DNA from: Bacteroidota bacterium
Lineage (GTDB): Bacteria; Bacteroidota; Ignavibacteria; Kryptoniales; JAKASW01
Length of the DNA: 64,000 nucleotides
Direction: 5' to 3'
NCBI GenBank assembly: GCA_021845665.1
Contig: JAJZVO010000017.1
Location: 1-64,000 of the forward strand
Shown: positions 1-64,000 of the stretch, piece after piece
Layout of the letters: each line of letters starts with the position of its first letter
Position numbering within the stretch: position 1 is the stretch's first letter
Position numbers and translations under genes: made by a program
Notes under the pieces: model-generated
What the model was told of the DNA's origin: nothing
Seen by the model: only the letters and a program-made list of their open reading frames with translations
The model's database searches: none

Positions 1-66
1 TCAATTGGAACACTGGGCCGATGGTTCATATAAGCAGCAGTGAAAATGAGGTAGCATAATCGAATT

Positions 67-94
67 GCTTCCGGCTATTTTCAGCTTCGGAAGC
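67..94. repeat. 7-bp inverted repeat ahead of the first gene
   Basis: GCTTCCG at 67-73 is mirrored by CGGAAGC at 88-94 with a 14-nt loop. It sits just upstream of the first ribosome binding site and has no T-run, so it may be a leader hairpin or the end of an upstream unit. The first 100 bases also hold short open tails in two frames that could be the end of an upstream gene; this cannot be decided here. Confidence 0.3.
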
Positions 95-117
95 GCTTAT
101 TAATGGAGGATATCGGA

Positions 118-1110
118 ATGTATTCACCGAACGAGCATCGTTACGACGTAATGAAATATAACAGGTGCGGCAAAAGCGGTCTGAAATTACCTGCGATCTC
201 GCTTGGATTCTGGCACAACTTCGGCGGCGTCGACTTGCTGGAAAACTCCCGCGCGGTGGCGCGCCACGCGTTAGATCTCGGCATAACGCATTTCGATCTC
301 GCGAATAATTACGGCCCGCCTCCGGGATCTGCCGAAGAAACGATGGGATATATTCTAAAGAACGATCTGCACGGCTACAGAGATGAGTTGATAATCTCAT
401 CCAAAGCCGGGTACGGTATGTGGCCCGGGCCATATGGCGACTGGGGATCAAGAAAATTCCTCGTCGCGAGTCTCGACCAGAGTTTGAAGCGCATGGGGCT
501 CGACTATGTCGATATCTTCTATCATCATCGACCTGATCCGGAAACCCCGCTTGAAGAGACGATGGGCGCCCTGCAGGACATCGTCAGGAGCGGGAAGGCG
601 CTCTATGCCGGCATCTCGAACTATCCTCCCGACTTGACACGGAAGGCGGAAGAAATCATGAGGTCGGCGGGGATGCATATTCTGATTCACCAGCCGAAAT
701 ACAGCATGTTCGAGAGATGGATCGAGGATGGACTCCTGAAGGAACTAAGGGACGACGGCATCGGATGCATCGTCTTCTCGCCGCTGGCTCAGGGGCTGTT
801 GACGGACAAATATCTTGAAGGGATTCCCGCGGACTCGCGAGCGGGGAGGCCGACGGGCTTTCTCAGGCCCGAGCACGTCACCGAAGAGAAAGTCGCCAAA
901 GTCAGGAAGCTGAATGAGATGGCGAAGGCTCGCGGGCAGAAGCTTGCTCAGATGGCACTTGCATGGGCCATGCGTCACAGGGAAGTCACCTCAGCAGTGA
1001 TCGGCGCGAGCAGAGTAAGCCAGATAGACGATGCAGTAAATGCGATTTCGAGCCAGCCCTTCGCCACAGATGAACTTAGAAAGATCGACAGCATACTGGC
1101 GGGGAAGTAG
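118..1110 (+). CDS. Aldo/keto reductase, YghZ/GAP-reductase type
   Basis: This 330-residue protein is an NADPH-dependent aldo/keto reductase of the soluble TIM-barrel family that reduces aldehydes such as L-glyceraldehyde 3-phosphate or small sugars. The signature is clear: GITHFDLANNYGPPPGSAEE carries the catalytic Asp and Tyr, the Lys is in SSKAGYGMWPGPYGDWGSRK, and HHRPDPETPLEETM has the active-site His. The SPLAQGLLTDKYL and GASRVSQIDDA stretches match the cofactor pocket. The ATG at 118 is chosen over the in-frame ATG at 103 because GGAGGA at 105-110 lies 7 nt before it. The real substrate is not readable from sequence; the neighbours suggest sugar metabolism. Confidence 0.88.
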   Translation: MYSPNEHRYDVMKYNRCGKSGLKLPAISLGFWHNFGGVDLLENSRAVARHALDLGITHFDLANNYGPPPGSAEETMGYILKNDLHGYRDELIISSKAGYGMWPGPYGDWGSRKFLVASLDQSLKRMGLDYVDIFYHHRPDPETPLEETMGALQDIVRSGKALYAGISNYPPDLTRKAEEIMRSAGMHILIHQPKYSMFERWIEDGLLKELRDDGIGCIVFSPLAQGLLTDKYLEGIPADSRAGRPTGFLRPEHVTEEKVAKVRKLNEMAKARGQKLAQMALAWAMRHREVTSAVIGASRVSQIDDAVNAISSQPFATDELRKIDSILAGK

Positions 1111-1120
1111 AGGACTTAAA

Positions 1121-2038
1121 TTGAATATACCCCGTGAAGCATCAGGCACCAATGACGGCGAAGCCGGCAAACGCGAACAAGATCGCGGACTCTCTGCCGT
1201 CTTGCTCTGGTCTTGTCCCGACCGAAAAGGTCTCGTCGCGAAAATCTCTCAGTTTCTTTTTGAGCGCGGCGGAAACGTAATAGACCTAGACGAGCATGTC
1301 GACCGGAGCGATAATACATTTTTCCTCCGTGTCGCGTGGGACATGAGAGGATTCAGTGTTCCCCCGGATAAGCTTAATGATGCCGTCGCCCCGCTGGCAA
1401 AGGAATACGGAGCCAGGTGGACGATCAGGCTGAACGACAGGAAGCGTAGGCTGGCTATATTCGTTTCCAGGCTGGGCCACTGTCTCCAGGAAATACTCTG
1501 GCGACTCGAACTCGGGGAGTTCGAAGCCGAAATTCCGGTTATCGTATCCAACCACGAGGACCTTCGTCCGATTGCCGAGCGATATCGAATACCATTCCAT
1601 GTATTTCCAATGACGAAGGAGATTAAGGAAGGAGTCGAAGCCGATGAGCTGAAGCTTCTTCAGCGAGAGAATATTGACACAATCGTGCTCGCACGATATA
1701 TGCAGATACTCTCTCCTGCCTTCGTGAAAAAATACCCCGAGAGGATCGTCAATATCCATCACTCTTTTCTCCCTGCATTCGCCGGGGCAAATCCCTACCG
1801 CAAAGCGTTCGAACGGGGAGTGAAAATAATCGGCGCCACATCTCATTATGTGACCGATGTATTGGATGAGGGGCCAATAATCGAGCAGGATATCGTGCGG
1901 ATCTCGCACAGGGATTCACTTGACGACCTGATCCGGAAAGGAAGAGATCTTGAACGACTTGTTCTCGCACGTGGGGTGCGATTGCATCTTGAGGACAGGG
2001 TACTGGTTCACGGAAGGAAAACTGTCGTCTTCGGGTGA
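1121..2038 (+). CDS. purU: Formyltetrahydrofolate deformylase
   Basis: PurU hydrolyses 10-formyl-tetrahydrofolate to formate and tetrahydrofolate, balancing the one-carbon pool and feeding formate to purine synthesis. The N-terminal ACT-like domain (LLWSCPDRKGLVAKISQFL, then the DEHVD segment) is followed by a formyltransferase domain with the catalytic run ERIVNIHHSFLPAFAGANPY and the Asp of TSHYVTDVLDEGPIIEQD. The ATG at 1040 lies inside the preceding reductase gene; TTG at 1121, in frame and 8 nt after the reductase stop with GAGGAC just upstream, is the better start. It probably forms one transcript with the reductase, although no functional link is evident. Family assignment is firm. Confidence 0.92.
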   Translation: MNIPREASGTNDGEAGKREQDRGLSAVLLWSCPDRKGLVAKISQFLFERGGNVIDLDEHVDRSDNTFFLRVAWDMRGFSVPPDKLNDAVAPLAKEYGARWTIRLNDRKRRLAIFVSRLGHCLQEILWRLELGEFEAEIPVIVSNHEDLRPIAERYRIPFHVFPMTKEIKEGVEADELKLLQRENIDTIVLARYMQILSPAFVKKYPERIVNIHHSFLPAFAGANPYRKAFERGVKIIGATSHYVTDVLDEGPIIEQDIVRISHRDSLDDLIRKGRDLERLVLARGVRLHLEDRVLVHGRKTVVFG

Positions 2039-2119
2039 ATGTATTGATGCTGTTAGTTATCTTTACGTCGTAAGCATAAGATTGTCCGAGAATTTGGCCT
2101 GAGTCTTCCGGGAGGACAT

Positions 2120-3349
2120 TTGATCGATTTTATTCCGCAACCCTACAAACTCTTCAACAAGATCCAGCACTACGAGTGGGGAACCCGTAACGATGAAGCT
2201 TTCATACCTAAATTTCTCGGACAGCATGCGGCTCCTGGTATTCCGTATGCAGAGCTCTGGATAGGCTCGCATCCCAAAGCTCCATCCGAGATCGAGATCG
2301 GAAGCCGGCGGATTCCCCTGAACGAAGTAATCGCACAGCATGGTCATCACAGCCTTGGGAAATATGTATACGACAAGTTCTCCGGGACGCTTCCCTTTCT
2401 CCTGAAAGTACTCTCTGCCGGGCATGCCCTTTCAATACAGGCTCATCCGAACAAGAGTCAGGCAGTGAGGCTGCACGCGTCTCATCCTGAGCATTATCCC
2501 GACGATAATCATAAGCCCGAGATTGCCATCGCGATCGATTTTCTCAGCGCACTTGTTGGATTCAAACGGGCCGTGCAGGTTGCCAATTCGCTTCGCGCGG
2601 TGCCTGAGATAGGGGAATTCGCGGATGAAAAGCTCTTCGCAAGGGTAGTGGACCGGAGCGCGACGAATTCCCTGGAAGGAGCAATTAAAGACCTCTATTC
2701 CGATATCATGTCTCGCGGACAGGACAATGAGCGGCTATCCTCGTGTGTGCGGAAGATCCGAGAACGTCTTTTGCGAAAGGGCGTGGGGAGGCCGGAGGAA
2801 AGTCAGTTCCTGGCACAATATGAAATTTACGGAGACGATATCGGACTCCTCTCTTTCTTTTTCTTCAATATGGTACAGTTGAAGCCGGGTCAGGCGATAT
2901 TTACGGATGCGGGCGTTCCCCATGCTTATATCGAAGGAAACATAATAGAGTGCATGGCGAATTCCGACAACGTCGTCAGAGCCGGTCTTACAAATAAATT
3001 CAAGGATGTCGCGACGCTCCTGGAAATAATCAGGTTTGAATTCTCGGACGCCGGCATCATCGACCCGGATTCAAGATCGGGCGAAGTCGTGTATGATACG
3101 AAGGCAGAAGAATTTCGGATCACTCGCTTTCTGAAAAAGGGCGGCTTCAGGAAGGTCTGTAAGTCCAACGACAGGCCTTCGATCTGTCTCGTAGCCGGCG
3201 GTGAGATCGAGGTCGTGTGGAATCACGCCGGTGTTGACTACCTGAAGAGCTTTTCCAAAGGAGATTCCTTTTTCCTGCCGGCATTTCTCAAGGAGTTCCG
3301 TGTTTCGTCCGGGCAAGACTCGGATTGTTTCATCGTCAGGATTCCCTGA
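2120..3349 (+). CDS. manA: Mannose-6-phosphate isomerase, class I
   Basis: Interconverts mannose 6-phosphate and fructose 6-phosphate, linking mannose use or GDP-mannose synthesis to glycolysis. Typical type I PMI of 409 residues: the zinc site is visible as the Gln/His of LSIQAHPNKSQAVRL, the Glu of DDNHKPEIAIAI and the His of IFTDAGVPHAYIEGNIIECM. Further landmarks are YAELWIGSHPKAPS near the N-terminus and the SDNVVRAGLTNKF segment. The start is TTG at 2120 with GGAGG at 2111-2115. A second protein with a PMI domain lies 6 kb downstream, so the genome has two isomerase candidates; this one has the classical architecture. Confidence 0.93.
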   Translation: MIDFIPQPYKLFNKIQHYEWGTRNDEAFIPKFLGQHAAPGIPYAELWIGSHPKAPSEIEIGSRRIPLNEVIAQHGHHSLGKYVYDKFSGTLPFLLKVLSAGHALSIQAHPNKSQAVRLHASHPEHYPDDNHKPEIAIAIDFLSALVGFKRAVQVANSLRAVPEIGEFADEKLFARVVDRSATNSLEGAIKDLYSDIMSRGQDNERLSSCVRKIRERLLRKGVGRPEESQFLAQYEIYGDDIGLLSFFFFNMVQLKPGQAIFTDAGVPHAYIEGNIIECMANSDNVVRAGLTNKFKDVATLLEIIRFEFSDAGIIDPDSRSGEVVYDTKAEEFRITRFLKKGGFRKVCKSNDRPSICLVAGGEIEVVWNHAGVDYLKSFSKGDSFFLPAFLKEFRVSSGQDSDCFIVRIP

Positions 3350-3425
3350 AATAGCGCGGAACCAGCCGGCAGAAGTGCGATTGGACTTGCGGTCCTAATG
3401 AAATCTCTGAAAAAGAGTTGTCAGG

Positions 3426-4670
3426 ATGGCGAATGTCTATTTTCCACGGAGAAATTGTGCACCGGCGTCGGCGGAGATTCTCCTTATCGTGTTTGTGACG
3501 CTCGTTGTACCGGTGAGGGCACAAAAATTCGGCGGAATTGCTCTGACCCCGCCAATGGGATGGAATAGCTGGAATAAGTTCGGTCCGAATATCAACGAAC
3601 AGATGATTCGCGAGATGGCTGACGCGATGATTTCCTCCGGCATGAAGGCTGCCGGCTACGAGTTCATAAATATCGATGACACGTGGGAAGGGTACCGCGA
3701 CAGCCTCGGTTTCATCCATCCCGATTCTGCCCGCTTCCCGCACGGCTTGAGAGCACTGGCGGACTATATGCACTCCAGGGGGCTGAAGATCGGCATCTAT
3801 TCAGACGCGGGAGACAAAACATGCGCAGGCCGACCCGGAAGCCGTGGGCATGAATATCAAGACGCTTTGACTTATGCGAAGTGGGGAATCGATTATCTGA
3901 AATATGATTGGTGCAACACCGACGGACTGAATCCCGTCGGCGCCTACACGACAATGCGTGACGCTCTCTACTCAGCGGGCCGTCCGATAGTCTTCAGCAT
4001 CTGCGAATGGGGAAATGCAAACCCGTGGCTATGGGCAGGCAGCATCGGCAATCTATGGAGAACCACGGGAGATATCAGCGCGAACTTCGATCATAACATA
4101 GATCATGGGACGTGGGTGCAACTCAGCGTTATGTCGATTCTCGATCTCCAGAACGGGCTAAGAGAATACGCCGGCCCGGGCCGCTGGAACGATCCCGATA
4201 TGCTCGAGGTCGGAAACGGAATGAGCGGCAGCGAGGACAGGGCGCACTTCTCGATGTGGTGCATGCTGGCGGCGCCTTTGATTGCCGGAAATGATTTGAG
4301 AGAGATGGCGCCCGAGACGAAGGCCATTCTCGAGAACAGCGATGCCATCGCCGTCGACCAGGACTCTCTCGGTATCGAAGGGTTCAGATACTCCTCCGCG
4401 GACAGCGTCGAAGTTTGGTTTAAGCCGCTCACGAAAGGAGATTGGGCGATGTGCTTGCTGAATCGAAGTGTGAAAGCGAAGAGGGTCTCGTTCAATTTCG
4501 CGGATGAGACTGTATCTGACAGCCTTTCCCACAGGGATACGGATTTCGGGAAAACCACCTACGCACTTCTGGACATTTGGACGGGGAAGGATCTCGGCAA
4601 CACTAATGAGCCTCTCGATGCTGAGATTCCCGGGCACGACGTTCTCATGCTGAGACTCGTCAAGGAGTAG
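3426..4670 (+). CDS. Secreted alpha-galactosidase, GH27
   Basis: Removes terminal alpha-galactose from galactomannan, raffinose-type sugars or similar side chains, probably in the periplasm or outside the cell. The 414-residue protein has a hydrophobic N-terminal segment (EILLIVFVTLVVPVRAQ) as signal peptide. GH27 hallmarks follow in order: LTPPMGWNSWNKFGPNI, INIDDTWEGYRD, the nucleophile Asp161 in DYLKYDWCN, and the acid/base Asp256 in PGRWNDPDMLEVGNG. The C-terminal part is the usual beta-sandwich. It stands between manA and a GH31 enzyme, a combination that fits stepwise removal of side chains from plant hemicellulose. The start ATG at 3426 has only a weak ribosome binding site. Confidence 0.93.
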   Translation: MANVYFPRRNCAPASAEILLIVFVTLVVPVRAQKFGGIALTPPMGWNSWNKFGPNINEQMIREMADAMISSGMKAAGYEFINIDDTWEGYRDSLGFIHPDSARFPHGLRALADYMHSRGLKIGIYSDAGDKTCAGRPGSRGHEYQDALTYAKWGIDYLKYDWCNTDGLNPVGAYTTMRDALYSAGRPIVFSICEWGNANPWLWAGSIGNLWRTTGDISANFDHNIDHGTWVQLSVMSILDLQNGLREYAGPGRWNDPDMLEVGNGMSGSEDRAHFSMWCMLAAPLIAGNDLREMAPETKAILENSDAIAVDQDSLGIEGFRYSSADSVEVWFKPLTKGDWAMCLLNRSVKAKRVSFNFADETVSDSLSHRDTDFGKTTYALLDIWTGKDLGNTNEPLDAEIPGHDVLMLRLVKE

Positions 4671-4774
4671 AAGGAGACCGGTCGTTTTGTTCGTGCTAAG
4701 TGCGAGCGGTGCACTCAAGGCGGGTTTTTCAATGGCAAACTCTTTCATCAAGAAAATGTTGGAGGCACTGTCAA

Positions 4775-7615
4775 ATGAAGATCATAGCAATTGTTCTGTT
4801 TATCCTGGGAACATTTTTCCTTTCTGCGATGGCGCGCGAGAGCTACCGGCTCACCAGGAGCGGCGTGATTGTCACGGTGGCGGACGCCGTGACGAACGGG
4901 GCCAGGTTAGTTCGTGTCCAGCCGGTTACAGACAGGATAATCCGCATTACAGCGGTTCATGCCGCCGGCTTTCCAAAGTGCGAGAGCCTGATGATCGCTA
5001 ACAAACTGCCTGTTGCGAAGTGGAGTGCTACCGAGTCGGGCGGCGAAGTGGTTGTCAGAACTGCGGAGTTACAGGTCAGAATCTCGACGAAGACGGGGTC
5101 GGTTCAGTTTTGCGATGTCAAAGGGACCCCGATTCTTACGGAGCTCAAGGACGGCGGAAAGACGATCGAGCCGGTCACCCTTGAGGGGAAACATCTTTTC
5201 AGGATACGCGATCAGTTCCAATCCCCGTCCGATGAGGCGTTCTACGGACTCGGCCAGCAGCAGGAGGGACTTTTCAATTTCAAGGGACAGGATGTCGATC
5301 TGTATCAATACAACACCAAGATTTCGATTCCGTTTGTCGTGTCGAGCAGGCATTACGGCATTTTATGGGACAATTACTCGCGCTCCAAGTTCGGTGACCC
5401 GCGTAACTACGGGAATCTATCGACCGCGTTCAAGCTTTTCGGCGCGGGCGGGAAAGAGGGAGGATTGACTGCCCGGTATACGAGAGAGTCCGATAAGTCG
5501 AAGGCCAAAGTTGAGCGGTCTGAATCTGAAATCGACTACGAATTCATACCGGACCTCAGGAAGCTTCCCGAGGGATACTCCCTGGCCGGAGGAGAAGTGA
5601 TCTGGGACGGATCATTTGATCCCGATTCCACCGGGCTTTACTACTTTCGTCTTTATGCGGCAGGCCACTGCAAGATGTGGATCGACAATAAGCTTATCGC
5701 CGACCGGTGGCGGCAATCATGGAACGCCTTCGTCCATCTTTTCAGTCTGCAGCTGGAAAAGGGGCATAGATATCCCATCCGCGTCGAATGGATCCCCGAT
5801 GGCGGAGAGGCTTTCATTTCGTTGAAGGTCAAGACTCCGATTTCTCCTGCGGAACAAAACGAGCTCTCGCTCTATTCGCAATATGCCCGCCAGTTGGATT
5901 ATTATTTCATCTACGGCGACGACATCGATAGCATCATCAGCGGCTACAGGGATCTCACCGGGAAGGCACTGATTCCTCCGAAGTGGGCGTTCGGTTTCTG
6001 GCAGAGCAGAGAGAGGTACAAAACGCAGGATGAACTTCTGCAGGTAGCGAAAGAATACAGGAAGCTGAAAATACCCTTAGACAATATCGTGCAAGACTGG
6101 TTTTACTGGCCAGAGAGCGAATGGGGAAGCATGGAATTTGACGGCACGCGATATCCCGATCCGAAAGCGATGGTCGATGAAGTGCATAAACTTCATGAGC
6201 ATATCATGATTTCTGTTTGGGCGAAATTCTACAAAGGGATAAAGAATTTCGACAGGATGATGGACAGGGGATACCTCTACATGGGAAACCTGGACATGAA
6301 AAACATGGACTGGGTAGGCAAAGGATATCTCTCCACATTTTACGACGCGTTCAATCCCGGCGCGCGGAAGTTGTTCTGGAAGATGGTGGATGAAAAGCTC
6401 TATCCGCTTGGATTCGATGCCTGGTGGCTCGATTCCGACGAGCCCGATATGCAGTCGAACCTTCCGATGAAGACGCGCAAATATCTGATGGACCCAACTT
6501 ACCTCGGACCGGGAGCAGAGTACTTCGATGCCTACCCGCTCGAGCACTGCAAGGGTTTTTACAAAGGCCTGATGTCCGCAAATCCGGACAAGCGTGTCTT
6601 CATACTGAGCCGGTCGGCGTACGCTGGCTCGCAGCGTTACGGTGTGGCCGTCTGGAGCGGAGATATCGCATCGGCATGGCAGGACCTGGAAGGACAACTA
6701 CCTGCAGGTCTGAATTACTCGATGTCGGGGCTTCCCTACTGGACATTCGATATCGGCGGTTTCGCGGTCCCGAACAAATTCATCGATGCCAAGGGTGAGG
6801 AGCTCCGTGAGTGGAGAGAGCTTCTCACGAGATGGTACGAGTTCGGAGCATTCTGTCCCATCTACCGTTCTCACGGGCAATATCCTTACAGGGAAATTTT
6901 CAATGTCGCCCCCGTTGGAAGTCCGGAGTACGACGCTATGGTCGGCGTGACGAAGCTTCGTTACCGCCTGATGCCGTACATCTATTCGCTCGCCGGTATG
7001 GTGTACTTCAAGAACTACACAATAATGCGCGCTCTCGTCATGGATTTCCAATCCGACGGGCATGTGAAAAATCTCAGTGACGAGTACATGTTCGGTCCCG
7101 CCCTTCTTGTTGCGCCTGTTACTTCCTATATGGAAAGGACGAAGCATGTGTACCTTCCGGAGGGAACCGGGTGGTACGGCTTTTATTCAGGGAAATATTT
7201 CGACGGTGGAAAGAACGTGACGGTGAACGCTCCTCTCGACGAGATACCTTTGTTTGTGCGCGAAGGTTCGATAATTCCGGCCGGACCCGTTGTCCAATAT
7301 GCTGAGGAGAAAACAAACGGTGACATTACTCTGTATGTATATGCCGGCAAAGATGGGGAGTTCACGCTTTACGAGGATGAGGATAACAACAACAATTATC
7401 AGAAGGGAATTTGTTCGACGATAAAGTTCAGTTGGAACCAGGCAAAGCAGGCATTGACCATCGGGAAACGTGTAGGCAAATATTCCGGGATGACGACCAC
7501 GAGGACATTCAACGTCATTGTCGTCTTGCCTGAAGAGCCAGCTGGCTTCGGGGCGATTCCCCAAACCGAGAAGAGTGTTAAATATACCGGAAGAAAGGTA
7601 ACTGTGGAATTTTAA
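4775..7615 (+). CDS. Secreted GH31 alpha-xylosidase/alpha-glucosidase with PA14 domain
   Basis: A large (946 residues from this start) GH31 retaining alpha-glycosidase, most like bacterial xyloglucan alpha-xylosidases. After a signal peptide (MKIIAIVLFILGTFFLSAMA) come the GH31 N-terminal sandwich (FYGLGQQQEGLFNFKGQD), a PA14-like insert at about residues 230-355 (DSTGLYYFRLYAAGHCKMWID), then the barrel with nucleophile Asp in FDAWWLDSDEPD (about residue 553) and acid/base Asp in VAVWSGDIASAW (about 629). PA14 inserts are known in xyloglucan-active GH31 enzymes, which supports the alpha-xylosidase reading. ATG 4775 is preferred over an upstream in-frame ATG at 4700 because it follows GGAGG at 4761-4765 and begins a clean signal peptide. 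Confidence 0.9.
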   Translation: MKIIAIVLFILGTFFLSAMARESYRLTRSGVIVTVADAVTNGARLVRVQPVTDRIIRITAVHAAGFPKCESLMIANKLPVAKWSATESGGEVVVRTAELQVRISTKTGSVQFCDVKGTPILTELKDGGKTIEPVTLEGKHLFRIRDQFQSPSDEAFYGLGQQQEGLFNFKGQDVDLYQYNTKISIPFVVSSRHYGILWDNYSRSKFGDPRNYGNLSTAFKLFGAGGKEGGLTARYTRESDKSKAKVERSESEIDYEFIPDLRKLPEGYSLAGGEVIWDGSFDPDSTGLYYFRLYAAGHCKMWIDNKLIADRWRQSWNAFVHLFSLQLEKGHRYPIRVEWIPDGGEAFISLKVKTPISPAEQNELSLYSQYARQLDYYFIYGDDIDSIISGYRDLTGKALIPPKWAFGFWQSRERYKTQDELLQVAKEYRKLKIPLDNIVQDWFYWPESEWGSMEFDGTRYPDPKAMVDEVHKLHEHIMISVWAKFYKGIKNFDRMMDRGYLYMGNLDMKNMDWVGKGYLSTFYDAFNPGARKLFWKMVDEKLYPLGFDAWWLDSDEPDMQSNLPMKTRKYLMDPTYLGPGAEYFDAYPLEHCKGFYKGLMSANPDKRVFILSRSAYAGSQRYGVAVWSGDIASAWQDLEGQLPAGLNYSMSGLPYWTFDIGGFAVPNKFIDAKGEELREWRELLTRWYEFGAFCPIYRSHGQYPYREIFNVAPVGSPEYDAMVGVTKLRYRLMPYIYSLAGMVYFKNYTIMRALVMDFQSDGHVKNLSDEYMFGPALLVAPVTSYMERTKHVYLPEGTGWYGFYSGKYFDGGKNVTVNAPLDEIPLFVREGSIIPAGPVVQYAEEKTNGDITLYVYAGKDGEFTLYEDEDNNNNYQKGICSTIKFSWNQAKQALTIGKRVGKYSGMTTTRTFNVIVVLPEEPAGFGAIPQTEKSVKYTGRKVTVEF

Positions 7616-7730
7616 ATTGAAAGGGAAAGGTTACTGCGGCAAAACCGGCGTCAATATTTCGTGCGCATGGTTCATGGCTCTTCGGGCCGAGGCCCATTTG
7701 AAGCACGCTGATGCTGCGGAAGAAGCATGA

Positions 7731-7773
7731 TCCCACGGATTATGTTGTTAGTTAAAAGATACACTCCGTGGGA
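7731..7773. repeat. 9-bp perfect inverted repeat
   Basis: TCCCACGGA at 7731-7739 is repeated inverted as TCCGTGGGA at 7765-7773 around a 25-nt AT-rich loop. It lies after the GH31 stop and before a promoter, so it may end the upstream transcript or bind a regulator; there is no T-tract. Confidence 0.45.
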
Positions 7774-7862
7774 ATCGCTCGTCCATCGGTCCTTCCCTTG
7801 CGCAAAAGTTCAGAGTTGGCGAGATGAACCAAATCAGCGCGTGTGATTTGGTCCCGCTTTTC

Positions 7863-7891
7863 TTGATTCATCGGCTAATTGGAACTATAAT
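7863..7891 (+). promoter_or_regulatory. Sigma70-like promoter upstream of the PMI fusion gene
   Basis: TTGATT at 7863-7868 and a perfect TATAAT at 7886-7891 are separated by exactly 17 nt. The predicted start near 7898 would give a leader of about 200 nt before the gene at 8098. It would drive the PMI-fusion and sugar porter pair. Confidence 0.6.
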
Positions 7892-8097
7892 AGTAGTTGA
7901 AATCACTAGGACTTCTGGCTTGAATTGGAAAGCGCGGATAGGACTCGAGGGTAAATGATTTCACCCGCAAAGCCCGTCGCAGCACCGGCCTGACACATCG
8001 CAGGTTGTCGGCGGTCCCAGGCAACACGCCAATAATTGCTATCCCTGTTCAGAAAAGAATTCGGCACGAGAGCGTCTTTCATTCACATAAACTGTAA

Positions 8098-9855
8098 ATG
8101 AGTAATTTTACAAAATTCCCTTACATAGAAGTAGGCGGGGACTACACCGGCGTGACCGGATGGGAAAAGATTTCAGAGAAGATATTAGAAAGCGTCTCGA
8201 GATCTGCCGGGAATAAAAATATCGTCGTCGTCGAATATTACCAGGGTGTCCTCGAAGAAGATACAACGGCGAAGCTGGTCTCCATGCTCAATCCGACACT
8301 GGTAATTCTTTCGAAGAGTTGCATGTTGCCTGAGGAGAGAATAAGGGAGATCGTTCATCCCGACGTTACTGACGACAGGATATTCGGTCGCATGACGACG
8401 CTGGAGATAGAAGATTATTTCGACGACGCCAAAGTGAATGAGGCTCGCGGCAAGATACGCTCAGTCGTAAACGGATTGGTGCTCGTCATCGGCACAGGTG
8501 CCTCGTATGTCGCCAAGAGTTTTGGCCTCCTTGTCTATGCCGACATGGCGAGGTGGGAAATCCAGCTACGCATGCGGCAGCATCTCGTCGATAATATCGG
8601 CGTGAATAACCGCGGCATCGATGACTGGTCGCTTCTCTACAAGCAGGGATACTTCGTCGACTGGAGAGTCTGCGACCGTCTCAAGAAAAAGCTGATGGAG
8701 AAGTGTGATTATGTCCTTGATACTAACGACAGGAATAATCCGAAAATGGTTGACGGGAAAGCGGTACTTGTTGGCCTCGCTCAAACGCTCACACGTCCAT
8801 TCAGCGTCGTTCCTTTCTTCGACCCGGGTCCATGGGGGGGCCAATGGATGAAGGAACATTTGGGGCTCGATCCCGCCGTCGACAATTACGCCTGGTGCTT
8901 CAACTGCGTCCCCGAAGAGAACAGCCTTTTTCTCAAATTCGGCGAAACGATCATGGAGATACCGTCGATAGACCTGGTGTTCTACGATCCCAGGAAACTG
9001 CTCGGAGAAGATATCTTCAGCCGTTTCGGCGAAGAATTTCCGATTCGATTCGACTACCTCGACACATTCGACGGCGGCAACCTCAGCCTGCAGGTACATC
9101 CCTTGACCGAATACATCCGCGAGAAATTCGGCGTAAGCTATACTCAAGATGAGAGTTATTACATGATGGATGCGAAGGACGGTGCTGTCGTCTATCTGGG
9201 ATTGAAAGAGGGCGTGAATCCTTCGATCATGATAAATGAGCTCGAAGATGCACAGGAGAAGGGAACGCACTTCGATGCCGACAAGCATGTCGAGAAATGG
9301 CCCGTGAAAAAGCACGACCATTTCCTGATACCTGCGGGCACTGTCCACTGTTCAGGAAGGAACAGCATGGTGCTCGAGATAAGCGCGACGCCCTACATCT
9401 TCACTTTCAAACTCTGGGATTGGGGAAGGCTCGGACTCGATGGTAGACCGCGCCCCATCAACATCGAACACGGCAAGAATGTTATACAATGGAACCGAAC
9501 CACTTCATGGACGCGGGGAAACCTGGTGAATCGCATAGAAACTGTCGCCACCGGGGACGGATGGAGAGAGGAACGAACGGGCCTCCACGACTTCGAGTTC
9601 ATCGAGACGCGCCGTCACTGGTTTTCGAAAACTGTTTTGCATAGTACCGGTGGAACCGTGAACGTCCTGAATCTCGTCGAAGGAGACGAAGCCATAGTGG
9701 AAAGTCCAGGTGGTACCTTCACCCCGTTCATAGTTCATTACGCAGAAACCTTCATCGTTCCTGCCGCGGTTGGAGAGTACACAGTTCGTCCATATGGGGA
9801 GAGTGAAGGGAAGGAATGCGCGACGATTAAGGCTTACGTTCGCAGGAAATCTTAA
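8098..9855 (+). CDS. Mannose-6-phosphate isomerase domain fused to an N-terminal degenerate P-loop-like domain
   Basis: A 585-residue two-part protein. The C-terminal half is a class I PMI: LSLQVHPLTEYIREKFG supplies the Gln/His metal ligands, DESYYMMDAKDGAVVYLGL the Glu and HFLIPAGTVHCSG the last His. The N-terminal 250 residues look like a nucleotide-kinase fold in decay: VLVIGTGASYVAKSFG sits where a Walker A loop would be but has no GxxGxGK[ST]. Fused proteins of this length are known among PMI relatives, but I do not know a proven role for the N-terminal part. The next gene is a sugar porter 31 bp downstream, so it probably acts on an imported, phosphorylated hexose. PMI identity is firm; substrate is not. 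Confidence 0.8.
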   Translation: MSNFTKFPYIEVGGDYTGVTGWEKISEKILESVSRSAGNKNIVVVEYYQGVLEEDTTAKLVSMLNPTLVILSKSCMLPEERIREIVHPDVTDDRIFGRMTTLEIEDYFDDAKVNEARGKIRSVVNGLVLVIGTGASYVAKSFGLLVYADMARWEIQLRMRQHLVDNIGVNNRGIDDWSLLYKQGYFVDWRVCDRLKKKLMEKCDYVLDTNDRNNPKMVDGKAVLVGLAQTLTRPFSVVPFFDPGPWGGQWMKEHLGLDPAVDNYAWCFNCVPEENSLFLKFGETIMEIPSIDLVFYDPRKLLGEDIFSRFGEEFPIRFDYLDTFDGGNLSLQVHPLTEYIREKFGVSYTQDESYYMMDAKDGAVVYLGLKEGVNPSIMINELEDAQEKGTHFDADKHVEKWPVKKHDHFLIPAGTVHCSGRNSMVLEISATPYIFTFKLWDWGRLGLDGRPRPINIEHGKNVIQWNRTTSWTRGNLVNRIETVATGDGWREERTGLHDFEFIETRRHWFSKTVLHSTGGTVNVLNLVEGDEAIVESPGGTFTPFIVHYAETFIVPAAVGEYTVRPYGESEGKECATIKAYVRRKS

Positions 9856-9886
9856 CGTGTAACCAAACTTAGTTAGAGGGAGAACG

Positions 9887-11230
9887 ATGGAGGAAAAGAC
9901 AAGTACATTCTTGATTATAGCATCGACGGTCGCCGCGCTCGGAGGATTGCTGTTCGGGTTCGACACTGCCGTCATCTCAGGGACCACGCCGTTCATACAG
10001 CCTTTCTTTCATCTGAGCGATGTCGGACTCGGCTGGACTGTGAGCAGCCTTCTCATCGGCTGTATCATCGGCGTAACGCTGTCGGGCCGGCCCGGGGATC
10101 TCTTCGGAAGAAGAAATACACTGAGAGCCGCCGCGCTCGTATTCTTTGTATCTGCCGTTGGCTCATCCCTGGCGGCCAGGCTCTGGGTGTTTATCGTGTT
10201 CAGGTTTTTCGGCGGAATCGCGGTGGGCACCGCTTCAATGCTCTCGCCGATGTATATCTCTGAAATCTCGCCGGGAGCCAGGAGGGGCGCGCTTGTATCT
10301 CTCAATCAACTCGCGATCGTGATAGGGATCCTGATAGCTTTTTTCTCGAACTACCTGCTCGTCGGTGTGGGCCCGGACAACTGGCGTTGGATGCTGGCGG
10401 TTATGGGACTCCCCGCGCTGTTTTTCTTCATTTCACTACTCTTCGTCCCCGAAAGTCCGAGATGGCTAGTGCAAAAGGGAAAAACCGAAGAGGCGTTCGG
10501 GATCTTAAGCAGGATCAACGGCAGCGAGAAGGCATCAACAGAGCTGCGTGATATCGAGTCAAGTGTGCACAACGAAGAGCGGGGGACTTACCGTGAGGTG
10601 TTCTCGAAGGAGCTGCGGCCCCTTTTGATGATCGGCGTGCTGCTGGCTATCTTCCAGCAAATGACGGGAATTAATTCGATAATGTACTATGCGCCGATAA
10701 TCTTTCAGAAGATTGGCAACGGCACGAGCTCGGCGCTGATGCAGACGATAGCAGTCGGTGCGGTTAACCTGACGTTCACTATCGTGTCGCTTAAACTCAT
10801 AGACAGGTGGGGACGAAAGCCGCTTCTTATCGTCGGCGCGATCGGAATGGTCGTTTCTCTCGCCGTCATCGCAATCGCTTTCTTCACGCACCATTTCGAA
10901 GGTTACCTGATTCTCGTCTTCATCCTCATCTTCATCGCCTCCTTCGCCGTCTCGATCGGCCCGGTCGCGTGGGTGGTCATCGCTGAAATATTCCCGAACA
11001 AGCTGCGAAGCAAAGCGATGTCCGTCGCGATCGTCACGCTTTGGACATTTACATTTCTCGTATCGCTCACCTTCCCTGTCATACTTGACAGGCTCGGGGG
11101 AGGAGCGGCGTTCGCGATATTCGGAGTAATGTGTCTGCTGCTCCTCTTTTACGTCATCTTCAGGCTTCCCGAAACAAAAGGAAAGAGCCTCGAGGAGCTC
11201 GAGAGAATACTCGTCTCCAAACGAGGCTAA
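9887..11230 (+). CDS. Sugar porter, MFS (XylE/GalP type)
   Basis: A 447-residue, 12-helix inner-membrane proton-coupled sugar importer. The family signatures are all visible: GGLLFGFDTAVISGT in helix 1, GRPGDLFGRRNTL and the RFFGGIAVG/SPMYISEISPGARRG segment, PESPRWLVQKGK before the central loop, QQMTGINSIMYYAP in helix 7, DRWGRKPLLIVG, and PETKGKSLEELERIL at the C-terminus. It follows the PMI fusion gene closely with its own GAGGGA ribosome binding site, so the pair probably imports and isomerises one sugar. Xylose, galactose, glucose or mannose are all possible given the upstream alpha-xylosidase, alpha-galactosidase and PMI. Confidence 0.93.
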   Translation: MEEKTSTFLIIASTVAALGGLLFGFDTAVISGTTPFIQPFFHLSDVGLGWTVSSLLIGCIIGVTLSGRPGDLFGRRNTLRAAALVFFVSAVGSSLAARLWVFIVFRFFGGIAVGTASMLSPMYISEISPGARRGALVSLNQLAIVIGILIAFFSNYLLVGVGPDNWRWMLAVMGLPALFFFISLLFVPESPRWLVQKGKTEEAFGILSRINGSEKASTELRDIESSVHNEERGTYREVFSKELRPLLMIGVLLAIFQQMTGINSIMYYAPIIFQKIGNGTSSALMQTIAVGAVNLTFTIVSLKLIDRWGRKPLLIVGAIGMVVSLAVIAIAFFTHHFEGYLILVFILIFIASFAVSIGPVAWVVIAEIFPNKLRSKAMSVAIVTLWTFTFLVSLTFPVILDRLGGGAAFAIFGVMCLLLLFYVIFRLPETKGKSLEELERILVSKRG

Positions 11231-11298
11231 GAGATAGTATGCGGGTCACAAGGAAGATGTGGATTACCTCGGATCGTCAGGTGGATCCTTAGCCCGAG

Positions 11299-11748
11299 CT
11301 ATCGGATTCTGACTTTCACGACACACTTGTGGAGTGGCCCGTCCGATATCATCGGCGCGTGCGCGTCACCCGGGAAAAATATGGCGAACATTGCCGGGCT
11401 AAGCACGAGATATGTCTGCGGTTGATCTGAGAAAAACTCAATGTCCCTTTCATCGTTGTATGTGGTCTGAGCTGTCCTGCAGTCCCCTCGCGATTTCCAT
11501 CCGGTCCGCTCGTTTCCGTCTATGAGGAACTGAATATCGATGTAGCTTCGATGCGCTTCGAGCAGCGCGTCCTCCCTCAATTTCCCGGCTCCTTTCTGGA
11601 TAAGCGCGTAAACATTGTCGCCTTCTATCTGATGTTTGCCGGTGTTGAGTGAATCCAGATCATCCCGCCGGAGGAACCCAAAGGCCTTCTTGAACCCGGT
11701 GTGAAGTACGAAGTATGTTTCGGCGTTGGAAAGCGTGTCGAGAATCAT
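11299..11748 (-). CDS. YhcH/YjgK/YiaL family protein
   Basis: A 149-residue small beta-barrel protein of the YhcH/YjgK/YiaL (DUF386) group, which includes the EbgC subunit and proteins found in sialic-acid and sugar-catabolic operons, where it is thought to act on sugar anomers or acids. Recognisable parts are the MILDTLSNAETYF start, HQIEGDNVYALIQKG, AHRSYIDIQFLIDGNE and the metal-binding style end FFPGDAHAPMISDG-HKCVVKV. It is transcribed away from the Gfo/Idh gene, sharing a 176-bp divergent spacer with an inverted repeat, and converges on the sugar porter. Family assignment is firm; the sugar it serves is unknown. Confidence 0.88.
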   Translation of the reverse strand: MILDTLSNAETYFVLHTGFKKAFGFLRRDDLDSLNTGKHQIEGDNVYALIQKGAGKLREDALLEAHRSYIDIQFLIDGNERTGWKSRGDCRTAQTTYNDERDIEFFSDQPQTYLVLSPAMFAIFFPGDAHAPMISDGPLHKCVVKVRIR

Positions 11749-11838
11749 GGTCTCACTCCCCTACTTTGAAGTATCGCGGTCTTCTGGTGGTTCATTTGTC
11801 ATATGTGTTTCAACTAATTGAAATATAAGTTACATAAT

Positions 11839-11866
11839 GGGCTCGTTAATGAGAATCGACGAGCCC
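11839..11866. repeat. 8-bp inverted repeat between divergent genes
   Basis: GGGCTCGT at 11839-11846 and ACGAGCCC at 11859-11866 surround a 12-nt loop. Its position between the divergent YhcH-type and Gfo/Idh genes suits an operator; no T-run follows on either strand, so it is a poor terminator. Confidence 0.45.
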
Positions 11867-11924
11867 CGGCTGTTTGTACCGGAATTAATTTGCTAAATTA
11901 CTATAGCAGATAAGGAAACAACCG

Positions 11925-12917
11925 ATGAAAATAAAACTGGGTATCATAGGAACGGGAATCGCCGCGAAGGAGCTTCATCTGCCTGCGCTGGTGAGTCTGC
12001 AAGATAAATTCGAAATCACTTGTGTCTGCAACCATACTGAGCCGAAGGCCAGGCAATTTGCTGCGATGGTCGGTAACGTACCGTATTTCCTCGATCATAG
12101 AGAGCTTCTCGCGAGAGAGGATGTGGATGCGGTCGATATCATACTTCCTATTAAGCTGAACTGCCAGGTTGTGCTCGATTCTTTAGAGGCTGGAAAGCAT
12201 GTGATAGTCGAAAAACCGATCGCATCTAATCTCGACGAGGCCGCATTCATGGCGACGTTCCCTGAAAGATTCGATAGAGTCATGATGGTAGCAGAGAATT
12301 ACCGGTACAATCCCGTTTTCAAGAGGGTGAAAAAACTGATTTCCGGCGGGAAGATCGGCGAACCGTACTCCGTCTTCTGGGATCAGCTGACGTTGACGGA
12401 TGAATCTAACAAATTTGCGAAGACCCAGTGGCGGATCGATCACCAATACCCGGGCGGATTCGTAATGGATGCCGGCATACACAACATTGCGGTCATGCGT
12501 GATTTGTTCGGCGAGATGAAATCGGGCATCGCATACAATCGGAGCGCAAATCCATCCATCGGGAGAATGGACTCGATGTCGCTGCAAGTTGTGTTCGAGA
12601 GCGGCGTGAACGGCTCTCTCGATATTTATTTCAGTGCGCGGGGAATGAACAAGAACGAGTTGACGATACTCGGCAGCAAAGGAGCGATCGTCGTTCAGGG
12701 AAATGTGCTGAATGTGAAGTGCGTGGAGAATGAAGAAAGCCGTGAAGTCATCGAGACCGACCGGGGGTACAGAGGGCAGTTCGAAGATTTTTACGAGTCG
12801 ATAGTAAATCATAAGAATCCTTTGAGCAATTTTCAGGAGGCTTTCAAGGATTTCAAGACGATGGTACTGGCTCTTGATTCCGCCATGAAATGGGAAGAAC
12901 TTAAGTTTGCGGACTGA
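11925..12917 (+). CDS. Gfo/Idh/MocA family oxidoreductase
   Basis: A 330-residue NAD(P)-dependent sugar or inositol dehydrogenase. The Rossmann domain opens with LGIIGTGIAAKELHLPAL, and the diagnostic catalytic motif VIVEKPIASNLDEAA is present around residue 93-107. The C-terminal sheet domain includes the GGFVMDAGIHNIAVMRDLFG segment with its conserved Asp and His. AAGGA precedes the ATG. It is followed by a small secreted protein and a class II aldolase, so a sugar-acid or deoxysugar pathway is plausible, but the substrate cannot be read from sequence. Confidence 0.88.
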   Translation: MKIKLGIIGTGIAAKELHLPALVSLQDKFEITCVCNHTEPKARQFAAMVGNVPYFLDHRELLAREDVDAVDIILPIKLNCQVVLDSLEAGKHVIVEKPIASNLDEAAFMATFPERFDRVMMVAENYRYNPVFKRVKKLISGGKIGEPYSVFWDQLTLTDESNKFAKTQWRIDHQYPGGFVMDAGIHNIAVMRDLFGEMKSGIAYNRSANPSIGRMDSMSLQVVFESGVNGSLDIYFSARGMNKNELTILGSKGAIVVQGNVLNVKCVENEESREVIETDRGYRGQFEDFYESIVNHKNPLSNFQEAFKDFKTMVLALDSAMKWEELKFAD

Positions 12918-12967
12918 ATGTGAACCGTAATTTCAAAAAGAGAAATAAACAACCCGGAGAAAGAACA

Positions 12968-13459
12968 ATGTTTTTCGCAAAGAAGCCCGTTACGCTATGT
13001 TCAATCGTTTTGGTTTTGAGCGCTCTGAACTTCGGAGTCGCGTCGGCCCAGGAGCCTCAGATCGGGGCGCAGAACGGCCTGACATGGAACGGGCTCAATG
13101 TCGGGACTCATGCCGAAACTGTTACGCGCAAGACCTTTTACGTCGATGGCCTTTACAACATGAGCGTCTTTTGGGCGCAGCACGCCGACCTCAAAGAGAA
13201 TTCGGTAAATTACAACGATGCTTTCATAGGAATGAATGTCGGCCAGATACGCAACGGTCTCGATTCGTTTTACGTTGACACGAGGAATCTATATGTTCCG
13301 ATTATCGACGCGATCCTCATCGTCAGGCTCCAAAGTGCGGGGATCAGACAATCTAAGGTGAAGCAGGTCGTCAGGGAATTCCGTGCGGCGACGATCAACG
13401 GAATCGATCCGGAAGAGGAAAACAAGATCTGGAAGGCAGCGCTTCCATTATTGGAGTGA
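12968..13459 (+). CDS. Secreted protein of unknown function
   Basis: I do not recognise this family. The 163-residue product begins with a signal peptide (MFFAKKPVTLCSIVLVLSAL then FGVASAQ) and continues as a small soluble domain with YNDAFIGMNVGQIRNGLDS and a helical C-terminal half. No lipobox, transmembrane helix or catalytic motif is evident. ATG 12968 is preferred to an upstream GTG at 12920 because GGAG lies 8 nt before it and the signal peptide begins there. It sits between a sugar dehydrogenase and an aldolase and is probably co-transcribed with both, the aldolase starting 15 bp after its stop. Confidence 0.7.
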   Translation: MFFAKKPVTLCSIVLVLSALNFGVASAQEPQIGAQNGLTWNGLNVGTHAETVTRKTFYVDGLYNMSVFWAQHADLKENSVNYNDAFIGMNVGQIRNGLDSFYVDTRNLYVPIIDAILIVRLQSAGIRQSKVKQVVREFRAATINGIDPEEENKIWKAALPLLE

Positions 13460-13474
13460 AAGGGAGACAAATCA

Positions 13475-14152
13475 ATGGCTGAAGCGGAAATCGAAATTCT
13501 AAAAGAGTCACTTCTGGCGACCTGCCGCAAATTGTCGGAACATGATTTCGTGGCGGCAACCGACGGGAACGTCAGCCTGAGGCTGGCCGACGGAAGGATT
13601 CTCGTTACACCGAGTGCCAGGAATAAGGCCGATGTCGAACTCGAAGAACTTATCATAGTCGGGATGGACGGCAGCGTGCTCGAAGGAATAGGGAGACCTT
13701 CGACGGAGTTTGCCATGCACAGCTTCATTTACGGTGTGCGGCCCGATGTGAGGGCGGTCGTTCATGCGCATCCGCCGTTCGCGACATCCTTTGCAGCGGC
13801 AAGGATCCCGCTTGCAAATCTCGTCTTTCCCGAAGTGATAGTGACATTGGGAAAGATCCCGCTCGCCGATTACGCGACTCCATCAACACCGGAAGTCGTG
13901 GCATCGATTGAACCGCTCGTCAAAGAGTACGATGCGATTATGCTTGCCAATCACGGCGTGGTCACGTGCGGCTCGTCCCTCGACGACGCATATAACAAGA
14001 TGGAGAAAGTGGAGCATACTGCGAAGATCGCCTTTCTCGTCAATCAACTCGGCGGTCCGAAGGAACTGACGCGTCAGCAGATCGAGCGGCTGGCTTCAGT
14101 CAGCGAGAGAAGTTACGGGAAAAGGATTGATATCGACCGGCTGTTCGGATGA
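13475..14152 (+). CDS. Class II aldolase/adducin family (fuculose/ribulose-phosphate aldolase-like)
   Basis: A 225-residue zinc-dependent class II aldolase of the L-fuculose-1-phosphate aldolase / L-ribulose-5-phosphate 4-epimerase family. The fold is shown by DGNVSLRLADGRILVTPS, the catalytic GRPSTEFAMHSFIYG with its Glu, the zinc pair in VVHAHPPFATSFA and the third His in IMLANHGVVTCG. It would cleave a phosphorylated deoxysugar to DHAP plus an aldehyde; the reductase at the start of the window could reduce such an aldehyde, but that link is speculative. A GGGAGA ribosome site precedes the ATG and a strong terminator follows, so it ends the carbohydrate unit. Confidence 0.88.
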   Translation: MAEAEIEILKESLLATCRKLSEHDFVAATDGNVSLRLADGRILVTPSARNKADVELEELIIVGMDGSVLEGIGRPSTEFAMHSFIYGVRPDVRAVVHAHPPFATSFAAARIPLANLVFPEVIVTLGKIPLADYATPSTPEVVASIEPLVKEYDAIMLANHGVVTCGSSLDDAYNKMEKVEHTAKIAFLVNQLGGPKELTRQQIERLASVSERSYGKRIDIDRLFG

Positions 14153-14178
14153 GAAGATTGGCCTGACCAGATTGTTGT

Positions 14179-14210
14179 AAGGCCGCCCGGCTGAAGGCGG
14201 CCTTTGTTTT
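14179..14210 (+). terminator. Rho-independent terminator after the aldolase gene
   Basis: AAGGCCGCC at 14179-14187 pairs perfectly with GGCGGCCTT at 14196-14204 around an 8-nt loop, followed by TTTGTTTT. It lies 27 bp after the aldolase stop. Confidence 0.85.
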
Positions 14211-14382
14211 ATCCGCGTAGTTCAGCTAATTCATAAATAAGTTGTTATGAGTTCTCTTGCCGGCGGTTGAAGTACAGCATGGCAAATTCAGGCGGTCCGG
14301 TTTCACCCCTTTTTCCCTGTCCGCAATTGATATTTTGTTCACGATGACATAAACTGAATCAAAGTCAGTCGGACCTCATGAG

Positions 14383-15321
14383 ATGAAGAAGAAGTTTACC
14401 CCGCCTCGGGACATAACCATCGGAATCCTCGGTAATCCGTCGAGGTTGTCCACTTGCGAGACTGCATTTGAGCTCATCAAGATTCTCGATGAAAGGGGAA
14501 TACGGTATACGGTGCAGAACGATATCGCGAGGCAAATGAAGGTGAAGTGCGGTTACGACCCGGGCGAAAAGTCGCGCCCGCGCGCGGAAGTACCTGCGCA
14601 GGCGGATGTTGTCGTTTCCCTGGGCGGAGACGGTACAATTCTGCAGACGGCTGCCACCATCGGTGCCTCGGGAAAGCCAATTCTCGGGGTCAACCTAGGG
14701 AAGCTTGGATTTCTCGCCGAACTCAACCTGGACGAACTGCGAAACAGCATCGAGGAGCTTTTCGACGGGAAGTTCAACCTCGAGGAACGTACGGTTCTCG
14801 AAGCGAGCTTCGTCGAGAACGGCAAGCCCGTAAAAATATACGGTCTTAACGACATCGTGATAGACAAAGCCGGATCCTCGCGCATGATCGATCTCGAGGC
14901 TTATGTCGATTCGGAATATCTTCTCACTTACAGAGGGGACGGAATTGTCTTAAGCACTCCTACCGGATCTACCGGTTATTGCCTTTCGACGGGTGGACCC
15001 ATCGTGTCGCCGGAGAGCCGGGTTATCGCTGTCAGCCCGATATGCCCCCACACACTATCAGCCCGGCCTGTCATTGTCCCGGACACCTGCCGGATCAGGG
15101 TCGCCGCTCATTCCACTTCCAAACATGTTGCGATTGTTGCCGACGGCCAGGCATCCAGGATCCTGCCCCAGCCGGTCGAGTTCGACATATCTCTCGCGCC
15201 GCACAAGATCATCCTCCTAAGAAAGAGCAGGAACGGCTTCTTCAACTTGCTTAGAACGAAACTCATGTGGGGACTTGATATCAGGTCTACAGATATTTAC
15301 ATAGGAGAGAGTCAAAAATGA
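14383..15321 (+). CDS. nadK: NAD kinase
   Basis: Phosphorylates NAD to NADP with ATP or polyphosphate in the cytoplasm. All core motifs are present in 312 residues: ADVVVSLGGDGTILQTA (the GGDGT loop), GVNLGKLGFLAEL, the ribose-binding GLNDIVIDKAG, and TPTGSTGYCLSTGGPIVSP. Length is normal for bacterial NadK. It heads a housekeeping run on the + strand; the last four bases overlap the next gene (ATGA), so the two are translationally coupled. The ATG at 14383 lacks a strong Shine-Dalgarno sequence. Confidence 0.94.
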   Translation: MKKKFTPPRDITIGILGNPSRLSTCETAFELIKILDERGIRYTVQNDIARQMKVKCGYDPGEKSRPRAEVPAQADVVVSLGGDGTILQTAATIGASGKPILGVNLGKLGFLAELNLDELRNSIEELFDGKFNLEERTVLEASFVENGKPVKIYGLNDIVIDKAGSSRMIDLEAYVDSEYLLTYRGDGIVLSTPTGSTGYCLSTGGPIVSPESRVIAVSPICPHTLSARPVIVPDTCRIRVAAHSTSKHVAIVADGQASRILPQPVEFDISLAPHKIILLRKSRNGFFNLLRTKLMWGLDIRSTDIYIGESQK

Positions 15322-15812
15322 AATTGGTCCTGTCGTTGATAGCCGCCGCCTTGATTGTCCCTTATGCATCTGCGCAAATCACTGCGCACGGTCCGGCTGC
15401 GCAGGAGAATATTTTGATCGGTCCGGTAAACCGGGCGTCGATAGACAGTACGGCCTGGTACCAGAGTAACAGCCAGCTTTATACCCCTACGCAGGAAGTG
15501 ATAAGAAGAATCGATTCCCTGGCTGCCGGCGATTCGGTGCTGGTCGTGTTCGGCTCCTGGTGTCCGGACAGTCACATTTGGGTGCCGATCTTCATGAACA
15601 TCGTCGACAGCACACGACTCGGAAATAGAATACAATTTCTCGCCGTCCCGCGCTCGTCCGGTGGACAACAAAAACTTACACCCGGGTTGAACATCGAGAA
15701 GGTGCCTACTTTTATTTTTTATCACGACGGGAAAGAACTGGGTAGGATTGTCGAAACACCGCACGGGGATTTCGGAGAGGATATCATCGACATCCTGGAG
15801 AACGGAAAGTAG
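15318..15812 (+). CDS. Exported thioredoxin-fold protein with a single active-site cysteine
   Basis: A 164-residue thioredoxin-like protein with a signal peptide (MKLVLSLIAAALIVPYASAQ), so it works in the periplasm or at the cell surface. VLVVFGSWCPDSH is the thioredoxin active-site strand and helix, and KVPTFIFYHDGKELGRIVE is the cis-Pro region. Only the first cysteine of the CxxC pair is present (WCPDS), so it is unlikely to be a classical dithiol oxidoreductase; a monothiol reductase or a structural role is possible. Start overlaps the NAD kinase stop by four bases. Confidence 0.75.
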   Translation: MKLVLSLIAAALIVPYASAQITAHGPAAQENILIGPVNRASIDSTAWYQSNSQLYTPTQEVIRRIDSLAAGDSVLVVFGSWCPDSHIWVPIFMNIVDSTRLGNRIQFLAVPRSSGGQQKLTPGLNIEKVPTFIFYHDGKELGRIVETPHGDFGEDIIDILENGK

Positions 15813-15876
15813 ACCGGGCAGGTGACTTCGCTTATTCCGGAAATCCGTTTGTAATTCATTTAGACTCTGCATCGAT

Positions 15877-16779
15877 ATGCCGTCACAAGAAAAAGTCTGG
15901 ACCGTAATAGACATAATAAAATGGGGTACCGGATACCTTAGCGAAAAAGGATTTGACGAGGCGAGGCTGACCGTGGAACTCCTTCTTTCGGAGACGCTTG
16001 GCCTGAAGAGATTCGACCTATACGTCAAACACGACCAGCCCCTAAGGAGAGAGGATCTCGATAAATTCAAGGTGCTTCTGAAACGGCGCCTCTCGCACGA
16101 ACCCGTTCAATACATCATCGGCAAGACGAATTTCTATTCAATCGATTTGAAGATTGACAGCCGCGCACTTATCCCCCGGCCGGAGACTGAGGTCCTTGCC
16201 GAGACAGTCATCGAACATTGCAGGACATATCTTTCTCAGCGGGAGATCGTCAGGGTAATCGATGTCGGTACAGGGTCTGGCTGCCTGGCGATTGCCATAG
16301 CAAGATTTGTGAAGAATTCTTCGGTCACCGCCGTAGACAGGAGCGATTTCGCACTCGACCTGGCGAGGGAGAACGCTGCTGCGACCGGAACGACCGGCAG
16401 AATTGAGTTTGTCCGCGCGGATTTTCTGGAGCTCGGTAAGAACGTGTTCAATGAAAGCTTCGACATACTGATCTCCAATCCTCCGTATATCGCCAGGAGC
16501 GAACTGGAGACACTGTCCGAAGATATCAGGCAATTCGAGCCGGTCGAGGCGCTGAGCGACGGCCGCGACGGCATGACTTTCTTCAGAAAGATTTCTGAAT
16601 CAGCCCACGTATTTCTCCGCGATGGAGGATGGGTGTTCGTGGAAACGGGCTTCGGCCAGGCGCAGAAAGTGCGCGCGATATTCGCCGATCACGGCGGCAC
16701 CGAACTTCTGGTGAAGAAGGACCTTTCAAATATAGAGAGGATCGTGCGAGCGAGGTTCTTTTCAAAAGGGTCTGCCTGA
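15877..16779 (+). CDS. prmC: Release factor glutamine N5-methyltransferase
   Basis: Methylates the Gln of the GGQ motif in release factors RF1/RF2, improving termination. The 300-residue protein has the PrmC N-terminal helical domain followed by a class I methyltransferase: VIDVGTGSGCLAIAIARF is the SAM loop and ILISNPPYIARSELETL contains the diagnostic NPPY catalytic motif. The C-terminal EALSDGRDGMTFFRKI also matches. It is followed four bases later by dtd, another translation-quality gene, so these are probably co-transcribed. Confidence 0.94.
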   Translation: MPSQEKVWTVIDIIKWGTGYLSEKGFDEARLTVELLLSETLGLKRFDLYVKHDQPLRREDLDKFKVLLKRRLSHEPVQYIIGKTNFYSIDLKIDSRALIPRPETEVLAETVIEHCRTYLSQREIVRVIDVGTGSGCLAIAIARFVKNSSVTAVDRSDFALDLARENAAATGTTGRIEFVRADFLELGKNVFNESFDILISNPPYIARSELETLSEDIRQFEPVEALSDGRDGMTFFRKISESAHVFLRDGGWVFVETGFGQAQKVRAIFADHGGTELLVKKDLSNIERIVRARFFSKGSA

Positions 16780-16782
16780 AGC

Positions 16783-17232
16783 ATGAAAGTCGTCGTCCAG
16801 CGGGTTAAACGAAGTGCGGTCTCCGTGGCCGGTGACATCAAAAGCAGTATAGGCAAGGGACTGCTGGTACTGCTCGGAGTTCATGCTGAGGATGCTGAAA
16901 AAGATGCCGAGTTCTTGGCCGATAAGTGCGCCGGACTCAGGATCTTCGATGACGGCGAAGGAAAAATGAATCTGTCGGTGAAAGATGTAGAGGGGGCCAT
17001 CATGGTTGTATCTCAATTCACATTGTATGGCGATGCCCGGAAAGGAAACCGCCCGAACTTCATGGACGCGGCCAGGCCGGAGCTGGCTGAACGACTCTAC
17101 GCGCATTTCGTCGGCAGACTTGAATCGAACATTGGCAAGGGAAAAATTGCGACCGGAATCTTCCGTGAAATGATGGATGTCGAGCTGGTCAACGATGGCC
17201 CAGTGACGATAATTATCGATACGAGGCAGTAG
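16783..17232 (+). CDS. dtd: D-aminoacyl-tRNA deacylase
   Basis: Removes D-amino acids (and glycine mischarged on tRNA-Ala) from tRNA. The 149-residue length is standard, the N-terminus MKVVVQRVKRSAVSV is typical, and both catalytic-site signatures appear: MVVSQFTLYGDARKGNRPNF and the C-terminal ATGIFREMMDVELVNDGPVT, where the usual Gly-cis-Pro dipeptide motif is retained as DGPVT. Translation is probably coupled to prmC, which ends 3 bp upstream. Confidence 0.94.
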   Translation: MKVVVQRVKRSAVSVAGDIKSSIGKGLLVLLGVHAEDAEKDAEFLADKCAGLRIFDDGEGKMNLSVKDVEGAIMVVSQFTLYGDARKGNRPNFMDAARPELAERLYAHFVGRLESNIGKGKIATGIFREMMDVELVNDGPVTIIIDTRQ

Positions 17233-17233
17233 A

Positions 17234-17983
17234 ATGACTAACCTGATGCTGTTACTCGCCTTCATCTATCCGATGGGCACTGCAGGTTCGGGGCACTTCG
17301 GACAGACTCCGTTACGTACGATGTCTACCGCTCATGTCACTGTCTACTCTCCCGTCGATGTAGATACGTCGATTGCGAGCGGTTATCTCTGGGAGTTTGA
17401 ACGCCTCTATTCACATTACAGTGCTCTTCTTGACATTGGTCAGGGGGAGAGACTTAGAGTCAGCCTGTGCCACGATAAGTACGATTTTGCCCGTCTCACC
17501 GGAGCCGGGCCGGTGTTCTCGCCGCTGTGGAAAGATGGAATGTTATATGTCACTGCGCTTGGGGACAGCGATACTCCCGGTTATTTGACAAAGCTGGCAA
17601 CGGGCACAATTCTCGGCGTGCTCGAAGGGGTCCATCGGAACGGTGCGCCGGCCTGGCTGGTATACTCTACCGCAGCGTATGAAAGCGGCGAGTACGAAGG
17701 GCTTACTTCGCCTCCGTTCAGGAACGTCAGGTATTTTTCAGATCTCGAGGAAAAAAAGCAGTCGGCTGTTACAGCTGCCGATATCTCCGACCTGGACTTC
17801 TACTTAGGGAATACCGGTAAATTTCTCGATACGAAATTTGGCGCAGGTTCGCTTTCCAGGCTCCTTCACCAGTGCGACCGTCCCGTTAGCTTCAGCGAGG
17901 CTGTGACTCCAGCTTTCCACGTCGGAGTCCCGGAACTGGAAATAGAATGGCGCGCCTACATTTCAAATCTCATAACAAACTGA
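17234..17983 (+). CDS. Unknown protein, possibly a degenerate peptidase-MA-like domain
   Basis: No confident family. A short hydrophobic start (LMLLLAFIYPMGTAGSG) suggests export. The layout resembles surface peptidase-MA/gluzincin proteins: a YSHYSALLDIGQGERLRVSL segment, a central helix and GAPAWLVYSTAAYESGEY, where an active relative would have a PxWLxEGxAxY pattern. The HExxH metal-binding helix is absent (GTILGVLEGVHRNG instead), so if related it has lost catalysis. It begins one base after the dtd stop and is probably in the same transcript. The assignment is tentative. Confidence 0.55.
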   Translation: MTNLMLLLAFIYPMGTAGSGHFGQTPLRTMSTAHVTVYSPVDVDTSIASGYLWEFERLYSHYSALLDIGQGERLRVSLCHDKYDFARLTGAGPVFSPLWKDGMLYVTALGDSDTPGYLTKLATGTILGVLEGVHRNGAPAWLVYSTAAYESGEYEGLTSPPFRNVRYFSDLEEKKQSAVTAADISDLDFYLGNTGKFLDTKFGAGSLSRLLHQCDRPVSFSEAVTPAFHVGVPELEIEWRAYISNLITN

Positions 17984-18007
17984 CCGGCTGAAGGGTTCGG
18001 TTCCGCG

Positions 18008-18940
18008 ATGTCAGCCAGGCCTCATTTCCTTTTCGTCTTCCTCGATGGAGTAGGGATAGGCGAAGACGATCCGGCCGTCAATCCATTCTTTTCCACCACG
18101 CTCGGCCATTTTATCGCCTTGTTCGGTGGCATCCCGTCGAAGGATAACTCCGTATTACAGAACAACAGTGCGCTCGTCGAATCGAGCGATGCTTTGATGG
18201 GGATCGATGGGTTTCCGCAAAGCGGTACGGGGCAGACGGCGCTCTTCACAGGAGTAAATGCGGCCCGGGTAATCGGGATGCACTTCGGGCCTTACCCACA
18301 TTCACAGATAAGACCGATTCTTGAGGAGAAAAATATTTTCAAAGTACTTAATGATCTCGGAGCAGATGTATACTTTGCCAATGCTTTCCCGAGACAGTTC
18401 TTCGAATACATCAAGTCCGGGCATGCAAGGCTGAGCGCTACGTCGATGTCATGTATAATGAGCGGTGTACCTTTATGCGATGCCGATTCTCTCCGGCAGG
18501 GCAAGGCGCTTTCGGCGGACATAACGTCCGAAAGGTGGCGGACCGAGCTGGGATACCCCGATGTTTCGCCTGTCACTCCGTTCGAGGCAGGACGAAGACT
18601 TGCCCGAATCGCCCGGGAACATGATTTCACGATGTTCGAACATTTTCTTACCGACAAGGCAGGACATGCAATGGACAGGAAGTTGGCTGAGAGTGTGTTG
18701 AAGAACTTCGATGAGATGATTGGCGGTATCGCCGATGCAGGCTTCGACGACCTGACTCTCCTGATTTCCAGTGATCACGGTAACGTTGAGGACATTTCGA
18801 TCAAGACCCACACCTTGAATCCTTCGCTCACGGCTGTCGCGGGAGAGTACGTGGAATTCTTCAAAGGCAGGGTTGGCTCTATATGCGACGTAACCCCGAG
18901 AATAACGGAGCTCTTCAAGGAACACTTCGTTCGCGCCTGA
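18008..18940 (+). CDS. Alkaline-phosphatase-superfamily metalloenzyme (phosphoglycerate/phosphopentomutase-like)
   Basis: A 310-residue member of the metalloenzyme superfamily that contains cofactor-independent phosphoglycerate mutase, phosphopentomutase and alkaline phosphatase. Metal ligands and nucleophile can be placed: [14 protein letters not shown] (first Asp), [15 protein letters not shown] (Ser/Thr nucleophile region), [12 protein letters not shown] and [12 protein letters not shown] (Asp-His pair). It lacks the large insert of true phosphoglycerate mutases and is shorter, so it is probably a phosphatase or nuclease-like member with an unknown substrate. It lies in the housekeeping run. 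Confidence 0.75.
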
Positions 18941-18963
18941 CCGCAGCTCGTTAGGGTGCAGGT

Positions 18964-19566
18964 TTGACAACCGTTAAGAAGCACGTGCTCCTGAGAATCA
19001 GGAACTTCAACAGCGACAAGCTGAAAGTTAACGATGTCAATGGGAATCCGATCGAGATGGCCGCTGTCGTGGTCTGGCGGGTCATAGATTCGGCCAAGGC
19101 ACTTTTCGATGTCGAGAATTACGAAATCTTCTTCGCCGTCCAGAGCGAGACTGCGATAAGAGCTCTTGCTACCGCGTATCCTTATGATTCGCGCGAGGAG
19201 GAAGGCACTTCGCTTCGTGGAAATCCGGAAGAGATCGCCGACAAGCTAAGCCAGGAAGGTCAGAAGAGACGTCAGGTTGCGGGAGTCGGAGTGATTGAGG
19301 CGCGCATCAACCACCTTGCGTACACTCCGGAGATAGTACAGGCAATGCTAAGGTGACAGCAGGCTCAGGCCGTCATTGCCGCGCGCCAGAAGATCGTCGA
19401 ATGCGCCGTCGGAATGGTAGACATGGCGATCAAGATGCTTTCTGAACAGAAGGTGATCGTTCTCGACGAAGACAAAAAGGCCACTATGGTAAATAATCTT
19501 CTCGTGGCGCTTGTCTCCGAGCAGGAAGTAAGTCCGGTAATCAATACAGGATCACTTTACACCTGA
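18964..19566 (+). pseudogene. SPFH/band-7 family gene, truncated and with an in-frame TGA
   Basis: Translation gives [20 protein letters not shown] and [16 protein letters not shown], the hallmark of bacterial SPFH-domain membrane-scaffold proteins. Two lesions are visible. The N-terminal membrane anchor and first SPFH strands that family members carry before this point are absent; the frame opens at a TTG just 23 bp after the preceding gene. Then a TGA at 19354-19356 interrupts the frame inside AMLR[18 protein letters not shown], where relatives have Arg (CGA to TGA would be one transition). The same frame runs on through [20 protein letters not shown] to [10 protein letters not shown] and a TGA at 19564-19566. 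The normal partner gene follows directly. Confidence 0.82.
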
Positions 19567-19570
19567 CGTT

Positions 19571-19768
19571 ATGGCAGAAAAAAAGAAATATCTTTGTGGA
19601 ATCAGCGGGGACCTCTACGCCGCGCTGGAAAAGTGGGCAGCAGACGATCTCAGGAGCGTCAAGGCCCAGGTCGAATTCCTGCTGACTGAAGCCGCCAAGA
19701 AGTCCGGGAGACTTAGTTGGCTTCGGATTCAAAGCAAAATCCGGATCCCTCACCTGATAACGATTTAG
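19571..19768 (+). CDS. Arc-like ribbon-helix-helix protein
   Basis: A 65-residue protein starting four bases after the broken SPFH gene. MAEKKKYLCGISGDLYAALE with WAADDLRSVKAQVEFLLTEA matches the small Arc-family DNA-binding-fold proteins that commonly follow SPFH genes; the last 15 residues are not typical and overlap the next reading frame. It may be a small regulator or, given the usual pairing, an accessory of the SPFH protein. Since its partner is a pseudogene, it may itself be drifting. Confidence 0.65.
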   Translation: MAEKKKYLCGISGDLYAALEKWAADDLRSVKAQVEFLLTEAAKKSGRLSWLRIQSKIRIPHLITI

Positions 19769-20181
19769 GAATAGGATACCAGGTGCCACTTTCCGGTTTG
19801 CCGTCACGATTTTGTTTCGGAGGACTTGTGGATGATTTTACGAAATCTCAGAAGAAAAAGGTCAGAGAACTGATCCCAATCGGATTGAGCCGCGATTACG
19901 CAGACGCTATAAAAGGCGCGAAGCGAATCTGCGACTCGTTCGTGGAAGGAGAAAGCGACCCGAGAGAATTTTACATGAAGCTGTATTCGACCGTAAAAAA
20001 TAAGGACAAAGACATTGTCCGCAGATACGACGATCTCACAGGATCGCAGTACTTCCTTCGTCTCAGTGTGCTGGTACTAGACGGTGTCCTCACTCATGAT
20101 GACATAGAGTGCCTTGACGCCGAGCTAAAGGAGCGGCTGGCGCAGGTAGAGAAGAGCTTCAGGAGCCGTCGTTCAACTTAA
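19717..20181 (+). CDS. Hypothetical protein
   Basis: I do not recognise it. The frame is open for 154 residues and rich in charged helices after residue 38 (VDDFTKSQKKKVRELIPIGL, then SRDYADAIKGAKRICDSFVE). Two starts are possible: TTG 19717 with GGGAG six bases upstream, which overlaps the Arc-like gene by 52 bp, or GTG 19828 just after GGAGGA, giving 117 residues. The shorter form avoids the overlap. It also overlaps the oppositely oriented epimerase gene by 9 bp at its 3' end. Confidence 0.5.
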   Translation: MASDSKQNPDPSPDNDLGIGYQVPLSGLPSRFCFGGLVDDFTKSQKKKVRELIPIGLSRDYADAIKGAKRICDSFVEGESDPREFYMKLYSTVKNKDKDIVRRYDDLTGSQYFLRLSVLVLDGVLTHDDIECLDAELKERLAQVEKSFRSRRST

Positions 20182-21189
20182 GGGTGTGACTCCCAGGCCG
20201 GGATCGTCGTTCAGCACTATGTGTCCGTTCTCGTTTGCCGCGCCTCTAAAAGGGTCGTTCGAAATCAAAACATTTCCATCGAGATCGTTCCAGTCGACGA
20301 GCGGAGAAAGCTGGGCCGCGGCGGTTATTCCTACCGACGTCTCAATCATGCAGCCGAGCATAATCTTCATCCTGTTCGCCCGTGCGGCGTAAATCATCTT
20401 TCGTGCTTTCAGGAGTCCACCGTTTTTCTGTACCTTGATGTTAATCCCGTCATACGCGGTGGCAAGCTCCGGAATTGCGTACATCGAACTTACCGCCTCG
20501 TCGGCGATTATCGGCATCTTCACGCGCTCGCGAAGCCATCTCACGTCGTCGATTTGAGCGGCGGGCATCGGCTGCTCGATGAACTCCACGTTTTGAGTTG
20601 AGAGCCAGTTTATCCTCTCAAGCGCCTCCTCCTTTGATGTCCATCCCTCGTTTGCGTCGACTCTCAACGGCTTGTTCGTGACACTCCTGACCGCCTTGAT
20701 TATCTCTTCGTCGTTTGGCAATCCCACCTTTATTTTCAGAACGGGATAGTTCGCCGCCTCGATCACTTTCCGTATTATGACTTCCGGCGTATCGATTCCT
20801 ATGGTGAATGTCGACAGAGGGGTCTTCTCCTTTTCTCCGCCGAAATATCTATAGAGCGGGATCCCGGTCTTTTTCCCTATCCAGTCGTGCATGGCGATAT
20901 CAATTGCAGCTTTCGCGCTTGCGTCGTGCTCCGAAAGGGAATCGAGGTAATCGTTTATATACTCAAGCCTGAACGGCTCTAAGAGTCTATCGATGTCTAT
21001 CCTGCTGAAGAATTCTGCCACGCTTTCGCATGTCTCGTTGTAGCGCGCGTTTGGCGATGCCTCGCCGTAAGCCGTAATTCCATCCTTTTCGAACTCCAGA
21101 AGCACGACAGGAACAACATCTCTGGAACTCCTCGAGATCGTGAACGTGTGTTTCAAGTTAAGATCGTAACGCCGGTAATTGAGTTTCAT
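20173..21189 (-). CDS. Dipeptide epimerase (L-Ala-D/L-Glu epimerase), enolase superfamily
   Basis: Epimerises the L-Ala-D-Glu dipeptide released from peptidoglycan to L-Ala-L-Glu, so that peptidases can use it. The 338-residue protein has the muconate-lactonizing-enzyme-like barrel: catalytic Lys in PVLKIKVGLPNDEEI, metal ligands in LRVDANEGWTS, NVEFIEQPMP and IIADEAVSS, and the second Lys in DGINIKVQKNGG. These are the AEE-type features. It ends the long minus-strand run, right after an NlpC/P60 peptidase that would produce its substrate; that placement strongly supports the dipeptide role over other enolase-superfamily reactions. Confidence 0.88.
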   Translation of the reverse strand: MKLNYRRYDLNLKHTFTISRSSRDVVPVVLLEFEKDGITAYGEASPNARYNETCESVAEFFSRIDIDRLLEPFRLEYINDYLDSLSEHDASAKAAIDIAMHDWIGKKTGIPLYRYFGGEKEKTPLSTFTIGIDTPEVIIRKVIEAANYPVLKIKVGLPNDEEIIKAVRSVTNKPLRVDANEGWTSKEEALERINWLSTQNVEFIEQPMPAAQIDDVRWLRERVKMPIIADEAVSSMYAIPELATAYDGINIKVQKNGGLLKARKMIYAARANRMKIMLGCMIETSVGITAAAQLSPLVDWNDLDGNVLISNDPFRGAANENGHIVLNDDPGLGVTPLS

Positions 21190-21229
21190 GCCCTATTCTT
21201 CTTCACTTAAGTTTGTTGAATCATGTAGA

Positions 21230-21274
21230 GGCGCATTAAGCAACTGGAAATAGCTCCTGTTCACTCAATGCGCC
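21230..21274. repeat. Inverted repeat between endopeptidase and epimerase genes
   Basis: GGCGCATT at 21230-21237 and AATGCGCC at 21267-21274 are perfect complements with a 29-nt loop that can partly pair further. On the transcribed minus strand there is no U-tract, so it may be a processing or stabilising hairpin rather than a terminator. Confidence 0.45.
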
Positions 21275-21325
21275 CATGTCTTGAAAAGTGCGATCCTCTG
21301 CAATTAGATCCGGATTTCCGCTGTC

Positions 21326-22468
21326 CTACTTCGATGGAAGTATTCTTCTTGCCATAACGAACCTGTTCAGTTCGAATTCGTCGAACGCGGTGTCGCTCTT
21401 CAAAAGGCCGTTGATCTGCACGCGGTTGGCAGATTGAATGAAGTAGCCTCCGCCGAGATAAATAGCGACGTGCACAATCTTAGCAGGCTTGCCGTCTTCG
21501 GCTTTCGTTCCGAAGAAGAGAAGGTCACCTTTTCGCAGGTTCTCGAAGTTTGGACCCGGGTCGACTCTCTTGCCGACATACACCTGCTGGCTCGCATCGC
21601 GCGGAAGGCGAATGTCGTTCATTCGGAAGACTGTCTTTGTGAAACCTGAACAATCGACTCCCTTAGTGCTCGTTCCACCCCAGAGATATGGAAAGCCCAC
21701 CATCTTCATCGCTATCTTTTCGACTCCTTCGGCTGTCGGCTTATGTTTGGCGATGTAATGATCCTGGTATTCGACGTCGCTTGCCGGCACATAGCCGATC
21801 CTTCCATCGGGAAATTGCACTTCGAAGCTCGCGCCCGTTCTCCCGACAGGCGACAGGAGATCCGCCATGACGGCGTCTGAGATAGTTGCACCCTTGTCCC
21901 CGGGTTTGCTGCGGAGGGTCGAGAAGATGGATGTGACTATCAGTTTCCGTTTTGAATTGTAAGCGGCCAGCTCCGAAGAATCGACGCGAGTGATAATTGC
22001 AGGCTGGGCCCAGCCGAGATAGCGGTCCTCCGACTGTACAAAGAGCCAGCCGTGGTGTTCTTTGAGAATTTTCACCGTGTGCCCGAGCAAAAGCTGGCAG
22101 ACCATTTCAGATTGGTACTTCGGTGCGTGATATATATTGCCGACGCTGACGTCGACGATCCCATAGATCTTATCGCCGAGCTTCCGTTCCGGAAGAATTT
22201 CGACTGAGTCGATCACTGGTTCACCCGCGAGTTGTTCGACCCTGGACAGCAGTATAGATTCTGCGGCGATATCGTCCGTTTCGCCGCGCAGGATTATTGA
22301 GCCGCCGCTCTCCTGTCCGGTTACGTTGAAAACCGCCGTACGCGGGTCCGGGGCAAACACTGTCCTGAGCGAGTCGATTGAATTGTTAATCCGTGCGATC
22401 CGCATTGCCGTGTTGCTGCAGGCCGCAACGGCAACTGAAATTATTGCCAGTAGTAATAGTCTCTTCAT
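21326..22468 (-). CDS. NlpC/P60 endopeptidase lipoprotein with SH3 domains
   Basis: A 380-residue lipoprotein that cuts the D-Glu to diamino-acid bond of peptidoglycan peptides, YkfC-like. The N-terminus MKRLLLLAIISVAVAAC has a lipobox with Cys17. Two bacterial SH3-like repeats follow (around HAPKYQSEMVCQLLLGHTVK and STLRSKPGDKGATISDAV), then the catalytic C40 domain: Cys in GGTSTKGVDCSGFTKTVFR, His in KIVHVAIYLGGGYFI. The ATG at 22468 is preferred to a GTG at 22477 because GAGGTG ends six bases before it. Substrate release here would feed the epimerase gene downstream. Confidence 0.9.
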   Translation of the reverse strand: MKRLLLLAIISVAVAACSNTAMRIARINNSIDSLRTVFAPDPRTAVFNVTGQESGGSIILRGETDDIAAESILLSRVEQLAGEPVIDSVEILPERKLGDKIYGIVDVSVGNIYHAPKYQSEMVCQLLLGHTVKILKEHHGWLFVQSEDRYLGWAQPAIITRVDSSELAAYNSKRKLIVTSIFSTLRSKPGDKGATISDAVMADLLSPVGRTGASFEVQFPDGRIGYVPASDVEYQDHYIAKHKPTAEGVEKIAMKMVGFPYLWGGTSTKGVDCSGFTKTVFRMNDIRLPRDASQQVYVGKRVDPGPNFENLRKGDLLFFGTKAEDGKPAKIVHVAIYLGGGYFIQSANRVQINGLLKSDTAFDEFELNRFVMARRILPSK

Positions 22469-22609
22469 CTTTTGCACCTCATTAGTGATAATTTAATTCG
22501 AGAAATCAAAAAAATTACAGAGCGTGTTCAGCTTGTCAGGGTTGCTCAATCCTCATACAATGATCTCCGAATCTCCTCGCAATTCTTACATCAGGGACAC
22601 GACGAAGTT

Positions 22610-23950
22610 TCACGCCCCGGCGATTCCAGATTCGTGATTCCCGTTCCATTTCACGTAGATCATCACTCCTATAATCATCCAGACTACGCCGACACCGATG
22701 GCTTCCCAGCCGGAACTCAGGAATATGAACGAAAAGCCGATGAAGGCTATTACCGACGGAATCGGATACAACCACATCCTGAACGGCCTTTTACGAGCGG
22801 GTTCGTTTTTTCTGAGGAGCGTCAGACCGATTATTTGTCCAAGGAACTGAATCAATATCCTGCTCGACAGCGATGCCGCGATTATGAAGTCCAGGTTGAA
22901 CAGGCTTGCGACACATGTCATGATACCAACCGTAAGCAGCGAGAAGTGAGGAAAATGCTTCCGCGGATGTATTTCGCCGAGCCATTTGAAGAAGAACCCG
23001 TCGCGTGCCGCAGCGAAAGGAAGGCGGGAATAACTCATCATGAGCGAATACGTCGAACCGTAGGCGGTAATGATCACCAGGATAGTAAGGATGATCGCCC
23101 AATGCCTGCCGAGAGTCTGGTTGAACATGTCTGAGGCCACATGCGTTGATCTCGCGATTTCCTGCCATGGCATTGTGGATAGAATGGAGATATTCATAAC
23201 GGCGTAAATTAATGTCACTCCGATGACCGATAGAATTATCGCGCGCGGAAAAACGTACTCCGGTCTCTTAACTTCTTCTTCCAGGTAGCAGATATTGTAA
23301 TATCCCATCAGGTCGTACATGGCAATAAGAGTCGCGGAGCCGAGTCCTGACACGAATCCCCAGGAGAAACTGAACCAGCCGTGCGTGAAAGTGAACGCGT
23401 CCCTGACGTGGAAGTGTGTCAGCCCGACGAAGATAGTGATGCCAACGGTGACAAGCATAACGATCCACAGGAAGACTGTCACGGCGCCTACGAACTTAAC
23501 CCGGTTATAGTGAAGTATGATTGTGAAGACTCCCACGGCGAAGGCGAGTATCCTGATGTTGGTTTCGTTGAGCATCGGCCATATGAATGACGCGTACTGT
23601 ACCATTCCGACAAAGCCGGATGCGATTTCCAAAGGACCGCTCAACAGGAACGTCCAGATGAAGAGGAAAGCCGCCAGCTTACCGAAATACTTCTTGTATG
23701 CCTCCCGAAGATAGACATAGGATCCACCCTCGCCCGGGAGGGAGGTGCTGAGCTCGGCCCAGACTTGTCCGTCGGATATGGCGATTATCGCTCCGACGGC
23801 CCAGCCAAGCATTGCCTGAGGTCCTCCCATGGCGCTTATGATCAGTGGAATCGTTATGAACGGACCGATCCCGACCATGGTTGCCATGTTGCTGGCGGTC
23901 GCGTGTATCAATCCAAGACTTCGATCCAGATGGGTCTGCCTATTTTCCAT
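22610..23950 (-). CDS. APC-family amino acid permease
   Basis: A 446-residue, 12-helix amino acid/polyamine/organocation transporter. The first helix has the expected unwound glycine-rich segment (NMATMVGIGPFITIPLIISA), and GEGGSYVYLREAY plus GLGSATLIAMYDLMGYYNICY are characteristic of LAT-like and other APC members. In this position, between a GH2 enzyme and a peptidoglycan endopeptidase plus epimerase, it probably takes up amino acids or short acyl peptides released from cell walls. The exact substrate is not determined by sequence. Confidence 0.88.
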   Translation of the reverse strand: MENRQTHLDRSLGLIHATASNMATMVGIGPFITIPLIISAMGGPQAMLGWAVGAIIAISDGQVWAELSTSLPGEGGSYVYLREAYKKYFGKLAAFLFIWTFLLSGPLEIASGFVGMVQYASFIWPMLNETNIRILAFAVGVFTIILHYNRVKFVGAVTVFLWIVMLVTVGITIFVGLTHFHVRDAFTFTHGWFSFSWGFVSGLGSATLIAMYDLMGYYNICYLEEEVKRPEYVFPRAIILSVIGVTLIYAVMNISILSTMPWQEIARSTHVASDMFNQTLGRHWAIILTILVIITAYGSTYSLMMSYSRLPFAAARDGFFFKWLGEIHPRKHFPHFSLLTVGIMTCVASLFNLDFIIAASLSSRILIQFLGQIIGLTLLRKNEPARKRPFRMWLYPIPSVIAFIGFSFIFLSSGWEAIGVGVVWMIIGVMIYVKWNGNHESGIAGA

Positions 23951-24036
23951 TCAATCCCTGCAAGTCCTTTTGTGCGGATGTATTTGCTGTCAGGTATGTC
24001 CTGCTTGTCCAGGCGGCGATCTGCATCGTCATACAA

Positions 24037-26652
24037 TCAGCGACTACCGGTTCCGACGTTCCATCCGGAGACTTCCAGCCGCGGCGTTTTCCCGTGAAGG
24101 TCTTCGGCATGGAAATATCCTCGCACCGTTCGTGTCTCGCCGGGAAGAAGCGAAATATAATTGTGGTCCCAGAATATCGGTAGGACCGTGTCGCCGGTCT
24201 TTCCTTTCTTGATGGACAGATAAACCATGAAAGCAAGGTGGCCGGTAGGGTTATGCAGCCGGGCTGTTGCGAAATAGTCGTCGCCTCTTCTTCTGAAATC
24301 TTCTGTCACGCCGAGTCTCACGGGCGGTAAATCGTCGAGCTCCCTGAGATTCGCGTATGAGCTCGCCGTGACATAGTACGTGGATTCCTTCTCGATGAGT
24401 CTGTCGGGCGTAGTGGATAGGGCGTAAAGATTTGCGTCGACCAGCTTTGCTCCCTTGTACAACCGCACGTCGACAAAGTACGTCGGTGTAAGAGAATCGA
24501 TCGCCGGGAGATCTGTTATCTCTTCGGAGGAGTTGGCCGGGGAATTGACAACTTTTCCGAAAGCATACCGGTCTTTCATGTTGAAGTCGAGAACGCGTGC
24601 CTTCAGTAGCAGGCCTTGGGCCGGAGCCAGCGTCGAATTCACGAGGAAGATTCCCCGGGTGGCGTAATCGTAGACGACGTGTATCGGTTCGCATGCTTCC
24701 TGGGCGCCGTAGAAAGCGCCGGTGGGATTGAGATAATAGTCGAAAAGCTGCCACCACATTTTCGGCCACGCCGAGTTGTACATCCACTGAATCACGCCGG
24801 TCGATGTGAATTTCTCGGCGCCGAACGCCTCGAACATCGCGCGCATCCCCTCGTAGTTGGTGAACTGCGCTTTCCTCTCGTAATCCGCGAGGGTTTTCGG
24901 CGTGCCGAGCCGACCGTCGATTGCCGCATTGTATCTCTTGAGATTTCTGAAAATCCCGCGCGAACAATGGAAGTACCATTCGTCGTTAATGGGCCACAGG
25001 GAGTCTGGGGAAAGCATCCTGCGAAGCGATTCTGCCCGCGGCACTTCGGCGCCGGGACTCGTTTCGGTGTTGAATCCGAACGCGCCGCCGTGCGAGGTGT
25101 CGGCGTACCAGTAAACGGGCGGGACGTAGTCGTAAGGTCCGCGCATCTTGACCGCCGAGGGACCTGTCAGAACGCTCGTATGCTCCGCGGCCGAAGAAAG
25201 GAACGGTCGCGTGGTATCGTAGTTGCTCAAATCGAACCGGTACATCTTCTCGAGCTCCGGCCTCGGATGCAGATCGCTGCCGTAAAGCCATACGAAAATG
25301 CTGGGGTGATTGCGAAGCCACAGTATCTGATCTTTGAAGGACTCTTCAGCGAGTTTCATATCTTCCGGCGATCGGATGCATCCGTACTCGTCGTTGTCCT
25401 CTCCGAACAGGTTTTTCCACTCCCACTGGCAGCTGAATCCCGCCATGATGAGAATACCTTTTTCATCGCAGAGCCTGAATATGTCGCTGTTCTCGCCCCA
25501 GAATCCTTCCATCCTGATGGCGTTGAGGTGCATGTTGACGGCATAGTCGATCTCTGCTTCGAGTTTCCTTTTGTCCTGCTGCAGGAAAATCTGGTCTGCC
25601 CATCCTCCTCCGCGGATCAGAATCTTCTTCCCGTTAAGCTTGTAGCCGCGGAATCCCTTTGAATTGATGTAGTCGTTTATCTGCCGGATGCCGAAAGTGA
25701 CTTCCTTGCTGTCGGTGACCAGCCCGCCTGACCGGAATTCAAGGTGAAGCGAGTAAAGGTTGGGTTTTCCGAAATCGTGAGTCCACCAGAGCCGCGGATT
25801 CTCGATGATGAGTTGGTGAAACTCTTTCGGCGTGAACGCGACAATTTTCTTCTCGCGAGGGCGCAGTTTGACTATCTGCGAGAACGATATGTTTCCGATC
25901 GTCCCTTGAAGTGTTCCGATGACGCTTCGCGGCGCGTTGTTCGAGACCTCTGCGGATACCGTAAGCTCGGCCTTCTTCAGAGTAACCGTATCGACTTCGG
26001 ATGCGACGAAAGGATCGTGAAGCGCCACGTCTCCGGTGATGTGAAGCTCGACCGGCCTCCAGAGGCCCATGTCGCGATCGGGCGGCTCGGGGCTCCAGTC
26101 CACGAAACCGAGCGTGAGAGCGCCCGGGCCCGGCTTGTATATTTTCACTGCCAGTACATTCGTTCCTCCGAAAATAACATACCTCGTGACGTCGAACTCG
26201 AACTGCCTGAAACCGCCCAGCGTCGAATCGCCGGCGGCAATCAAATGGCCGTTCAACCAGACATCAGCCCTGTAATTGATTCCGAGGAATTTCAGGGCGA
26301 CATTGTCGAATTCAGGCGTTATGACCGGGAGCTCGAATGTGGTTCTGTACCACCAAGGCACGGCAAAGAGGGAATCGGGTATCCTGTCGAGATTTCTCCC
26401 GCGGAACGGATCCTTAAAAACACCGTCTGCGACGAGAGTTCCGAGTACCGTCGACGGAACGGACGCCGGGTACCAGCCTTTGCAGAGGAAGGACGGGGAA
26501 GATATGACTTCTCCGCTTTCTTTCGCTATCGCGGACGACTGGATCTCCCAATTATCACTAATGGCTGCAGCATGTTTTCTCTCTGCCGCGTTCGCGAAGG
26601 CCGCCCACGTCGTGAGCACCAGGATGGCCGAGACTTTTAAGAACCGTTTCAT
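24037..26652 (-). CDS. GH2 exo-beta-D-glucosaminidase-like enzyme
   Basis: A secreted 871-residue GH2 enzyme (signal peptide MKRFLKVSAILVLTTWAAFA then NAAE). The N-terminal sugar-binding domain (NYRADVWLNGHLIAAGD), sandwich domain, and barrel (GGGWADQIFLQQDKRKLEAE, MEGFWGENSDIF) follow the exo-chitosanase/CsxA subgroup. In place of the usual Asn-Glu acid/base it has Asp460 in FVWLYGSDLHPRP, and Glu530 in FGFNTETSPGAE is the likely nucleophile; the 70-residue spacing is that of CsxA-type exo-glucosaminidases. It would remove GlcN from chitosan or de-N-acetylated amino-sugar oligomers. A related endo-beta-mannosidase role is less likely. Confidence 0.85.
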   Translation of the reverse strand: MKRFLKVSAILVLTTWAAFANAAERKHAAAISDNWEIQSSAIAKESGEVISSPSFLCKGWYPASVPSTVLGTLVADGVFKDPFRGRNLDRIPDSLFAVPWWYRTTFELPVITPEFDNVALKFLGINYRADVWLNGHLIAAGDSTLGGFRQFEFDVTRYVIFGGTNVLAVKIYKPGPGALTLGFVDWSPEPPDRDMGLWRPVELHITGDVALHDPFVASEVDTVTLKKAELTVSAEVSNNAPRSVIGTLQGTIGNISFSQIVKLRPREKKIVAFTPKEFHQLIIENPRLWWTHDFGKPNLYSLHLEFRSGGLVTDSKEVTFGIRQINDYINSKGFRGYKLNGKKILIRGGGWADQIFLQQDKRKLEAEIDYAVNMHLNAIRMEGFWGENSDIFRLCDEKGILIMAGFSCQWEWKNLFGEDNDEYGCIRSPEDMKLAEESFKDQILWLRNHPSIFVWLYGSDLHPRPELEKMYRFDLSNYDTTRPFLSSAAEHTSVLTGPSAVKMRGPYDYVPPVYWYADTSHGGAFGFNTETSPGAEVPRAESLRRMLSPDSLWPINDEWYFHCSRGIFRNLKRYNAAIDGRLGTPKTLADYERKAQFTNYEGMRAMFEAFGAEKFTSTGVIQWMYNSAWPKMWWQLFDYYLNPTGAFYGAQEACEPIHVVYDYATRGIFLVNSTLAPAQGLLLKARVLDFNMKDRYAFGKVVNSPANSSEEITDLPAIDSLTPTYFVDVRLYKGAKLVDANLYALSTTPDRLIEKESTYYVTASSYANLRELDDLPPVRLGVTEDFRRRGDDYFATARLHNPTGHLAFMVYLSIKKGKTGDTVLPIFWDHNYISLLPGETRTVRGYFHAEDLHGKTPRLEVSGWNVGTGSR

Positions 26653-26676
26653 GTTCCTCCTCTGAGCTAAATTGGC

Positions 26677-26708
26677 TCGCGGGCGGGCACAATGAGCCTC
26701 GCCCGCGA
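26677..26708 (-). terminator. Strong hairpin between the GH3 and GH2 genes
   Basis: TCGCGGGCG at 26677-26685 pairs perfectly with CGCCCGCGA at 26700-26708, loop 14 nt. On the minus strand it lies just after the GH3 stop and only 24 bp before the GH2 start, and ends in a weak AATTT run. It may reduce read-through or stabilise the upstream message. Confidence 0.5.
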
Positions 26709-26717
26709 CACATTCCG

Positions 26718-29700
26718 TTACTTCTGATTTTCCAGAGCCTCGATAACCTGGTTGCCGACGATCGGCCTCACCCTGCCGATCTTATAGTCGTTGCGAGTAG
26801 GGCAGACCCTGTTTGTCAGTAGAATTACGAAAAGATTTCTCACGGGATCGACCCAGATCGAAGTGCCGGTGAAGCCGAGATGTCCCCACGAGTTGGGCGA
26901 GAAGAGACTCCCTGCGCTGGAATAGCGGGGCGCCTTCGTGTCCCACCCGAGTGCCCTCGTGCTGAGATCGGATTGTTTCTTCGTGAAGAGAGCGATCACT
27001 GAATCCTGGAGATATCGTCTCCCGTCGTAAACGCCGCCGTTCCGCATCATCTGGATCAGAACACCGAGATTGTAGGCGGTGGAAAAGAGGCCTGCATGTC
27101 CGACAGCACCGCCGAGCGAACGGGAGTTCTCGTCGTGTACATAGCCCTGGATGAGCTGACCCGCGACGGAGTCATACTCTGTCGGGGCACACATGTCCTT
27201 CATAGCTAACGGCGGAACGAACATCGTGCGTGTCATACCGAGCGGTTTGTAGAAGTTGTTCTCGAGATACTCCGCCAGCGGCATGCCTGTGATTTTCTCG
27301 ATAACCTTGCCGAGGATGAGGAAGTTAATGTCGCTGTAGACCATTTTGGTGCCGGTCTTATAGACGAGAGGCGTAGCGTAAAGCGAGTTCCACATCGCGG
27401 CGTGAGCGGAATTGAAATTTGTGCCGAACGAATCGGGAATGACGAAATCCCACGGATGTTTCAGTAGTCTCTCAAGCTGCTGTTTTGGTATGTCGCCCAC
27501 CCACCAGAGATGTCTCGGCGGATCTGGAGGAAGACCGCTGTCGTGAACCATGAGGTTCCGTATCGTCACTTTCTCTTTTCCGTTCTGTCCAAATTGCGGG
27601 AGATACTTGACGACCGGCGCATCGAGGTCGAGTCGCCCTTCGCCGTATAGTCTCATTGCGGCTTGCGTGGTCGCTGTTACTTTCGTCAGCGATGCCAGAT
27701 CGTACATGGTGTTGAACCCGACTGCTTGAGAAGTCGGCGAGTAGTCGTATGTTCCGAACGCCTTATCGTAGACGACGAGCCCGTTCCGGACGACGAGCAG
27801 CTCTGCACCGGGGAATGCGCTGTCCGCGATCCAGTAGTTCATGGTGGAGTCGAGTCTTGCCAACCTGGTCGGCGAGAAGCCCGCATCCTGAGGCATTGCG
27901 AACCTCAGGCTTGTCTGCGGCATATCTATTCCCTGACCGTACTCGGCGACACCGGGAATGGTAACAGGGAGTTTGCCGCTTACATTGATCTCGCCGAACA
28001 GCGCCTGGACTGCCGCCTGCACCGACACCTTCATCGCGCCGTATGCGCAAACATAGGCGGTGACGTTCGGTACGCTCCTCAACAAGTATGGATTTCCGAA
28101 AGAAACCATAACCACCGGTTTTCCGGAACTCGTTACCTTGTCGAGGAAGTCTTGAATCTGAGGGGTGAAATCGATAGTGCCGGTACCTGAGCGCCATTGT
28201 ATGTAGGCAGGGACGAGCACCAGGCTGGACGTGTCGACTGCGTTCATCGCGTTTTGAAAATCGAGCTCGTTCGACGTCGGATTTATCTGAAAAAAACTCA
28301 CGTTTTCATATCTCTTCAGGAGCTCCTCCTTGAACCGGTCTGCGACGTATGGGTTGCCATTGTCTGAAACGACCAGGCAGAGAATATTCTGCGGCTGGCG
28401 GTATTGCAGCGGAAGAACGTTGTTATCGTTTTTGACGATGGTTATGGAGCGTCTGGCAGCACGTTCGGCGAGAAGCTCATGGCTCTCCGTCCCGACAAAT
28501 CGGTCAATATCGTCCAGATTGACGAGTCTGGCCCGGTTCAGACCGAGTTCCGATTTTATTTCCAGTATTTTACGTACGGCATCGTCGATCCTCGATTCGC
28601 TTATCCTGCCTCGTTTCACTGCGTCGATAATTGCATCTATCGCCAGGTGGTTATCCGGAGGCATAAGGAGGATGTCGGCTCCCGCGTTTACCGCGCGGAT
28701 CGCGGCCGCTCCGTCCGTGAACTCTTTGACAACACCGCCCATGGTCAGTGCATCGGTGACGACAAGTCCGTGGAAGCCGAGCGAGTCCTTCAGGAGGCCA
28801 GTGGTTATTGCTCGTGAGAGTGTCCCCGGGACTCCGGCCTCACTGTCAATCTTCGGGAAAGCGATGTGTGCCACCATGATGGACTTAACGCCTGCGGCGA
28901 TGTCGCCTCTGAAGGGAACGAGCTCGAGCGTATCGAGACGGCTGAGACCGTAGTCGACGACAGGCAAACCGAGATGGGAATCTGTGTGCGTGTCTCCATG
29001 ACCCGGGAAGTGTTTTGCTGTGGCAACTGCGCCCTCGCTCTGAACGCCCTTTACGAATGCTGAAGCGAGGCTGGAAACGAGCTGCGGGTTTTCCCCGAAA
29101 GAGCGGACATTTATTATCGGGTTCTCCGGGTTATCGTTCACGTCAGAAACGGGCGCATAGACCTGCCCAACGCCAACCGCACGAGCCTCTTCTCCGACAA
29201 CTCTTCCGATCCGGTAGACGAGAGATGAATCCCTGGTAGCTCCGAGCGCCATGTTGCTCGGAAACGATATTCCTCCCTCGAGCCTCATTCCCAGTCCGTT
29301 CTCGTAGTCGGAGGAGATCAAGAGCGGAATTCCGGCAAGCCTCTGCAGCCTGTTGAGGAGCATCGCCTGTTCGTATATGTTTCCGAGCGAGACAGCGATG
29401 CCGCCGATATGCTGGTCGCGAACCATGTGGGCGAGTTCGAGATATTCCGGGTCGTTGTAGCTCACATACGGAGTCATCGAAAAGGCTACGATCATCTGGC
29501 CGACTTTCTCGCGAAGCGTGAGGGCATTCAGGGTGCTGTCGACCCAGTGTTTGTCGGTCTTCCATGTATAGTTGTAGCCTGCTGAATTGTCGGGCCGATA
29601 GCACGCGCTGCAGGAGTTCATATCGCAGGAGATCGCTGCAGGCGAAGATGAAGGGCTGGTATTGTGCATGGCTCTGCCGGTAGAGGCGCAGCCCAATTGG

Positions 29701-29771
29701 AGGAAAGCTGTGAGTGTTAGAATGAATGTGGCTTGTTTAAGGTAATAGTGGTGCTTAGGACTGGATCTCAT
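26718..29771 (-). CDS. GH3 beta-N-acetylglucosaminidase fused to a beta-lactamase-fold serine hydrolase
   Basis: A 1017-residue lipoprotein candidate (lipobox LQLGC, Cys28). Residues about 70-410 are a NagZ-type GH3 barrel: AKHFPGHGDTHTDSHLGLP is the NagZ-specific His-Asp loop and Asp340 in GLVVTDALTMGG the nucleophile. A GH3 C-terminal sandwich follows, and residues 625-1017 form a class C-like serine hydrolase with Ser694-Leu-Thr-Lys in DLASLTKVTATTQ and a Tyr in KMVYSDINFLILG. Such fusions occur in Bacteroidota; the pair would cut GlcNAc from muropeptides and act on the peptide or an ester. Its start overlaps the kinase stop by four bases. Confidence 0.92.
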   Translation of the reverse strand: MRSSPKHHYYLKQATFILTLTAFLQLGCASTGRAMHNTSPSSSPAAISCDMNSCSACYRPDNSAGYNYTWKTDKHWVDSTLNALTLREKVGQMIVAFSMTPYVSYNDPEYLELAHMVRDQHIGGIAVSLGNIYEQAMLLNRLQRLAGIPLLISSDYENGLGMRLEGGISFPSNMALGATRDSSLVYRIGRVVGEEARAVGVGQVYAPVSDVNDNPENPIINVRSFGENPQLVSSLASAFVKGVQSEGAVATAKHFPGHGDTHTDSHLGLPVVDYGLSRLDTLELVPFRGDIAAGVKSIMVAHIAFPKIDSEAGVPGTLSRAITTGLLKDSLGFHGLVVTDALTMGGVVKEFTDGAAAIRAVNAGADILLMPPDNHLAIDAIIDAVKRGRISESRIDDAVRKILEIKSELGLNRARLVNLDDIDRFVGTESHELLAERAARRSITIVKNDNNVLPLQYRQPQNILCLVVSDNGNPYVADRFKEELLKRYENVSFFQINPTSNELDFQNAMNAVDTSSLVLVPAYIQWRSGTGTIDFTPQIQDFLDKVTSSGKPVVMVSFGNPYLLRSVPNVTAYVCAYGAMKVSVQAAVQALFGEINVSGKLPVTIPGVAEYGQGIDMPQTSLRFAMPQDAGFSPTRLARLDSTMNYWIADSAFPGAELLVVRNGLVVYDKAFGTYDYSPTSQAVGFNTMYDLASLTKVTATTQAAMRLYGEGRLDLDAPVVKYLPQFGQNGKEKVTIRNLMVHDSGLPPDPPRHLWWVGDIPKQQLERLLKHPWDFVIPDSFGTNFNSAHAAMWNSLYATPLVYKTGTKMVYSDINFLILGKVIEKITGMPLAEYLENNFYKPLGMTRTMFVPPLAMKDMCAPTEYDSVAGQLIQGYVHDENSRSLGGAVGHAGLFSTAYNLGVLIQMMRNGGVYDGRRYLQDSVIALFTKKQSDLSTRALGWDTKAPRYSSAGSLFSPNSWGHLGFTGTSIWVDPVRNLFVILLTNRVCPTRNDYKIGRVRPIVGNQVIEALENQK

Positions 29772-30721
29772 ATTTTGGTGGCTCCTTTCATTGCCCGAGT
29801 GTCTCTTCGGGCCAGTAAAGCTGCGCCAGCTGCAGCGGATTTCTCGGGCCGGCAGATCCTGACTGCCGGTAGCTCCTGCGAAATCAGATTCGTGAGTTTA
29901 GTTACAAGCAAATTCTCGTGCGATATGACGCTCCCCATGAGAGCGAGGGGAATTTCAGCGCCGATCATCGATATCCCAGCCCGGATATGCGCCATGAGTT
30001 CATCGGCGGCATCCTCGATGATCGATTTTGCGACTTCGTCTTCGTCGGCTGCCGCTTCAAGGACGGCCCGTGTCGCGGAGGCGATATCGAAATTCTCATG
30101 GTATATTTTAAGTACAAGCGACTGTGGCGACTGTATGCCGAGATTCCGGCTTAGCAGTTCGGAGATCGCGGTTTTCTTTCCGCGGCCGTCGTACTCTTTC
30201 ACGTACGCGGTTAGGCCTGCCTTTCCGATGGCATATCCGCTCCCTTCGTCTCCGATGAACCGGCCCCATCCCCCGGTTCTCATGACCTTGCCGTTATCGT
30301 CTTTCGCAAGGAGAATCGAGCCCGTGCCGCTGATGAGAATCATCCCCGCTTTCCCGGGGAAAGCTCCTTCAAGCGCCGCAAGTGCATCGCTTTCGACAGA
30401 GACCCGGGGAATAGGTAAACCATGCTGGATGAGATACTCCACGAATCCTTTTTTCATACGCTCCTGGTCGCTCTCCCTGCCGGCACCTGTCAAGCCGAGG
30501 AAGATTCCGGCGATATCTGAGAATTCCAACCTGCCTTCTTTAAGGACCATCTTTGCCACCTCGACGATATTTCCTGAAGCCTGTGAAATCCCGAGTATCT
30601 GAAAGTTCGACGGTCCGCCCGTTTTTTCAGAGAGCACTTCTCCACTCGAATTTACGACGGCTCCGGAAGTCTTTGTGGCCCCTCCATCAAAGCCCAGAAA
30701 ATATTGTTGTGATTCATTCAT
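29768..30721 (-). CDS. BadF/BadG-type N-acetylglucosamine/amino-sugar kinase
   Basis: A 317-residue cytoplasmic sugar kinase of the BadF/BadG/NAGK group. The ATPase core is clear: FLGFDGGATKTSGAVVN (phosphate 1), FLGLTGAGRES, ILISGTGSILLAKD (phosphate 2) with GGWGRFIGDEGSGYAIGKAG, the GlcNAc-kinase fingerprint, and PEKSAAAGAALLA at the end. It would phosphorylate GlcNAc, GlcN or MurNAc released by the neighbours. ATG 30721 is preferred to GTG 30742 because AAGGGA lies nine bases upstream. Coupling to the GH3 gene by a 4-bp overlap supports one function. Confidence 0.88.
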   Translation of the reverse strand: MNESQQYFLGFDGGATKTSGAVVNSSGEVLSEKTGGPSNFQILGISQASGNIVEVAKMVLKEGRLEFSDIAGIFLGLTGAGRESDQERMKKGFVEYLIQHGLPIPRVSVESDALAALEGAFPGKAGMILISGTGSILLAKDDNGKVMRTGGWGRFIGDEGSGYAIGKAGLTAYVKEYDGRGKKTAISELLSRNLGIQSPQSLVLKIYHENFDIASATRAVLEAAADEDEVAKSIIEDAADELMAHIRAGISMIGAEIPLALMGSVISHENLLVTKLTNLISQELPAVRICRPEKSAAAGAALLARRDTRAMKGATKI

Positions 30722-30761
30722 CTGAATAATCCCTTGATCCACTAATCCGTTAATCTCAAGA

Positions 30762-30791
30762 TTCCCCGCCGGGTCCTGCGGACATTATTCC
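30762..30791. repeat. Dispersed palindromic element, copy 1
   Basis: A 30-bp element that matches positions 58301-58330 at 28 of 30 bases. Its core CCGCCGGGTCCTGCGG is an almost perfect palindrome (one mismatch). It lies about 40 bp upstream of the kinase start, in the same orientation relative to the gene as copy 2 has to sufD. Confidence 0.75.
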
Positions 30792-30806
30792 GATATTCCA
30801 TCTTCT

Positions 30807-33305
30807 TCACTCGATCATGACCATTTTCTTCGTTGCAGTGAAAGAGCCCGCGTTGATCCTGTAGAAGTACAGACCGCTCGAAAGCCTGCTCCCGTTGAAG
30901 TCGACGGTATAAGTCCCTGCGCTTTGGTCCCGGTTTACCAGCGTCGATACCCGCCTCCCCAGGCTGTCATATATTCTCAGGAGAACGTGGCTGTTCCTGG
31001 CAAGCTGGTACGTGATCGTGGTTGTCGGGTTAAATGGATTCGGGTAGTTCTGCAGAAGTCTGAATGAGGCCGGGATTCCAGCGGCGGCGCGCACGCCGGT
31101 CACTTTTCCATTTACCTGGATGTCGTCGACGTAAATCGTACTGCTGTCGAGGATGGCGGAAGGGAGCCGCCTCACGGCGAAACCTCTGAAAAGAGAGGTC
31201 GACGCGTCTGTCGCGCTGCGCCACATCCCGACGTACTTGTAACCGTACCAGTTGATCGTGTCGATCGGGATGAATTTCTCGGGGGACGATCCGAATACGA
31301 AGTCGAGCTCGTTCCCGCTGTCGTCTCCGAAGACCCACATCCCGAAAGAACCCGCCTTCGAGATGTCGAATCCCTGGGAGTTTTCCTCAGCGCAGAGGCC
31401 GTTGGTGGAATCGAACTCGTAGTTGAGATCACCGGAGCCGAAGCCATCATAGGCCATGAAAGCGATATTGAAATAAGACGACGACGAGTCGATTCCGTTC
31501 GAGCCCGTGCTTTCGGCCGGCTGGAGCCAGCTTCCAATCGAAGATTCAAACCCTTCTAAGATTGTTCCGCCCGATGATTCCGCGGTGTCACCGGTGAATG
31601 TGGTAGAAAACGCTTCTGTGCTCTTTATTCCATAGTAGTCTTCTATTCCCGGGGCGAGAGTGACGGTATATTGCATTCCGGGCGCCAGGTTGACCGAGGC
31701 CCGTATCGAAATGAGCGTCAGTCCGTTCGGAGTTACTCTCGACATGAATACCGTGAAAGGCACACTCTTGCCGGTCGAATCCACGAAGCTTATCTGCGAA
31801 GATATGGAACTCAGGTGAACGGGCTTGTTCAGCACGAACTCGACAAATGACTTCGCCGCGGAGGTTCCTCCGTTTCCCGGCGATACTTTTATCACGCGCG
31901 GCGCGGAAGTATCTATTTTTTCCGTCGTAAACTGAAATGAATGGGGAGCGACGATCGGCCGGAGGTTGGTCGAGTTTGCCGATGAAGAGATGGTGACGGT
32001 GTAATTTGTCGTAGAAGAAAAATGTGTGTCGGGCCGGAATATGAGCTGAGTGTAGCTGGCGTTGAACGACAGGTGGCCCTGTATAGCCGGCGAGATGCTG
32101 AAGGCCGATTCGGTAGACGTGGGTTCCATCGGTTTGCTGAAGTCGATGGTAATGGGGGAATAACCGATCACACCCGTATCGCCTGTGGCGGGTGTCGAGC
32201 CGATGACGGTCGCGTGCGTGGTGTCATACTGATGTATCAGGTCGAAGTAGTGATGCCAGTTCCAGAGTGGGCCCGGGTCCGTGTGGCTGTTGCACGTCGC
32301 AAAGCCGGTCCCGACATACTGAGTGTACAGGGAGAAAGGGATCAGATTGAACCATGAATATGTCCAGGCGTTGTGGCCGAAAATATGGAGCGAGTCTTCC
32401 GGAATACTGTATCTCTCGCATAAGGATGCGACCAGCCGCGCGGATGATTCGTACTCAGTCTCGCTGTAAAATGAAGAATCGGCAATGAAGCCTTCGTGTT
32501 CAATGTTTATAGTGATTGGATTCCAGCATACCACGGCCCAGGCTTTGTCGCTGTCGTGAACGAATTGGTCTATGTAGCCGTCCTGGCTCCGAATCAGATA
32601 TTGTGCGCTTGCCTGGTCGCTCGGGTTTTCGAAAAGGGAATAGGCGTAATCGAACTGCTCTTCGGTATCGTGGATTATGATGAACGCTATCGGCGCGCCG
32701 TTTCGCGATCCGTAATTCGGACTTCCAACCCATACCGGTGTGAAAAGGGAGTCTGCGGGTTGCCTGAATCCCGTCGCCTTTACAGAGTCGGGAAAGCTGC
32801 CCAGATCGATATTTTCCGCCGGGATGACGACCCCATCATGGTTCACTCCCATTTGAAGCTCTTCGAGCGTTTGGTAGGCGAATTCCATTGCTATCCCGGA
32901 TTGCGGGATGCCGCTGTACCGTGCTATAACTCCGGCCCATGATACCGGATCGGATGTCACTACGACCGAATCTGAGTTGGCCTGGTTCCGAAGGCCGGAA
33001 AGATAAGCGGCGGCACCTCTGATGTTTTGATAGGGGCTGTTCAGCAGGGTGTCGACGGGTTTTCCGATAAGTTGTGCTGCACTGTCGAGATTATAAGAAA
33101 ACCGGCTGTCGTTTCTGAGTCCCATCACGCCGCGGCCGGGTATCTGCGACCAGTGAGTCTCGACATATCCGATGGCCTCAAGCACCGGAGCGGGAACGTT
33201 GAATTCCGTCCCGGCCTGCTGGAAGTAATTCTGGCATTCCTGGGGAGTCTGGGCCGATGCCTTTACCGAAAACAATAACGCAAAAAGCAGCAGAGTTTTT
33301 TTCAA
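30807..33305 (-). CDS. Type IX-secreted N-acetylmuramoyl-L-alanine amidase with transglycosylase-like N-terminus
   Basis: An 832-residue surface or secreted enzyme. After a signal peptide (MKKTLLLFALLFSVKASAQ), residues 25-150 resemble a lytic transglycosylase helix bundle with a possible catalytic Glu49 (IGYVETHW). Residues about 195-360 are an amidase_2 domain: zinc His212 in IIIHDTEEQ, His341 in HTDPGPLWNWHHY, and IFGHNAW. An Ig-like domain, a second one and a jelly-roll-like segment follow. The C-terminus (NYPNPFNPTTTITYQL to KKMVMIE) is a sorting domain. Start is TTG 33305 with AGGTGA upstream. It would release peptides from peptidoglycan of prey or debris. Confidence 0.88.
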   Translation of the reverse strand: MKKTLLLFALLFSVKASAQTPQECQNYFQQAGTEFNVPAPVLEAIGYVETHWSQIPGRGVMGLRNDSRFSYNLDSAAQLIGKPVDTLLNSPYQNIRGAAAYLSGLRNQANSDSVVVTSDPVSWAGVIARYSGIPQSGIAMEFAYQTLEELQMGVNHDGVVIPAENIDLGSFPDSVKATGFRQPADSLFTPVWVGSPNYGSRNGAPIAFIIIHDTEEQFDYAYSLFENPSDQASAQYLIRSQDGYIDQFVHDSDKAWAVVCWNPITINIEHEGFIADSSFYSETEYESSARLVASLCERYSIPEDSLHIFGHNAWTYSWFNLIPFSLYTQYVGTGFATCNSHTDPGPLWNWHHYFDLIHQYDTTHATVIGSTPATGDTGVIGYSPITIDFSKPMEPTSTESAFSISPAIQGHLSFNASYTQLIFRPDTHFSSTTNYTVTISSSANSTNLRPIVAPHSFQFTTEKIDTSAPRVIKVSPGNGGTSAAKSFVEFVLNKPVHLSSISSQISFVDSTGKSVPFTVFMSRVTPNGLTLISIRASVNLAPGMQYTVTLAPGIEDYYGIKSTEAFSTTFTGDTAESSGGTILEGFESSIGSWLQPAESTGSNGIDSSSSYFNIAFMAYDGFGSGDLNYEFDSTNGLCAEENSQGFDISKAGSFGMWVFGDDSGNELDFVFGSSPEKFIPIDTINWYGYKYVGMWRSATDASTSLFRGFAVRRLPSAILDSSTIYVDDIQVNGKVTGVRAAAGIPASFRLLQNYPNPFNPTTTITYQLARNSHVLLRIYDSLGRRVSTLVNRDQSAGTYTVDFNGSRLSSGLYFYRINAGSFTATKKMVMIE

Positions 33306-33336
33306 GTGTCACCTTCGGTTTAGGTTGCGTGTTTCA

Positions 33337-33397
33337 GGTAGCAGGGGATAGGACTTGGGTGGTAGGTCCACCTACACCTATTACCTATCACCTGCCA
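33337..33397. repeat. Palindromic iterated intergenic element
   Basis: An imperfect inverted repeat centred on GTAGGTCCACCTAC at 33362-33375. Both arms are built of near-copies of AGGTGATAGGTAATAGGTG. The element begins just after the amidase start region and its right edge contains the last codons and stop (33381-33383) of the transglutaminase gene. Confidence 0.6.
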
Positions 33398-34874
33398 CTT
33401 TTGATTCCTGTACGGTGAGGCTATAATAAAATCTGTCGAAATAGATATTGTGACGTTCCGTCTCCACCTCGCCTCTCTGGAAGTCGACGTTGTCGGATCG
33501 GAAGAATCTCTTTGCAGGGGTGAGCTTCTGGTTGTTGTCCGAGTTGGCCGACATCCTGTACTGGTCAAGCCCGCCGAAATAGAAGTTGCGGACTATCTCG
33601 CGCTGCGAATGGGTAAGGCTCGTCATGTATCTTTCCGCGAGAATTCCCATGTAAGGGTCGACGGGAACCCACCCGTACGGACGCAGATAAATTTCCGTCC
33701 AATCATGAATATCTTTTCCGCCCGGGAAGAAATACCACCCCGACTGCCATCTTGCGGGAATGCCGTTGTACCGGCAGAGCGTAATAAACAGCATCGCCTC
33801 CTGACCGCAATCTCCATAGCCCTTCACAAGACAGTATCCGCCGATATTTCTGATTGTCGAATACTCCCTGGCGAAACTGTACTTTATGTCGCGCGAAATC
33901 CATTTATAGATACGCCTTGCCTTCACAAGGGGGTTGGTCGCACGTCCGACGATTTTTCCGGAGATGTCTTTAATGTATCTGGTGAAGACTATATTCGGTC
34001 CCTGTCCGGTAAACCTTCTGTAGATTTCACCCGACTTGATGTATGGCTCGACTTTGCGTGGGTCGAGATTGAAATGGACGCCGTAAGTCGTGTAACTGTA
34101 TTCGATTGAAAACCGAGCCCCACCGTCCTGGCTGGCGGGTTGTTCCATGTAGACCGATCTTATCGGACTGTCCGGAGGTGCGACGGCCAGCGGATTGCTG
34201 GATGATCCGATGAGATTGAAATCGATCTGATAGGGGAACTGGTGCGGAATCGGCAGCCATGCCCTCACTGTGTCTCCCGGTTTTACAACTCCAGAGTCGA
34301 CGGACAAAGTCATTCGCATCCTGAATTTCCTGGGAAGCACGTAGGGCGTCTTCAGACTGTCGGCGGCCCTTTCAATGGATATGCAGTTGTCGAGGAAGGC
34401 CAGGTAACGGGCATCGTCGTTGACCGGCGGAATCCGTCTCGCCGCGATGGCGGGATAACGGAAGAAGAGGTTGCTTCTGCTCGCGTTCACGAAACGGAGC
34501 GTGTCGTCAATTGTCCTCGAGTCGAATTTCCCTTCCTTGATCCAACGCTGGAACTCAGGCCTGGTAATGCCGCGAATGCCTTCCTGCAGCTGCGTGAAAA
34601 GTTTGTCGGCTGTCAACGAGTAATCTATCCTGATTCGGCGCATCCGAATAATTTCGTATTCGATCTCCTGCTTTTCCTTTCGGGATAGCCTTGCGGAATC
34701 GTCTCGAAGTGATCCTTTGAGAAGCGCCGCCGCCTCACGGAACTGGCCGCGGTCTTCCAGTCGCAACGCCTTTTCATATGAACGTGTCCGTGCGTTCACA
34801 GCGGCGGTGGATAAAAGAAGGATTGCAGAGGCTAATACGGCGATTGCCTTATTTAAGACATGCTGACGTTTCAT
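33381..34874 (-). CDS. Exported transglutaminase-like protein
   Basis: A 497-residue protein with a signal peptide (AIAVLASAILLLSTAAVNA). The transglutaminase core lies in the C-terminal third: Cys in VKGYGDCGQEAMLFITLCR, His in GGKDIHDWTEIYLRPYGW and Asp in VPVDPYMG form the expected triad. The N-terminal 200 residues contain a sandwich-like domain before it. Bacterial proteins of this type act as cysteine peptidases or peptide cyclases rather than cross-linkers. It sits between two type IX cargo genes. The last residues are encoded inside a palindromic repeat, so the natural C-terminus may have shifted. Confidence 0.85.
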   Translation of the reverse strand: MKRQHVLNKAIAVLASAILLLSTAAVNARTRSYEKALRLEDRGQFREAAALLKGSLRDDSARLSRKEKQEIEYEIIRMRRIRIDYSLTADKLFTQLQEGIRGITRPEFQRWIKEGKFDSRTIDDTLRFVNASRSNLFFRYPAIAARRIPPVNDDARYLAFLDNCISIERAADSLKTPYVLPRKFRMRMTLSVDSGVVKPGDTVRAWLPIPHQFPYQIDFNLIGSSSNPLAVAPPDSPIRSVYMEQPASQDGGARFSIEYSYTTYGVHFNLDPRKVEPYIKSGEIYRRFTGQGPNIVFTRYIKDISGKIVGRATNPLVKARRIYKWISRDIKYSFAREYSTIRNIGGYCLVKGYGDCGQEAMLFITLCRYNGIPARWQSGWYFFPGGKDIHDWTEIYLRPYGWVPVDPYMGILAERYMTSLTHSQREIVRNFYFGGLDQYRMSANSDNNQKLTPAKRFFRSDNVDFQRGEVETERHNIYFDRFYYSLTVQESKVAGDR

Positions 34875-35306
34875 TTACTCACCTTCCGGGAGTGAAAAAT
34901 TGTGTTTGATAAGTTTTCAAATTCGCTGCTCTTGCTTGAGCTCTCGTACGGATCGTGTTGAGACGAAGCCGTGTGCTTCGGCTTTAGCAATGCCGACTTC
35001 GTCCCGCAAGATGCACCTTAACATGCTGGATTGCCCGCGCAATCCTGCACCCTTCGGTCCTGTGGATCAATAACCGCTTCTATTGAATTTCGCTGGAGGA
35101 CAAACTTATCGTCTTGCAGAATAACCGTCGGATCACTGCAATGTTCCTGACTTGCCTTTCAGTGTATACGACACAGCCATCGTCAAATCTTGTTCATAAG
35201 CAACTGTCCACAACCTCTCCCTATAAATTCATCAATCCTGTAGTGCGCTCTCCAGACAATAATCCACTGATCAAATATTCCATTTATCCATTATTCCGAC
35301 CGTCCA
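34875..35306. other. Intergenic spacer
   Basis: No convincing gene in these 432 bp. A small hairpin (AAGCCG 34966-34971, CGGCTT 34979-34984) and an AT-rich stretch of TTCC-type iterations near 35275-35300 are all I see. It separates the type IX TIM-barrel gene from the transglutaminase gene, both on the minus strand. Confidence 0.5.
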
Positions 35307-37619
35307 TCACTTTACGAGAATCATCTTTCTGGTTTTTATGTAGGACCCTGCATCGAGCCTGTAAAAATACACTCCGCTCGGGAGTCGGGCAGCGTTAAAC
35401 GTGACGGCGTGGCTTCCCTCGTTCTGGCGCCCGTCAACCAGTGTCGCTACCTCTCTTCCGAGAACATCATAGACTTTGAGCGTAACATTGCCTGCCGCCT
35501 TAAGCTGGTATTTTATCACCGTTGTCGGGTTGAACGGGTTAGGATAGTTTTGGAAAAGCGTGAATGAGTTCGGAACGCCGGCGATATCGCCACCAACGCC
35601 CGTGACGATTCCATTTACCTGGATATCATCCACGTAAATCGTGCCGCTCCCGAGAAGTGCTCCGGGGAGTCGTTTTGTTGCGAAACCTTTGAACAGGCTT
35701 GTCGTCGTGTCGGTGTTCGCCCTCCACATACCGACATACTTCCAGCCGTACCAGTTGATCGTGTCGATGGGAATAATATGTTCGGATGCCGGGCCGAATA
35801 TGAAATCGAGCTCGTTGCCGCTATTATCTCCGAAGACCCACATGCCGAATGAACCGGATGAGCTGATGTTCAGACCCTGCGAGTTCTCGACTGCACATTG
35901 GGCCCTGCTGGAATCAAACTTGTAGTTCAGTGCACCTGAATTGAAGCCGTCGTAAGGCTTGTATGCGATGCTGAAATTTGAGGAGGAAGTGTCGACTCCG
36001 TATGTCAATTTGCTCGCGGAAGGCTGCTGCCATGTTCCGAGAGAGGATTCGAAACCTTCGATCACGGAGCCGCCGGACGACTGCGTCGTGTTGACGGTGA
36101 ACGACGAGGAGTACGACTCTTTCGTCGGAACGTCGTAATAGTTCATGACTCCGGGCAGAAGCGTGACGGTGTACTTCATCCCCGGGATGAGGCCTGCTGA
36201 CGCCCGCACGGCGACGATACTGAGACCGCCGGTAGTTACATGAAACTGATCTTCAGTGAAGGCTACATTGCTCCCCGTCGAATCGGTTAGTGTAATGTAC
36301 GACGTAATGTCACTGAGATGAACGGGTTCGTTAAGAATGAATTCTATATACGCTTTTGAAACGGAGGTGCCGCCGTTATTGGGAGACACGGCTATTACTC
36401 TGGGACCGGCAGTATCGGCAGTACCGGTGGAGAAAGAAAGTGAATACGGGCTGGTCAAGTGAATTCCGAGCAGGGAAGCCGCGGATGAACCGATCGTAAT
36501 CGTGTAATTTGTTGACGGCTCAAGAAGCGTGTCGGGTGCGAATGTCCAGTTCGTGAAGTCGGGGTTCATTACCAGCTTTCCGTTGGCGTGCGGCGTGATG
36601 CTGAATGCGCTGTCCAGGCTCGATGCGTCCATCGCGGTGTTGAAGTTGAAGTTGACCTTGTCGTAAACCTGCAGTGTGTCGCCGGTTGAAGGATACGCGG
36701 ATGTAATCTCCGGTGTTGCAGGGATGATATTTTTCCACGCGGCGGCGTAGTCTCTCCAGTTCATCGTGTCCATGCCGGTGTATTCCCACAGGCTCACGCC
36801 GACATAACCTGAAGCCTGAGACGAATCGCAAAACTGCTGTATGTCCCCGTAATGCATCTGGTAGCTCGTTTCACCCTCGCTGTTCTCGCAGCCTATCGGG
36901 ACGATCGGTTTGATGGAACTTAGATAGCCTTCGCTTATCCACGTCTGTTCCCACGACTCGAAGTCGCTCTTCATTGCAATGAATTCCGACGATACCGAAG
37001 TCGGCCTCAGAGCCCAGTATGCCTGGGGCATGTTCGCGTCGCACTGGCTGAGGAATGTTGTCCACGGTATCGGCTGGCCGGTGACCCGCGCGAAAGAGGT
37101 CAGAGCGACGAAGCTGTTCGGATGAGCTGCTCTGACGGAATTCAGATATTGAGCGGCCACCGCCGTCATGCCAGCCGCTTCGAATTCCACTTCGGCGTCG
37201 ATGATGAAGCCGTCTATGCCCGGTATGCTTAGTATCTGATTGGTAACACCCGATTCCGTTCCACCGCCGCCCCATTTGCTGGTTCCGTATACATATTGCC
37301 ATCCGTAGACTTTGATGCCGTTGTTATGGAACGAATCTATCACTGCCGTAAAGCCGCCGTATGTGGTTGCCCAGTTGAATACATTGCCTCCGGCGCCGTC
37401 ATAGAAGCTGTTGCTGTCTCCCAACTTCACTGCCACCCAGGTTACTCCGCTTTTCTTCAGCGTGGTGATCATGGAGTCGAGGGTTCCGTGCTTCCATATC
37501 TCCCAAATCCACATCCCTTTTCCGGTGGTGGATATGGAAGCGTAAGATGGCACACTGACGAGAAATGAAAGAATCAGGAGGAGACTGAAAGTGGTTTTCG
37601 ATTTCATTTCCGATATCAC
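35307..37619 (-). CDS. Type IX-secreted TIM-barrel glycosidase-like protein
   Basis: A 770-residue secreted protein. After the signal peptide (KTTFSLLLILSFLVSVPSYA) comes a barrel (residues 30-300) with KGMWIWEIWKHGTLDSMI, IPGIDGFIIDAEVEFEAAG and ANMPQAYWALRP, resembling uncharacterised GH18/GH25-like hydrolases; the acidic pair in DAEVEFE is a candidate active site. Residues 303-700 are Ig-like and jelly-roll modules nearly the same as in the amidase 2 kb downstream, ending in the NYPNPFNPTTVIKYQL sorting domain. The substrate is unknown. GTG 37619 is used; ATG 37607 is an alternative. Confidence 0.75.
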   Translation of the reverse strand: MISEMKSKTTFSLLLILSFLVSVPSYASISTTGKGMWIWEIWKHGTLDSMITTLKKSGVTWVAVKLGDSNSFYDGAGGNVFNWATTYGGFTAVIDSFHNNGIKVYGWQYVYGTSKWGGGGTESGVTNQILSIPGIDGFIIDAEVEFEAAGMTAVAAQYLNSVRAAHPNSFVALTSFARVTGQPIPWTTFLSQCDANMPQAYWALRPTSVSSEFIAMKSDFESWEQTWISEGYLSSIKPIVPIGCENSEGETSYQMHYGDIQQFCDSSQASGYVGVSLWEYTGMDTMNWRDYAAAWKNIIPATPEITSAYPSTGDTLQVYDKVNFNFNTAMDASSLDSAFSITPHANGKLVMNPDFTNWTFAPDTLLEPSTNYTITIGSSAASLLGIHLTSPYSLSFSTGTADTAGPRVIAVSPNNGGTSVSKAYIEFILNEPVHLSDITSYITLTDSTGSNVAFTEDQFHVTTGGLSIVAVRASAGLIPGMKYTVTLLPGVMNYYDVPTKESYSSSFTVNTTQSSGGSVIEGFESSLGTWQQPSASKLTYGVDTSSSNFSIAYKPYDGFNSGALNYKFDSSRAQCAVENSQGLNISSSGSFGMWVFGDNSGNELDFIFGPASEHIIPIDTINWYGWKYVGMWRANTDTTTSLFKGFATKRLPGALLGSGTIYVDDIQVNGIVTGVGGDIAGVPNSFTLFQNYPNPFNPTTVIKYQLKAAGNVTLKVYDVLGREVATLVDGRQNEGSHAVTFNAARLPSGVYFYRLDAGSYIKTRKMILVK

Positions 37620-37637
37620 ACTGGCTTTCCTGGAATG

Positions 37638-38270
37638 CTACTTTGTTATCGAGAATGATTTGAGTATCTCATTGAAGCTCTTCACGTTGACGTCGCTGGT
37701 ATCGCGCATCTTCCCGATCAGGCTTGAGCGAAGCTGTTCCTTCGTTGTTCTTGTTCCGTTCACCGTCTGACCCGGCATCACAGTCTTGAAATTGCGCGTC
37801 AATGAAATTGTGTAGCACCGGCCGCCATGAATTGTGTAGCAGTTATCGACAGTCTCCCATTGTCCCATACCTGCGTAGACGGCCCAGTAATCTCGCGCAA
37901 ACCTGATCCCATTGACCGTGACAGAGTCTCCGCGGACGTAATCGGCAGCTGTGTTTGGAGTCTTGTCGGTTTCGAAATAAAATCGCCCGCCGTAAGTGCC
38001 TGGGAGGTAGACGAAGGGCTGTCGGCTGAGAAAAATGTGGACGCGTCCGCCGCTGTGTTCTGCGTTTGCGGGTCCGGACAGATCGATCAGGTATTCACCC
38101 TGGTTCTTCTTTATCAATGTCCCTTGATAATGAACAGTGAATCCTGCTGGGCGGTCGGAAAGAGTTTGCAGCTTTCCTTCTCCGGTTTTACCGGTCTGTG
38201 AGTACGCCGAAGGTATAGAAAGAAAGAGGAAGACAATACAGACTAGCCCGGCAGTGCTTTTGATTTTCAT
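37638..38270 (-). CDS. Exported protein of unknown function
   Basis: No family recognised. The 210-residue product has a signal peptide (STAGLVCIVFLFLSIPSAYS) and a soluble part with many beta-strand-like stretches (FTVHYQGTLIKKNQGEYLID, GGRVHIFLSRQPFVYLPGTY). No C-terminal sorting domain is present, so it is probably periplasmic. It lies 18 bp before the TIM-barrel gene and is likely translated from the same message. Confidence 0.65.
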   Translation of the reverse strand: MKIKSTAGLVCIVFLFLSIPSAYSQTGKTGEGKLQTLSDRPAGFTVHYQGTLIKKNQGEYLIDLSGPANAEHSGGRVHIFLSRQPFVYLPGTYGGRFYFETDKTPNTAADYVRGDSVTVNGIRFARDYWAVYAGMGQWETVDNCYTIHGGRCYTISLTRNFKTVMPGQTVNGTRTTKEQLRSSLIGKMRDTSDVNVKSFNEILKSFSITK

Positions 38271-38356
38271 ATTGGTCGCCTTATCGGCTTAATGTCCCTC
38301 AGTGAAAGGATTTCAAAGTTTCATTCTGTGTCCCCACCAAGAGGGTCAATAACAAG

Positions 38357-38390
38357 AATGCGGGCGAAGCAGCCGCGCCCCGCCCGCATT
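38357..38390 (-). terminator. Terminator after the type IX beta-helix gene
   Basis: AATGCGGGCG at 38357-38366 and CGCCCGCATT at 38381-38390 form a perfect 10-bp stem with a 14-nt loop. On the minus strand it starts 10 bp after the gene stop and is followed by TTCTTGTTATT. Confidence 0.75.
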
Positions 38391-38399
38391 TGAACGTGA

Positions 38400-40088
38400 T
38401 TACTTAAGGAGAAGCATTTTCTTTGTGATGATGTTTGGACCTTGCTGCAGCGAATAGAAGTATACGCCGCTGGCAAATTGATCCATGCTGAGATTGTAGG
38501 TGTAGCTGCCCGCGGGTTTGTAACCCTCGTCGACTACCTTAACCAGCTGTCCGAGCACGTTGTAGACGCGAAGGCTCATAACTCCCGATTGCGCGAGCGT
38601 GACCTTCACGGTCGTGGTCGGGTTGAACGGGTTAGGATAGTTGTTGCCCAGGGCAAACTTCGTCGGCACGGTTTTCGGCAGCTGTTGAACGGCCAGCGGG
38701 AGCTGGCTGGGGAACCAGTTCAGGTCGCCGAGTGCTTTGCCGTCCGTTCCGGCGTGCTGGAGAGCCGTGTTGGAGTAGGCCAGGCTGTAGGGAAGCGGCC
38801 ATGTCCCTGGGTACGGTCCGGCCTGTCCCTGCGGAACATCCCACCATTCGTAGGTTGCCGCTGCCGTGTCGGCTGCGCGGTAAACGTAGATGGACTGAAT
38901 GAGTTTGGAGACCTGTGCCATTGCCGTCGACGGGAAACCGGGATCGACGCTGTCGTTGCCGACGGCCTGAAGGTTCGGCCACGTTGTCTTGTTGCTGAAC
39001 ATGGCGGCAGTGCGCGGGTTCATCCATGCCGGCTGGGCCAGCGTCAGGGTATCGGCATTTATCGCCTTCACACTGTCGTTCCAGTGTGTCGTCCAATTGG
39101 TCAAAGCCTGCGGCCACGCGTAAGCGTTGTTGGCCACGGTGATGTGTCTGTCGGCTTCCGTCAGGTTATACTTCGGCCCGATGTCGAGCAGCGTGTCGAG
39201 GCTGATCGTCGATGAGATCTGGCCGTTGTAATCGTAGTAACCCGCGGTAATTTCGCCGGGCTGCTGACCCACGGACATCGTTCCGTAGAAGATGTTGTTC
39301 TTTATGTCCGCGTTGACGGCTTCGAAAATCCACAGCGGATTGACCTGCGTCAGGAACACAGTGTTGTGTTCGAAACGAATATACTTGCAGAGGCTGGCAT
39401 CCTGAATGAGGATGAGGTACGCGTTGACACAGTAGAAGGTGTTATCTGTCATCCAGAGTGTGTCGGTGGTCGCGCTGTTAAGCACTCCGAAGCCGTCTCC
39501 GTAGAATGGCTCATCGGGGTACATGAGATTCTGGAAGACGCAGTTGGTGATGTAGTAATCGTTGCGCTGTCCGCCGCCGGTTATGGCACGGAAATACCAG
39601 TCGTCGAAGACGCAGCTGTCGACTTTGAATACCGTATCGCTGTCTCCGCTCGTGGCGACAAGTACTCTGGAGGCTCCGTACGCACGATTGTCAGGCGGAG
39701 TGCCGGACAGATAGAGGTGCGTCAGGGTTACCGGACCGGTAAATGACTCGATGAACCAGACGGGAACCGAGCCGTCGTTAAGGATGGCCGGATAGACCAT
39801 CGGCGGCTTGTGCCCTGCCGCGGGTACCGGGGCGCTCATTGTGAAGTTGAATTTATTCACGTTTATTGTCCCGTCCCAATAGTAGGTCGAGTCATCATAC
39901 AGCATGTAGACACGGTTGGGATTGACTCGAGCGCCCGTGCTTGTCGTGTCCCCGTTGATTTGGTCGTTCAGGAATCCTGCCTGGGGTAACACCCACATGG
40001 TGTCCGCAGTCTGGGCAAAGGACCGGACCGGTCCCGCCAGAATAGCCAAAGCTGCACTGATGAATAACGCAGTGACCATTTTTCTCAT
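38400..40088 (-). CDS. Type IX-secreted protein, parallel beta-helix-like
   Basis: A 562-residue secreted protein. ATG 40088 follows AGGAGA at the usual distance and starts a signal peptide (MVTALFISAALAILAGPVRS then FAQ); a longer in-frame extension upstream is ignored. The middle has recurring strand-like segments with DSCVFDDWYF, ITNCVFQNLMYPD and IRFEHNTVFLTQVN, which suggest a right-handed beta-helix such as those that bind or cut polysaccharides. The end (NYPNPFNPTTTVKVTL to KKMLLLK) is a sorting domain. No catalytic residues can be named. It follows the TonB receptor gene, so may bind its ligand. Confidence 0.7.
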   Translation of the reverse strand: MRKMVTALFISAALAILAGPVRSFAQTADTMWVLPQAGFLNDQINGDTTSTGARVNPNRVYMLYDDSTYYWDGTINVNKFNFTMSAPVPAAGHKPPMVYPAILNDGSVPVWFIESFTGPVTLTHLYLSGTPPDNRAYGASRVLVATSGDSDTVFKVDSCVFDDWYFRAITGGGQRNDYYITNCVFQNLMYPDEPFYGDGFGVLNSATTDTLWMTDNTFYCVNAYLILIQDASLCKYIRFEHNTVFLTQVNPLWIFEAVNADIKNNIFYGTMSVGQQPGEITAGYYDYNGQISSTISLDTLLDIGPKYNLTEADRHITVANNAYAWPQALTNWTTHWNDSVKAINADTLTLAQPAWMNPRTAAMFSNKTTWPNLQAVGNDSVDPGFPSTAMAQVSKLIQSIYVYRAADTAAATYEWWDVPQGQAGPYPGTWPLPYSLAYSNTALQHAGTDGKALGDLNWFPSQLPLAVQQLPKTVPTKFALGNNYPNPFNPTTTVKVTLAQSGVMSLRVYNVLGQLVKVVDEGYKPAGSYTYNLSMDQFASGVYFYSLQQGPNIITKKMLLLK

Positions 40089-40285
40089 GGTGTTTCTCCT
40101 CTTGGTTTGATGTATTGGTTCATTGAACACGCAAAATGATAATCCGGAAAATGTCCGAACGTTGTTTCTTTCGGCTTCAATTTCTCTAGTTGTCTCCCGG
40201 GACCTCCTTCGTTTCTCGTTATGAAAGTCTGGCGACAAAAGGTTGTACCTTTGTCCTTCTTCTGCGGAATAGTCGTGAGTCTTCC

Positions 40286-40320
40286 CGGCCCGATGAGCAT
40301 CATGTCGCTCTCTCGGGCCG
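40286..40320 (-). terminator. GC-rich hairpin after the TonB receptor gene
   Basis: CGGCCCGA at 40286-40293 and TCGGGCCG at 40313-40320 form a perfect 8-bp stem with a 19-nt loop, 23 bp past the receptor stop on the minus strand. There is no U-tract, so this may be a partial terminator or an mRNA end-stabilising hairpin. Confidence 0.45.
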
Positions 40321-40342
40321 TCTTCGTTGTGTTTCACTGTTG

Positions 40343-43261
40343 TCAAAGAGCGAGTCGAAGACCGATGTCGGCGGTCATGCCGTAATCCTGCACGCTCGTG
40401 GGAAAACCTGAACCCCGGATAATACTGATGTCGTTTTCGCCGTTGAGGTTGTTGAGGTCGACATAGACCTGCAATCCTGGTACGGGCAAATTCTGTTTCG
40501 CCGACAGATCCCATCGCAGATACGCGTTCGTGTATGAGCGCAGCTCGGGCCAGAAGTTCTCTCCGGCGAAGACGTTCGATTGATACAGCATGGAAACCCG
40601 GATCGAGAATCCCTTGTAATCGTAGCCGAGCGCGAGATTCATGATGTCATTCGGCTGATCGATCAGTCTGTCTGTATAGAACGAATCTACTTCCGTCATC
40701 TGGTATGATGGGTAGTAGACTGTTTTGACCGTTGCCCTCAGGTACTTGGCACCCGAGAAAATGTGCGTGTAGTTTGCTGACAGCACGAGGCCGGAAAGGG
40801 GACCCGGCAGATACCAGAAGTGGGTCTGCCAGTCGAGCTCGATCCCCCAGTCGTTGACGGGAAACTGATTGTTGACATATGTGTAGATGGGAGACCCTTT
40901 GTAACTCGACGGAACACCCGGATAGCTAGAAGGGTTAATGATGTACTGAGTCACCGGGAAAATCAGATTGGTAATTCGTTTGAGAAAGCCGTCGACCGAA
41001 AAAAGTCCGATGGTGTTGTCGTAAGCGGAGAGGACGACATCATAGTTGGCGGACTGTCCCGGCTTCAAAGCGTAATTGTTCCACGTGACTCCGGGAGGCG
41101 CGCCGGTATTTATGTCCATCCACGGCACTATTGCGCGGTAGTCGGGATATGTGAGTGTGTTGGTATATGCCAGATGGACCTGGAGCCAGTCGGTCGGCCT
41201 GTATATCAGGTGTACCATCGGCAGCCAGTAGCCGTGCGACTCGTCCATGGTGGTGTCGATGTGGTTGTAGTGGAGACGGGAGGTGTTTGTCTCGATTCCG
41301 CGCGGCGCGGTGTACGACGTCGACAAGTTCTGATACCGGACTCCCGGCAGGAAAGTGATATCCTGGCCGATGTTCAGGGTGTACATGGCGTAACCGGCGC
41401 TTTCGTATTCATGTCCGGAATAATCGTAGGTAGTCGAAGCCCAGTCGTTGTAGGAATAGGAATCCAGCGTGCCGTTTTTCTGGCAAATGGCCAGGACGTT
41501 CCGCAGCATTGAAATGGAAGTCGCCGGCCCCATCTTGTACTGTCCGTTCAGGAAGTTCCCGTAGCTGAAGCTCGGGTCTTCGAAAAGGGTGATCGGCAGG
41601 AACTGGGAACCGTTTGTCGTGATGTTGTAGGGAGGCTGAGCCATCCATGGGTAAGCGTTGACAATTGCTGCGCGAAGGTTCTGCCCGCTTCCCTGGTTCA
41701 GGACGCCGTCGCTCTGAGTGTAGTTGTACCACCTTGCTGTATAGCTGTACATCCCTCCGAACTTCAGCTGACCCGTTACCTGGTCGGAAAAGTTGATGTG
41801 TTTCAGGAAATCCAGCGAGCCGGTAAGTACCCTGTTTCCTCCGAAATCGGCGTAATTGGTGATGCTCGAAAGATAGGCTTCGGAGGGGTTGGTCTGCGCG
41901 AGACCGGGTACCGTCTCGGGATTCGCGCTTCTGTAACTCGATATAAGTACTCCGTTTTGAATGAACCCGACACTAAGGTCGTTCGGATCCCGGTTCTCCG
42001 AGTATGAGTGTGAAAGCTTCGCGTCCACGCTGATGAAAGGGAATGTCTTCTTAATATCGAGCAGGTTAGTGATTACGCTCAGATAATTGCGCGAATCGGT
42101 CGTCGAATAGGAATGGTAATCCGGCGATGCATCCAGGTAATAACTCTCGCCGTAATTATCGTTCAGAGTGTTGCTCGTGCTCGCGAAGTTCATGAAGTCT
42201 ATTTTCCCTTCGGGAATACGATAGTCCATCGTAACTGTCGCGCCGTACCGCTTCCTGTTTCTCACCACGTCGTTGAGATTGAACCCGGCGAGGTAAACCG
42301 GATTGTTGACTCCCAGCTTCGGAGCCTGGTTATAGTAGGAGCCGCCGAAGTCGTTCGATGAAAGGTTCACATTTTCGACGCTTGCCTCGGCAAAAACTCC
42401 AAAACGGTTGTCGAAGAATCTGTTTTCGACGCTCGCGACGAACTTGTAGGGACCAAGTGAGCTCTGAAGATTATCGTAACCGCCCTGGGCGTCGAAGTTC
42501 GCCTTGTAGACTCCGTCTGTGTTCTGTGCCTCCCTCAGATCGAAATTGACGACGCCTCCAATTACTGCCGCATCCATGTCCGGCGTAATCGCTTTCGTGA
42601 CCGTAATTCCTCCAAGCATGCTCGAAGAGATCATGCTCAGGTTCGTTCCCCGGTCGCTGGCATCAGTAGCGGGCATCTGCACTCCGTCGATAAGCACTTC
42701 GTTGTATTGCGGCGCCAGTCCGCGGATTACCACAAACGCAGCTTCACCGCCTTGTCTGACAAGAGAGATACCCGGAAGTCTTCCTACCGATTCGGCCGCG
42801 TTCGCATCAGGGAGCTCCTGGATTTTAGCTGCGGATACTACATTGACTATCTTGTTTGAAGTGAGCTGCTGGTTGATCGCGCTGTTTTGACCGGCGGCCT
42901 GTGCGGTAACGACCACCGTCTTCCCTTGGATGCCTACCGCAATCATCCTGAGGTTTTCCACGAGATCCTGGCCTTCCTTCACCTGAATCTTCCTTTCGGT
43001 CGGCTCATATCCGATGTAAGTCGCGCGGATCGTGTACGACCCGGGCGAAACGTTGCCGATGGTGTATGCGCCGCTGAGGTCCGTCGATGCGCCCAGACTC
43101 GTGCCTGCCAGGATAACCGTACCTCCCGGAAGGGCGTCGCCGGTTTTTGAATCTGTCAGGTGGCCTGAAATGCTTGAGCCTGCGGCAAAGACGGCACCGG
43201 TGAAGAGTAAAGAGATAGTTGCCAGAACAATGATGAAACGAGTAGCGAACGTCGTCTGCAT
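40343..43261 (-). CDS. TonB-dependent receptor with carboxypeptidase-like N-terminal domain
   Basis: A 972-residue outer-membrane barrel. After a signal peptide comes a carboxypeptidase-regulatory-like beta-sandwich (ISGHLTDSKTGDALPGGTVI to TIRATYIGYEPTERKI), then a plug domain (AESVGRLPGISLVRQGGEAA, YNEVLIDGVQMPATDAS) and a 22-strand barrel. This is the architecture of nutrient receptors for large oligosaccharides or peptides. No SusD-like lipoprotein is next to it; instead it is followed by a type IX beta-helix protein and then the wall-degrading genes. AAGGAG precedes the ATG. It is the first gene of the minus-strand run. Confidence 0.92.
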   Translation of the reverse strand: MQTTFATRFIIVLATISLLFTGAVFAAGSSISGHLTDSKTGDALPGGTVILAGTSLGASTDLSGAYTIGNVSPGSYTIRATYIGYEPTERKIQVKEGQDLVENLRMIAVGIQGKTVVVTAQAAGQNSAINQQLTSNKIVNVVSAAKIQELPDANAAESVGRLPGISLVRQGGEAAFVVIRGLAPQYNEVLIDGVQMPATDASDRGTNLSMISSSMLGGITVTKAITPDMDAAVIGGVVNFDLREAQNTDGVYKANFDAQGGYDNLQSSLGPYKFVASVENRFFDNRFGVFAEASVENVNLSSNDFGGSYYNQAPKLGVNNPVYLAGFNLNDVVRNRKRYGATVTMDYRIPEGKIDFMNFASTSNTLNDNYGESYYLDASPDYHSYSTTDSRNYLSVITNLLDIKKTFPFISVDAKLSHSYSENRDPNDLSVGFIQNGVLISSYRSANPETVPGLAQTNPSEAYLSSITNYADFGGNRVLTGSLDFLKHINFSDQVTGQLKFGGMYSYTARWYNYTQSDGVLNQGSGQNLRAAIVNAYPWMAQPPYNITTNGSQFLPITLFEDPSFSYGNFLNGQYKMGPATSISMLRNVLAICQKNGTLDSYSYNDWASTTYDYSGHEYESAGYAMYTLNIGQDITFLPGVRYQNLSTSYTAPRGIETNTSRLHYNHIDTTMDESHGYWLPMVHLIYRPTDWLQVHLAYTNTLTYPDYRAIVPWMDINTGAPPGVTWNNYALKPGQSANYDVVLSAYDNTIGLFSVDGFLKRITNLIFPVTQYIINPSSYPGVPSSYKGSPIYTYVNNQFPVNDWGIELDWQTHFWYLPGPLSGLVLSANYTHIFSGAKYLRATVKTVYYPSYQMTEVDSFYTDRLIDQPNDIMNLALGYDYKGFSIRVSMLYQSNVFAGENFWPELRSYTNAYLRWDLSAKQNLPVPGLQVYVDLNNLNGENDISIIRGSGFPTSVQDYGMTADIGLRLAL

Positions 43262-43574
43262 ATCGTATCGTACTCCTTTATGGATTTATTGAATACTTCT
43301 TCCTTATGACAACCGGCAGGCACACGTGTGGGGCAGCAGCCGCTGCGACCGCTTTTATATCAGGAAAGCAGAGTCGGACGGGTACGGAGAATACCCTCAT
43401 GCCACGTGCGCCATTATCACTAAATTGCAGAACTCTTCCTACTTAGAGAATGTCCCTCCGAAACGAAGGGATTGTGAATATTATGTTTATAGCTGGATTT
43501 GATGTCAGGTGGGATGACGTGTTTTTAGCCCGCTGGCAGGTGCCGTTTACAGAAACTCTGCCCGAAAGAGGAAG

Positions 43575-43596
43575 ACCTGTAAGCATTACTCGATCT
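43575..43596. repeat. 22-bp direct repeat, copy 1
   Basis: Begins ACCTGTAAGCATTACTC; matches copy 2 at 20 of 22 positions. Bases before and after are also partly alike, so the repeated unit may be about 60 bp. The repeat lies in the centre of the divergent spacer. Confidence 0.65.
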
Positions 43597-43702
43597 CCTT
43601 TTGAAAGTTCTTGAAATTTAAATGTAAAAAGATGCGCTGAGTGATGTGAAGGCGGTAGTCAGTCCCCGATAAGAAATTCTGAATCTCTCTCGGAAGGATA
43701 AA

Positions 43703-43724
43703 ACCTGTAAGCACTACGCGATCT
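43703..43724. repeat. 22-bp direct repeat, copy 2
   Basis: Begins ACCTGTAAGCACTACGC; same orientation as copy 1 and offset from it by 128 bp, about twelve helical turns. A regulator-binding or looping role is an inference only. Confidence 0.65.
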
Positions 43725-44273
43725 TTTCCTCCAGAATCTTATGTGCTCAAGTGCATCAAACGCTTTGGAATATCAAGCCTCTACTCCACTTAGTCAAGAC
43801 TTTTATGAAAAAATTTTCATCCTTGCGAAAAAAAACCGGAAATCGGATCGCAGGAACGCCGGATCCGGTCCTTGTGCCATTGAACCGGTTAAATGACGAA
43901 TATCCGATTGCCGCAGCATCGGATTGTTGGATAAGACAGGGAATGCGGTAGTCCCCTTCCCGGGATGCACGTCCCCCGCCTGTCGTATTATTATTCCGGC
44001 GGTCGTTTATCGGTAGAGTCCCAGTTCGGGCCGCTGTTCCATGATCTACTTTCGTCAGTCAGGAATCGCGCAGCCCTGTTGGCCGAGCCAAAATTTGGAG
44101 ATGAAGGAGGGAATGTTGAACTTAGTCGAACGATTCGATGATTCAACAGCCTTGAAGGACTTGAACCGGTACATCATGCATCGTGGAAACGCTGTCAACG
44201 GGAAATCGGGATCCTGAGACACTTGACACCGATTCGAGTTTTGAATCAATAAAGCAGGTCGGAAGGAGAAAGG

Positions 44274-45182
44274 ATGATGAATATCCGGGTTTTGTTAGCG
44301 ATTGTCGTTCCGGTACTGATCGCTGTTTCGTTCACGCAGGAGGCGGATGCGCAGACGCTGCAGGATTCGGTAGCCGCCATGGCACGCGCCTTCAAGGGCG
44401 ATGTCGGGATATACGCCGTCAACCTTCAAAACGGAGACACTGTTTCGTATAACGCGGAGAAGATGTTCCCGACTGCAAGCGTGATAAAGATTTATGTCCT
44501 GGCCAGGCTGTACCAGGAAATCAAAGAGGGGAGACTTGCCATGAACGACAAGGTGGTCCTGCGCGATTCCGACAAAGTTCCGGGGAGCGGCATTCTTCTC
44601 TTCATGCACGACGGCCTGAAGCTGACGCTGGGCGACCTCTCGTGGCTCATGATAAACATGAGCGACAACGTGGCCGCGAACCTCCTTACCGATGAAGTCG
44701 ACGGTGTAATGAAGGTCACGGATTATATCCGTTCGCTCGGATTCAAACATACTATGGAGCTCGCAAAGATCTTCGACAGAAACGTGTACCCGGACTCGAC
44801 ACTCAGGAAGAAGTACGGCATAGGCGTTACCACCCCGCGCGAGACTGCTACGTTCATGAAGGAGCTTTACGAAGGTGACATCGTGGACAAGAAGAGTTCT
44901 GAGGCAATGATCAAATTGATGGAGTATCAATTTTATAACACAAGCATACCGCGCTTTCTACCGACTTACCGGGATACCATCGAGATCGCGCACAAGACCG
45001 GGGCTCTCAACGCCACGCGCAACGATTGCGCCATCATATACACCCCAAGGACGAATTACGTCCTTTGCGTGTTCACCACGCACAACAAAGACCAGCGCTG
45101 GATCACCGACAACGGAGCTGAAGTGTTCATCGCTAAGATATCGCTCCTCGTTTACAACAGTTTCGTGAAGAAAGAATTCTGA
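44274..45182 (+). CDS. Exported class A beta-lactamase-like serine hydrolase
   Basis: A 302-residue exported protein (signal MMNIRVLLAIVVPVLIAVSF) with the class A/PBP fold. Ser69-Val-Ile-Lys72 in FPTASVIKIYVLARL, Ser130-Asp-Asn in LMINMSDNVAANLL and the Lys-Thr-Gly of IEIAHKTGALN all appear. The omega-loop Glu that drives beta-lactam hydrolysis is not evident: the aligned region reads MELAKIFDRNVYPD. So it may be a D,D-peptidase/esterase acting on muropeptides rather than an efficient beta-lactamase. AAGGAG precedes the ATG. It is followed by a peptide transporter 17 bp later. Confidence 0.82.
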   Translation: MMNIRVLLAIVVPVLIAVSFTQEADAQTLQDSVAAMARAFKGDVGIYAVNLQNGDTVSYNAEKMFPTASVIKIYVLARLYQEIKEGRLAMNDKVVLRDSDKVPGSGILLFMHDGLKLTLGDLSWLMINMSDNVAANLLTDEVDGVMKVTDYIRSLGFKHTMELAKIFDRNVYPDSTLRKKYGIGVTTPRETATFMKELYEGDIVDKKSSEAMIKLMEYQFYNTSIPRFLPTYRDTIEIAHKTGALNATRNDCAIIYTPRTNYVLCVFTTHNKDQRWITDNGAEVFIAKISLLVYNSFVKKEF

Positions 45183-45199
45183 ACCGAGGTTAGTGCAAA

Positions 45200-46702
45200 A
45201 TGTTCAAGGATCACCCCAAAGGTCTGTTTGTCCTCTTTTTCACCGAAATGTGGGAACGTTTCGGTTTTTACACCGTCCTCTCGATATTCGTCCTGTATCT
45301 GACCGATAACTTTCACTGGAGCGAAGCTGCCGTAGGAAACATCTACGGCATTTTTATAGGGACCACTTTTTTCCTGCCGCTGATCGGCGGCTGGATAGCC
45401 GACCGCTTCCTCGGATATGGAAAGACGATTTTGATCGGCTTGTGTACTATGGCCGTCGGCTACGCCCTTCTCGCGACACCGACGACCAAACCGTTGCTGT
45501 TGTTTACGGCGCTTGTGGTTATCTCGTCCGGGACGGGACTCTACAAGGCGAATATTTATGTGCTTGTCGGGAACCTTTATCCTAAGGCGAACGCCGCGCT
45601 GAAGGATGCGGCCTTCAGCATCTTCTACATGGGAATCAACCTCGGTGCGTTTCTTGGGCCTATCGCGGCGTCGTCCATCAAAACTTTCATGATCGACCAT
45701 TACCACCTTTCACTCACTCACGCATATAACGCGGGATGTGGCGCCGCGTCCGTCGGAATGCTCCTCGCGATCGCCATCTTCCTCTCCTTTAGGAGATTTC
45801 ACAAGATGGCCGACTACCGCGTCGGGAGCCGTGCGAGCGCGGCCGCCGCAGATCGCCGGATATCGATGGCCGAAGAGAAAGACAGGATCATTTCACTTCT
45901 GATAGTCTTCCTCTCCGTGATATTCTTCTGGATGGCATACTACCAGAACGGTTACACGTTGACTCTCTTCGCGCAGGATTATACCGCAGCCTATGTCGGC
46001 AGGTTTACCTACCTCCTCTTCGACCCTGTTTCGCTCCTCTCCATTCTGGCGATTCTACTCTCTTCCTCGATAGCAATGTCAAAGTCGTCTACGAATAGAG
46101 CGAGATGGATCGGTGTACTTGTCGTCCTGGCAGGCCTGGTAACCATGATCTTCAAAGTGAACAGCTTCCCCGAGACCAACAAGATTTCTCCCGAGAGCTT
46201 CCAGGTGTTCAACCCGTTGTTCATAATTTTTCTGACTCCGATTTTGGTTGCAATATTCGGCTACATGGGAAAGAAGTCAAAGGAGCCGGCATCGCCGACT
46301 AAGATGGCTATTGGTATAAACGTCGAGGCGCTCTCCTTCATTGTTCTTATCCTCGCGTCGTTCGGCCTTCCAGCTTTCAGCGTCGTTACACACACGAGTT
46401 TCGCTCACGTCAGCCCCTACTGGTTGATAACTTCGTATTTCTTCATCACAGTCGCCGAGTTGTTTCTCAGTCCGATAGGGTTGTCATTCGTTTCAAAGGT
46501 GGCGCCGGCGAAAATGAAAGGAGCCATGATGGGAGCGTGGTTTGCGGCACAGGCAACCGGAAGTTATCTCTCCGGTTTTGTCGGGAGGTTCTTTGCAGAG
46601 TGGCAGCTCTCGCAGTTCTTTCTTCTACTCGTCGTAACCTCGTTATTGGCAGGGCTGATAGTCGTCACTTCACTCGGCCGGCTCAAGAGATCGAGCGCGT
46701 GA
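45200..46702 (+). CDS. Proton-dependent oligopeptide transporter (POT/PTR family)
   Basis: A 500-residue inner-membrane MFS importer of di- and tripeptides. The POT signature is complete: FFTEMWERFGFYTVLSIFVL has the ExxERF proton/peptide site, followed by WSEAAVGNIYGIFIGTTFFL and PLIGGWIADRFLGYGKTI (loop 2-3), and FSIFYMGINLGAFLGP for helix 5. The C-terminal half has SPIGLSFVSKVAPAKMKGAMMG, the second POT signature. Next to a serine hydrolase and amino-sugar genes it would take up muropeptide peptides. GAGG lies 12 bp before the ATG. Confidence 0.94.
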   Translation: MFKDHPKGLFVLFFTEMWERFGFYTVLSIFVLYLTDNFHWSEAAVGNIYGIFIGTTFFLPLIGGWIADRFLGYGKTILIGLCTMAVGYALLATPTTKPLLLFTALVVISSGTGLYKANIYVLVGNLYPKANAALKDAAFSIFYMGINLGAFLGPIAASSIKTFMIDHYHLSLTHAYNAGCGAASVGMLLAIAIFLSFRRFHKMADYRVGSRASAAAADRRISMAEEKDRIISLLIVFLSVIFFWMAYYQNGYTLTLFAQDYTAAYVGRFTYLLFDPVSLLSILAILLSSSIAMSKSSTNRARWIGVLVVLAGLVTMIFKVNSFPETNKISPESFQVFNPLFIIFLTPILVAIFGYMGKKSKEPASPTKMAIGINVEALSFIVLILASFGLPAFSVVTHTSFAHVSPYWLITSYFFITVAELFLSPIGLSFVSKVAPAKMKGAMMGAWFAAQATGSYLSGFVGRFFAEWQLSQFFLLLVVTSLLAGLIVVTSLGRLKRSSA

Positions 46703-47037
46703 AATATCCTTATCCTATCGCGATTCAAAAAACTTCTTGACAATTTTGAATCGGTTGAGTATCATCCAAACGTTACCAGAAGCATCCGGGTCATGCCAGC
46801 CAATCGGCGGGTAACCTGAGATGAGCTTACGAATGAAGGTTTGCGGTGCTCGCGGCCTGTCGAAAAGATGTGATACCCAGATTGTCGGTTTGTATCTGCA
46901 CACACCGTTTTAGCTTGTTCCCGCCTTCCAGCCACCAGCATCCTTCCTTCCATAATTTCAGGAGCGATCATTTCCAGGACGATGTTCCAGGTCATGAGAC
47001 TTGAACTTCGAACACGATACAGCAAGAAAGAGGACGT
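46703..47037 (+). other. Intergenic spacer with long leader
   Basis: No good gene in 335 bp; small minus-strand frames here have no family resemblance. A promoter candidate at 46737-46765 would give a 266-nt leader before the double-GNAT gene. GTTACC and GGTAAC form a 6-bp inverted repeat near 46773-46818. Confidence 0.5.
46737..46765 (+). promoter_or_regulatory. Sigma70-like promoter upstream of the first double-GNAT gene
   Basis: TTGACA at 46737-46742 and TATCAT at 46760-46765 are separated by exactly 17 nt. It begins 34 bp after the peptide transporter stop and would initiate near 46772, on the coding strand of the following operon. Confidence 0.6.
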
Positions 47038-48003
47038 ATGGAAATCTCTATAACGCCGGTTTCATATTTTGATCTTGATTCGGTGATAAAACTGTGGAAC
47101 AGGGTCAATCCGCTGGATGCTGTCACGGCCGATCTCCTGGAGACACGAGTCCTTCTCGATGAAAACTTCGACGAAAATACCTTTCTTGTTGCCAGGGACG
47201 GAAATAGAATGGCCGGTTTCGTAGTATCAGCATATGCACGCCGGGTTCCCCTTGGAGATCATGATCCAAAGGGTGACCGCTGCTGGATAACCGCCTTCGG
47301 CATCGACGAAGTGTACCGCGGAAAGGGCCTGGCGACACGGATGTTCTCAACTCTCTTCGATAAATTGCGTGCATTGGGAAAGAAGGAATGTTTCATCGCC
47401 ACTTACGCCCCCGGATACTTCGTTCCTGGAATAGACGTAAAGGAGTATCCTCCTGCAATTTCGTTCCTGGGCAAAGAAGGTTTTGAAGAGACCTACCGCC
47501 CCCTGAGCATGGATGCACCCCTTGCGCTTTTCAAGGTGACGCGCGAGCTGGAAGTGAAGGAGCAGCGTCTGATCGAGAGCGGTATCAAAGTAAGAGCTTA
47601 CAGCCGTCAGGATCTTCTCCCGTTTATGAAATTTCTTGAGGCCAATATGCCGGCCGACTGGGTACGGGTATCGCGTGCGAACCTGCGGGACCTAACCAGG
47701 GGGATCTTCAAGCCGGATCAGATATTTCTCGCCGTGTGCGACAAGCCGGGTGCAGGAGAGGGCGAAGTGATCGGCTACTGCCAGTTTGAGGAAGCTCACT
47801 TCGGACCATTCGGCGTAACCGACAAGTACCAGGGAAAGGGCATCGGCACCGTTTTGCTTGGGCGTACGCTGGAACGCATGCGCTCAAAGGGTTTGCACAA
47901 TGCCTACGTTCTTTGGACAGACGACACAGCTGCCAAAGTGTACTCGAAATTCGGATTCAAGGAGACGAGACGATTTGCGGTCATGAGGAAGTCGATCGCT
48001 TGA
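47038..48003 (+). CDS. Double GNAT-fold acetyltransferase
   Basis: A 321-residue cytoplasmic protein made of two GNAT domains. The first acetyl-CoA loop is EVYRGKGLATRMFSTLFDKL (about residues 91-110) and the second DKYQGKGIGTVLLGRTLERM (about 262-281). A central block AGYFVPGID-type sequence, YAPGYFVPGIDVKEYPPAIS, is shared with the paralogue at 50137. The substrate is likely a sugar amine or amino acid, since the run also encodes membrane acetyltransferase, deacetylase-like and NamZ proteins, but this is inference. GAGGA precedes the ATG. Confidence 0.82.
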   Translation: MEISITPVSYFDLDSVIKLWNRVNPLDAVTADLLETRVLLDENFDENTFLVARDGNRMAGFVVSAYARRVPLGDHDPKGDRCWITAFGIDEVYRGKGLATRMFSTLFDKLRALGKKECFIATYAPGYFVPGIDVKEYPPAISFLGKEGFEETYRPLSMDAPLALFKVTRELEVKEQRLIESGIKVRAYSRQDLLPFMKFLEANMPADWVRVSRANLRDLTRGIFKPDQIFLAVCDKPGAGEGEVIGYCQFEEAHFGPFGVTDKYQGKGIGTVLLGRTLERMRSKGLHNAYVLWTDDTAAKVYSKFGFKETRRFAVMRKSIA

Positions 48004-48129
48004 TGATGCGTTGACAGTCTACACACTGATCCGCGACACCCGCGACGGCCTTGCAGTATCGTGCGATCTCGAAAGTGTCAATGCAGCGCATGAGAGTCCA
48101 GGAACAAAAAACAGAAAGGATGGAAGAGA

Positions 48130-49305
48130 TTGATTCAACGGGAGGAGCCGGCTGCGCAGCCAACCTCGGGCCCGGCGAGATTAATCTCGCTGGATGTGTT
48201 CAGGGGACTTACGATTGCGGGGATGATCCTGGTGAATAATGCCGGAGACTGGTCGCATGTCTATCCGGCACTTGCACACGTTGAATGGAACGGCTGGACG
48301 CCCACAGACCTGGTCTTCCCCTTCTTCCTGTTCATCATCGGAGTCGCGATGCCGTTTTCCTTCACCAAACGTATCCAGAGAGGTGAGAGCCGCGGAAAAT
48401 TACTGGAACACGTCTTTGTCAGGTCGCTTATCCTCTTCGCACTCGGCATGCTCTTGTCCGGCATCCCGAATTTCGATTTCTCACACAGGCTGATCCTGAA
48501 CGTGCTCCAGCGAATCGGACTCATCTACCTTATGTCCGGTGCGATCTACCTGTTTACCGATGTCGTGTCGCAGGCTGTCGTAGCCTTAGCAGGCATTGCG
48601 ATATACTGGATACTGATGTTGTATGTGCCTGTGCCAGGATACGGTGCGGGAGTGCTCACCCCTGTCGGGAATATGTGGTGGTACGTAGACAAGGTCCTCC
48701 TGCAGGGATGGCACCAGCATCTGCTGGTGGTTGGTGAATACAGACTGCATCACGCGGAAGGCATTCTCAGTCTGATCCCCTCGATTTCGACTGTGCTCCT
48801 TGGTTCGCTGACCGGCCATTACCTTAGATCGCAGAGAAGCGGCATCGAGAAAGCAGCAGGCATGCTCGTCATCGGAAATCTCGGCCTGCTGATCGGCGCG
48901 ATAATGTCCATCTGGTTCCCGATCAACAAGCTCCTGTGGAGCAGCTCGTATGTCGTCTTCACCGCCGGACTGGCGCTGGAAGTCCTCGGCGTGTGCTATT
49001 GGCTCATCGACGTGAAAGGGTTCAGGAAATGGACTCAGCCTTTTATGGTGTTCGGATCTAATGCAATCACATCGTTCTTCCTCTCGACTTTCGTCGCGCT
49101 CATTTTGGATCTTGTGTTTGTTACAGCGGCTTCGCCCGCCGGTGCGGCAGTGAGGGAGAGTTTGAAGGACGTGATTTACAGCGCCGTCTTCGCGCCGCTC
49201 GTAAGCAGCTACAACGCCTCGCTGCTTTACTCAATCGTTTATTTGTTGTTCTGGTACGGAGTGATGTACGTTTTTTACAGGAAGAAAATATTTATCAAAA
49301 TTTGA
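48130..49305 (+). CDS. HGSNAT/NagX-like membrane acetyltransferase (DUF5009 family)
   Basis: A 391-residue multi-span membrane protein like heparan-alpha-glucosaminide N-acetyltransferase. LISLDVFRGLTIAGMILVNN is the family start, and AHVEWNGWTPTDLVFPFFLF contains His50, matching the catalytic His of the human enzyme (H-x-x-W-N-G). In that family, acetyl from cytoplasmic acetyl-CoA is transferred across the membrane to a sugar amine; here the target would be periplasmic GlcN or GlcN-containing fragments. Start is TTG 48130, with GGAAGAGA just upstream. It is followed by the PIG-L-like gene with no gap. Confidence 0.87.
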   Translation: MIQREEPAAQPTSGPARLISLDVFRGLTIAGMILVNNAGDWSHVYPALAHVEWNGWTPTDLVFPFFLFIIGVAMPFSFTKRIQRGESRGKLLEHVFVRSLILFALGMLLSGIPNFDFSHRLILNVLQRIGLIYLMSGAIYLFTDVVSQAVVALAGIAIYWILMLYVPVPGYGAGVLTPVGNMWWYVDKVLLQGWHQHLLVVGEYRLHHAEGILSLIPSISTVLLGSLTGHYLRSQRSGIEKAAGMLVIGNLGLLIGAIMSIWFPINKLLWSSSYVVFTAGLALEVLGVCYWLIDVKGFRKWTQPFMVFGSNAITSFFLSTFVALILDLVFVTAASPAGAAVRESLKDVIYSAVFAPLVSSYNASLLYSIVYLLFWYGVMYVFYRKKIFIKI

Positions 49306-49306
49306 G

Positions 49307-50140
49307 ATGAAGAGATCCTTCGGCACAATTACCGTTTCATGCCTCCTCTTGATTATCATTGCAGGCTGGATTATCCGGAATGGTCGGCCCGAAAAGAAAG
49401 AAGAAAAAATGAGCGACACGAAGCGAACGATACTGGCAGTCGGCGCGCATGCCGGCGATATGGAAATAGCCTGCGGCGCCGTCATGGCGAAAGAAGCCGG
49501 GCTGGGTGACCGCATCGTATTTCTTCACCTTACGCTTGGCGAAGCCGGCAATCCCAGACTGTCCGCCGAGGAATACGGCGTGCAGAAAAGGAGGGAGGCT
49601 GTTGAAGTCGACAGCCTCCTGGGTGGAGAAGCCATCTTCGGCCCGTATAAAGACGGCCAACTGCCGAACGACGAAACGGCTAAAAAGTATGTCGCCAACG
49701 TCATAAGGATGGTGCAGCCGACGGATATTATTACGCATTGGAAGAACAGCATACATCCGGATCATGCAAACGCTCATGCCATAACGGTGGATGCCGTCCT
49801 CCTCGCGAGCCTTCCGTCGGTTTCAACCGTAACCCCTTACTCGAAGACTGAATATCCTGCTTGGAGGGGTGTGAAGAGAGTGCTTTACACCGAGAATTGG
49901 GAAGACATGGACGGTTATGAGCCGTACGTGTATGTCGACGTCACCGAATCATTTGAGACATGGGCAAATGCGGTCTCCAAATACGAGTTCATAGGCGGCA
50001 AAATATCCAGCTTCCCGTACTTGAATTACTACAAGGCCCTGGCCACCGTTCGCGGAGCCGAAGGAGGTTTCCGGTACGCCGAAACGTTCGATATCGACAG
50101 GTTTGAGAAGAAACTCAGATGGAGGAGCTTGGAGCCTTGA
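49307..50140 (+). CDS. PIG-L/LmbE-type deacetylase-like protein, membrane anchored
   Basis: A 277-residue PIG-L family protein, normally a zinc de-N-acetylase of GlcNAc conjugates. An N-terminal hydrophobic segment (FGTITVSCLLLIIIAGWII) may anchor it outside the cytoplasm, or ATG 49409 could give a cytoplasmic form. The usual HPDDxE motif reads AHAGDME: His48, Asp51 and Glu53 remain but the first Asp, the catalytic base in family enzymes, is Gly50. HPDHANAH supplies the other zinc ligand. It may use another base or bind without cutting. It overlaps the second double-GNAT gene. Confidence 0.82.
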   Translation: MKRSFGTITVSCLLLIIIAGWIIRNGRPEKKEEKMSDTKRTILAVGAHAGDMEIACGAVMAKEAGLGDRIVFLHLTLGEAGNPRLSAEEYGVQKRREAVEVDSLLGGEAIFGPYKDGQLPNDETAKKYVANVIRMVQPTDIITHWKNSIHPDHANAHAITVDAVLLASLPSVSTVTPYSKTEYPAWRGVKRVLYTENWEDMDGYEPYVYVDVTESFETWANAVSKYEFIGGKISSFPYLNYYKALATVRGAEGGFRYAETFDIDRFEKKLRWRSLEP

Positions 50141-51111
50141 AACCCAGAACTGCGCCTTCGAAGAAAACGAAGTCTGTTGGGGCTGCGGAAATAAAACCCT
50201 TTGATGGTAAGGAAGAAGGGCGGATCGTCGATCTCTGGAATCTTTGTCTCAGTCGGGATCCAATTACCACAGAGACTTTCCGTCGGAAGGTCCTTCTCGA
50301 CGAGAATTTCGATCCGCGCGGTTGCCTTGTCGCGTTTTCCGGAGGACGGGCGGTGGGTTTTTCAGCGGCCGTTCGGAGAAAGCGGCCTTATTTCGGAGCA
50401 GGTATGGAACAAGGGACGGGATGGATCACGGTTTTTTTCGTGCATCCGGAATTCCGTGGTATGGGAGTGGGAAAGAACCTGATTGAAGCCTCCGAAGAGT
50501 TCCTGAAGACAGGGGGGATCAAAGAGATTTACGTGTCGTCCTATACCCCAAATTATTTCGCACCCGGCATAGACCTCGATGCCTACCCGGAGAGTCACTC
50601 TCTTCTCGGAAAGCTCGGCTATAAGAGATCTGAAAGAGTTTACGGCATGGGGCGATCGCTCCTCGACTTCGAGGCTTCGTCGGAAGCAAAGGAAGCACTC
50701 AAGTCCCTCAAGGCGAAGGGTATCGACATTCACGTGTTCGAACCGAGGTACATTTCCGGGCTCCTGGATTTCCTCGGGACAAACTATCCCGGCGATCTTT
50801 TCAGGGTAGCACTTGAGGAACTGAGACAGGATCCCAGCACTGACCGCATGCTCGTCGCAGTGCAGGGCAGCCGCGTAGTAGGATTCAGTCATTACGAGGG
50901 CGAGCACTTCGGACCTTTTGCGATCGACCAGTCGTTGTCAGGGATGGGAGTCGGAACTTGTCTGTATGATTGGACTGCACTCCACATGAAGGAGAAAGGA
51001 ATCCCGAATCTATGGCTCGCCTGGGCGTCCGGACATGCAAAGGATTTTTACTACAAACGAGGCCTGAAGGTCACAAGGCGATACGAAATTATGATGAAGG
51101 AGTTGAAGTAG
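50137..51111 (+). CDS. Double GNAT-fold acetyltransferase, paralogue
   Basis: A 324-residue protein with two GNAT domains and clear similarity to the protein at 47038: both share RKVLLDENFD- and RVLLDENFD-type stretches and a YFxPGID block (SYTPNYFAPGIDLDAYPESH). Acetyl-CoA loops are HPEFRGMGVGKNLIEASEEF (first domain) and QSLSGMGVGTCLYDWT (second). TTG 50137 overlapping the PIG-L stop is preferred because GGAGGAG lies nine bases upstream; ATG 50119 would also be in frame. The two genes bracket the HGSNAT-like and PIG-L-like genes, so a recent duplication with divergence is likely. Confidence 0.8.
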   Translation: MKPRTAPSKKTKSVGAAEIKPFDGKEEGRIVDLWNLCLSRDPITTETFRRKVLLDENFDPRGCLVAFSGGRAVGFSAAVRRKRPYFGAGMEQGTGWITVFFVHPEFRGMGVGKNLIEASEEFLKTGGIKEIYVSSYTPNYFAPGIDLDAYPESHSLLGKLGYKRSERVYGMGRSLLDFEASSEAKEALKSLKAKGIDIHVFEPRYISGLLDFLGTNYPGDLFRVALEELRQDPSTDRMLVAVQGSRVVGFSHYEGEHFGPFAIDQSLSGMGVGTCLYDWTALHMKEKGIPNLWLAWASGHAKDFYYKRGLKVTRRYEIMMKELK

Positions 51112-51195
51112 GCCTGTGTGTTTTCCGCATGGTGCAGTATGTGACGAACAGAACGCATCCTGACTTATCACGTTCACCAAACCAAATGAGGAGAG

Positions 51196-52692
51196 ATGAA
51201 CTTCCATCCGATTGACTGGGTGATCCTTGTGATCTATCTGGCCGGTACCGTCTTCGCCGGATTGAGGGCTAGAAGGTACGTCGAGAACATGGAGGGGTAT
51301 TACGTTGCCGGTAGAAAGGTTAAGGTCGCACTCGGTTCGGCAACTCTCATAGCCACGGAAATCGGAGTCGTGACCTTCATGTACTTTGGACAGCTCGGTT
51401 ACCTCACCGGGTTTTCGTGCTTCATACTCGGCCTAATAGGTGTGTTCGGATACATGGTAATTGGAAAGACCGGGTTCATTGTCGCGGGCTTGAGGCGGTT
51501 GAAGGTAATCACGATACCGGAATTTTATGAGTTGCGGTACAACAAGTCCGTTCGATGGCTCGGCGGAGTCCTCCTCTTTGTCGGCGGTGTCCTTAACATG
51601 GGCGTCTTCCTGCGGTTCGACGGAATTTTCTTGACGGAAACGATGGGCCTCGGCGAGAGCGAGAAGGCTATCGTCATGGTCATCATGCTGATCATCGTCG
51701 TCAGCTACACGATTCTGGGCGGCATGTTTTCGGTTGTCATAACAGACTTCATTCAGTTCGTGGTCCTTTCGTTTGGCATGTTCATCGCGACTATTTTTGT
51801 TTTGATGAAAGTGAACATGGCTTCAATTGCGAACACTGTCGTTACACATTATGGCAAAGCGGGTATCGATCCGATCCTGAATCCGCAATTTGGCTGGGTT
51901 TTCATATTCTGGATGCTTGTCGGGAGTGTCGCGCTTTCCGCGCTGAATCAGCCGGCGGTCTCGAAGGCCTTCGCTTCGGAATCCCCTGAGGTCGGCAGGA
52001 AGGTGTTTCTCTTCAGCGGCTTCACGCTGGCGGGAAGATACATGATACCGATGCTATGGGGGGCAGCCGCGCTAGCTGTGTTCGGTCCGCATATTAATTC
52101 ACTCGTTGCTATGCCGCGGCTTCTCGGGAAGCTGGTACCTTCTGGATTGCTGGGGCTGATGGTGGCCGGCATGCTTGCCGCGTCGATGTCCACGTACAGC
52201 GCGTATCTGCTTGCCTGGAGCACCGTGGCGACGAGAGATGTAATATCTCCTCTGCTCAAGGGGCCGATGTCTGACAGGTGGAATGTGACCATAACTAGAC
52301 TCGTCGCCGCCGCCATAGGAATCTTCATGCTCGTGTTCGGGCTGTTCTATCAGCTTCCCTCTACTGCTTTTCAATACCTGTCGCTTACCGGCGCTATGTA
52401 TGCGGCGGGAGCATTCGCCTGTGTCACGGCTGGTCTTTATTGGAAAAAGGCGAATACAGTTGGAGCGTATTCCGGCCTGGCATTCGGGGCTGTCGCTCCG
52501 GCGGCTTTCCTGCTGCTGTCCCAGTTCAAGGACGCACTGCCCACAAACCTCTTCTTTCTGGTAGACGTGAACGTGTCCGGGTTACTGAGCTTCATTCTCG
52601 CCGCAGCGGGAATGGTAATTGGGTCTTTACTGACTCAGAAGACGCACGCCCCGGTTAAGCTTCCTGAGTCGTATTACAATAACGAGGCATGA
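51196..52692 (+). CDS. Sodium:solute symporter (SSS family)
   Basis: A 498-residue Na+-coupled importer with about 13 helices. DWVILVIYLAGTVFAGLRAR and EGYYVAGRKVKVALGSATLI match the SSS start, GFSCFILGLIGVFGYMVIG and PEFYELRYNKSVRWLGGVLL are the usual helices 3-4 region, and VAGMLAASMSTYSAYLLAWS covers the helix 8 Na+-site serines. Sugar and sialic-acid/MurNAc-type acids are common substrates in such clusters; here it would bring in amino sugars freed by NamZ and GH3. A small membrane protein gene follows after 10 bp. Confidence 0.9.
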   Translation: MNFHPIDWVILVIYLAGTVFAGLRARRYVENMEGYYVAGRKVKVALGSATLIATEIGVVTFMYFGQLGYLTGFSCFILGLIGVFGYMVIGKTGFIVAGLRRLKVITIPEFYELRYNKSVRWLGGVLLFVGGVLNMGVFLRFDGIFLTETMGLGESEKAIVMVIMLIIVVSYTILGGMFSVVITDFIQFVVLSFGMFIATIFVLMKVNMASIANTVVTHYGKAGIDPILNPQFGWVFIFWMLVGSVALSALNQPAVSKAFASESPEVGRKVFLFSGFTLAGRYMIPMLWGAAALAVFGPHINSLVAMPRLLGKLVPSGLLGLMVAGMLAASMSTYSAYLLAWSTVATRDVISPLLKGPMSDRWNVTITRLVAAAIGIFMLVFGLFYQLPSTAFQYLSLTGAMYAAGAFACVTAGLYWKKANTVGAYSGLAFGAVAPAAFLLLSQFKDALPTNLFFLVDVNVSGLLSFILAAAGMVIGSLLTQKTHAPVKLPESYYNNEA

Positions 52693-52702
52693 GGTAATTC
52701 AT

Positions 52703-52870
52703 ATGTCTGAAGGTAGTCTGATCTGGATCATCTTGTACGGCATTTCGACGTTGACCTTCTTTTCGGTGGCCGCCGGAATCACTGCGTACGGTATTCAAGA
52801 CCTCAGGTCACTGCTGTCGAAAGCCAATAAGAGAGTCGTGGAAGTGAAGAATGATAAAGGGAAAAGCTAG
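52703..52870 (+). CDS. 55-residue single-span protein, probable symporter accessory protein
   Basis: Begins 10 bp after the symporter stop with GAGG eight bases before the ATG. MSEGSLIWIILYGISTLTFF continues as one transmembrane helix and then a charged tail (KANKRVVEVKNDKGKS). It overlaps the next gene by 20 bp. Small partner proteins of this size and topology are known beside SSS transporters, and I place it there by position and shape, not by a sequence match. It may adjust transporter assembly or activity. Confidence 0.75.
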   Translation: MSEGSLIWIILYGISTLTFFSVAAGITAYGIQDLRSLLSKANKRVVEVKNDKGKS

Positions 52871-54788
52871 TCATGGTATGACCAGCAGCTCAATTATGAA
52901 GACAAATGCAATTGCATCCGGTTTCCTTTTGATGATGACTTTTCTTTCACTCCTTCTTTATGGCGGCATTGGAATCGCGGGATCTCCTTCAGGTTCCGGC
53001 GTCTCACCATTTCCGTCCCAACAGGGTTTCGACCACAAGTCTCATTTGAAATCCAACATCGTAAGGGTGGAAGTAGACGCCGGGACGGTTGTTTCCCGTG
53101 TGAGCCCATATCTTTACGGACTCAACGTAGCGAGGTGGGACGAGGACCTTTTCCCGGGACCGTCGAGCGACATGCTTCTCGATTGCGACCGCGACGCAAT
53201 AAGAAAGGTAAAAGAGGCAGGGTTCACGCTGTTGAAATATCCCGGCGGAAACGACGCCGATCATTACATCTGGAACAGCCCGGACAACAGTGCCGATGAA
53301 ATGAACACCGACGAGTACGCAGCTCTTCTCAAGACGATAGGGGCACATGGTTTCATTACGGTGAATTTTAACGAGCCGCCTTCTCTAGCTGCGGAATGGG
53401 TCAGGTACTGCAACAAGGTCAAAGGATACGACATAAAATACTGGGAAGTCGGCGACGAGCAATGGGGGGCATGGGCCGCAGGGCATGCGACGCCGGAAAA
53501 GTATGCGGAGCGCTTCATTAAGTTCGCGAAGGCGATGAAAGCGGTCGATCCGGCCATCAGGATTGCCGCCGATGTCAAGCCGTCGGGCGATCCGAACGAC
53601 TGGACCTGTCGCGTGCTAAAGGCTGCCGGTAACTACATAGACCTGGTCACGTTTTCCTATTACCCGCTTACAGATAAGGACGAACATCCCGATTCACTCT
53701 TCGCAAGTCTGCCAACCTACCGTCGGGATTACGACGCAATCCGTCACGCGCTCCATGAGACGCTGCCGGCAATCGATCCCATCCACGGGAAAGTGAGAGC
53801 CGACACGATGTGGATTGCCGACGTTGGCTACAACTCCGTCAACCGCAGGCCGGGTCCTATCACCCTTTCCATTGCGAATGCCTTATGGACGGGAGATCTC
53901 CTTGGTACGATGGCCGAGCTTGGCGAGAAGATCTCTTGCTTCTGGGCGCTGCACAATTCGTACCCGCCGGCGGGAGGGGACTACGGAATATTGTCGGAAG
54001 ACGGGAAGAACACGCGAAGTTACAGCTACTACGTGTTTCCGGCCTACTCGCATCTGTTCGGCCACAAAGTAGTACAATGTATTTCCTCCAACCCGTCGTT
54101 GTCTGCTTATGCCGCCCTCCATGACAGAGATACACTTTCGATCATTCTAATCAACAAAGACAAGCGACGGGCAGAGAACGTCCACATCGGCCTGAGAGAT
54201 TTTCAACCTGACTCGCATACATCCGGATGGATACTCAATGCGAAGCACAAACTTGATAAGCTGTCAGATGGTCCACGGGCCGGTAGCGCTTTTGTCGAAA
54301 AGGTCCCGCCGTACTCGCTGGTTGTCCTTCACCTTTTAAGAAAGGGAACGGTCTTGCCGCCGACAAACCTCGCGCTGCACGCGCGCGCAACTGCATCGAC
54401 AAGCGCGATGAACGGTCCTGACTTCGGGCCTTCGAGTGCTGTCGACGGGAAACTGTACACCCGATGGGCTTCTGCGGCCTTGTGGGGAGCCGACAAAGGA
54501 CTGGATCCTGAGTGGTTCCAGATCGATCTTGAGCGTCCGCGGCATTTTAACGAAGTGGTGATCCACTGGGCTAGAGGGCACGGCGTTGATTACAAACTTG
54601 AGGTATCTTCAGGCGGCGTCAGATGGAAAACAATTTATAGTGAGACGAACGGCCGCGGCGGAACAGAAAGGATTAGATTCAAACAGGTCGGAAAGCGATA
54701 CATCAGGCTCACGGGATCGAAAGGATCCCCGGCAATCTCAAGTTATTCCATATATGAGTTCGAGGTGTTCAATTCCACAAAGAAGTGA
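52851..54788 (+). CDS. Clan-A glycosidase-like protein with F5/8-type C domain
   Basis: A 645-residue secreted or membrane-attached protein. A hydrophobic segment (MKTNAIASGFLLMMTFLSLL at residue 16 on) serves as signal/anchor; starts at 52851, 52878 or 52896 cannot be separated. Residues 68-480 form an arabinofuranosidase-like barrel (GH51/GH39-like): YWEVGDEQWGAWA has the acid/base Glu203 with an unusual Asp before it. The expected nucleophile motif (TEYN) is replaced by WIADVGYNS, so Glu is lost, although Asp324 is close. Residues 505-640 are a discoidin domain (FGPSSAVDGKLYTRWAS) for carbohydrate binding. It might bind rather than cut. Confidence 0.72.
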   Translation: MIKGKASHGMTSSSIMKTNAIASGFLLMMTFLSLLLYGGIGIAGSPSGSGVSPFPSQQGFDHKSHLKSNIVRVEVDAGTVVSRVSPYLYGLNVARWDEDLFPGPSSDMLLDCDRDAIRKVKEAGFTLLKYPGGNDADHYIWNSPDNSADEMNTDEYAALLKTIGAHGFITVNFNEPPSLAAEWVRYCNKVKGYDIKYWEVGDEQWGAWAAGHATPEKYAERFIKFAKAMKAVDPAIRIAADVKPSGDPNDWTCRVLKAAGNYIDLVTFSYYPLTDKDEHPDSLFASLPTYRRDYDAIRHALHETLPAIDPIHGKVRADTMWIADVGYNSVNRRPGPITLSIANALWTGDLLGTMAELGEKISCFWALHNSYPPAGGDYGILSEDGKNTRSYSYYVFPAYSHLFGHKVVQCISSNPSLSAYAALHDRDTLSIILINKDKRRAENVHIGLRDFQPDSHTSGWILNAKHKLDKLSDGPRAGSAFVEKVPPYSLVVLHLLRKGTVLPPTNLALHARATASTSAMNGPDFGPSSAVDGKLYTRWASAALWGADKGLDPEWFQIDLERPRHFNEVVIHWARGHGVDYKLEVSSGGVRWKTIYSETNGRGGTERIRFKQVGKRYIRLTGSKGSPAISSYSIYEFEVFNSTKK

Positions 54789-54867
54789 ACACGGTTCGCC
54801 TCACCATGCTGCATGACACGGAGATAAATCTCAATTGAATGCAGGACTCAAGACAGGAGATGCATGA

Positions 54868-56049
54868 GTGGCGGAGAATAAAATAAAGATCGGGTGTGAA
54901 CGGCTGATCGGTCCTGAACGGAGTCTGATTGCCGGGAAGCAGGCCGGTATAGTGACAAATCACAGCGGCGTATTGCCGGACGGCGAGCATATTGTCGACG
55001 CTCTGAGAACCGGGCACGACATATCAATCAAAGCCCTTTTTTCCCCGGAACATGGGATAAGGGGCGATGCTCCCGCCGGCAAACATGTCCGCAACGAGAT
55101 AGATCCAAGGACGGGCATCCAGGTCTATTCGCTTTACGGGGAAAACAATAAGCCGGATAAATCCATGCTTCAAGGTATAGAGGTGCTCGTTTATGACATT
55201 CAGGACGTTGGCGTCAGGTTCTATACATACATCAGCACGCTAGCCCTCGTCATGGAAGCGGCGGCGGAAAATGATATACCTCTCGTGCTGCTCGATCGGC
55301 CCCTCGTCCTTCCCGGCAACATGACCGACGGTCCCGTTCTCAGTGATGAGGTGCGGTCGTTCGTAGGCATGCTTCCCGTTCCGGTACTGTACAGTCTTAC
55401 TCCCGGTGAGCTCGCGGAGCTGATACGGAATGAGCACCTGGCGCAGAAGGGTTTGGACCTTGAATTAACCGTGCTGGAGCTGGAGAATTACTCGCGCTCG
55501 ATGTGGTACGACGAAACAGGCCTCGACTGGCTTCCACCCTCCCCGAATATCCCGACTATCGAAACCGCGGTCGTGTATCCTGGCACAGCGTTGATTGAAG
55601 GTACCAACATAAGCGAGGGAAGGGGAACCGATTCTCCCTTCAGGCTTATCGGCGCGCCATTCGTCGACAAGATGAAACTAGCCGAGACACTGAATTCATA
55701 TGAACTTCCCGGGCTTGATTTCATCCCCGTAGACTTTGTACCGAGGGACAGGAGCGCCGTAAGTCACACAAGGTTTAAGGATAAAATATGCCACGGAATT
55801 AATGTCGTCGTAACTAATAGGGATATGATCAAGCCGGTTGAGGCAGGTGTGGCCATCATCTGCGCGTTGAGAAAGCTGAGCCCTTCAGAACTGACATTTC
55901 GGTGTGACGGTGCGTTTGACAGGCTGGCCGGTAACAGGGAAGTGCGGGAGTTGATCGCGCGAGGAGCCGATTATCTGGAAGTCACGTCGACCTGGGAACA
56001 TGAGCTCGATCTATTCAGAGGCTCAATGAGAAAATACTTTCTTTACTGA
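54868..56049 (+). CDS. Exo-beta-N-acetylmuramidase NamZ (DUF1343, GH171)
   Basis: A 393-residue DUF1343 protein. This family releases terminal MurNAc from the non-reducing end of peptidoglycan fragments. KQAGIVTNHSGVLPDGEHIV, FSPEHGIRGDAPAGKHVRNE and VYDIQDVGVRFYTYISTLAL are the family's three conserved blocks, followed by PSPNIPTIETAVVYPGTALI and GTNISEGRGTDSPFRLIGAP. Start GTG 54868 has GGAG about eight bases upstream; no signal peptide is seen from this start, so it may be cytoplasmic or rely on uptake of disaccharides. With the kinase and GH3 genes it completes the sugar arm of wall salvage. It ends 17 bp from the convergent Rrf2 gene. Confidence 0.9.
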   Translation: MAENKIKIGCERLIGPERSLIAGKQAGIVTNHSGVLPDGEHIVDALRTGHDISIKALFSPEHGIRGDAPAGKHVRNEIDPRTGIQVYSLYGENNKPDKSMLQGIEVLVYDIQDVGVRFYTYISTLALVMEAAAENDIPLVLLDRPLVLPGNMTDGPVLSDEVRSFVGMLPVPVLYSLTPGELAELIRNEHLAQKGLDLELTVLELENYSRSMWYDETGLDWLPPSPNIPTIETAVVYPGTALIEGTNISEGRGTDSPFRLIGAPFVDKMKLAETLNSYELPGLDFIPVDFVPRDRSAVSHTRFKDKICHGINVVVTNRDMIKPVEAGVAIICALRKLSPSELTFRCDGAFDRLAGNREVRELIARGADYLEVTSTWEHELDLFRGSMRKYFLY

Positions 56050-56066
56050 ATCGAAGCGCAAGCGCC

Positions 56067-56546
56067 TCAGCTTACCGCCTGGTTTTCCGGAAGAGTGGCG
56101 TTTAGGGTGGCGACAAGTTCAGTCACAACCTTCTCGTTCCCGAGCATATCCTTGAGTGTAATCCGGCCCAGTACGACATCGACGGCGTCCTGGATTGCCC
56201 GCCATAGCGAGCGCATCGAACAGTCGATTATATGATTACAGACTGCGCTCATCCCCGTATGTGAGTCGCAGAATTTTTGATTATAGATTCGGCCGCCGAG
56301 TACGGCCAGGACTTCGCCTATCACGATCTGGTCTGCGGGTTTGGCCAGCTTGTATCCGCCCGAGCGCCCGCGCGCGCTATCTATGAAGCCGCCGAGGCGT
56401 AGTATCCTTAGAAGTTTTGCGACGTTCGCGGCACTAAGCCCTTCAAGCCGGCTGATGTCAGGTATCGTCAGACCATCCGGGATATCTGAGTTCCCGATGC
56501 GCAGCAAGCAGCGCATCCCATATTCTTCCTGTGAGCTAATCTTCAT
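56067..56546 (-). CDS. Rrf2-family transcriptional regulator, probable Fe-S sensor
   Basis: A 159-residue Rrf2 protein like IscR/SufR. The N-terminal winged helix (GLTIPDISRLEGLSAANVAK, ARGRSGGYKLAKPADQIVIG) is intact and three cysteines in FCDSHTGMSAVCNHIIDC stand where IscR-type regulators hold a [2Fe-2S] cluster. It is the last gene of the suf operon, so it probably senses the supply of clusters and represses the operon when clusters are plentiful. An inverted repeat at the suf promoter is a possible binding site. Confidence 0.88.
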   Translation of the reverse strand: MKISSQEEYGMRCLLRIGNSDIPDGLTIPDISRLEGLSAANVAKLLRILRLGGFIDSARGRSGGYKLAKPADQIVIGEVLAVLGGRIYNQKFCDSHTGMSAVCNHIIDCSMRSLWRAIQDAVDVVLGRITLKDMLGNEKVVTELVATLNATLPENQAVS

Positions 56547-56607
56547 AGGTCATCAATTCCTCTGGGAAGTTGTTTTGCATCCTGTATGACAAATCTCCAC
56601 CTTCATG

Positions 56608-56928
56608 TCACATGAAACCGAGTTCGAGTTTCGCTTCCTGCGACATCATCTCGGGCGTCCAGGGCGGATCCCAGACAACTTCAACCTGGACGTCACTTAC
56701 TCCGGGTATCTGAGCGACTCGTTCATGGACTTCTATCGGGAGAGACCTGGCCGCGGGGCACCCCGGCGCTGTAAGTGTCATCTTAATGTTGACCACAGGA
56801 TCATCGCCGACGTTGACCTCGTATATCAATCCTAATTCCCAGATGTTGACGGGTATCTCCGGATCGTAGCACTCTTTAATGGCGTCGATCACTTTATCTT
56901 CAAGAGCCTTCTTTTCCAAAGCGTCCAT
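56608..56928 (-). CDS. DUF59/MIP18-like iron-sulfur assembly protein (SufT-like)
   Basis: A 106-residue DUF59 protein in the suf operon. VIDAIKECYDPEIPVNIWEL and ALTAPGCPAARS-type LTAPGCPAARSLPIEVHER carry the conserved Asp-Pro-Glu and Cys motifs, and VVWDPPWTPEMMSQEAKLEL is the typical end. In several phyla, suf operons include such SufT-like proteins that help mature or deliver clusters. The start codon is 36 bp after the sufD stop. Confidence 0.87.
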   Translation of the reverse strand: MDALEKKALEDKVIDAIKECYDPEIPVNIWELGLIYEVNVGDDPVVNIKMTLTAPGCPAARSLPIEVHERVAQIPGVSDVQVEVVWDPPWTPEMMSQEAKLELGFM

Positions 56929-56964
56929 CTTAACCTCTCGCGTTTTGGCTCGAATCTCGTTTCA

Positions 56965-58293
56965 TTATATCCCTTTCAGGAACCTGACCGAGAGAATGTG
57001 TTCGAGCTCCTCTCTCACCTTATCCTGTTTTATGCTCTTCAAAACATCGTTCGCAAAGGCATATATCAGGATCAGTTTCGCTTGCTCTTCACCTACGCCG
57101 CGCGATCTCAGGTAGAACATAGACTCCTTGCTGAGCTGTCCCACCGTTGCACCATGCGAGCACTTTACGTCATCCGCGAAAATCTCAAGCTGAGGTTTCG
57201 TATCCACCTTCGCTTCGTTGGACAGGAGTATGTTTCTGTTCTCCTGGTATGAATTTGTCTTCTGAGCTCCCTGGCGGACGAGGATCTTGCCGTTGAACAC
57301 CGCGCGGGACTTGTCGTCCAGTATTCCTTTATAGTGCTCGCCGCTCGTGCAGTTAGCCGCAGCGTGGTCGATCATTGAATGCGTGTCGGAGAGCTGTTCT
57401 CCGGCTGTCAGGTATAATCCTTCGAGCGAAGTGTTGCCTCCCTCTCCGCCGAGGATCACATTGATATTGTGTCTGTAAATCTTCGCTCCGTTTGAAACGG
57501 CGTGCGACTTGTAGTTGGCATCATTTTCAACAAAGGCGGCCGTTGTCGCGACATGATATGACTCCCGGTTTTCTTCCTGGATCTTCAATCCGTCCACCGT
57601 TGCATTCCTGCCCGCTTCGATCTCGGTAACTGAATTGGTGAAGTAAACGCCCGGCTGAAGGCCGATGTAATGCTCAATGAATCTTACCTGCGAATTCTTG
57701 CCGGCGACTACGAGATTTCTCGGCTGGGAGATGAGCCTTTCATCACCGGTTGTAATGAAAAGAAAATGCACCGGATCTTCCACCACCGCGCCGTCTGGCA
57801 GGTTGATGTAGGCGCCGTCGACCGTGAAGGCTGTGTTGAGAGCGGTGAAGGCGTCCGTGCCGGGATCGAGTCGTTTCGCTATCTGTTCACCTATCGATCC
57901 GTCGTCTTCCTTCATAGCCTCGGCAAGGCTCCCGACGACTACACCCTTCGGGAGTGGAAGCGGCTTCGAAAGTTCCCGCGAGTAAAAGCCGTTGACGAAA
58001 ACAACCGTGTGGCCTCTCATTCCTCCGAAAAGAAAGGGGGAAAGTTCGTCCGCGCGAATACTCCCGGTGGCCTTTTTCGCTGCGTATGCAAAGGTGTGTC
58101 CGAGAATCGGGCTTATGTCTGTAAAGCGCCAGTCTTCCTGATGAAGATTGGGAAAATCGATCTCGGCGAACTTCTCGATGGCCGCTTTACGCAGCTTGTG
58201 TACCGGTCTGGACTTCTCACCGTTTAGACGGTTTTCAAAGTCCTTGTAAAGATTCAGATACCAGTTCCTAATTTCGGTGTTCTCTGCCATCAT
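56965..58293 (-). CDS. sufD: Fe-S cluster assembly protein SufD
   Basis: A 442-residue member of the SufBD beta-helix scaffold family, partner of SufB and SufC. NLHQEDWRFTDISP, VVFVNGFYSRELSKPLPLPK, ISQPRNLVVAGKNSQVRFIE and EIFADDVKCSHGATVGQLSK with MFYLRSRGV are family landmarks; the Cys/His of VKCSHGATVG in the last third takes part in the SufB-SufD interface cluster site. Spacing in the operon is 46 bp after sufC and 36 bp before the DUF59 gene. The dispersed palindrome ends immediately upstream of its start. Confidence 0.93.
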   Translation of the reverse strand: MMAENTEIRNWYLNLYKDFENRLNGEKSRPVHKLRKAAIEKFAEIDFPNLHQEDWRFTDISPILGHTFAYAAKKATGSIRADELSPFLFGGMRGHTVVFVNGFYSRELSKPLPLPKGVVVGSLAEAMKEDDGSIGEQIAKRLDPGTDAFTALNTAFTVDGAYINLPDGAVVEDPVHFLFITTGDERLISQPRNLVVAGKNSQVRFIEHYIGLQPGVYFTNSVTEIEAGRNATVDGLKIQEENRESYHVATTAAFVENDANYKSHAVSNGAKIYRHNINVILGGEGGNTSLEGLYLTAGEQLSDTHSMIDHAAANCTSGEHYKGILDDKSRAVFNGKILVRQGAQKTNSYQENRNILLSNEAKVDTKPQLEIFADDVKCSHGATVGQLSKESMFYLRSRGVGEEQAKLILIYAFANDVLKSIKQDKVREELEHILSVRFLKGI

Positions 58294-58300
58294 TCCATCG

Positions 58301-58330
58301 TTCCCCGCAGGGTCCTGCGGACATTCTTCC
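58301..58330. repeat. Dispersed palindromic element, copy 2
   Basis: 28 of 30 bases match 30762-30791. The core CCGCAGGGTCCTGCGG is a perfect palindrome with a 2-nt centre. It lies between sufC and sufD, just 7 bp upstream of the sufD start codon, on the same relative strand as copy 1. Confidence 0.75.
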
Positions 58331-58339
58331 TCTGTTCGC

Positions 58340-59098
58340 TCATTTCGCTGTTACCGTCTCGTCCTTGACCCAGTCGTATCCCTTGTCTTCCAGTTCGAGC
58401 GCTAGATCCTTATCGCCCGACTTCACAATCCTGCCGTTATACAGGACATGCACGAAATCGGGTACAATGTAATTGAGAAGTCTCTGGTAATGAGTGACGA
58501 CTATGACGGCGTTATCTTTCGAGCGAAGCTTGTTCACTCCGTTCGCGACGATCCTGAGCGCGTCGATATCGAGTCCCGAGTCGGTCTCATCGAGTATCGC
58601 GAGTCTCGGCTCGAGCACCGCCATCTGGAGTATCTCGTTTCTTTTCTTCTCTCCGCCCGAGAAGCCTTCGTTAACGGCGCGGCTGAGAAGCGTATCGGGC
58701 ATCTCGACGATCTGCATTTTCTTTTTCAGCATCGCGAGGAACGCCCCCGCGCTTATCTCGGGTTGATTTCTGTACTTGCGGGCTTCATTGAGGGCCGTTC
58801 GCAGGAAAGTCGTATTATTTACACCGGGGAGTTCTACCGGATACTGAAACGCCAGGAACACACCCTCTCTCGCGCGGACTTCGGGCAGCATCGACAGGAG
58901 ATCCTTGCTTTCGAAAATTGCTTCCCCTGCCGTTACCTTATACTCCGGTCGCCCGGCCAGGACGTTTGCGAGTGTGCTCTTGCCTGAGCCGTTCGGTCCC
59001 ATTATGGCGTGAACTTCTCCGGCGTTTACCTTCAGGTCGATTCCTTTAAGTATTTCTTTTTCTTCGACAGACGCGTGTAAATTTCTGATTTCTAACAT
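58340..59098 (-). CDS. sufC: Fe-S cluster assembly ATPase SufC
   Basis: A 252-residue ABC-type ATPase that energises the SufB-SufC-SufD scaffold. Walker A (IMGPNGSGKSTLANVLAG), the signature (NEGFSGGEKKRNEILQMAVL) and Walker B (AILDETDSGLDIDALR) are intact, and the H-loop is VVTHYQRLLNYI. Length and motifs are standard. It lies 152 bp after sufB, a spacer that contains a small iterated repeat. Confidence 0.95.
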   Translation of the reverse strand: MLEIRNLHASVEEKEILKGIDLKVNAGEVHAIMGPNGSGKSTLANVLAGRPEYKVTAGEAIFESKDLLSMLPEVRAREGVFLAFQYPVELPGVNNTTFLRTALNEARKYRNQPEISAGAFLAMLKKKMQIVEMPDTLLSRAVNEGFSGGEKKRNEILQMAVLEPRLAILDETDSGLDIDALRIVANGVNKLRSKDNAVIVVTHYQRLLNYIVPDFVHVLYNGRIVKSGDKDLALELEDKGYDWVKDETVTAK

Positions 59099-59139
59099 TT
59101 GCTATTCCAGAGTTTTAAAGTTCAACTGTAGCGCGAAGC

Positions 59140-59161
59140 GCATGGAGCATAGAGCATGGAG
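59140..59161. repeat. Short iterated repeat between sufB and sufC
   Basis: GCATGGAG occurs twice (59140-59147 and 59154-59161) with CATAGA between. It lies in the 152-bp sufB-sufC spacer. Confidence 0.5.
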
Positions 59162-59250
59162 TGCCGGCGGCTTCAGCCACCACTCCAACAGTCCATGAGA
59201 TCATGGAAGCGCTTCTCCATCATTCCAACATCCCGGCGCTCCTCTCACCG

Positions 59251-60696
59251 CTATCCCACGCTTCCTTCGAGACTCATGCTGAGCAGCCTGGTGGCTTCGA
59301 CCGCAAACTCCATCGGAAGTTGCTTGAACACTTCTTTGCAGTAGCCGTTTACGATCAGCCTGACGGCGTCCTCTGTAGAAATGCCCCGTTGATTGAGGTA
59401 GAATATCTGGTCTGTACCGATCTTGGATGTGGTTGCCTCGTGTTCGACCTGGGCCGTCGGATTGTTCGTCTCTAGGTAAGGGAAGGTGTGGGCACCGCAT
59501 TTATCGCCGATGAGGAGAGAGTCGCACTGCGAGTAGTTTCTCGCGTTCTCGGCTTTCTTTGTAATTCTCACTTGTCCGCGGTAACTGTTGTTGCTTCTTC
59601 CGGCGGAAATTCCTTTTGAGATGATAGTGCTCCTGGTGTTCTTTCCGATGTGGATCATCTTTGTGCCGGTATCGGCCTGCTGCATGTTGTTCGTCATCGC
59701 GACTGAATAGAACTCTCCGACCGAATTGTCCCCCTGGAGTATGCAGCTCGGATATTTCCAAGTGATGGCGGACCCGGTTTCGACCTGTGTCCATGAAATC
59801 TTGGAGTTGATGCCTCTGCACGCACCGCGCTTGGTTACAAAATTGTAGATGCCCCCTTTGCCGTCCTTATCGCCGGGATACCAGTTCTGGACGGTGGAGT
59901 ATTTTATCTCCGCGTTGTCGAGCGCGACTAGTTCGACGACTGCGGCGTGAAGCTGGTTCGTGTCGCGGATCGGAGCCGTGCATCCTTCGAGGTAACTGAC
60001 GTAGGCGCCTTCCTCGGCGACAATGAGCGTACGCTCGAACTGCCCCGTCTCAGAAGCGTTGATGCGAAAATACGTAGAGAGCTCCATGGGGCATCTGACG
60101 CCTTTGGGAACGAAGGCAAATGATCCGTCGCTGAAGACAGCCGAGTTCAAAGACGCGAAGAAGTTGTCGGTGTACGGCACGACTGAGCCGAGATATTTCC
60201 TGACAAGTTCAGGATACTTCTGCAGAGCTTCGGACATGGAGCAGAAGACAATTCCAAGCTCACTTAGTTTTTCTTTGAATGTCGTGGCGACAGACACACT
60301 GTCGAATACCGCGTCGACGGCGACGCCTGCCAGCCTCTTTTGTTCTTCGATCGGAATCCCGAGCTTCTCAAACGCTTTTACAAGTTCCGGGTCGGCCTCG
60401 TCGAGGCTGTTGAGTTTCTGTTTCTTCTTCGGCGCTGAATAGTAAATGATATCCTGGTAATCTATCGGGTTATACTTGACGTTCGACCAGTGCGGCTCCT
60501 TCATCGTCAGCCAGTGTCTGTAAGCCTTAAGCCTCCATTCGGTCATCCACTCGGGTTCGTTCTTCTTCGCGGAGATGAGCCTAATGACATCCTCATTCAA
60601 TCCCTTTGGAAGCTTGTCGGTCTCGATCTCGGTGACGAAGCCGTATTTGTATTGCTCGTTAGCCAGTTTTTCTACTGTCAGTTCGGAATTGCTCAT
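59251..60696 (-). CDS. sufB: Fe-S cluster assembly protein SufB
   Basis: A 481-residue scaffold that assembles nascent clusters with SufC and SufD. Family blocks are visible: [60 protein letters not shown] and [20 protein letters not shown] (with its conserved Cys), then [20 protein letters not shown], and the C-terminal [15 protein letters not shown]. It is the first gene of the suf operon; no sufS or sufU is in the window. The promoter is at 60910-60938. Confidence 0.95.
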
Positions 60697-60715
60697 TTCA
60701 TTCTCCTAAACCTGT

Positions 60716-60742
60716 CCGCTATCAGCGGTCGGCGATCAGCGG
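60716..60742. repeat. Short palindromic/iterated element upstream of sufB
   Basis: CCGCT-ATC-AGCGG at 60716-60728 is a hairpin, and ATCAGCGG is repeated at 60721-60728 and 60735-60742. It lies in the untranslated leader of the suf operon. Confidence 0.5.
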
Positions 60743-60909
60743 GAATTCCTATAATCGCTTTGTCTGCCTTCAGATTCGGACCGCACAAGACCGGTAATGC
60801 ATGACCCGAAAACCTAAAGGAAGAAAGAATCAATGACGGAATAATTCCAGCATTCCATCATTCCCTTGCGTCTTAGTTCGATTTCTGATGATGTCATCTT
60901 AACACTAAC

Positions 60910-60938
60910 AGTTTAGCTAATCTGGATTTTATTGTCAA
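60910..60938 (-). promoter_or_regulatory. Promoter of the suf operon with possible Rrf2 operator
   Basis: On the minus strand, TTGACA (60938-60933) and TAAACT (60915-60910) are separated by exactly 17 nt. AATCT and AGATT flank the -35 and spacer region as a 5-bp inverted repeat, a possible binding site for the Rrf2 regulator of the same operon. The implied leader is about 205 nt. The rest of the 60697-61158 spacer shows only the repeat at 60716-60742. Confidence 0.6.
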
Positions 60939-61158
60939 GATTGGAATGTAGAAGACAAGAGTGCCTGAAAAAGGGCCAGGCGGCTCCCATTTCAGGCTTT
61001 TGGGCTATTTCAGGGAGCTTCGGGTTGATTCATTGGACGAACAAGCATTTGATCTTACAAGGGAAGGAAAATCTCAAGGGAGTCGTTTAAATTGGTTTCG
61101 AAGTCCTGTCAGGGCTATCTCACTTGAATTGTTTACCAACCTTTCAATGGAGTGCGGT

Positions 61159-63201
61159 ATGCGAAACCACATTTTTGACTTTGCACTTGCGATAATTCTC
61201 TTACCTGTCATCGCATTTTCACAACAGAGAAATCCACTCACCGTCGAAGACATGTGGAAGATGGCCAGGGTCGCCGACCCGCAGGTCTCACCTGACGGGA
61301 AAACCATAGCTTACCAGATCACCACTTACAGCATGGAAGAAAATAGAGGATGGAGTTCGATCTATCTCGTCTCGGCCGACGGTGAAGAGGTGCACGAATT
61401 CAAAACAGGTTTCAAATCGAGTACTGAACCGGTCTGGTCTCCGGACGGAAAGCAGATAGCTTTCGTCGCTGACGACTCTGCCGGCACACCGCAGGTCTAC
61501 GTGGATGACGCAGACGGCGGGTTGGCGAAGAAGCTGACGAGGATTGCACTCGGCGCAAGCGGACTTCTCTGGTCTCCCGACGGAACGCACATCGCCTTCG
61601 TGTCGGATGTCTTCCCGGAGTGCGCGACAGATTCATGCAACGCCGCGAAGGAGAGCGAGCTCGAGAATGGAAAAGTGAAGGCGCAACTTTTCACCCATCT
61701 TCCTTACAGGGTCTGGAATTACTGGAAGGACGGCAAGCGAAGTCACCTTTTCGTGGTAAATGTGGAAACCCGACGGACGGTCGATCTGACTCCGGGAGAG
61801 TTCGACACGCCTCCGATCGACCTCGGAGGGAGGATGGATTATTCGTTCTCTCCCGACGGGAAACAGGTGTGCTATGTGAAGAACACAGACAAGATGATTG
61901 CAGTCAGCACGAACAACGATCTCTTCACCGTGAGCGTCGACGGCGGGGCATCGACTAGGATAACAACCAACCCGTCGAACGATAATCAGCCGCTCTACTC
62001 ACCTGACGGCCGCTACATCGCTTATCGCGCGCAAATGATCCCGGGATTCGAATCGGACAAATCAAGGTTGATGCTTTATGACCGCAAAAGCGGAAAGATC
62101 ATAAACCTGACCGAGAAGTATGACAGGTCGGTCGATGAAGTCGTATGGTCGCCAGACAGCAAGTCGCTTTACTTCAACGCCGACGACGAGGGATACCATA
62201 GCATATACGAAGTAGAGGTTGCGACGGGTAAAGTGAAGAGATTGACAGAACATTCAACGAATGAAGACCTCACGATGGCTCCCGACGGGAAGTATCTGGT
62301 GCTTTTGCGGCAATCCGTGACGCATCCGAACGACGTGTACAAGATGGAGTTAGCGACCGGTGAAACTACGCAGTTGACTCACACTAACGACGTGCTTCTT
62401 GGGCAGCTTGAGATGAATCCATGGAAGCCGTTCTGGTTCAAGGGAGCAGGCGGAACGAAAGTAGAGGGCTTCATGGTTAAGCCGCCTGATTTCGACCCGC
62501 AAAAGAAATACGCGATGGTTTACCTGGTACACGGCGGGCCGCAGGGACAATGGATGGACGAGTTTCATTACAGGTGGAATGCGGAATTGTTCGCCGCACC
62601 GGGATATGTCGCGGTAATGGTTAATCCGCGCGGATCGACCGGCTACGGGCAGAAATTCACGGATGAGATCAGCGGCGACTGGGGAGGGAAAGTGTTCGTT
62701 GATCTAATGAACGGGGTGGATTACGTCGTGAAGCGTTATCCCTTCATCGACAAAAACAGGATCGCGGCAGCTGGTGCATCATACGGCGGCTTCATGATGA
62801 ACTGGATGGAGGGGCATAATAACAGAGGCGTTTTTAAGTGCTTTGTGAGCCACGATGGATTATACGACGCGGTAAGCGCGTTCGGTTCCACCGAAGAGCT
62901 TTGGTTCCCGATTTGGGAATTCAAAGGAACGCCCTGGACGAACCCGATGTCGTATCACAAGTGGTCTCCGAGCACTTACGTAAAGAATTTCAGAACGCCG
63001 ATGCTGGTGATCCACAGTCAGAACGATTTCCGGCTGGATGTGAGCCAGGGATTTCAGCTGTTCACCGCGCTTCAGATGATGCACGTCCCGTCTGAGATGC
63101 TCTATTTCCCGAACGAATTTCACTTTGTTGTGAAGCCGCAGGATACGCGACTATGGTGGAACAGCGTGCTGGGATGGATCGGGAAATATGTCGCTGATTA
63201 A
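61159..63201 (+). CDS. S9-family prolyl oligopeptidase-like serine peptidase
   Basis: A 680-residue exported peptidase of the acylaminoacyl/dipeptidyl type. Signal: NHIFDFALAIILLPVIAFSQ. Residues to about 400 are beta-propeller repeats with TolB-like SPDGKTIAYQI, WSPDGKQIAFVAD and YSPDGRYIAYR motifs. The alpha/beta hydrolase follows: catalytic Ser in AAGASYGGFMMNWMEGH, Asp in VIHSQNDFRLDVSQ and His in FPNEFHFVVKPQDT, preceded by YLVHGGPQGQWMDEF. ATG 61159 is preferred because GGAG lies six bases upstream and the signal peptide starts there. It probably degrades oligopeptides in the periplasm. Confidence 0.92.
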   Translation: MRNHIFDFALAIILLPVIAFSQQRNPLTVEDMWKMARVADPQVSPDGKTIAYQITTYSMEENRGWSSIYLVSADGEEVHEFKTGFKSSTEPVWSPDGKQIAFVADDSAGTPQVYVDDADGGLAKKLTRIALGASGLLWSPDGTHIAFVSDVFPECATDSCNAAKESELENGKVKAQLFTHLPYRVWNYWKDGKRSHLFVVNVETRRTVDLTPGEFDTPPIDLGGRMDYSFSPDGKQVCYVKNTDKMIAVSTNNDLFTVSVDGGASTRITTNPSNDNQPLYSPDGRYIAYRAQMIPGFESDKSRLMLYDRKSGKIINLTEKYDRSVDEVVWSPDSKSLYFNADDEGYHSIYEVEVATGKVKRLTEHSTNEDLTMAPDGKYLVLLRQSVTHPNDVYKMELATGETTQLTHTNDVLLGQLEMNPWKPFWFKGAGGTKVEGFMVKPPDFDPQKKYAMVYLVHGGPQGQWMDEFHYRWNAELFAAPGYVAVMVNPRGSTGYGQKFTDEISGDWGGKVFVDLMNGVDYVVKRYPFIDKNRIAAAGASYGGFMMNWMEGHNNRGVFKCFVSHDGLYDAVSAFGSTEELWFPIWEFKGTPWTNPMSYHKWSPSTYVKNFRTPMLVIHSQNDFRLDVSQGFQLFTALQMMHVPSEMLYFPNEFHFVVKPQDTRLWWNSVLGWIGKYVAD

Positions 63202-63314
63202 ACCGCAACGAAATCTGTTGTCGAAAGGAAAGGAATAGCTCCTTAGAATCCCAAGACCATGCTGCGCTAATCAGCCCTGATTTTGTACCTTCTCCGATTA
63301 AGAAGAAGGGGGGA

Positions 63315-63353
63315 ACCGGAGAGCGAGAAGACGCCAGTTCCGGTTTTGTTTTA
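63315..63353 (+). terminator. Terminator-like hairpin after the S9 peptidase gene
   Basis: AACCGGA at 63315-63321 pairs with TCCGGTT at 63340-63346 over an 18-nt loop, followed by TTGTTTT. The stem is short, so efficiency is uncertain. It lies about 115 bp after the peptidase stop. Confidence 0.55.
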
Positions 63354-63437
63354 TCACACGTATCCCGCAAATTGAACTCAGCCAAGGGCTGGCTCGCGTT
63401 CAATGTTGGACGAATATATCATAGGGCAAAATCGGAA

Positions 63438-63932
63438 ATGGAAATGTTCACAGTGGATCAGTCGTTAGATGCTTCCAGAGTCATTCAACTTATGCTTTCA
63501 CCGGCGGTAATGATAAGCGCCTGCGGTCTTTTTCTTCTCGGCGCAAATAACAAATATTCGAGCGTCTTGAACAGGATACGGCTTATCAACGACGAAAAAC
63601 GGAGGCTTGTCATAAAGGCGGCGGACAGGGAATTCACACCTGAAGAGAATCTTCGCCTCGAGAGCACGGCGAGGCAACTTAAGGAGCTAAGCCGGCGGGC
63701 CAAGCTAGTGAGGGATTCGGTTTTGAGCTATACGACTGCGGCGGCTCTCTTTGTCATCAGTTCGGTCTTGATCGGTGCGGCGTTGTTTCACGGAGCTGAG
63801 GGGTTGCATTATCTTTCTACCGCGGCATTTCTCATGGGGATGCTAATGGTCTTCGTAGGCGTGGTTTTCGGCGTCCTGGAATCGAGGAAGGGCTTCGAAA
63901 TTGTCCAATTGGAAATAAACGCCGAAGAATAG
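63438..63932 (+). CDS. DUF2721-family membrane protein
   Basis: A 164-residue inner-membrane protein. The N-terminus (AVMISACGLFLLGANNKYSS with VLNRIRLINDEKRRL) and the two C-terminal helices (TTAAALFVISSVLIGAALFH, LSTAAFLMGMLMVFVGVVFG) have the order seen in DUF2721 proteins: one helix, a cytoplasmic helical loop of about 60 residues, then a hairpin. The function of the family is unknown. A short upstream frame from 63372 is left out because the family start fits ATG 63438. Confidence 0.75.
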   Translation: MEMFTVDQSLDASRVIQLMLSPAVMISACGLFLLGANNKYSSVLNRIRLINDEKRRLVIKAADREFTPEENLRLESTARQLKELSRRAKLVRDSVLSYTTAAALFVISSVLIGAALFHGAEGLHYLSTAAFLMGMLMVFVGVVFGVLESRKGFEIVQLEINAEE

Positions 63933-63981
63933 TTCGCTCGCAAAATGTCATTAGGGTATCATCCAAAGTCAGGAGGTTTCA

Positions 63982-64000
63982 ATGGCGACAGTGGTATTTG
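63982..64000 (+). CDS. Start of a gene that runs off the window
   Basis: AGGAGG at 63971-63976 is followed after five bases by ATG and MATVVF. The strong ribosome site makes a real start likely. Too little is visible to name the product. Confidence 0.5.

Follow-up and report, generated by a model that had tools for sequence, protein, structure and literature searches.

The divergent gene cluster at positions 20173-56049 of the window (the whole stretch of 64,000 nucleotides of Bacteroidota DNA analysed here) fits a composite of two related modules that are often clustered, and we propose, with the considerations for and against about evenly balanced, that it serves the scavenging of the cell wall of other bacteria by a route of import, re-acetylation and subsequent cleavage. 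The general theme of peptidoglycan and amino-sugar salvage, put forward in a preliminary description of this DNA, is well supported, the nearest solved relatives of the locus proteins being NamZ, a MurNAc/GlcNAc kinase, an exo-glucosaminidase and a predicted acetyltransferase.

Layout and gene content of the locus

Open reading frame calling recovers the 12-gene minus-strand run described earlier as 12 consecutive ORFs at 20173-43261, and the arms diverge, as described, from a spacer of about 1 kb (1,012 bp); the plus arm, said to hold 10 genes, comprises nine ORFs at 44274-56049. A tenth plus-strand gene was not found, the extra plus-strand ORFs in the 335-bp gap between the POT and GNAT1 genes being only 25-52 aa long. 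Apart from the spacer, the gaps in the locus range from -22 to about 250 bp, the exceptions being the 335 bp between the POT and GNAT1 genes and the 432 bp between the transglutaminase-core and Big_5 genes. No terminator-like site was found in the 1,012-bp spacer, and its three promoter-like sites, as against 1.4 expected, are no clear excess. The right-hand boundary was placed correctly, the Rrf2/SUF genes beginning after 56067. The genes are as follows.

20173..21189, minus: AEE, enolase-superfamily L-Ala-D/L-Glu epimerase-like (Pfam MR_MLE; NCBIfam DgcA at 220 bits, below cut-off)
21326..22477, minus: NlpC/P60 endopeptidase with SH3 domain and lipoprotein-like start (Pfam; N-terminus)
22610..23950, minus: amino-acid permease (Pfam AA_permease_2)
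24037..26652, minus: GH2 exo-beta-D-glucosaminidase, CsxA-like (Pfam Ig_GlcNase; 2vzs, E 8.1e-159)
26718..29771, minus: fusion of GH3 (NagZ-like) and AmiE-like serine hydrolase, lipoprotein-like start (Pfam; locus-type group in tree)
29768..30742, minus: BadF-family kinase (nearest solved relative 8zo3, a MurNAc/GlcNAc kinase, E 1.8e-37)
30807..33305, minus: secreted Amidase_2 with Big_5 repeats, type IX tail and weak SLT-like N-terminus (Pfam, NCBIfam)
33381..34874, minus: secreted transglutaminase-core protein (Pfam)
35307..37619, minus: secreted Big_5 protein with type IX tail (Pfam, NCBIfam)
37638..38270, minus: 210-aa exported protein (no Pfam match)
38400..40088, minus: beta-helix-like surface protein with type IX tail (Beta_helix match below cut-off)
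40343..43261, minus: TonB-dependent receptor of TIGR01782 type (Pfam, NCBIfam)
44274..45182, plus: exported class-A-beta-lactamase-like serine hydrolase (Pfam Beta-lactamase2)
45200..46702, plus: POT oligopeptide:H+ symporter (TIGR00924 above cut-off)
47038..48003, plus: module gene 1, GNAT1, tandem GNAT, GlmA-like (5kga/5kf1, E 1.8e-9; conserved neighbours)
48130..49305, plus: module gene 2, NagX/DUF5009 membrane acyltransferase-like (NagX model, motif)
49307..50140, plus: module gene 3, PIG-L-like, membrane-anchored or exported (HPDD reads HAGD)
50119..51111, plus: module gene 4, GNAT2, tandem GNAT, GlmA-like (5kga/5kf1, E 7.3e-17)
51196..52692, plus: module gene 5, sodium:solute symporter, SSS (Pfam SSF)
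52851..54788, plus: module gene 6, GH51-like barrel with CBM32-like domain (sequence, profile, alignment)
54868..56049, plus: module gene 7, NamZ with N and C domains, without signal peptide (Pfam; N-terminus; alignment)

Domain content was examined by a Pfam scan of all 21 locus proteins and by NCBIfam for 20 of them. The earlier domain calls mostly hold. The scans show MR_MLE, NlpC/P60 with SH3, permease, GH2, GH3 with beta-lactamase, BadF, Amidase_2 with type IX tail and TonB receptor in the minus arm, and the class-A-like serine hydrolase, POT, two tandem GNATs, NagX/DUF5009, PIG-L, SSS, F5/8 and NamZ_N with NamZ_C in the plus arm; several proteins had been left unnamed, specifically the transglutaminase-core protein, the type IX-tailed proteins at 35307-37619 and 38400-40088, PIG-L and the F5/8-domain protein. 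The type IX sorting domain (Por_Secre_tail/TIGR04183) is above cut-off in three of the 21 proteins, and none of the 21 has a SusD Pfam match at E 0.001 that would make a SusC/SusD pair with the receptor.

Individual assignments differ in reach. The AEE protein stays below the NCBIfam equivalog cut-offs (145.1 vs 343 bits; 140.6 vs 500 bits), as does the BadF kinase with respect to the NagK model. In the GH2 enzyme, D460 and E530 correspond in the alignment to residues 469 and 541 of 2vzs, which we take to be catalytic. The joining of a NagZ-type GH3 to an amidase-type partner is seen by Pfam, and the fusion carries the stretch KHFPGHGDTHTDSH. The SLT match of the secreted amidase (E 0.013) is below cut-off, and domain identification gave no assignment for the N-terminal 300 aa of the Big_5 protein at 35307..37619. 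The beta-helix-like gene, called as an ORF at 38400-40514, overlaps the receptor gene and is better started at 40088, with the signal-like MRKMVTALFISAALAI. A resistance role for the class-A-like serine hydrolase was not adopted because its bla_class_A score of 142.1 bits is below the cut-off of 200.

The two arms among relatives

The neighbourhood, whose comparison across relatives the preliminary description proposed, is conserved for one of its parts. The seven-gene module GNAT1-NagX-PIG-L-GNAT2-SSS-GH51-like-NamZ, which makes up most of the plus arm, is present whole, in order and on one contig in 7 of the 13 genus genomes, and G243, from another family, has all seven genes reordered; since the gene order of the module is kept, we rejected the possibility of all the genes being scattered in relatives. 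In G008, 17 of the 21 locus genes, from both arms, lie within 53 kb of one contig, with an internal rearrangement in which NlpC-AEE switched arm yet stayed in the cluster. The window and G008 have the two arms together, G002 and G003 in part, but the arms separate in G006 (minus arm present, module absent) and in G001 and G004 (module present, minus-arm core absent). Over the 13 genus genomes the co-occurrence of minus-arm core and module is not significant (Fisher p = 0.27), so that the notion of both arms always travelling together was rejected as well. Because the arms are separable and their co-occurrence is not significant, the earlier claim of one two-armed pathway is too strong; what stands of it is the shared theme and the frequent clustering.

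The same separability and p value speak for a more radical alternative, namely that two unrelated operons became neighbours by chance and that only the minus arm has a cell-wall role. We consider this decidedly improbable: the plus arm itself holds NamZ and GlmA-like GNATs, the arms are joined, wholly or partly, in the four genomes named above, and the NlpC-AEE pair of G008 remained in the cluster on the other arm.

The minus-arm core is absent from 6 of the 13 genus genomes. GH2 is found in all 13, beside the locus-type GH3 fusion in seven and elsewhere in six. In the GH3-fusion tree, a BadF-paired, core-type clade (support 0.94) includes the copies from G001, G002, G004, G007, G010 and G012; a scattering of GH3-fusion matches on separate contigs was rejected on this ground. 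The genome from which the window comes has a separate core copy of the BadF-GH3 fusion (C10) outside the locus. The enzyme classes are the same as in recycling pathways, which could suggest that the cell simply recycles its own wall, but the core copies elsewhere in the genome, the type IX-tailed proteins and TonB receptor that the locus adds, and the patchy occurrence of the minus-arm core make this very hard to believe.

MurQ is above cut-off in the genome of the window at G000:C15, outside the locus, and NagA is also encoded elsewhere. Among genomes with the module, neither MurQ nor NagA was found above curated cut-offs in G004 (a draft, 94% complete), nor NagA in G001 (a draft, 98% complete). 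The G008 locus also encodes a protein of GHL10, the family to which the wall hydrolase DigH belongs.

Module enzymes and the proposed route

Both domains of the module NamZ are above the Pfam cut-offs (263.7 and 153.1 bits vs 26.9 and 25). An N-terminal hydrophobic stretch is absent from 10 of 10 module copies (nine measured, that of G009 judged by eye), whereas all 16 other NamZ copies checked in the phylum have such a stretch or signal peptide; the genome of the window itself has a separate secreted NamZ (C95) outside the locus. Among the positions conserved at 90% or more in the 16 secreted proteins, 73 are invariant in the nine aligned module copies and one is replaced in all. We propose from these sequences that the module NamZ is cytoplasmic.

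The similarity to 5kga/5kf1, labelled in the PDB only as a predicted acetyltransferase, spans residues 10-314 of 321 in GNAT1 (E 1.8e-9) and 34-261 of 330 in GNAT2 (E 7.3e-17). Since we take this group to be GlmA, both proteins resemble a glucosaminide N-acetyltransferase. Around the seven loci with GlmA-like GNATs outside the module family, no match to NamZ, BadF, GH3, GH2, NagX or PIG-L was found, and two of them have a distant serine-hydrolase match nearby. In module gene 2, the His of the NagX-family motif LAHxxWxGxT is present, while its score of 141.6 bits is below the NagX equivalog cut-off of 480 (NCBIfam). The PIG-L-like protein reads H[AC]GD instead of the metal/base motif HPDD in 10 of 10 subfamily members, thus losing an Asp that is kept in the diacetylchitobiose deacetylases that match it; its second motif, HxDH, is retained in all nine aligned members, and its predicted structure has a mean pLDDT of 70. 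A PIG-L protein next to three acetyltransferases is an odd pairing, and this and the lost Asp count against our best explanation.

The GH51-like protein has D202-E203 where the GH51 acid/base motif has Asn-Glu, and in 10 of 10 members of its subfamily the motif reads GDE and the strand expected to bear the nucleophile lacks a conserved Glu, as against GNE (10) or ANE (1) and a nucleophile Glu in 11 of 11 remote homologues. By neither residue does it qualify as GH51. Three MAFFT modes place no conserved Glu in the nucleophile column (M320 in two, G326 in one), and the nearest Glu, at column 315, occurs in only 6 of 10 members; the position rests on the alignment because the structure model is weak (mean pLDDT 59). 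Close relatives (E < 1e-40) occur in 3 of 296 phylum genomes, all among the four with close GNAT1 relatives. The protein may found a new hexosaminidase family. It is a tentative and rather doubtful suggestion that this family arose from a retaining clan-A ancestor and turned to substrate-assisted catalysis, within a pathway that imports, re-acetylates and cleaves inside the cell and with altered PIG-L-like chemistry: the ancestor would have lost the nucleophile Glu and changed Asn-Glu to Asp-Glu, and the N-acetyl group of GlcNAc or MurNAc would replace the nucleophile, as in GH20/GH18. If so, the protein would offer a natural test of the switch from a retaining glycosidase to substrate-assisted catalysis.

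The plus-arm module may instead be directed at chitin or chitosan along the lines of the archaeal chitin route, with a surface GH18, deacetylation of disaccharides by PIG-L, an exo-glucosaminidase, re-acetylation, phosphorylation and a repurposed NamZ. Upstream of the module, G002, G008, G009 and G011 encode a GH18 protein, with a type IX tail match in all four (above cut-off only in G008 and G009). Of the nine module-bearing genomes, five have a GH18 relative of at least 60% identity, that of G004 being on another contig, as against none of the four genomes that lack the module (p 0.10). Besides, the GH2 enzyme is CsxA-type, the closest match of the CBM32-like domain in the GH51-like protein is a chitosanase/glucanase domain, and PIG-L matches diacetylchitobiose deacetylases. 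On the other hand, the window, G003, G001 and G005 have the module without a close GH18 relative (best 34-44% identity), the module NamZ retains the residues conserved in its secreted counterparts, the PIG-L motif lacks the Asp that deacetylases keep, and the same cluster holds an amidase, NlpC/P60 and the epimerase, all three directed at peptidoglycan. A chitin route is therefore unlikely in our view, though worth keeping in mind.

Returning to the scavenging of foreign cell walls, gene content, conservation, the absence of a NamZ signal peptide and the active-site residues are established, and we infer the substrates, the transport steps and the order of events. The minus arm would strip wall material both extracellularly and in the periplasm, with the amidase that bears a type IX tail and further surface proteins acting first, TonB-dependent uptake following, and trimming by the NagZ-AmiE-type lipoprotein, NlpC/P60 and the glucosaminidase, which would remove de-N-acetylated GlcN. 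Peptides would enter through POT or the permease and be handled by the epimerase. Sugars would be processed by the module: SSS (perhaps NagX too) would import mono- or disaccharides containing MurNAc or GlcN, the two GlmA-like GNATs and NagX would restore N-acetyl groups at the expense of cytosolic acetyl-CoA, cytoplasmic NamZ would then release MurNAc, and the MurK-like kinase, together with the MurQ and NagA that other parts of the genome encode, would lead into central metabolism. Such an order would suit partly de-N-acetylated peptidoglycan.

The protein families with their nearest solved relatives, module order, the G008 cluster with its GHL10, the G243 module, the occurrence of close GH51-like relatives only among genomes with close GNAT1 relatives, the NamZ features, MurQ and NagA elsewhere and the C10 and C95 copies count for the scavenging reading; the non-significant co-occurrence of the arms, the MurQ/NagA gaps in G004 and G001, the upstream GH18 in four genomes, which could mean chitin, and the GlmA-like GNAT loci without salvage partners count against it. 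Bacterial wall residue is a large carbon and nitrogen pool in soils and sediments, and in Gram-positive bacteria much of the wall is de-N-acetylated, a state that should impede enzymes of the NagZ type; if the reading is true, acetyltransferase-like proteins and a cytoplasmic NamZ would give uncultured bacteria a concrete route to such wall.

Known systems compared

Salvage of wall sugars is a known theme; what looks unusual is the present combination, together with two of its enzymes. Clostridium acetobutylicum reportedly has nagZ-murK-glmA salvage genes, and the locus here likewise brings together a NagZ-type GH3, a putative MurNAc/GlcNAc kinase and a predicted glucosaminide N-acetyltransferase, with 8zo3 and the 5kf1 group as nearest solved relatives; it differs in the Gram-negative cell plan, two GlmA-like genes, a NamZ predicted to be cytoplasmic, PIG-L-like and GH51-like partners, and TonB and type IX parts. 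The murQRP-amiE-nagZ-namZ genes of Bacillus subtilis also unite NagZ, AmiE and NamZ functions, there with phosphotransferase import and exported enzymes, whereas here NagZ and AmiE are fused and NamZ is predicted to be cytoplasmic. The archaeal chitin route combines a diacetylchitobiose deacetylase with a GH35 exo-glucosaminidase; the present locus shares a PIG-L-type protein and an exo-glucosaminidase but has GH2 instead of GH35, an altered PIG-L motif and NamZ. The GH51-like protein is related to GH51 arabinofuranosidases by sequence, profile and fold, unlike them in its Asp-Glu and missing nucleophile Glu.

Among the papers listed by literature searches, no title or abstract opening described this combination. 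The ampG/murTKQ cluster of Tannerella forsythia, with its MurK kinase, is described as scavenging foreign peptidoglycan (PMC7670621, PMC10465942); the locus here shares a MurK-like kinase and, as proposed, that role, and differs in having MurQ elsewhere, an acetyltransferase set and a predicted cytoplasmic NamZ, with no AmpG model among its Pfam and NCBIfam matches. Published nag glucosamine pathways include a NagX-family membrane protein with a His motif, distantly related to TfMurT, and a NagK-like kinase (PMC9007349). By comparison with that account, the His motif, a NagK-like kinase and NagA in the same genome recur here, while the NagX score is far below the family cut-off and the setting is that of a NamZ module.

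Layout of the two arms

The window belongs to an assembly of 4.64 Mb in 135 contigs (95.6% completeness). In the NCBI taxonomy, Candidatus Kryptoniota is part of the FCB group. The preliminary description had twelve minus-strand and ten plus-strand genes diverging from one 1-kb spacer: the divergence is borne out, the spacer measuring 1,012 bp, and so are the twelve, but the plus arm holds nine genes, a search of it for a tenth having found none. ARAGORN and Rfam (gathering thresholds) gave no matches over the window.

Genes of the minus arm (20173-43261, minus strand), from the spacer outward
TonB receptor (TIGR01782 type)
38400-40514 (start re-placed at 40088), beta-helix-like protein with type IX tail
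37638-38270, unknown 210-aa exported protein
35307-37619, Big_5 protein with type IX tail
transglutaminase-core protein
30807-33305, Amidase_2 with type IX tail
BadF kinase
GH3-serine hydrolase fusion
GH2
amino-acid permease
NlpC/P60
MR_MLE epimerase (AEE)

Genes of the plus arm (44274-56049, plus strand), in order; the last seven (47038-56049) form module A
class-A-like serine hydrolase
POT
tandem GNAT1
NagX/DUF5009
49307-50140, PIG-L
tandem GNAT2
SSS
F5/8 (CBM32-type) domain protein, GH51-like
NamZ

The nearest solved relatives are the exo-beta-D-glucosaminidase 2vzs for GH2 (its residues 469 and 541 are D460 and E530 here), the MurNAc/GlcNAc kinase 8zo3 for BadF, 4k05 and 4jja for NamZ, and BshB1 and diacetylchitobiose deacetylases for PIG-L. 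Both GNATs are closest to the 5kf1/5kga group (PDB name: predicted acetyltransferase), which we take to be GlmA of C. acetobutylicum, over residues 10-314 of 321 (GNAT1) and 34-261 of 330 (GNAT2).

The N-terminus of the amidase resembles SLT only weakly (E 0.013, under the cut-off), and the protein is perhaps a two-activity wall hydrolase. The N-terminal 300 aa of the Big_5 protein look by eye like a barrel-type glycosidase (DGFIIDAEVEFE); they gave zero Pfam matches and no meaningful PDB match. Rrf2-SUF iron-sulfur genes lie directly behind NamZ on the opposite strand (56067-60696).

Conservation of module A and its ties to the minus arm

Module A is complete, on one contig and in the same order, in seven of the 13 genus genomes, our own included (the window, G001, G002, G003, G004, G008 and G011). 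It is also complete in G009, with NamZ divided between two contigs, and in G005 a contig ends directly after the GH51-like and NamZ genes. The NamZ proteins of the other four (G006, G007, G010, G012) are all of different types (46-50% identity); in G006, searches for PIG-L, GNAT1 and the GH51-like protein also found none, and absence from the other three is judged from NamZ alone. All seven genes recur in G243, of a different family in the same class, on two contigs both ending inside PIG-L (GNAT1-PIGL / PIGL-GNAT2-GH51like-NagX-NamZ-SSS).

Among 296 genomes drawn from the phylum, close relatives (E < 1e-40) of PIG-L occur in four (our own, G008, G165, G243), of GNAT1 in four (our own, G008, G143, G243) and of the GH51-like protein in three (our own, G008, G243); laxer limits give 6, 11 and 15 genomes, respectively. 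The hypergeometric chance of three of three falling among four of 296 is 9e-7, which is no true probability because two of the three genomes share a genus. PIG-L of G165 sits on an 8-kb contig among unrelated neighbours, and GNAT1 of G143 at a contig end, with no PIG-L match in that genome at E 1e-20. At seven loci (12-20 kb) around GlmA-like GNATs of other genomes there was no NamZ, BadF, GH3, GH2, NagX or PIG-L, and a distant serine-hydrolase match at two; the association is thus particular to module A.

In a tree of the GH3 fusions, a locus type (window, contig C145 of G003, G005, G006 with two copies, G008, G009, G011) separates from a core type (clade support 0.94), which is paired with BadF elsewhere in the genome (our own copy at C10). 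The minus-arm core is found in 7/13 genomes, six of which also carry module A, as do three of the six genomes without the core (p = 0.27, scoring G005 positive from a partial module and G002 as coreless despite an amidase, transglutaminase, Big5, 210-aa protein, beta-helix-like protein and TonB receptor adjoining its module A). GH2 (at least 56% identity) is present in all 13, adjoining the locus-type GH3 fusion in the seven core-bearing genomes and lying elsewhere in the other six.

The fullest counterpart, G008 C25:16134-68807, holds 17 of 21 locus genes. Outside module A these include GH2, POT, the GH3 fusion, BadF, amidase, transglutaminase, Big5 and the 210-aa protein; NlpC-AEE follows module A, and in the window forms the far end of the opposite arm. 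Neither the permease nor the class-A-like protein has a match in this locus, and a full-length one is also missing for the receptor and for the beta-helix protein. On C99 of G003, TonB and beta-helix-like genes are joined to a complete plus arm. Of the one pathway proposed earlier there survives a real, partly conserved salvage locus, and not a single fixed pathway; we regard it as a new variation on peptidoglycan salvage, marked by its cytoplasmic NamZ and its GH51-like enzyme.

In G007, which has no module-type NamZ, GH2, NlpC and AEE lie within 7.5 kb on C9 (L100:2752-10248), so these three are able to travel together.

Distinctive features of three module A proteins

Ahead of the conserved TNH motif, none of the nine module NamZ proteins measured exceeds 0.97 in its best 11-residue Kyte-Doolittle mean, and by eye the G009 start has no hydrophobic stretch either; the 16 other phylum copies whose neighbourhoods were retrieved, our own paralogue at C95 included, reach 2.47-3.36. 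Outside the phylum, L017, L021 and L023 are low, L022 reaches 2.22, L014 2.55, and L018 is a fusion. In the window a stop codon immediately precedes the GTG start, making a hidden signal peptide unlikely. Of the positions at least 90% conserved in the 16 secreted proteins, 73 are invariant in the nine aligned module copies and one, T97, is replaced by D/E in all nine, a count that leaves out G243 and positions varying among module copies. The retention of conserved residues argues for the same MurNAc chemistry, predicted to take place inside the cell. NamZ-BadF-serine hydrolase-GH3 clusters occur in Fermentithermobacillaceae (L017, L021, L022, L023), with zero GNAT1/GNAT2 matches within the stretches searched.

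Searches by sequence, by profile and by fold agree in relating the GH51-like protein to GH51. The acid/base motif is GDE in 10/10 family members, and GNE in ten and ANE in one of the 11 remote homologues (those retrieved from 13 non-family matches); the strand expected to bear the nucleophile Glu, (A/V/I)(D/N)VGYNS, contains no Glu in 10/10, and that Glu is present in 11/11 remote homologues. Profile alignment to 3s2c independently paired GDE with GNE, ending before the nucleophile strand. Substrate-assisted N-acetylhexosaminidases employ Asp-Glu and no protein nucleophile. Judged by its motifs, the family would fit such catalysis, which would suit an N-acetyl-sugar module; the protein may equally have lost its activity or work by inversion, and it is worth testing.

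The PIG-L-like proteins carry H[AC]GDME in place of HPDDxE in 10/10 members (window, seven genus mates, G165, G243) and retain the second motif, HxDH, in 9/9 aligned; G071, a plainer homologue, retains HPDD. We withhold the label of active deacetylase. Given its hydrophobic N-terminal segment, the window protein is probably periplasmic, separate from the cytosolic GNATs, so that a futile circle would not be necessary.

A proposed salvage route and the chitin alternative

Immediately upstream of module A in G008, G009 and G011 stand GH18, a 719-757-aa protein and a PorV/FadL-like protein; G002 has the same trio upstream (middle protein 704 aa), with a second TonB receptor and a beta-helix-like gene intervening. 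The PorV/FadL match is above cut-off in G008 only, and the type IX tail of GH18 in G008 and G009 only. The middle protein has no Pfam match at E 0.001:
L037:7675-9834 (G008)
L035:6931-9204 (G011)
L033:2630-4744 (G002)
L094:709-2883 (G009)

GH18 (at least 60% identity) occurs in 5/9 genomes with module A versus 0/4 without (p 0.10), one of the five, G004, having it on a different contig from the module. The main rival reading is chitin or chitosan use, fed by GH18 and the exo-glucosaminidase. A GHL10 protein with a type IX tail, encoded inside the G008 locus (L038:9568-11940), possibly acts on peptide-free wall strands.

We favour a peptidoglycan route in which wall material would be stripped outside and imported, the GNATs would re-acetylate the sugars inside the cell, and NamZ would then cleave, the kinase, MurQ (C15) and NagA (C86) feeding the products in. 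Against it count the position of MurQ and NagA outside the locus and, over curated cut-offs, the absence of both from G004 and of NagA from G001, which carry module A. NagX, whose His motif is found by pattern in 8/9 module copies (G008 being the exception), would acetylate across the membrane, as proposed for NagX in PMC9007349, which also describes it as distantly related to TfMurT, a MurNAc transporter. Pairing GH3 with re-acetylation has a precedent in a fungal GH3 protein that includes a glucosamine acetyltransferase region (PMC4680927). The nearest published Gram-negative analogue found is the nine-gene ampG/murTKQ unit of T. forsythia (PMC7670621, PMC10465942).
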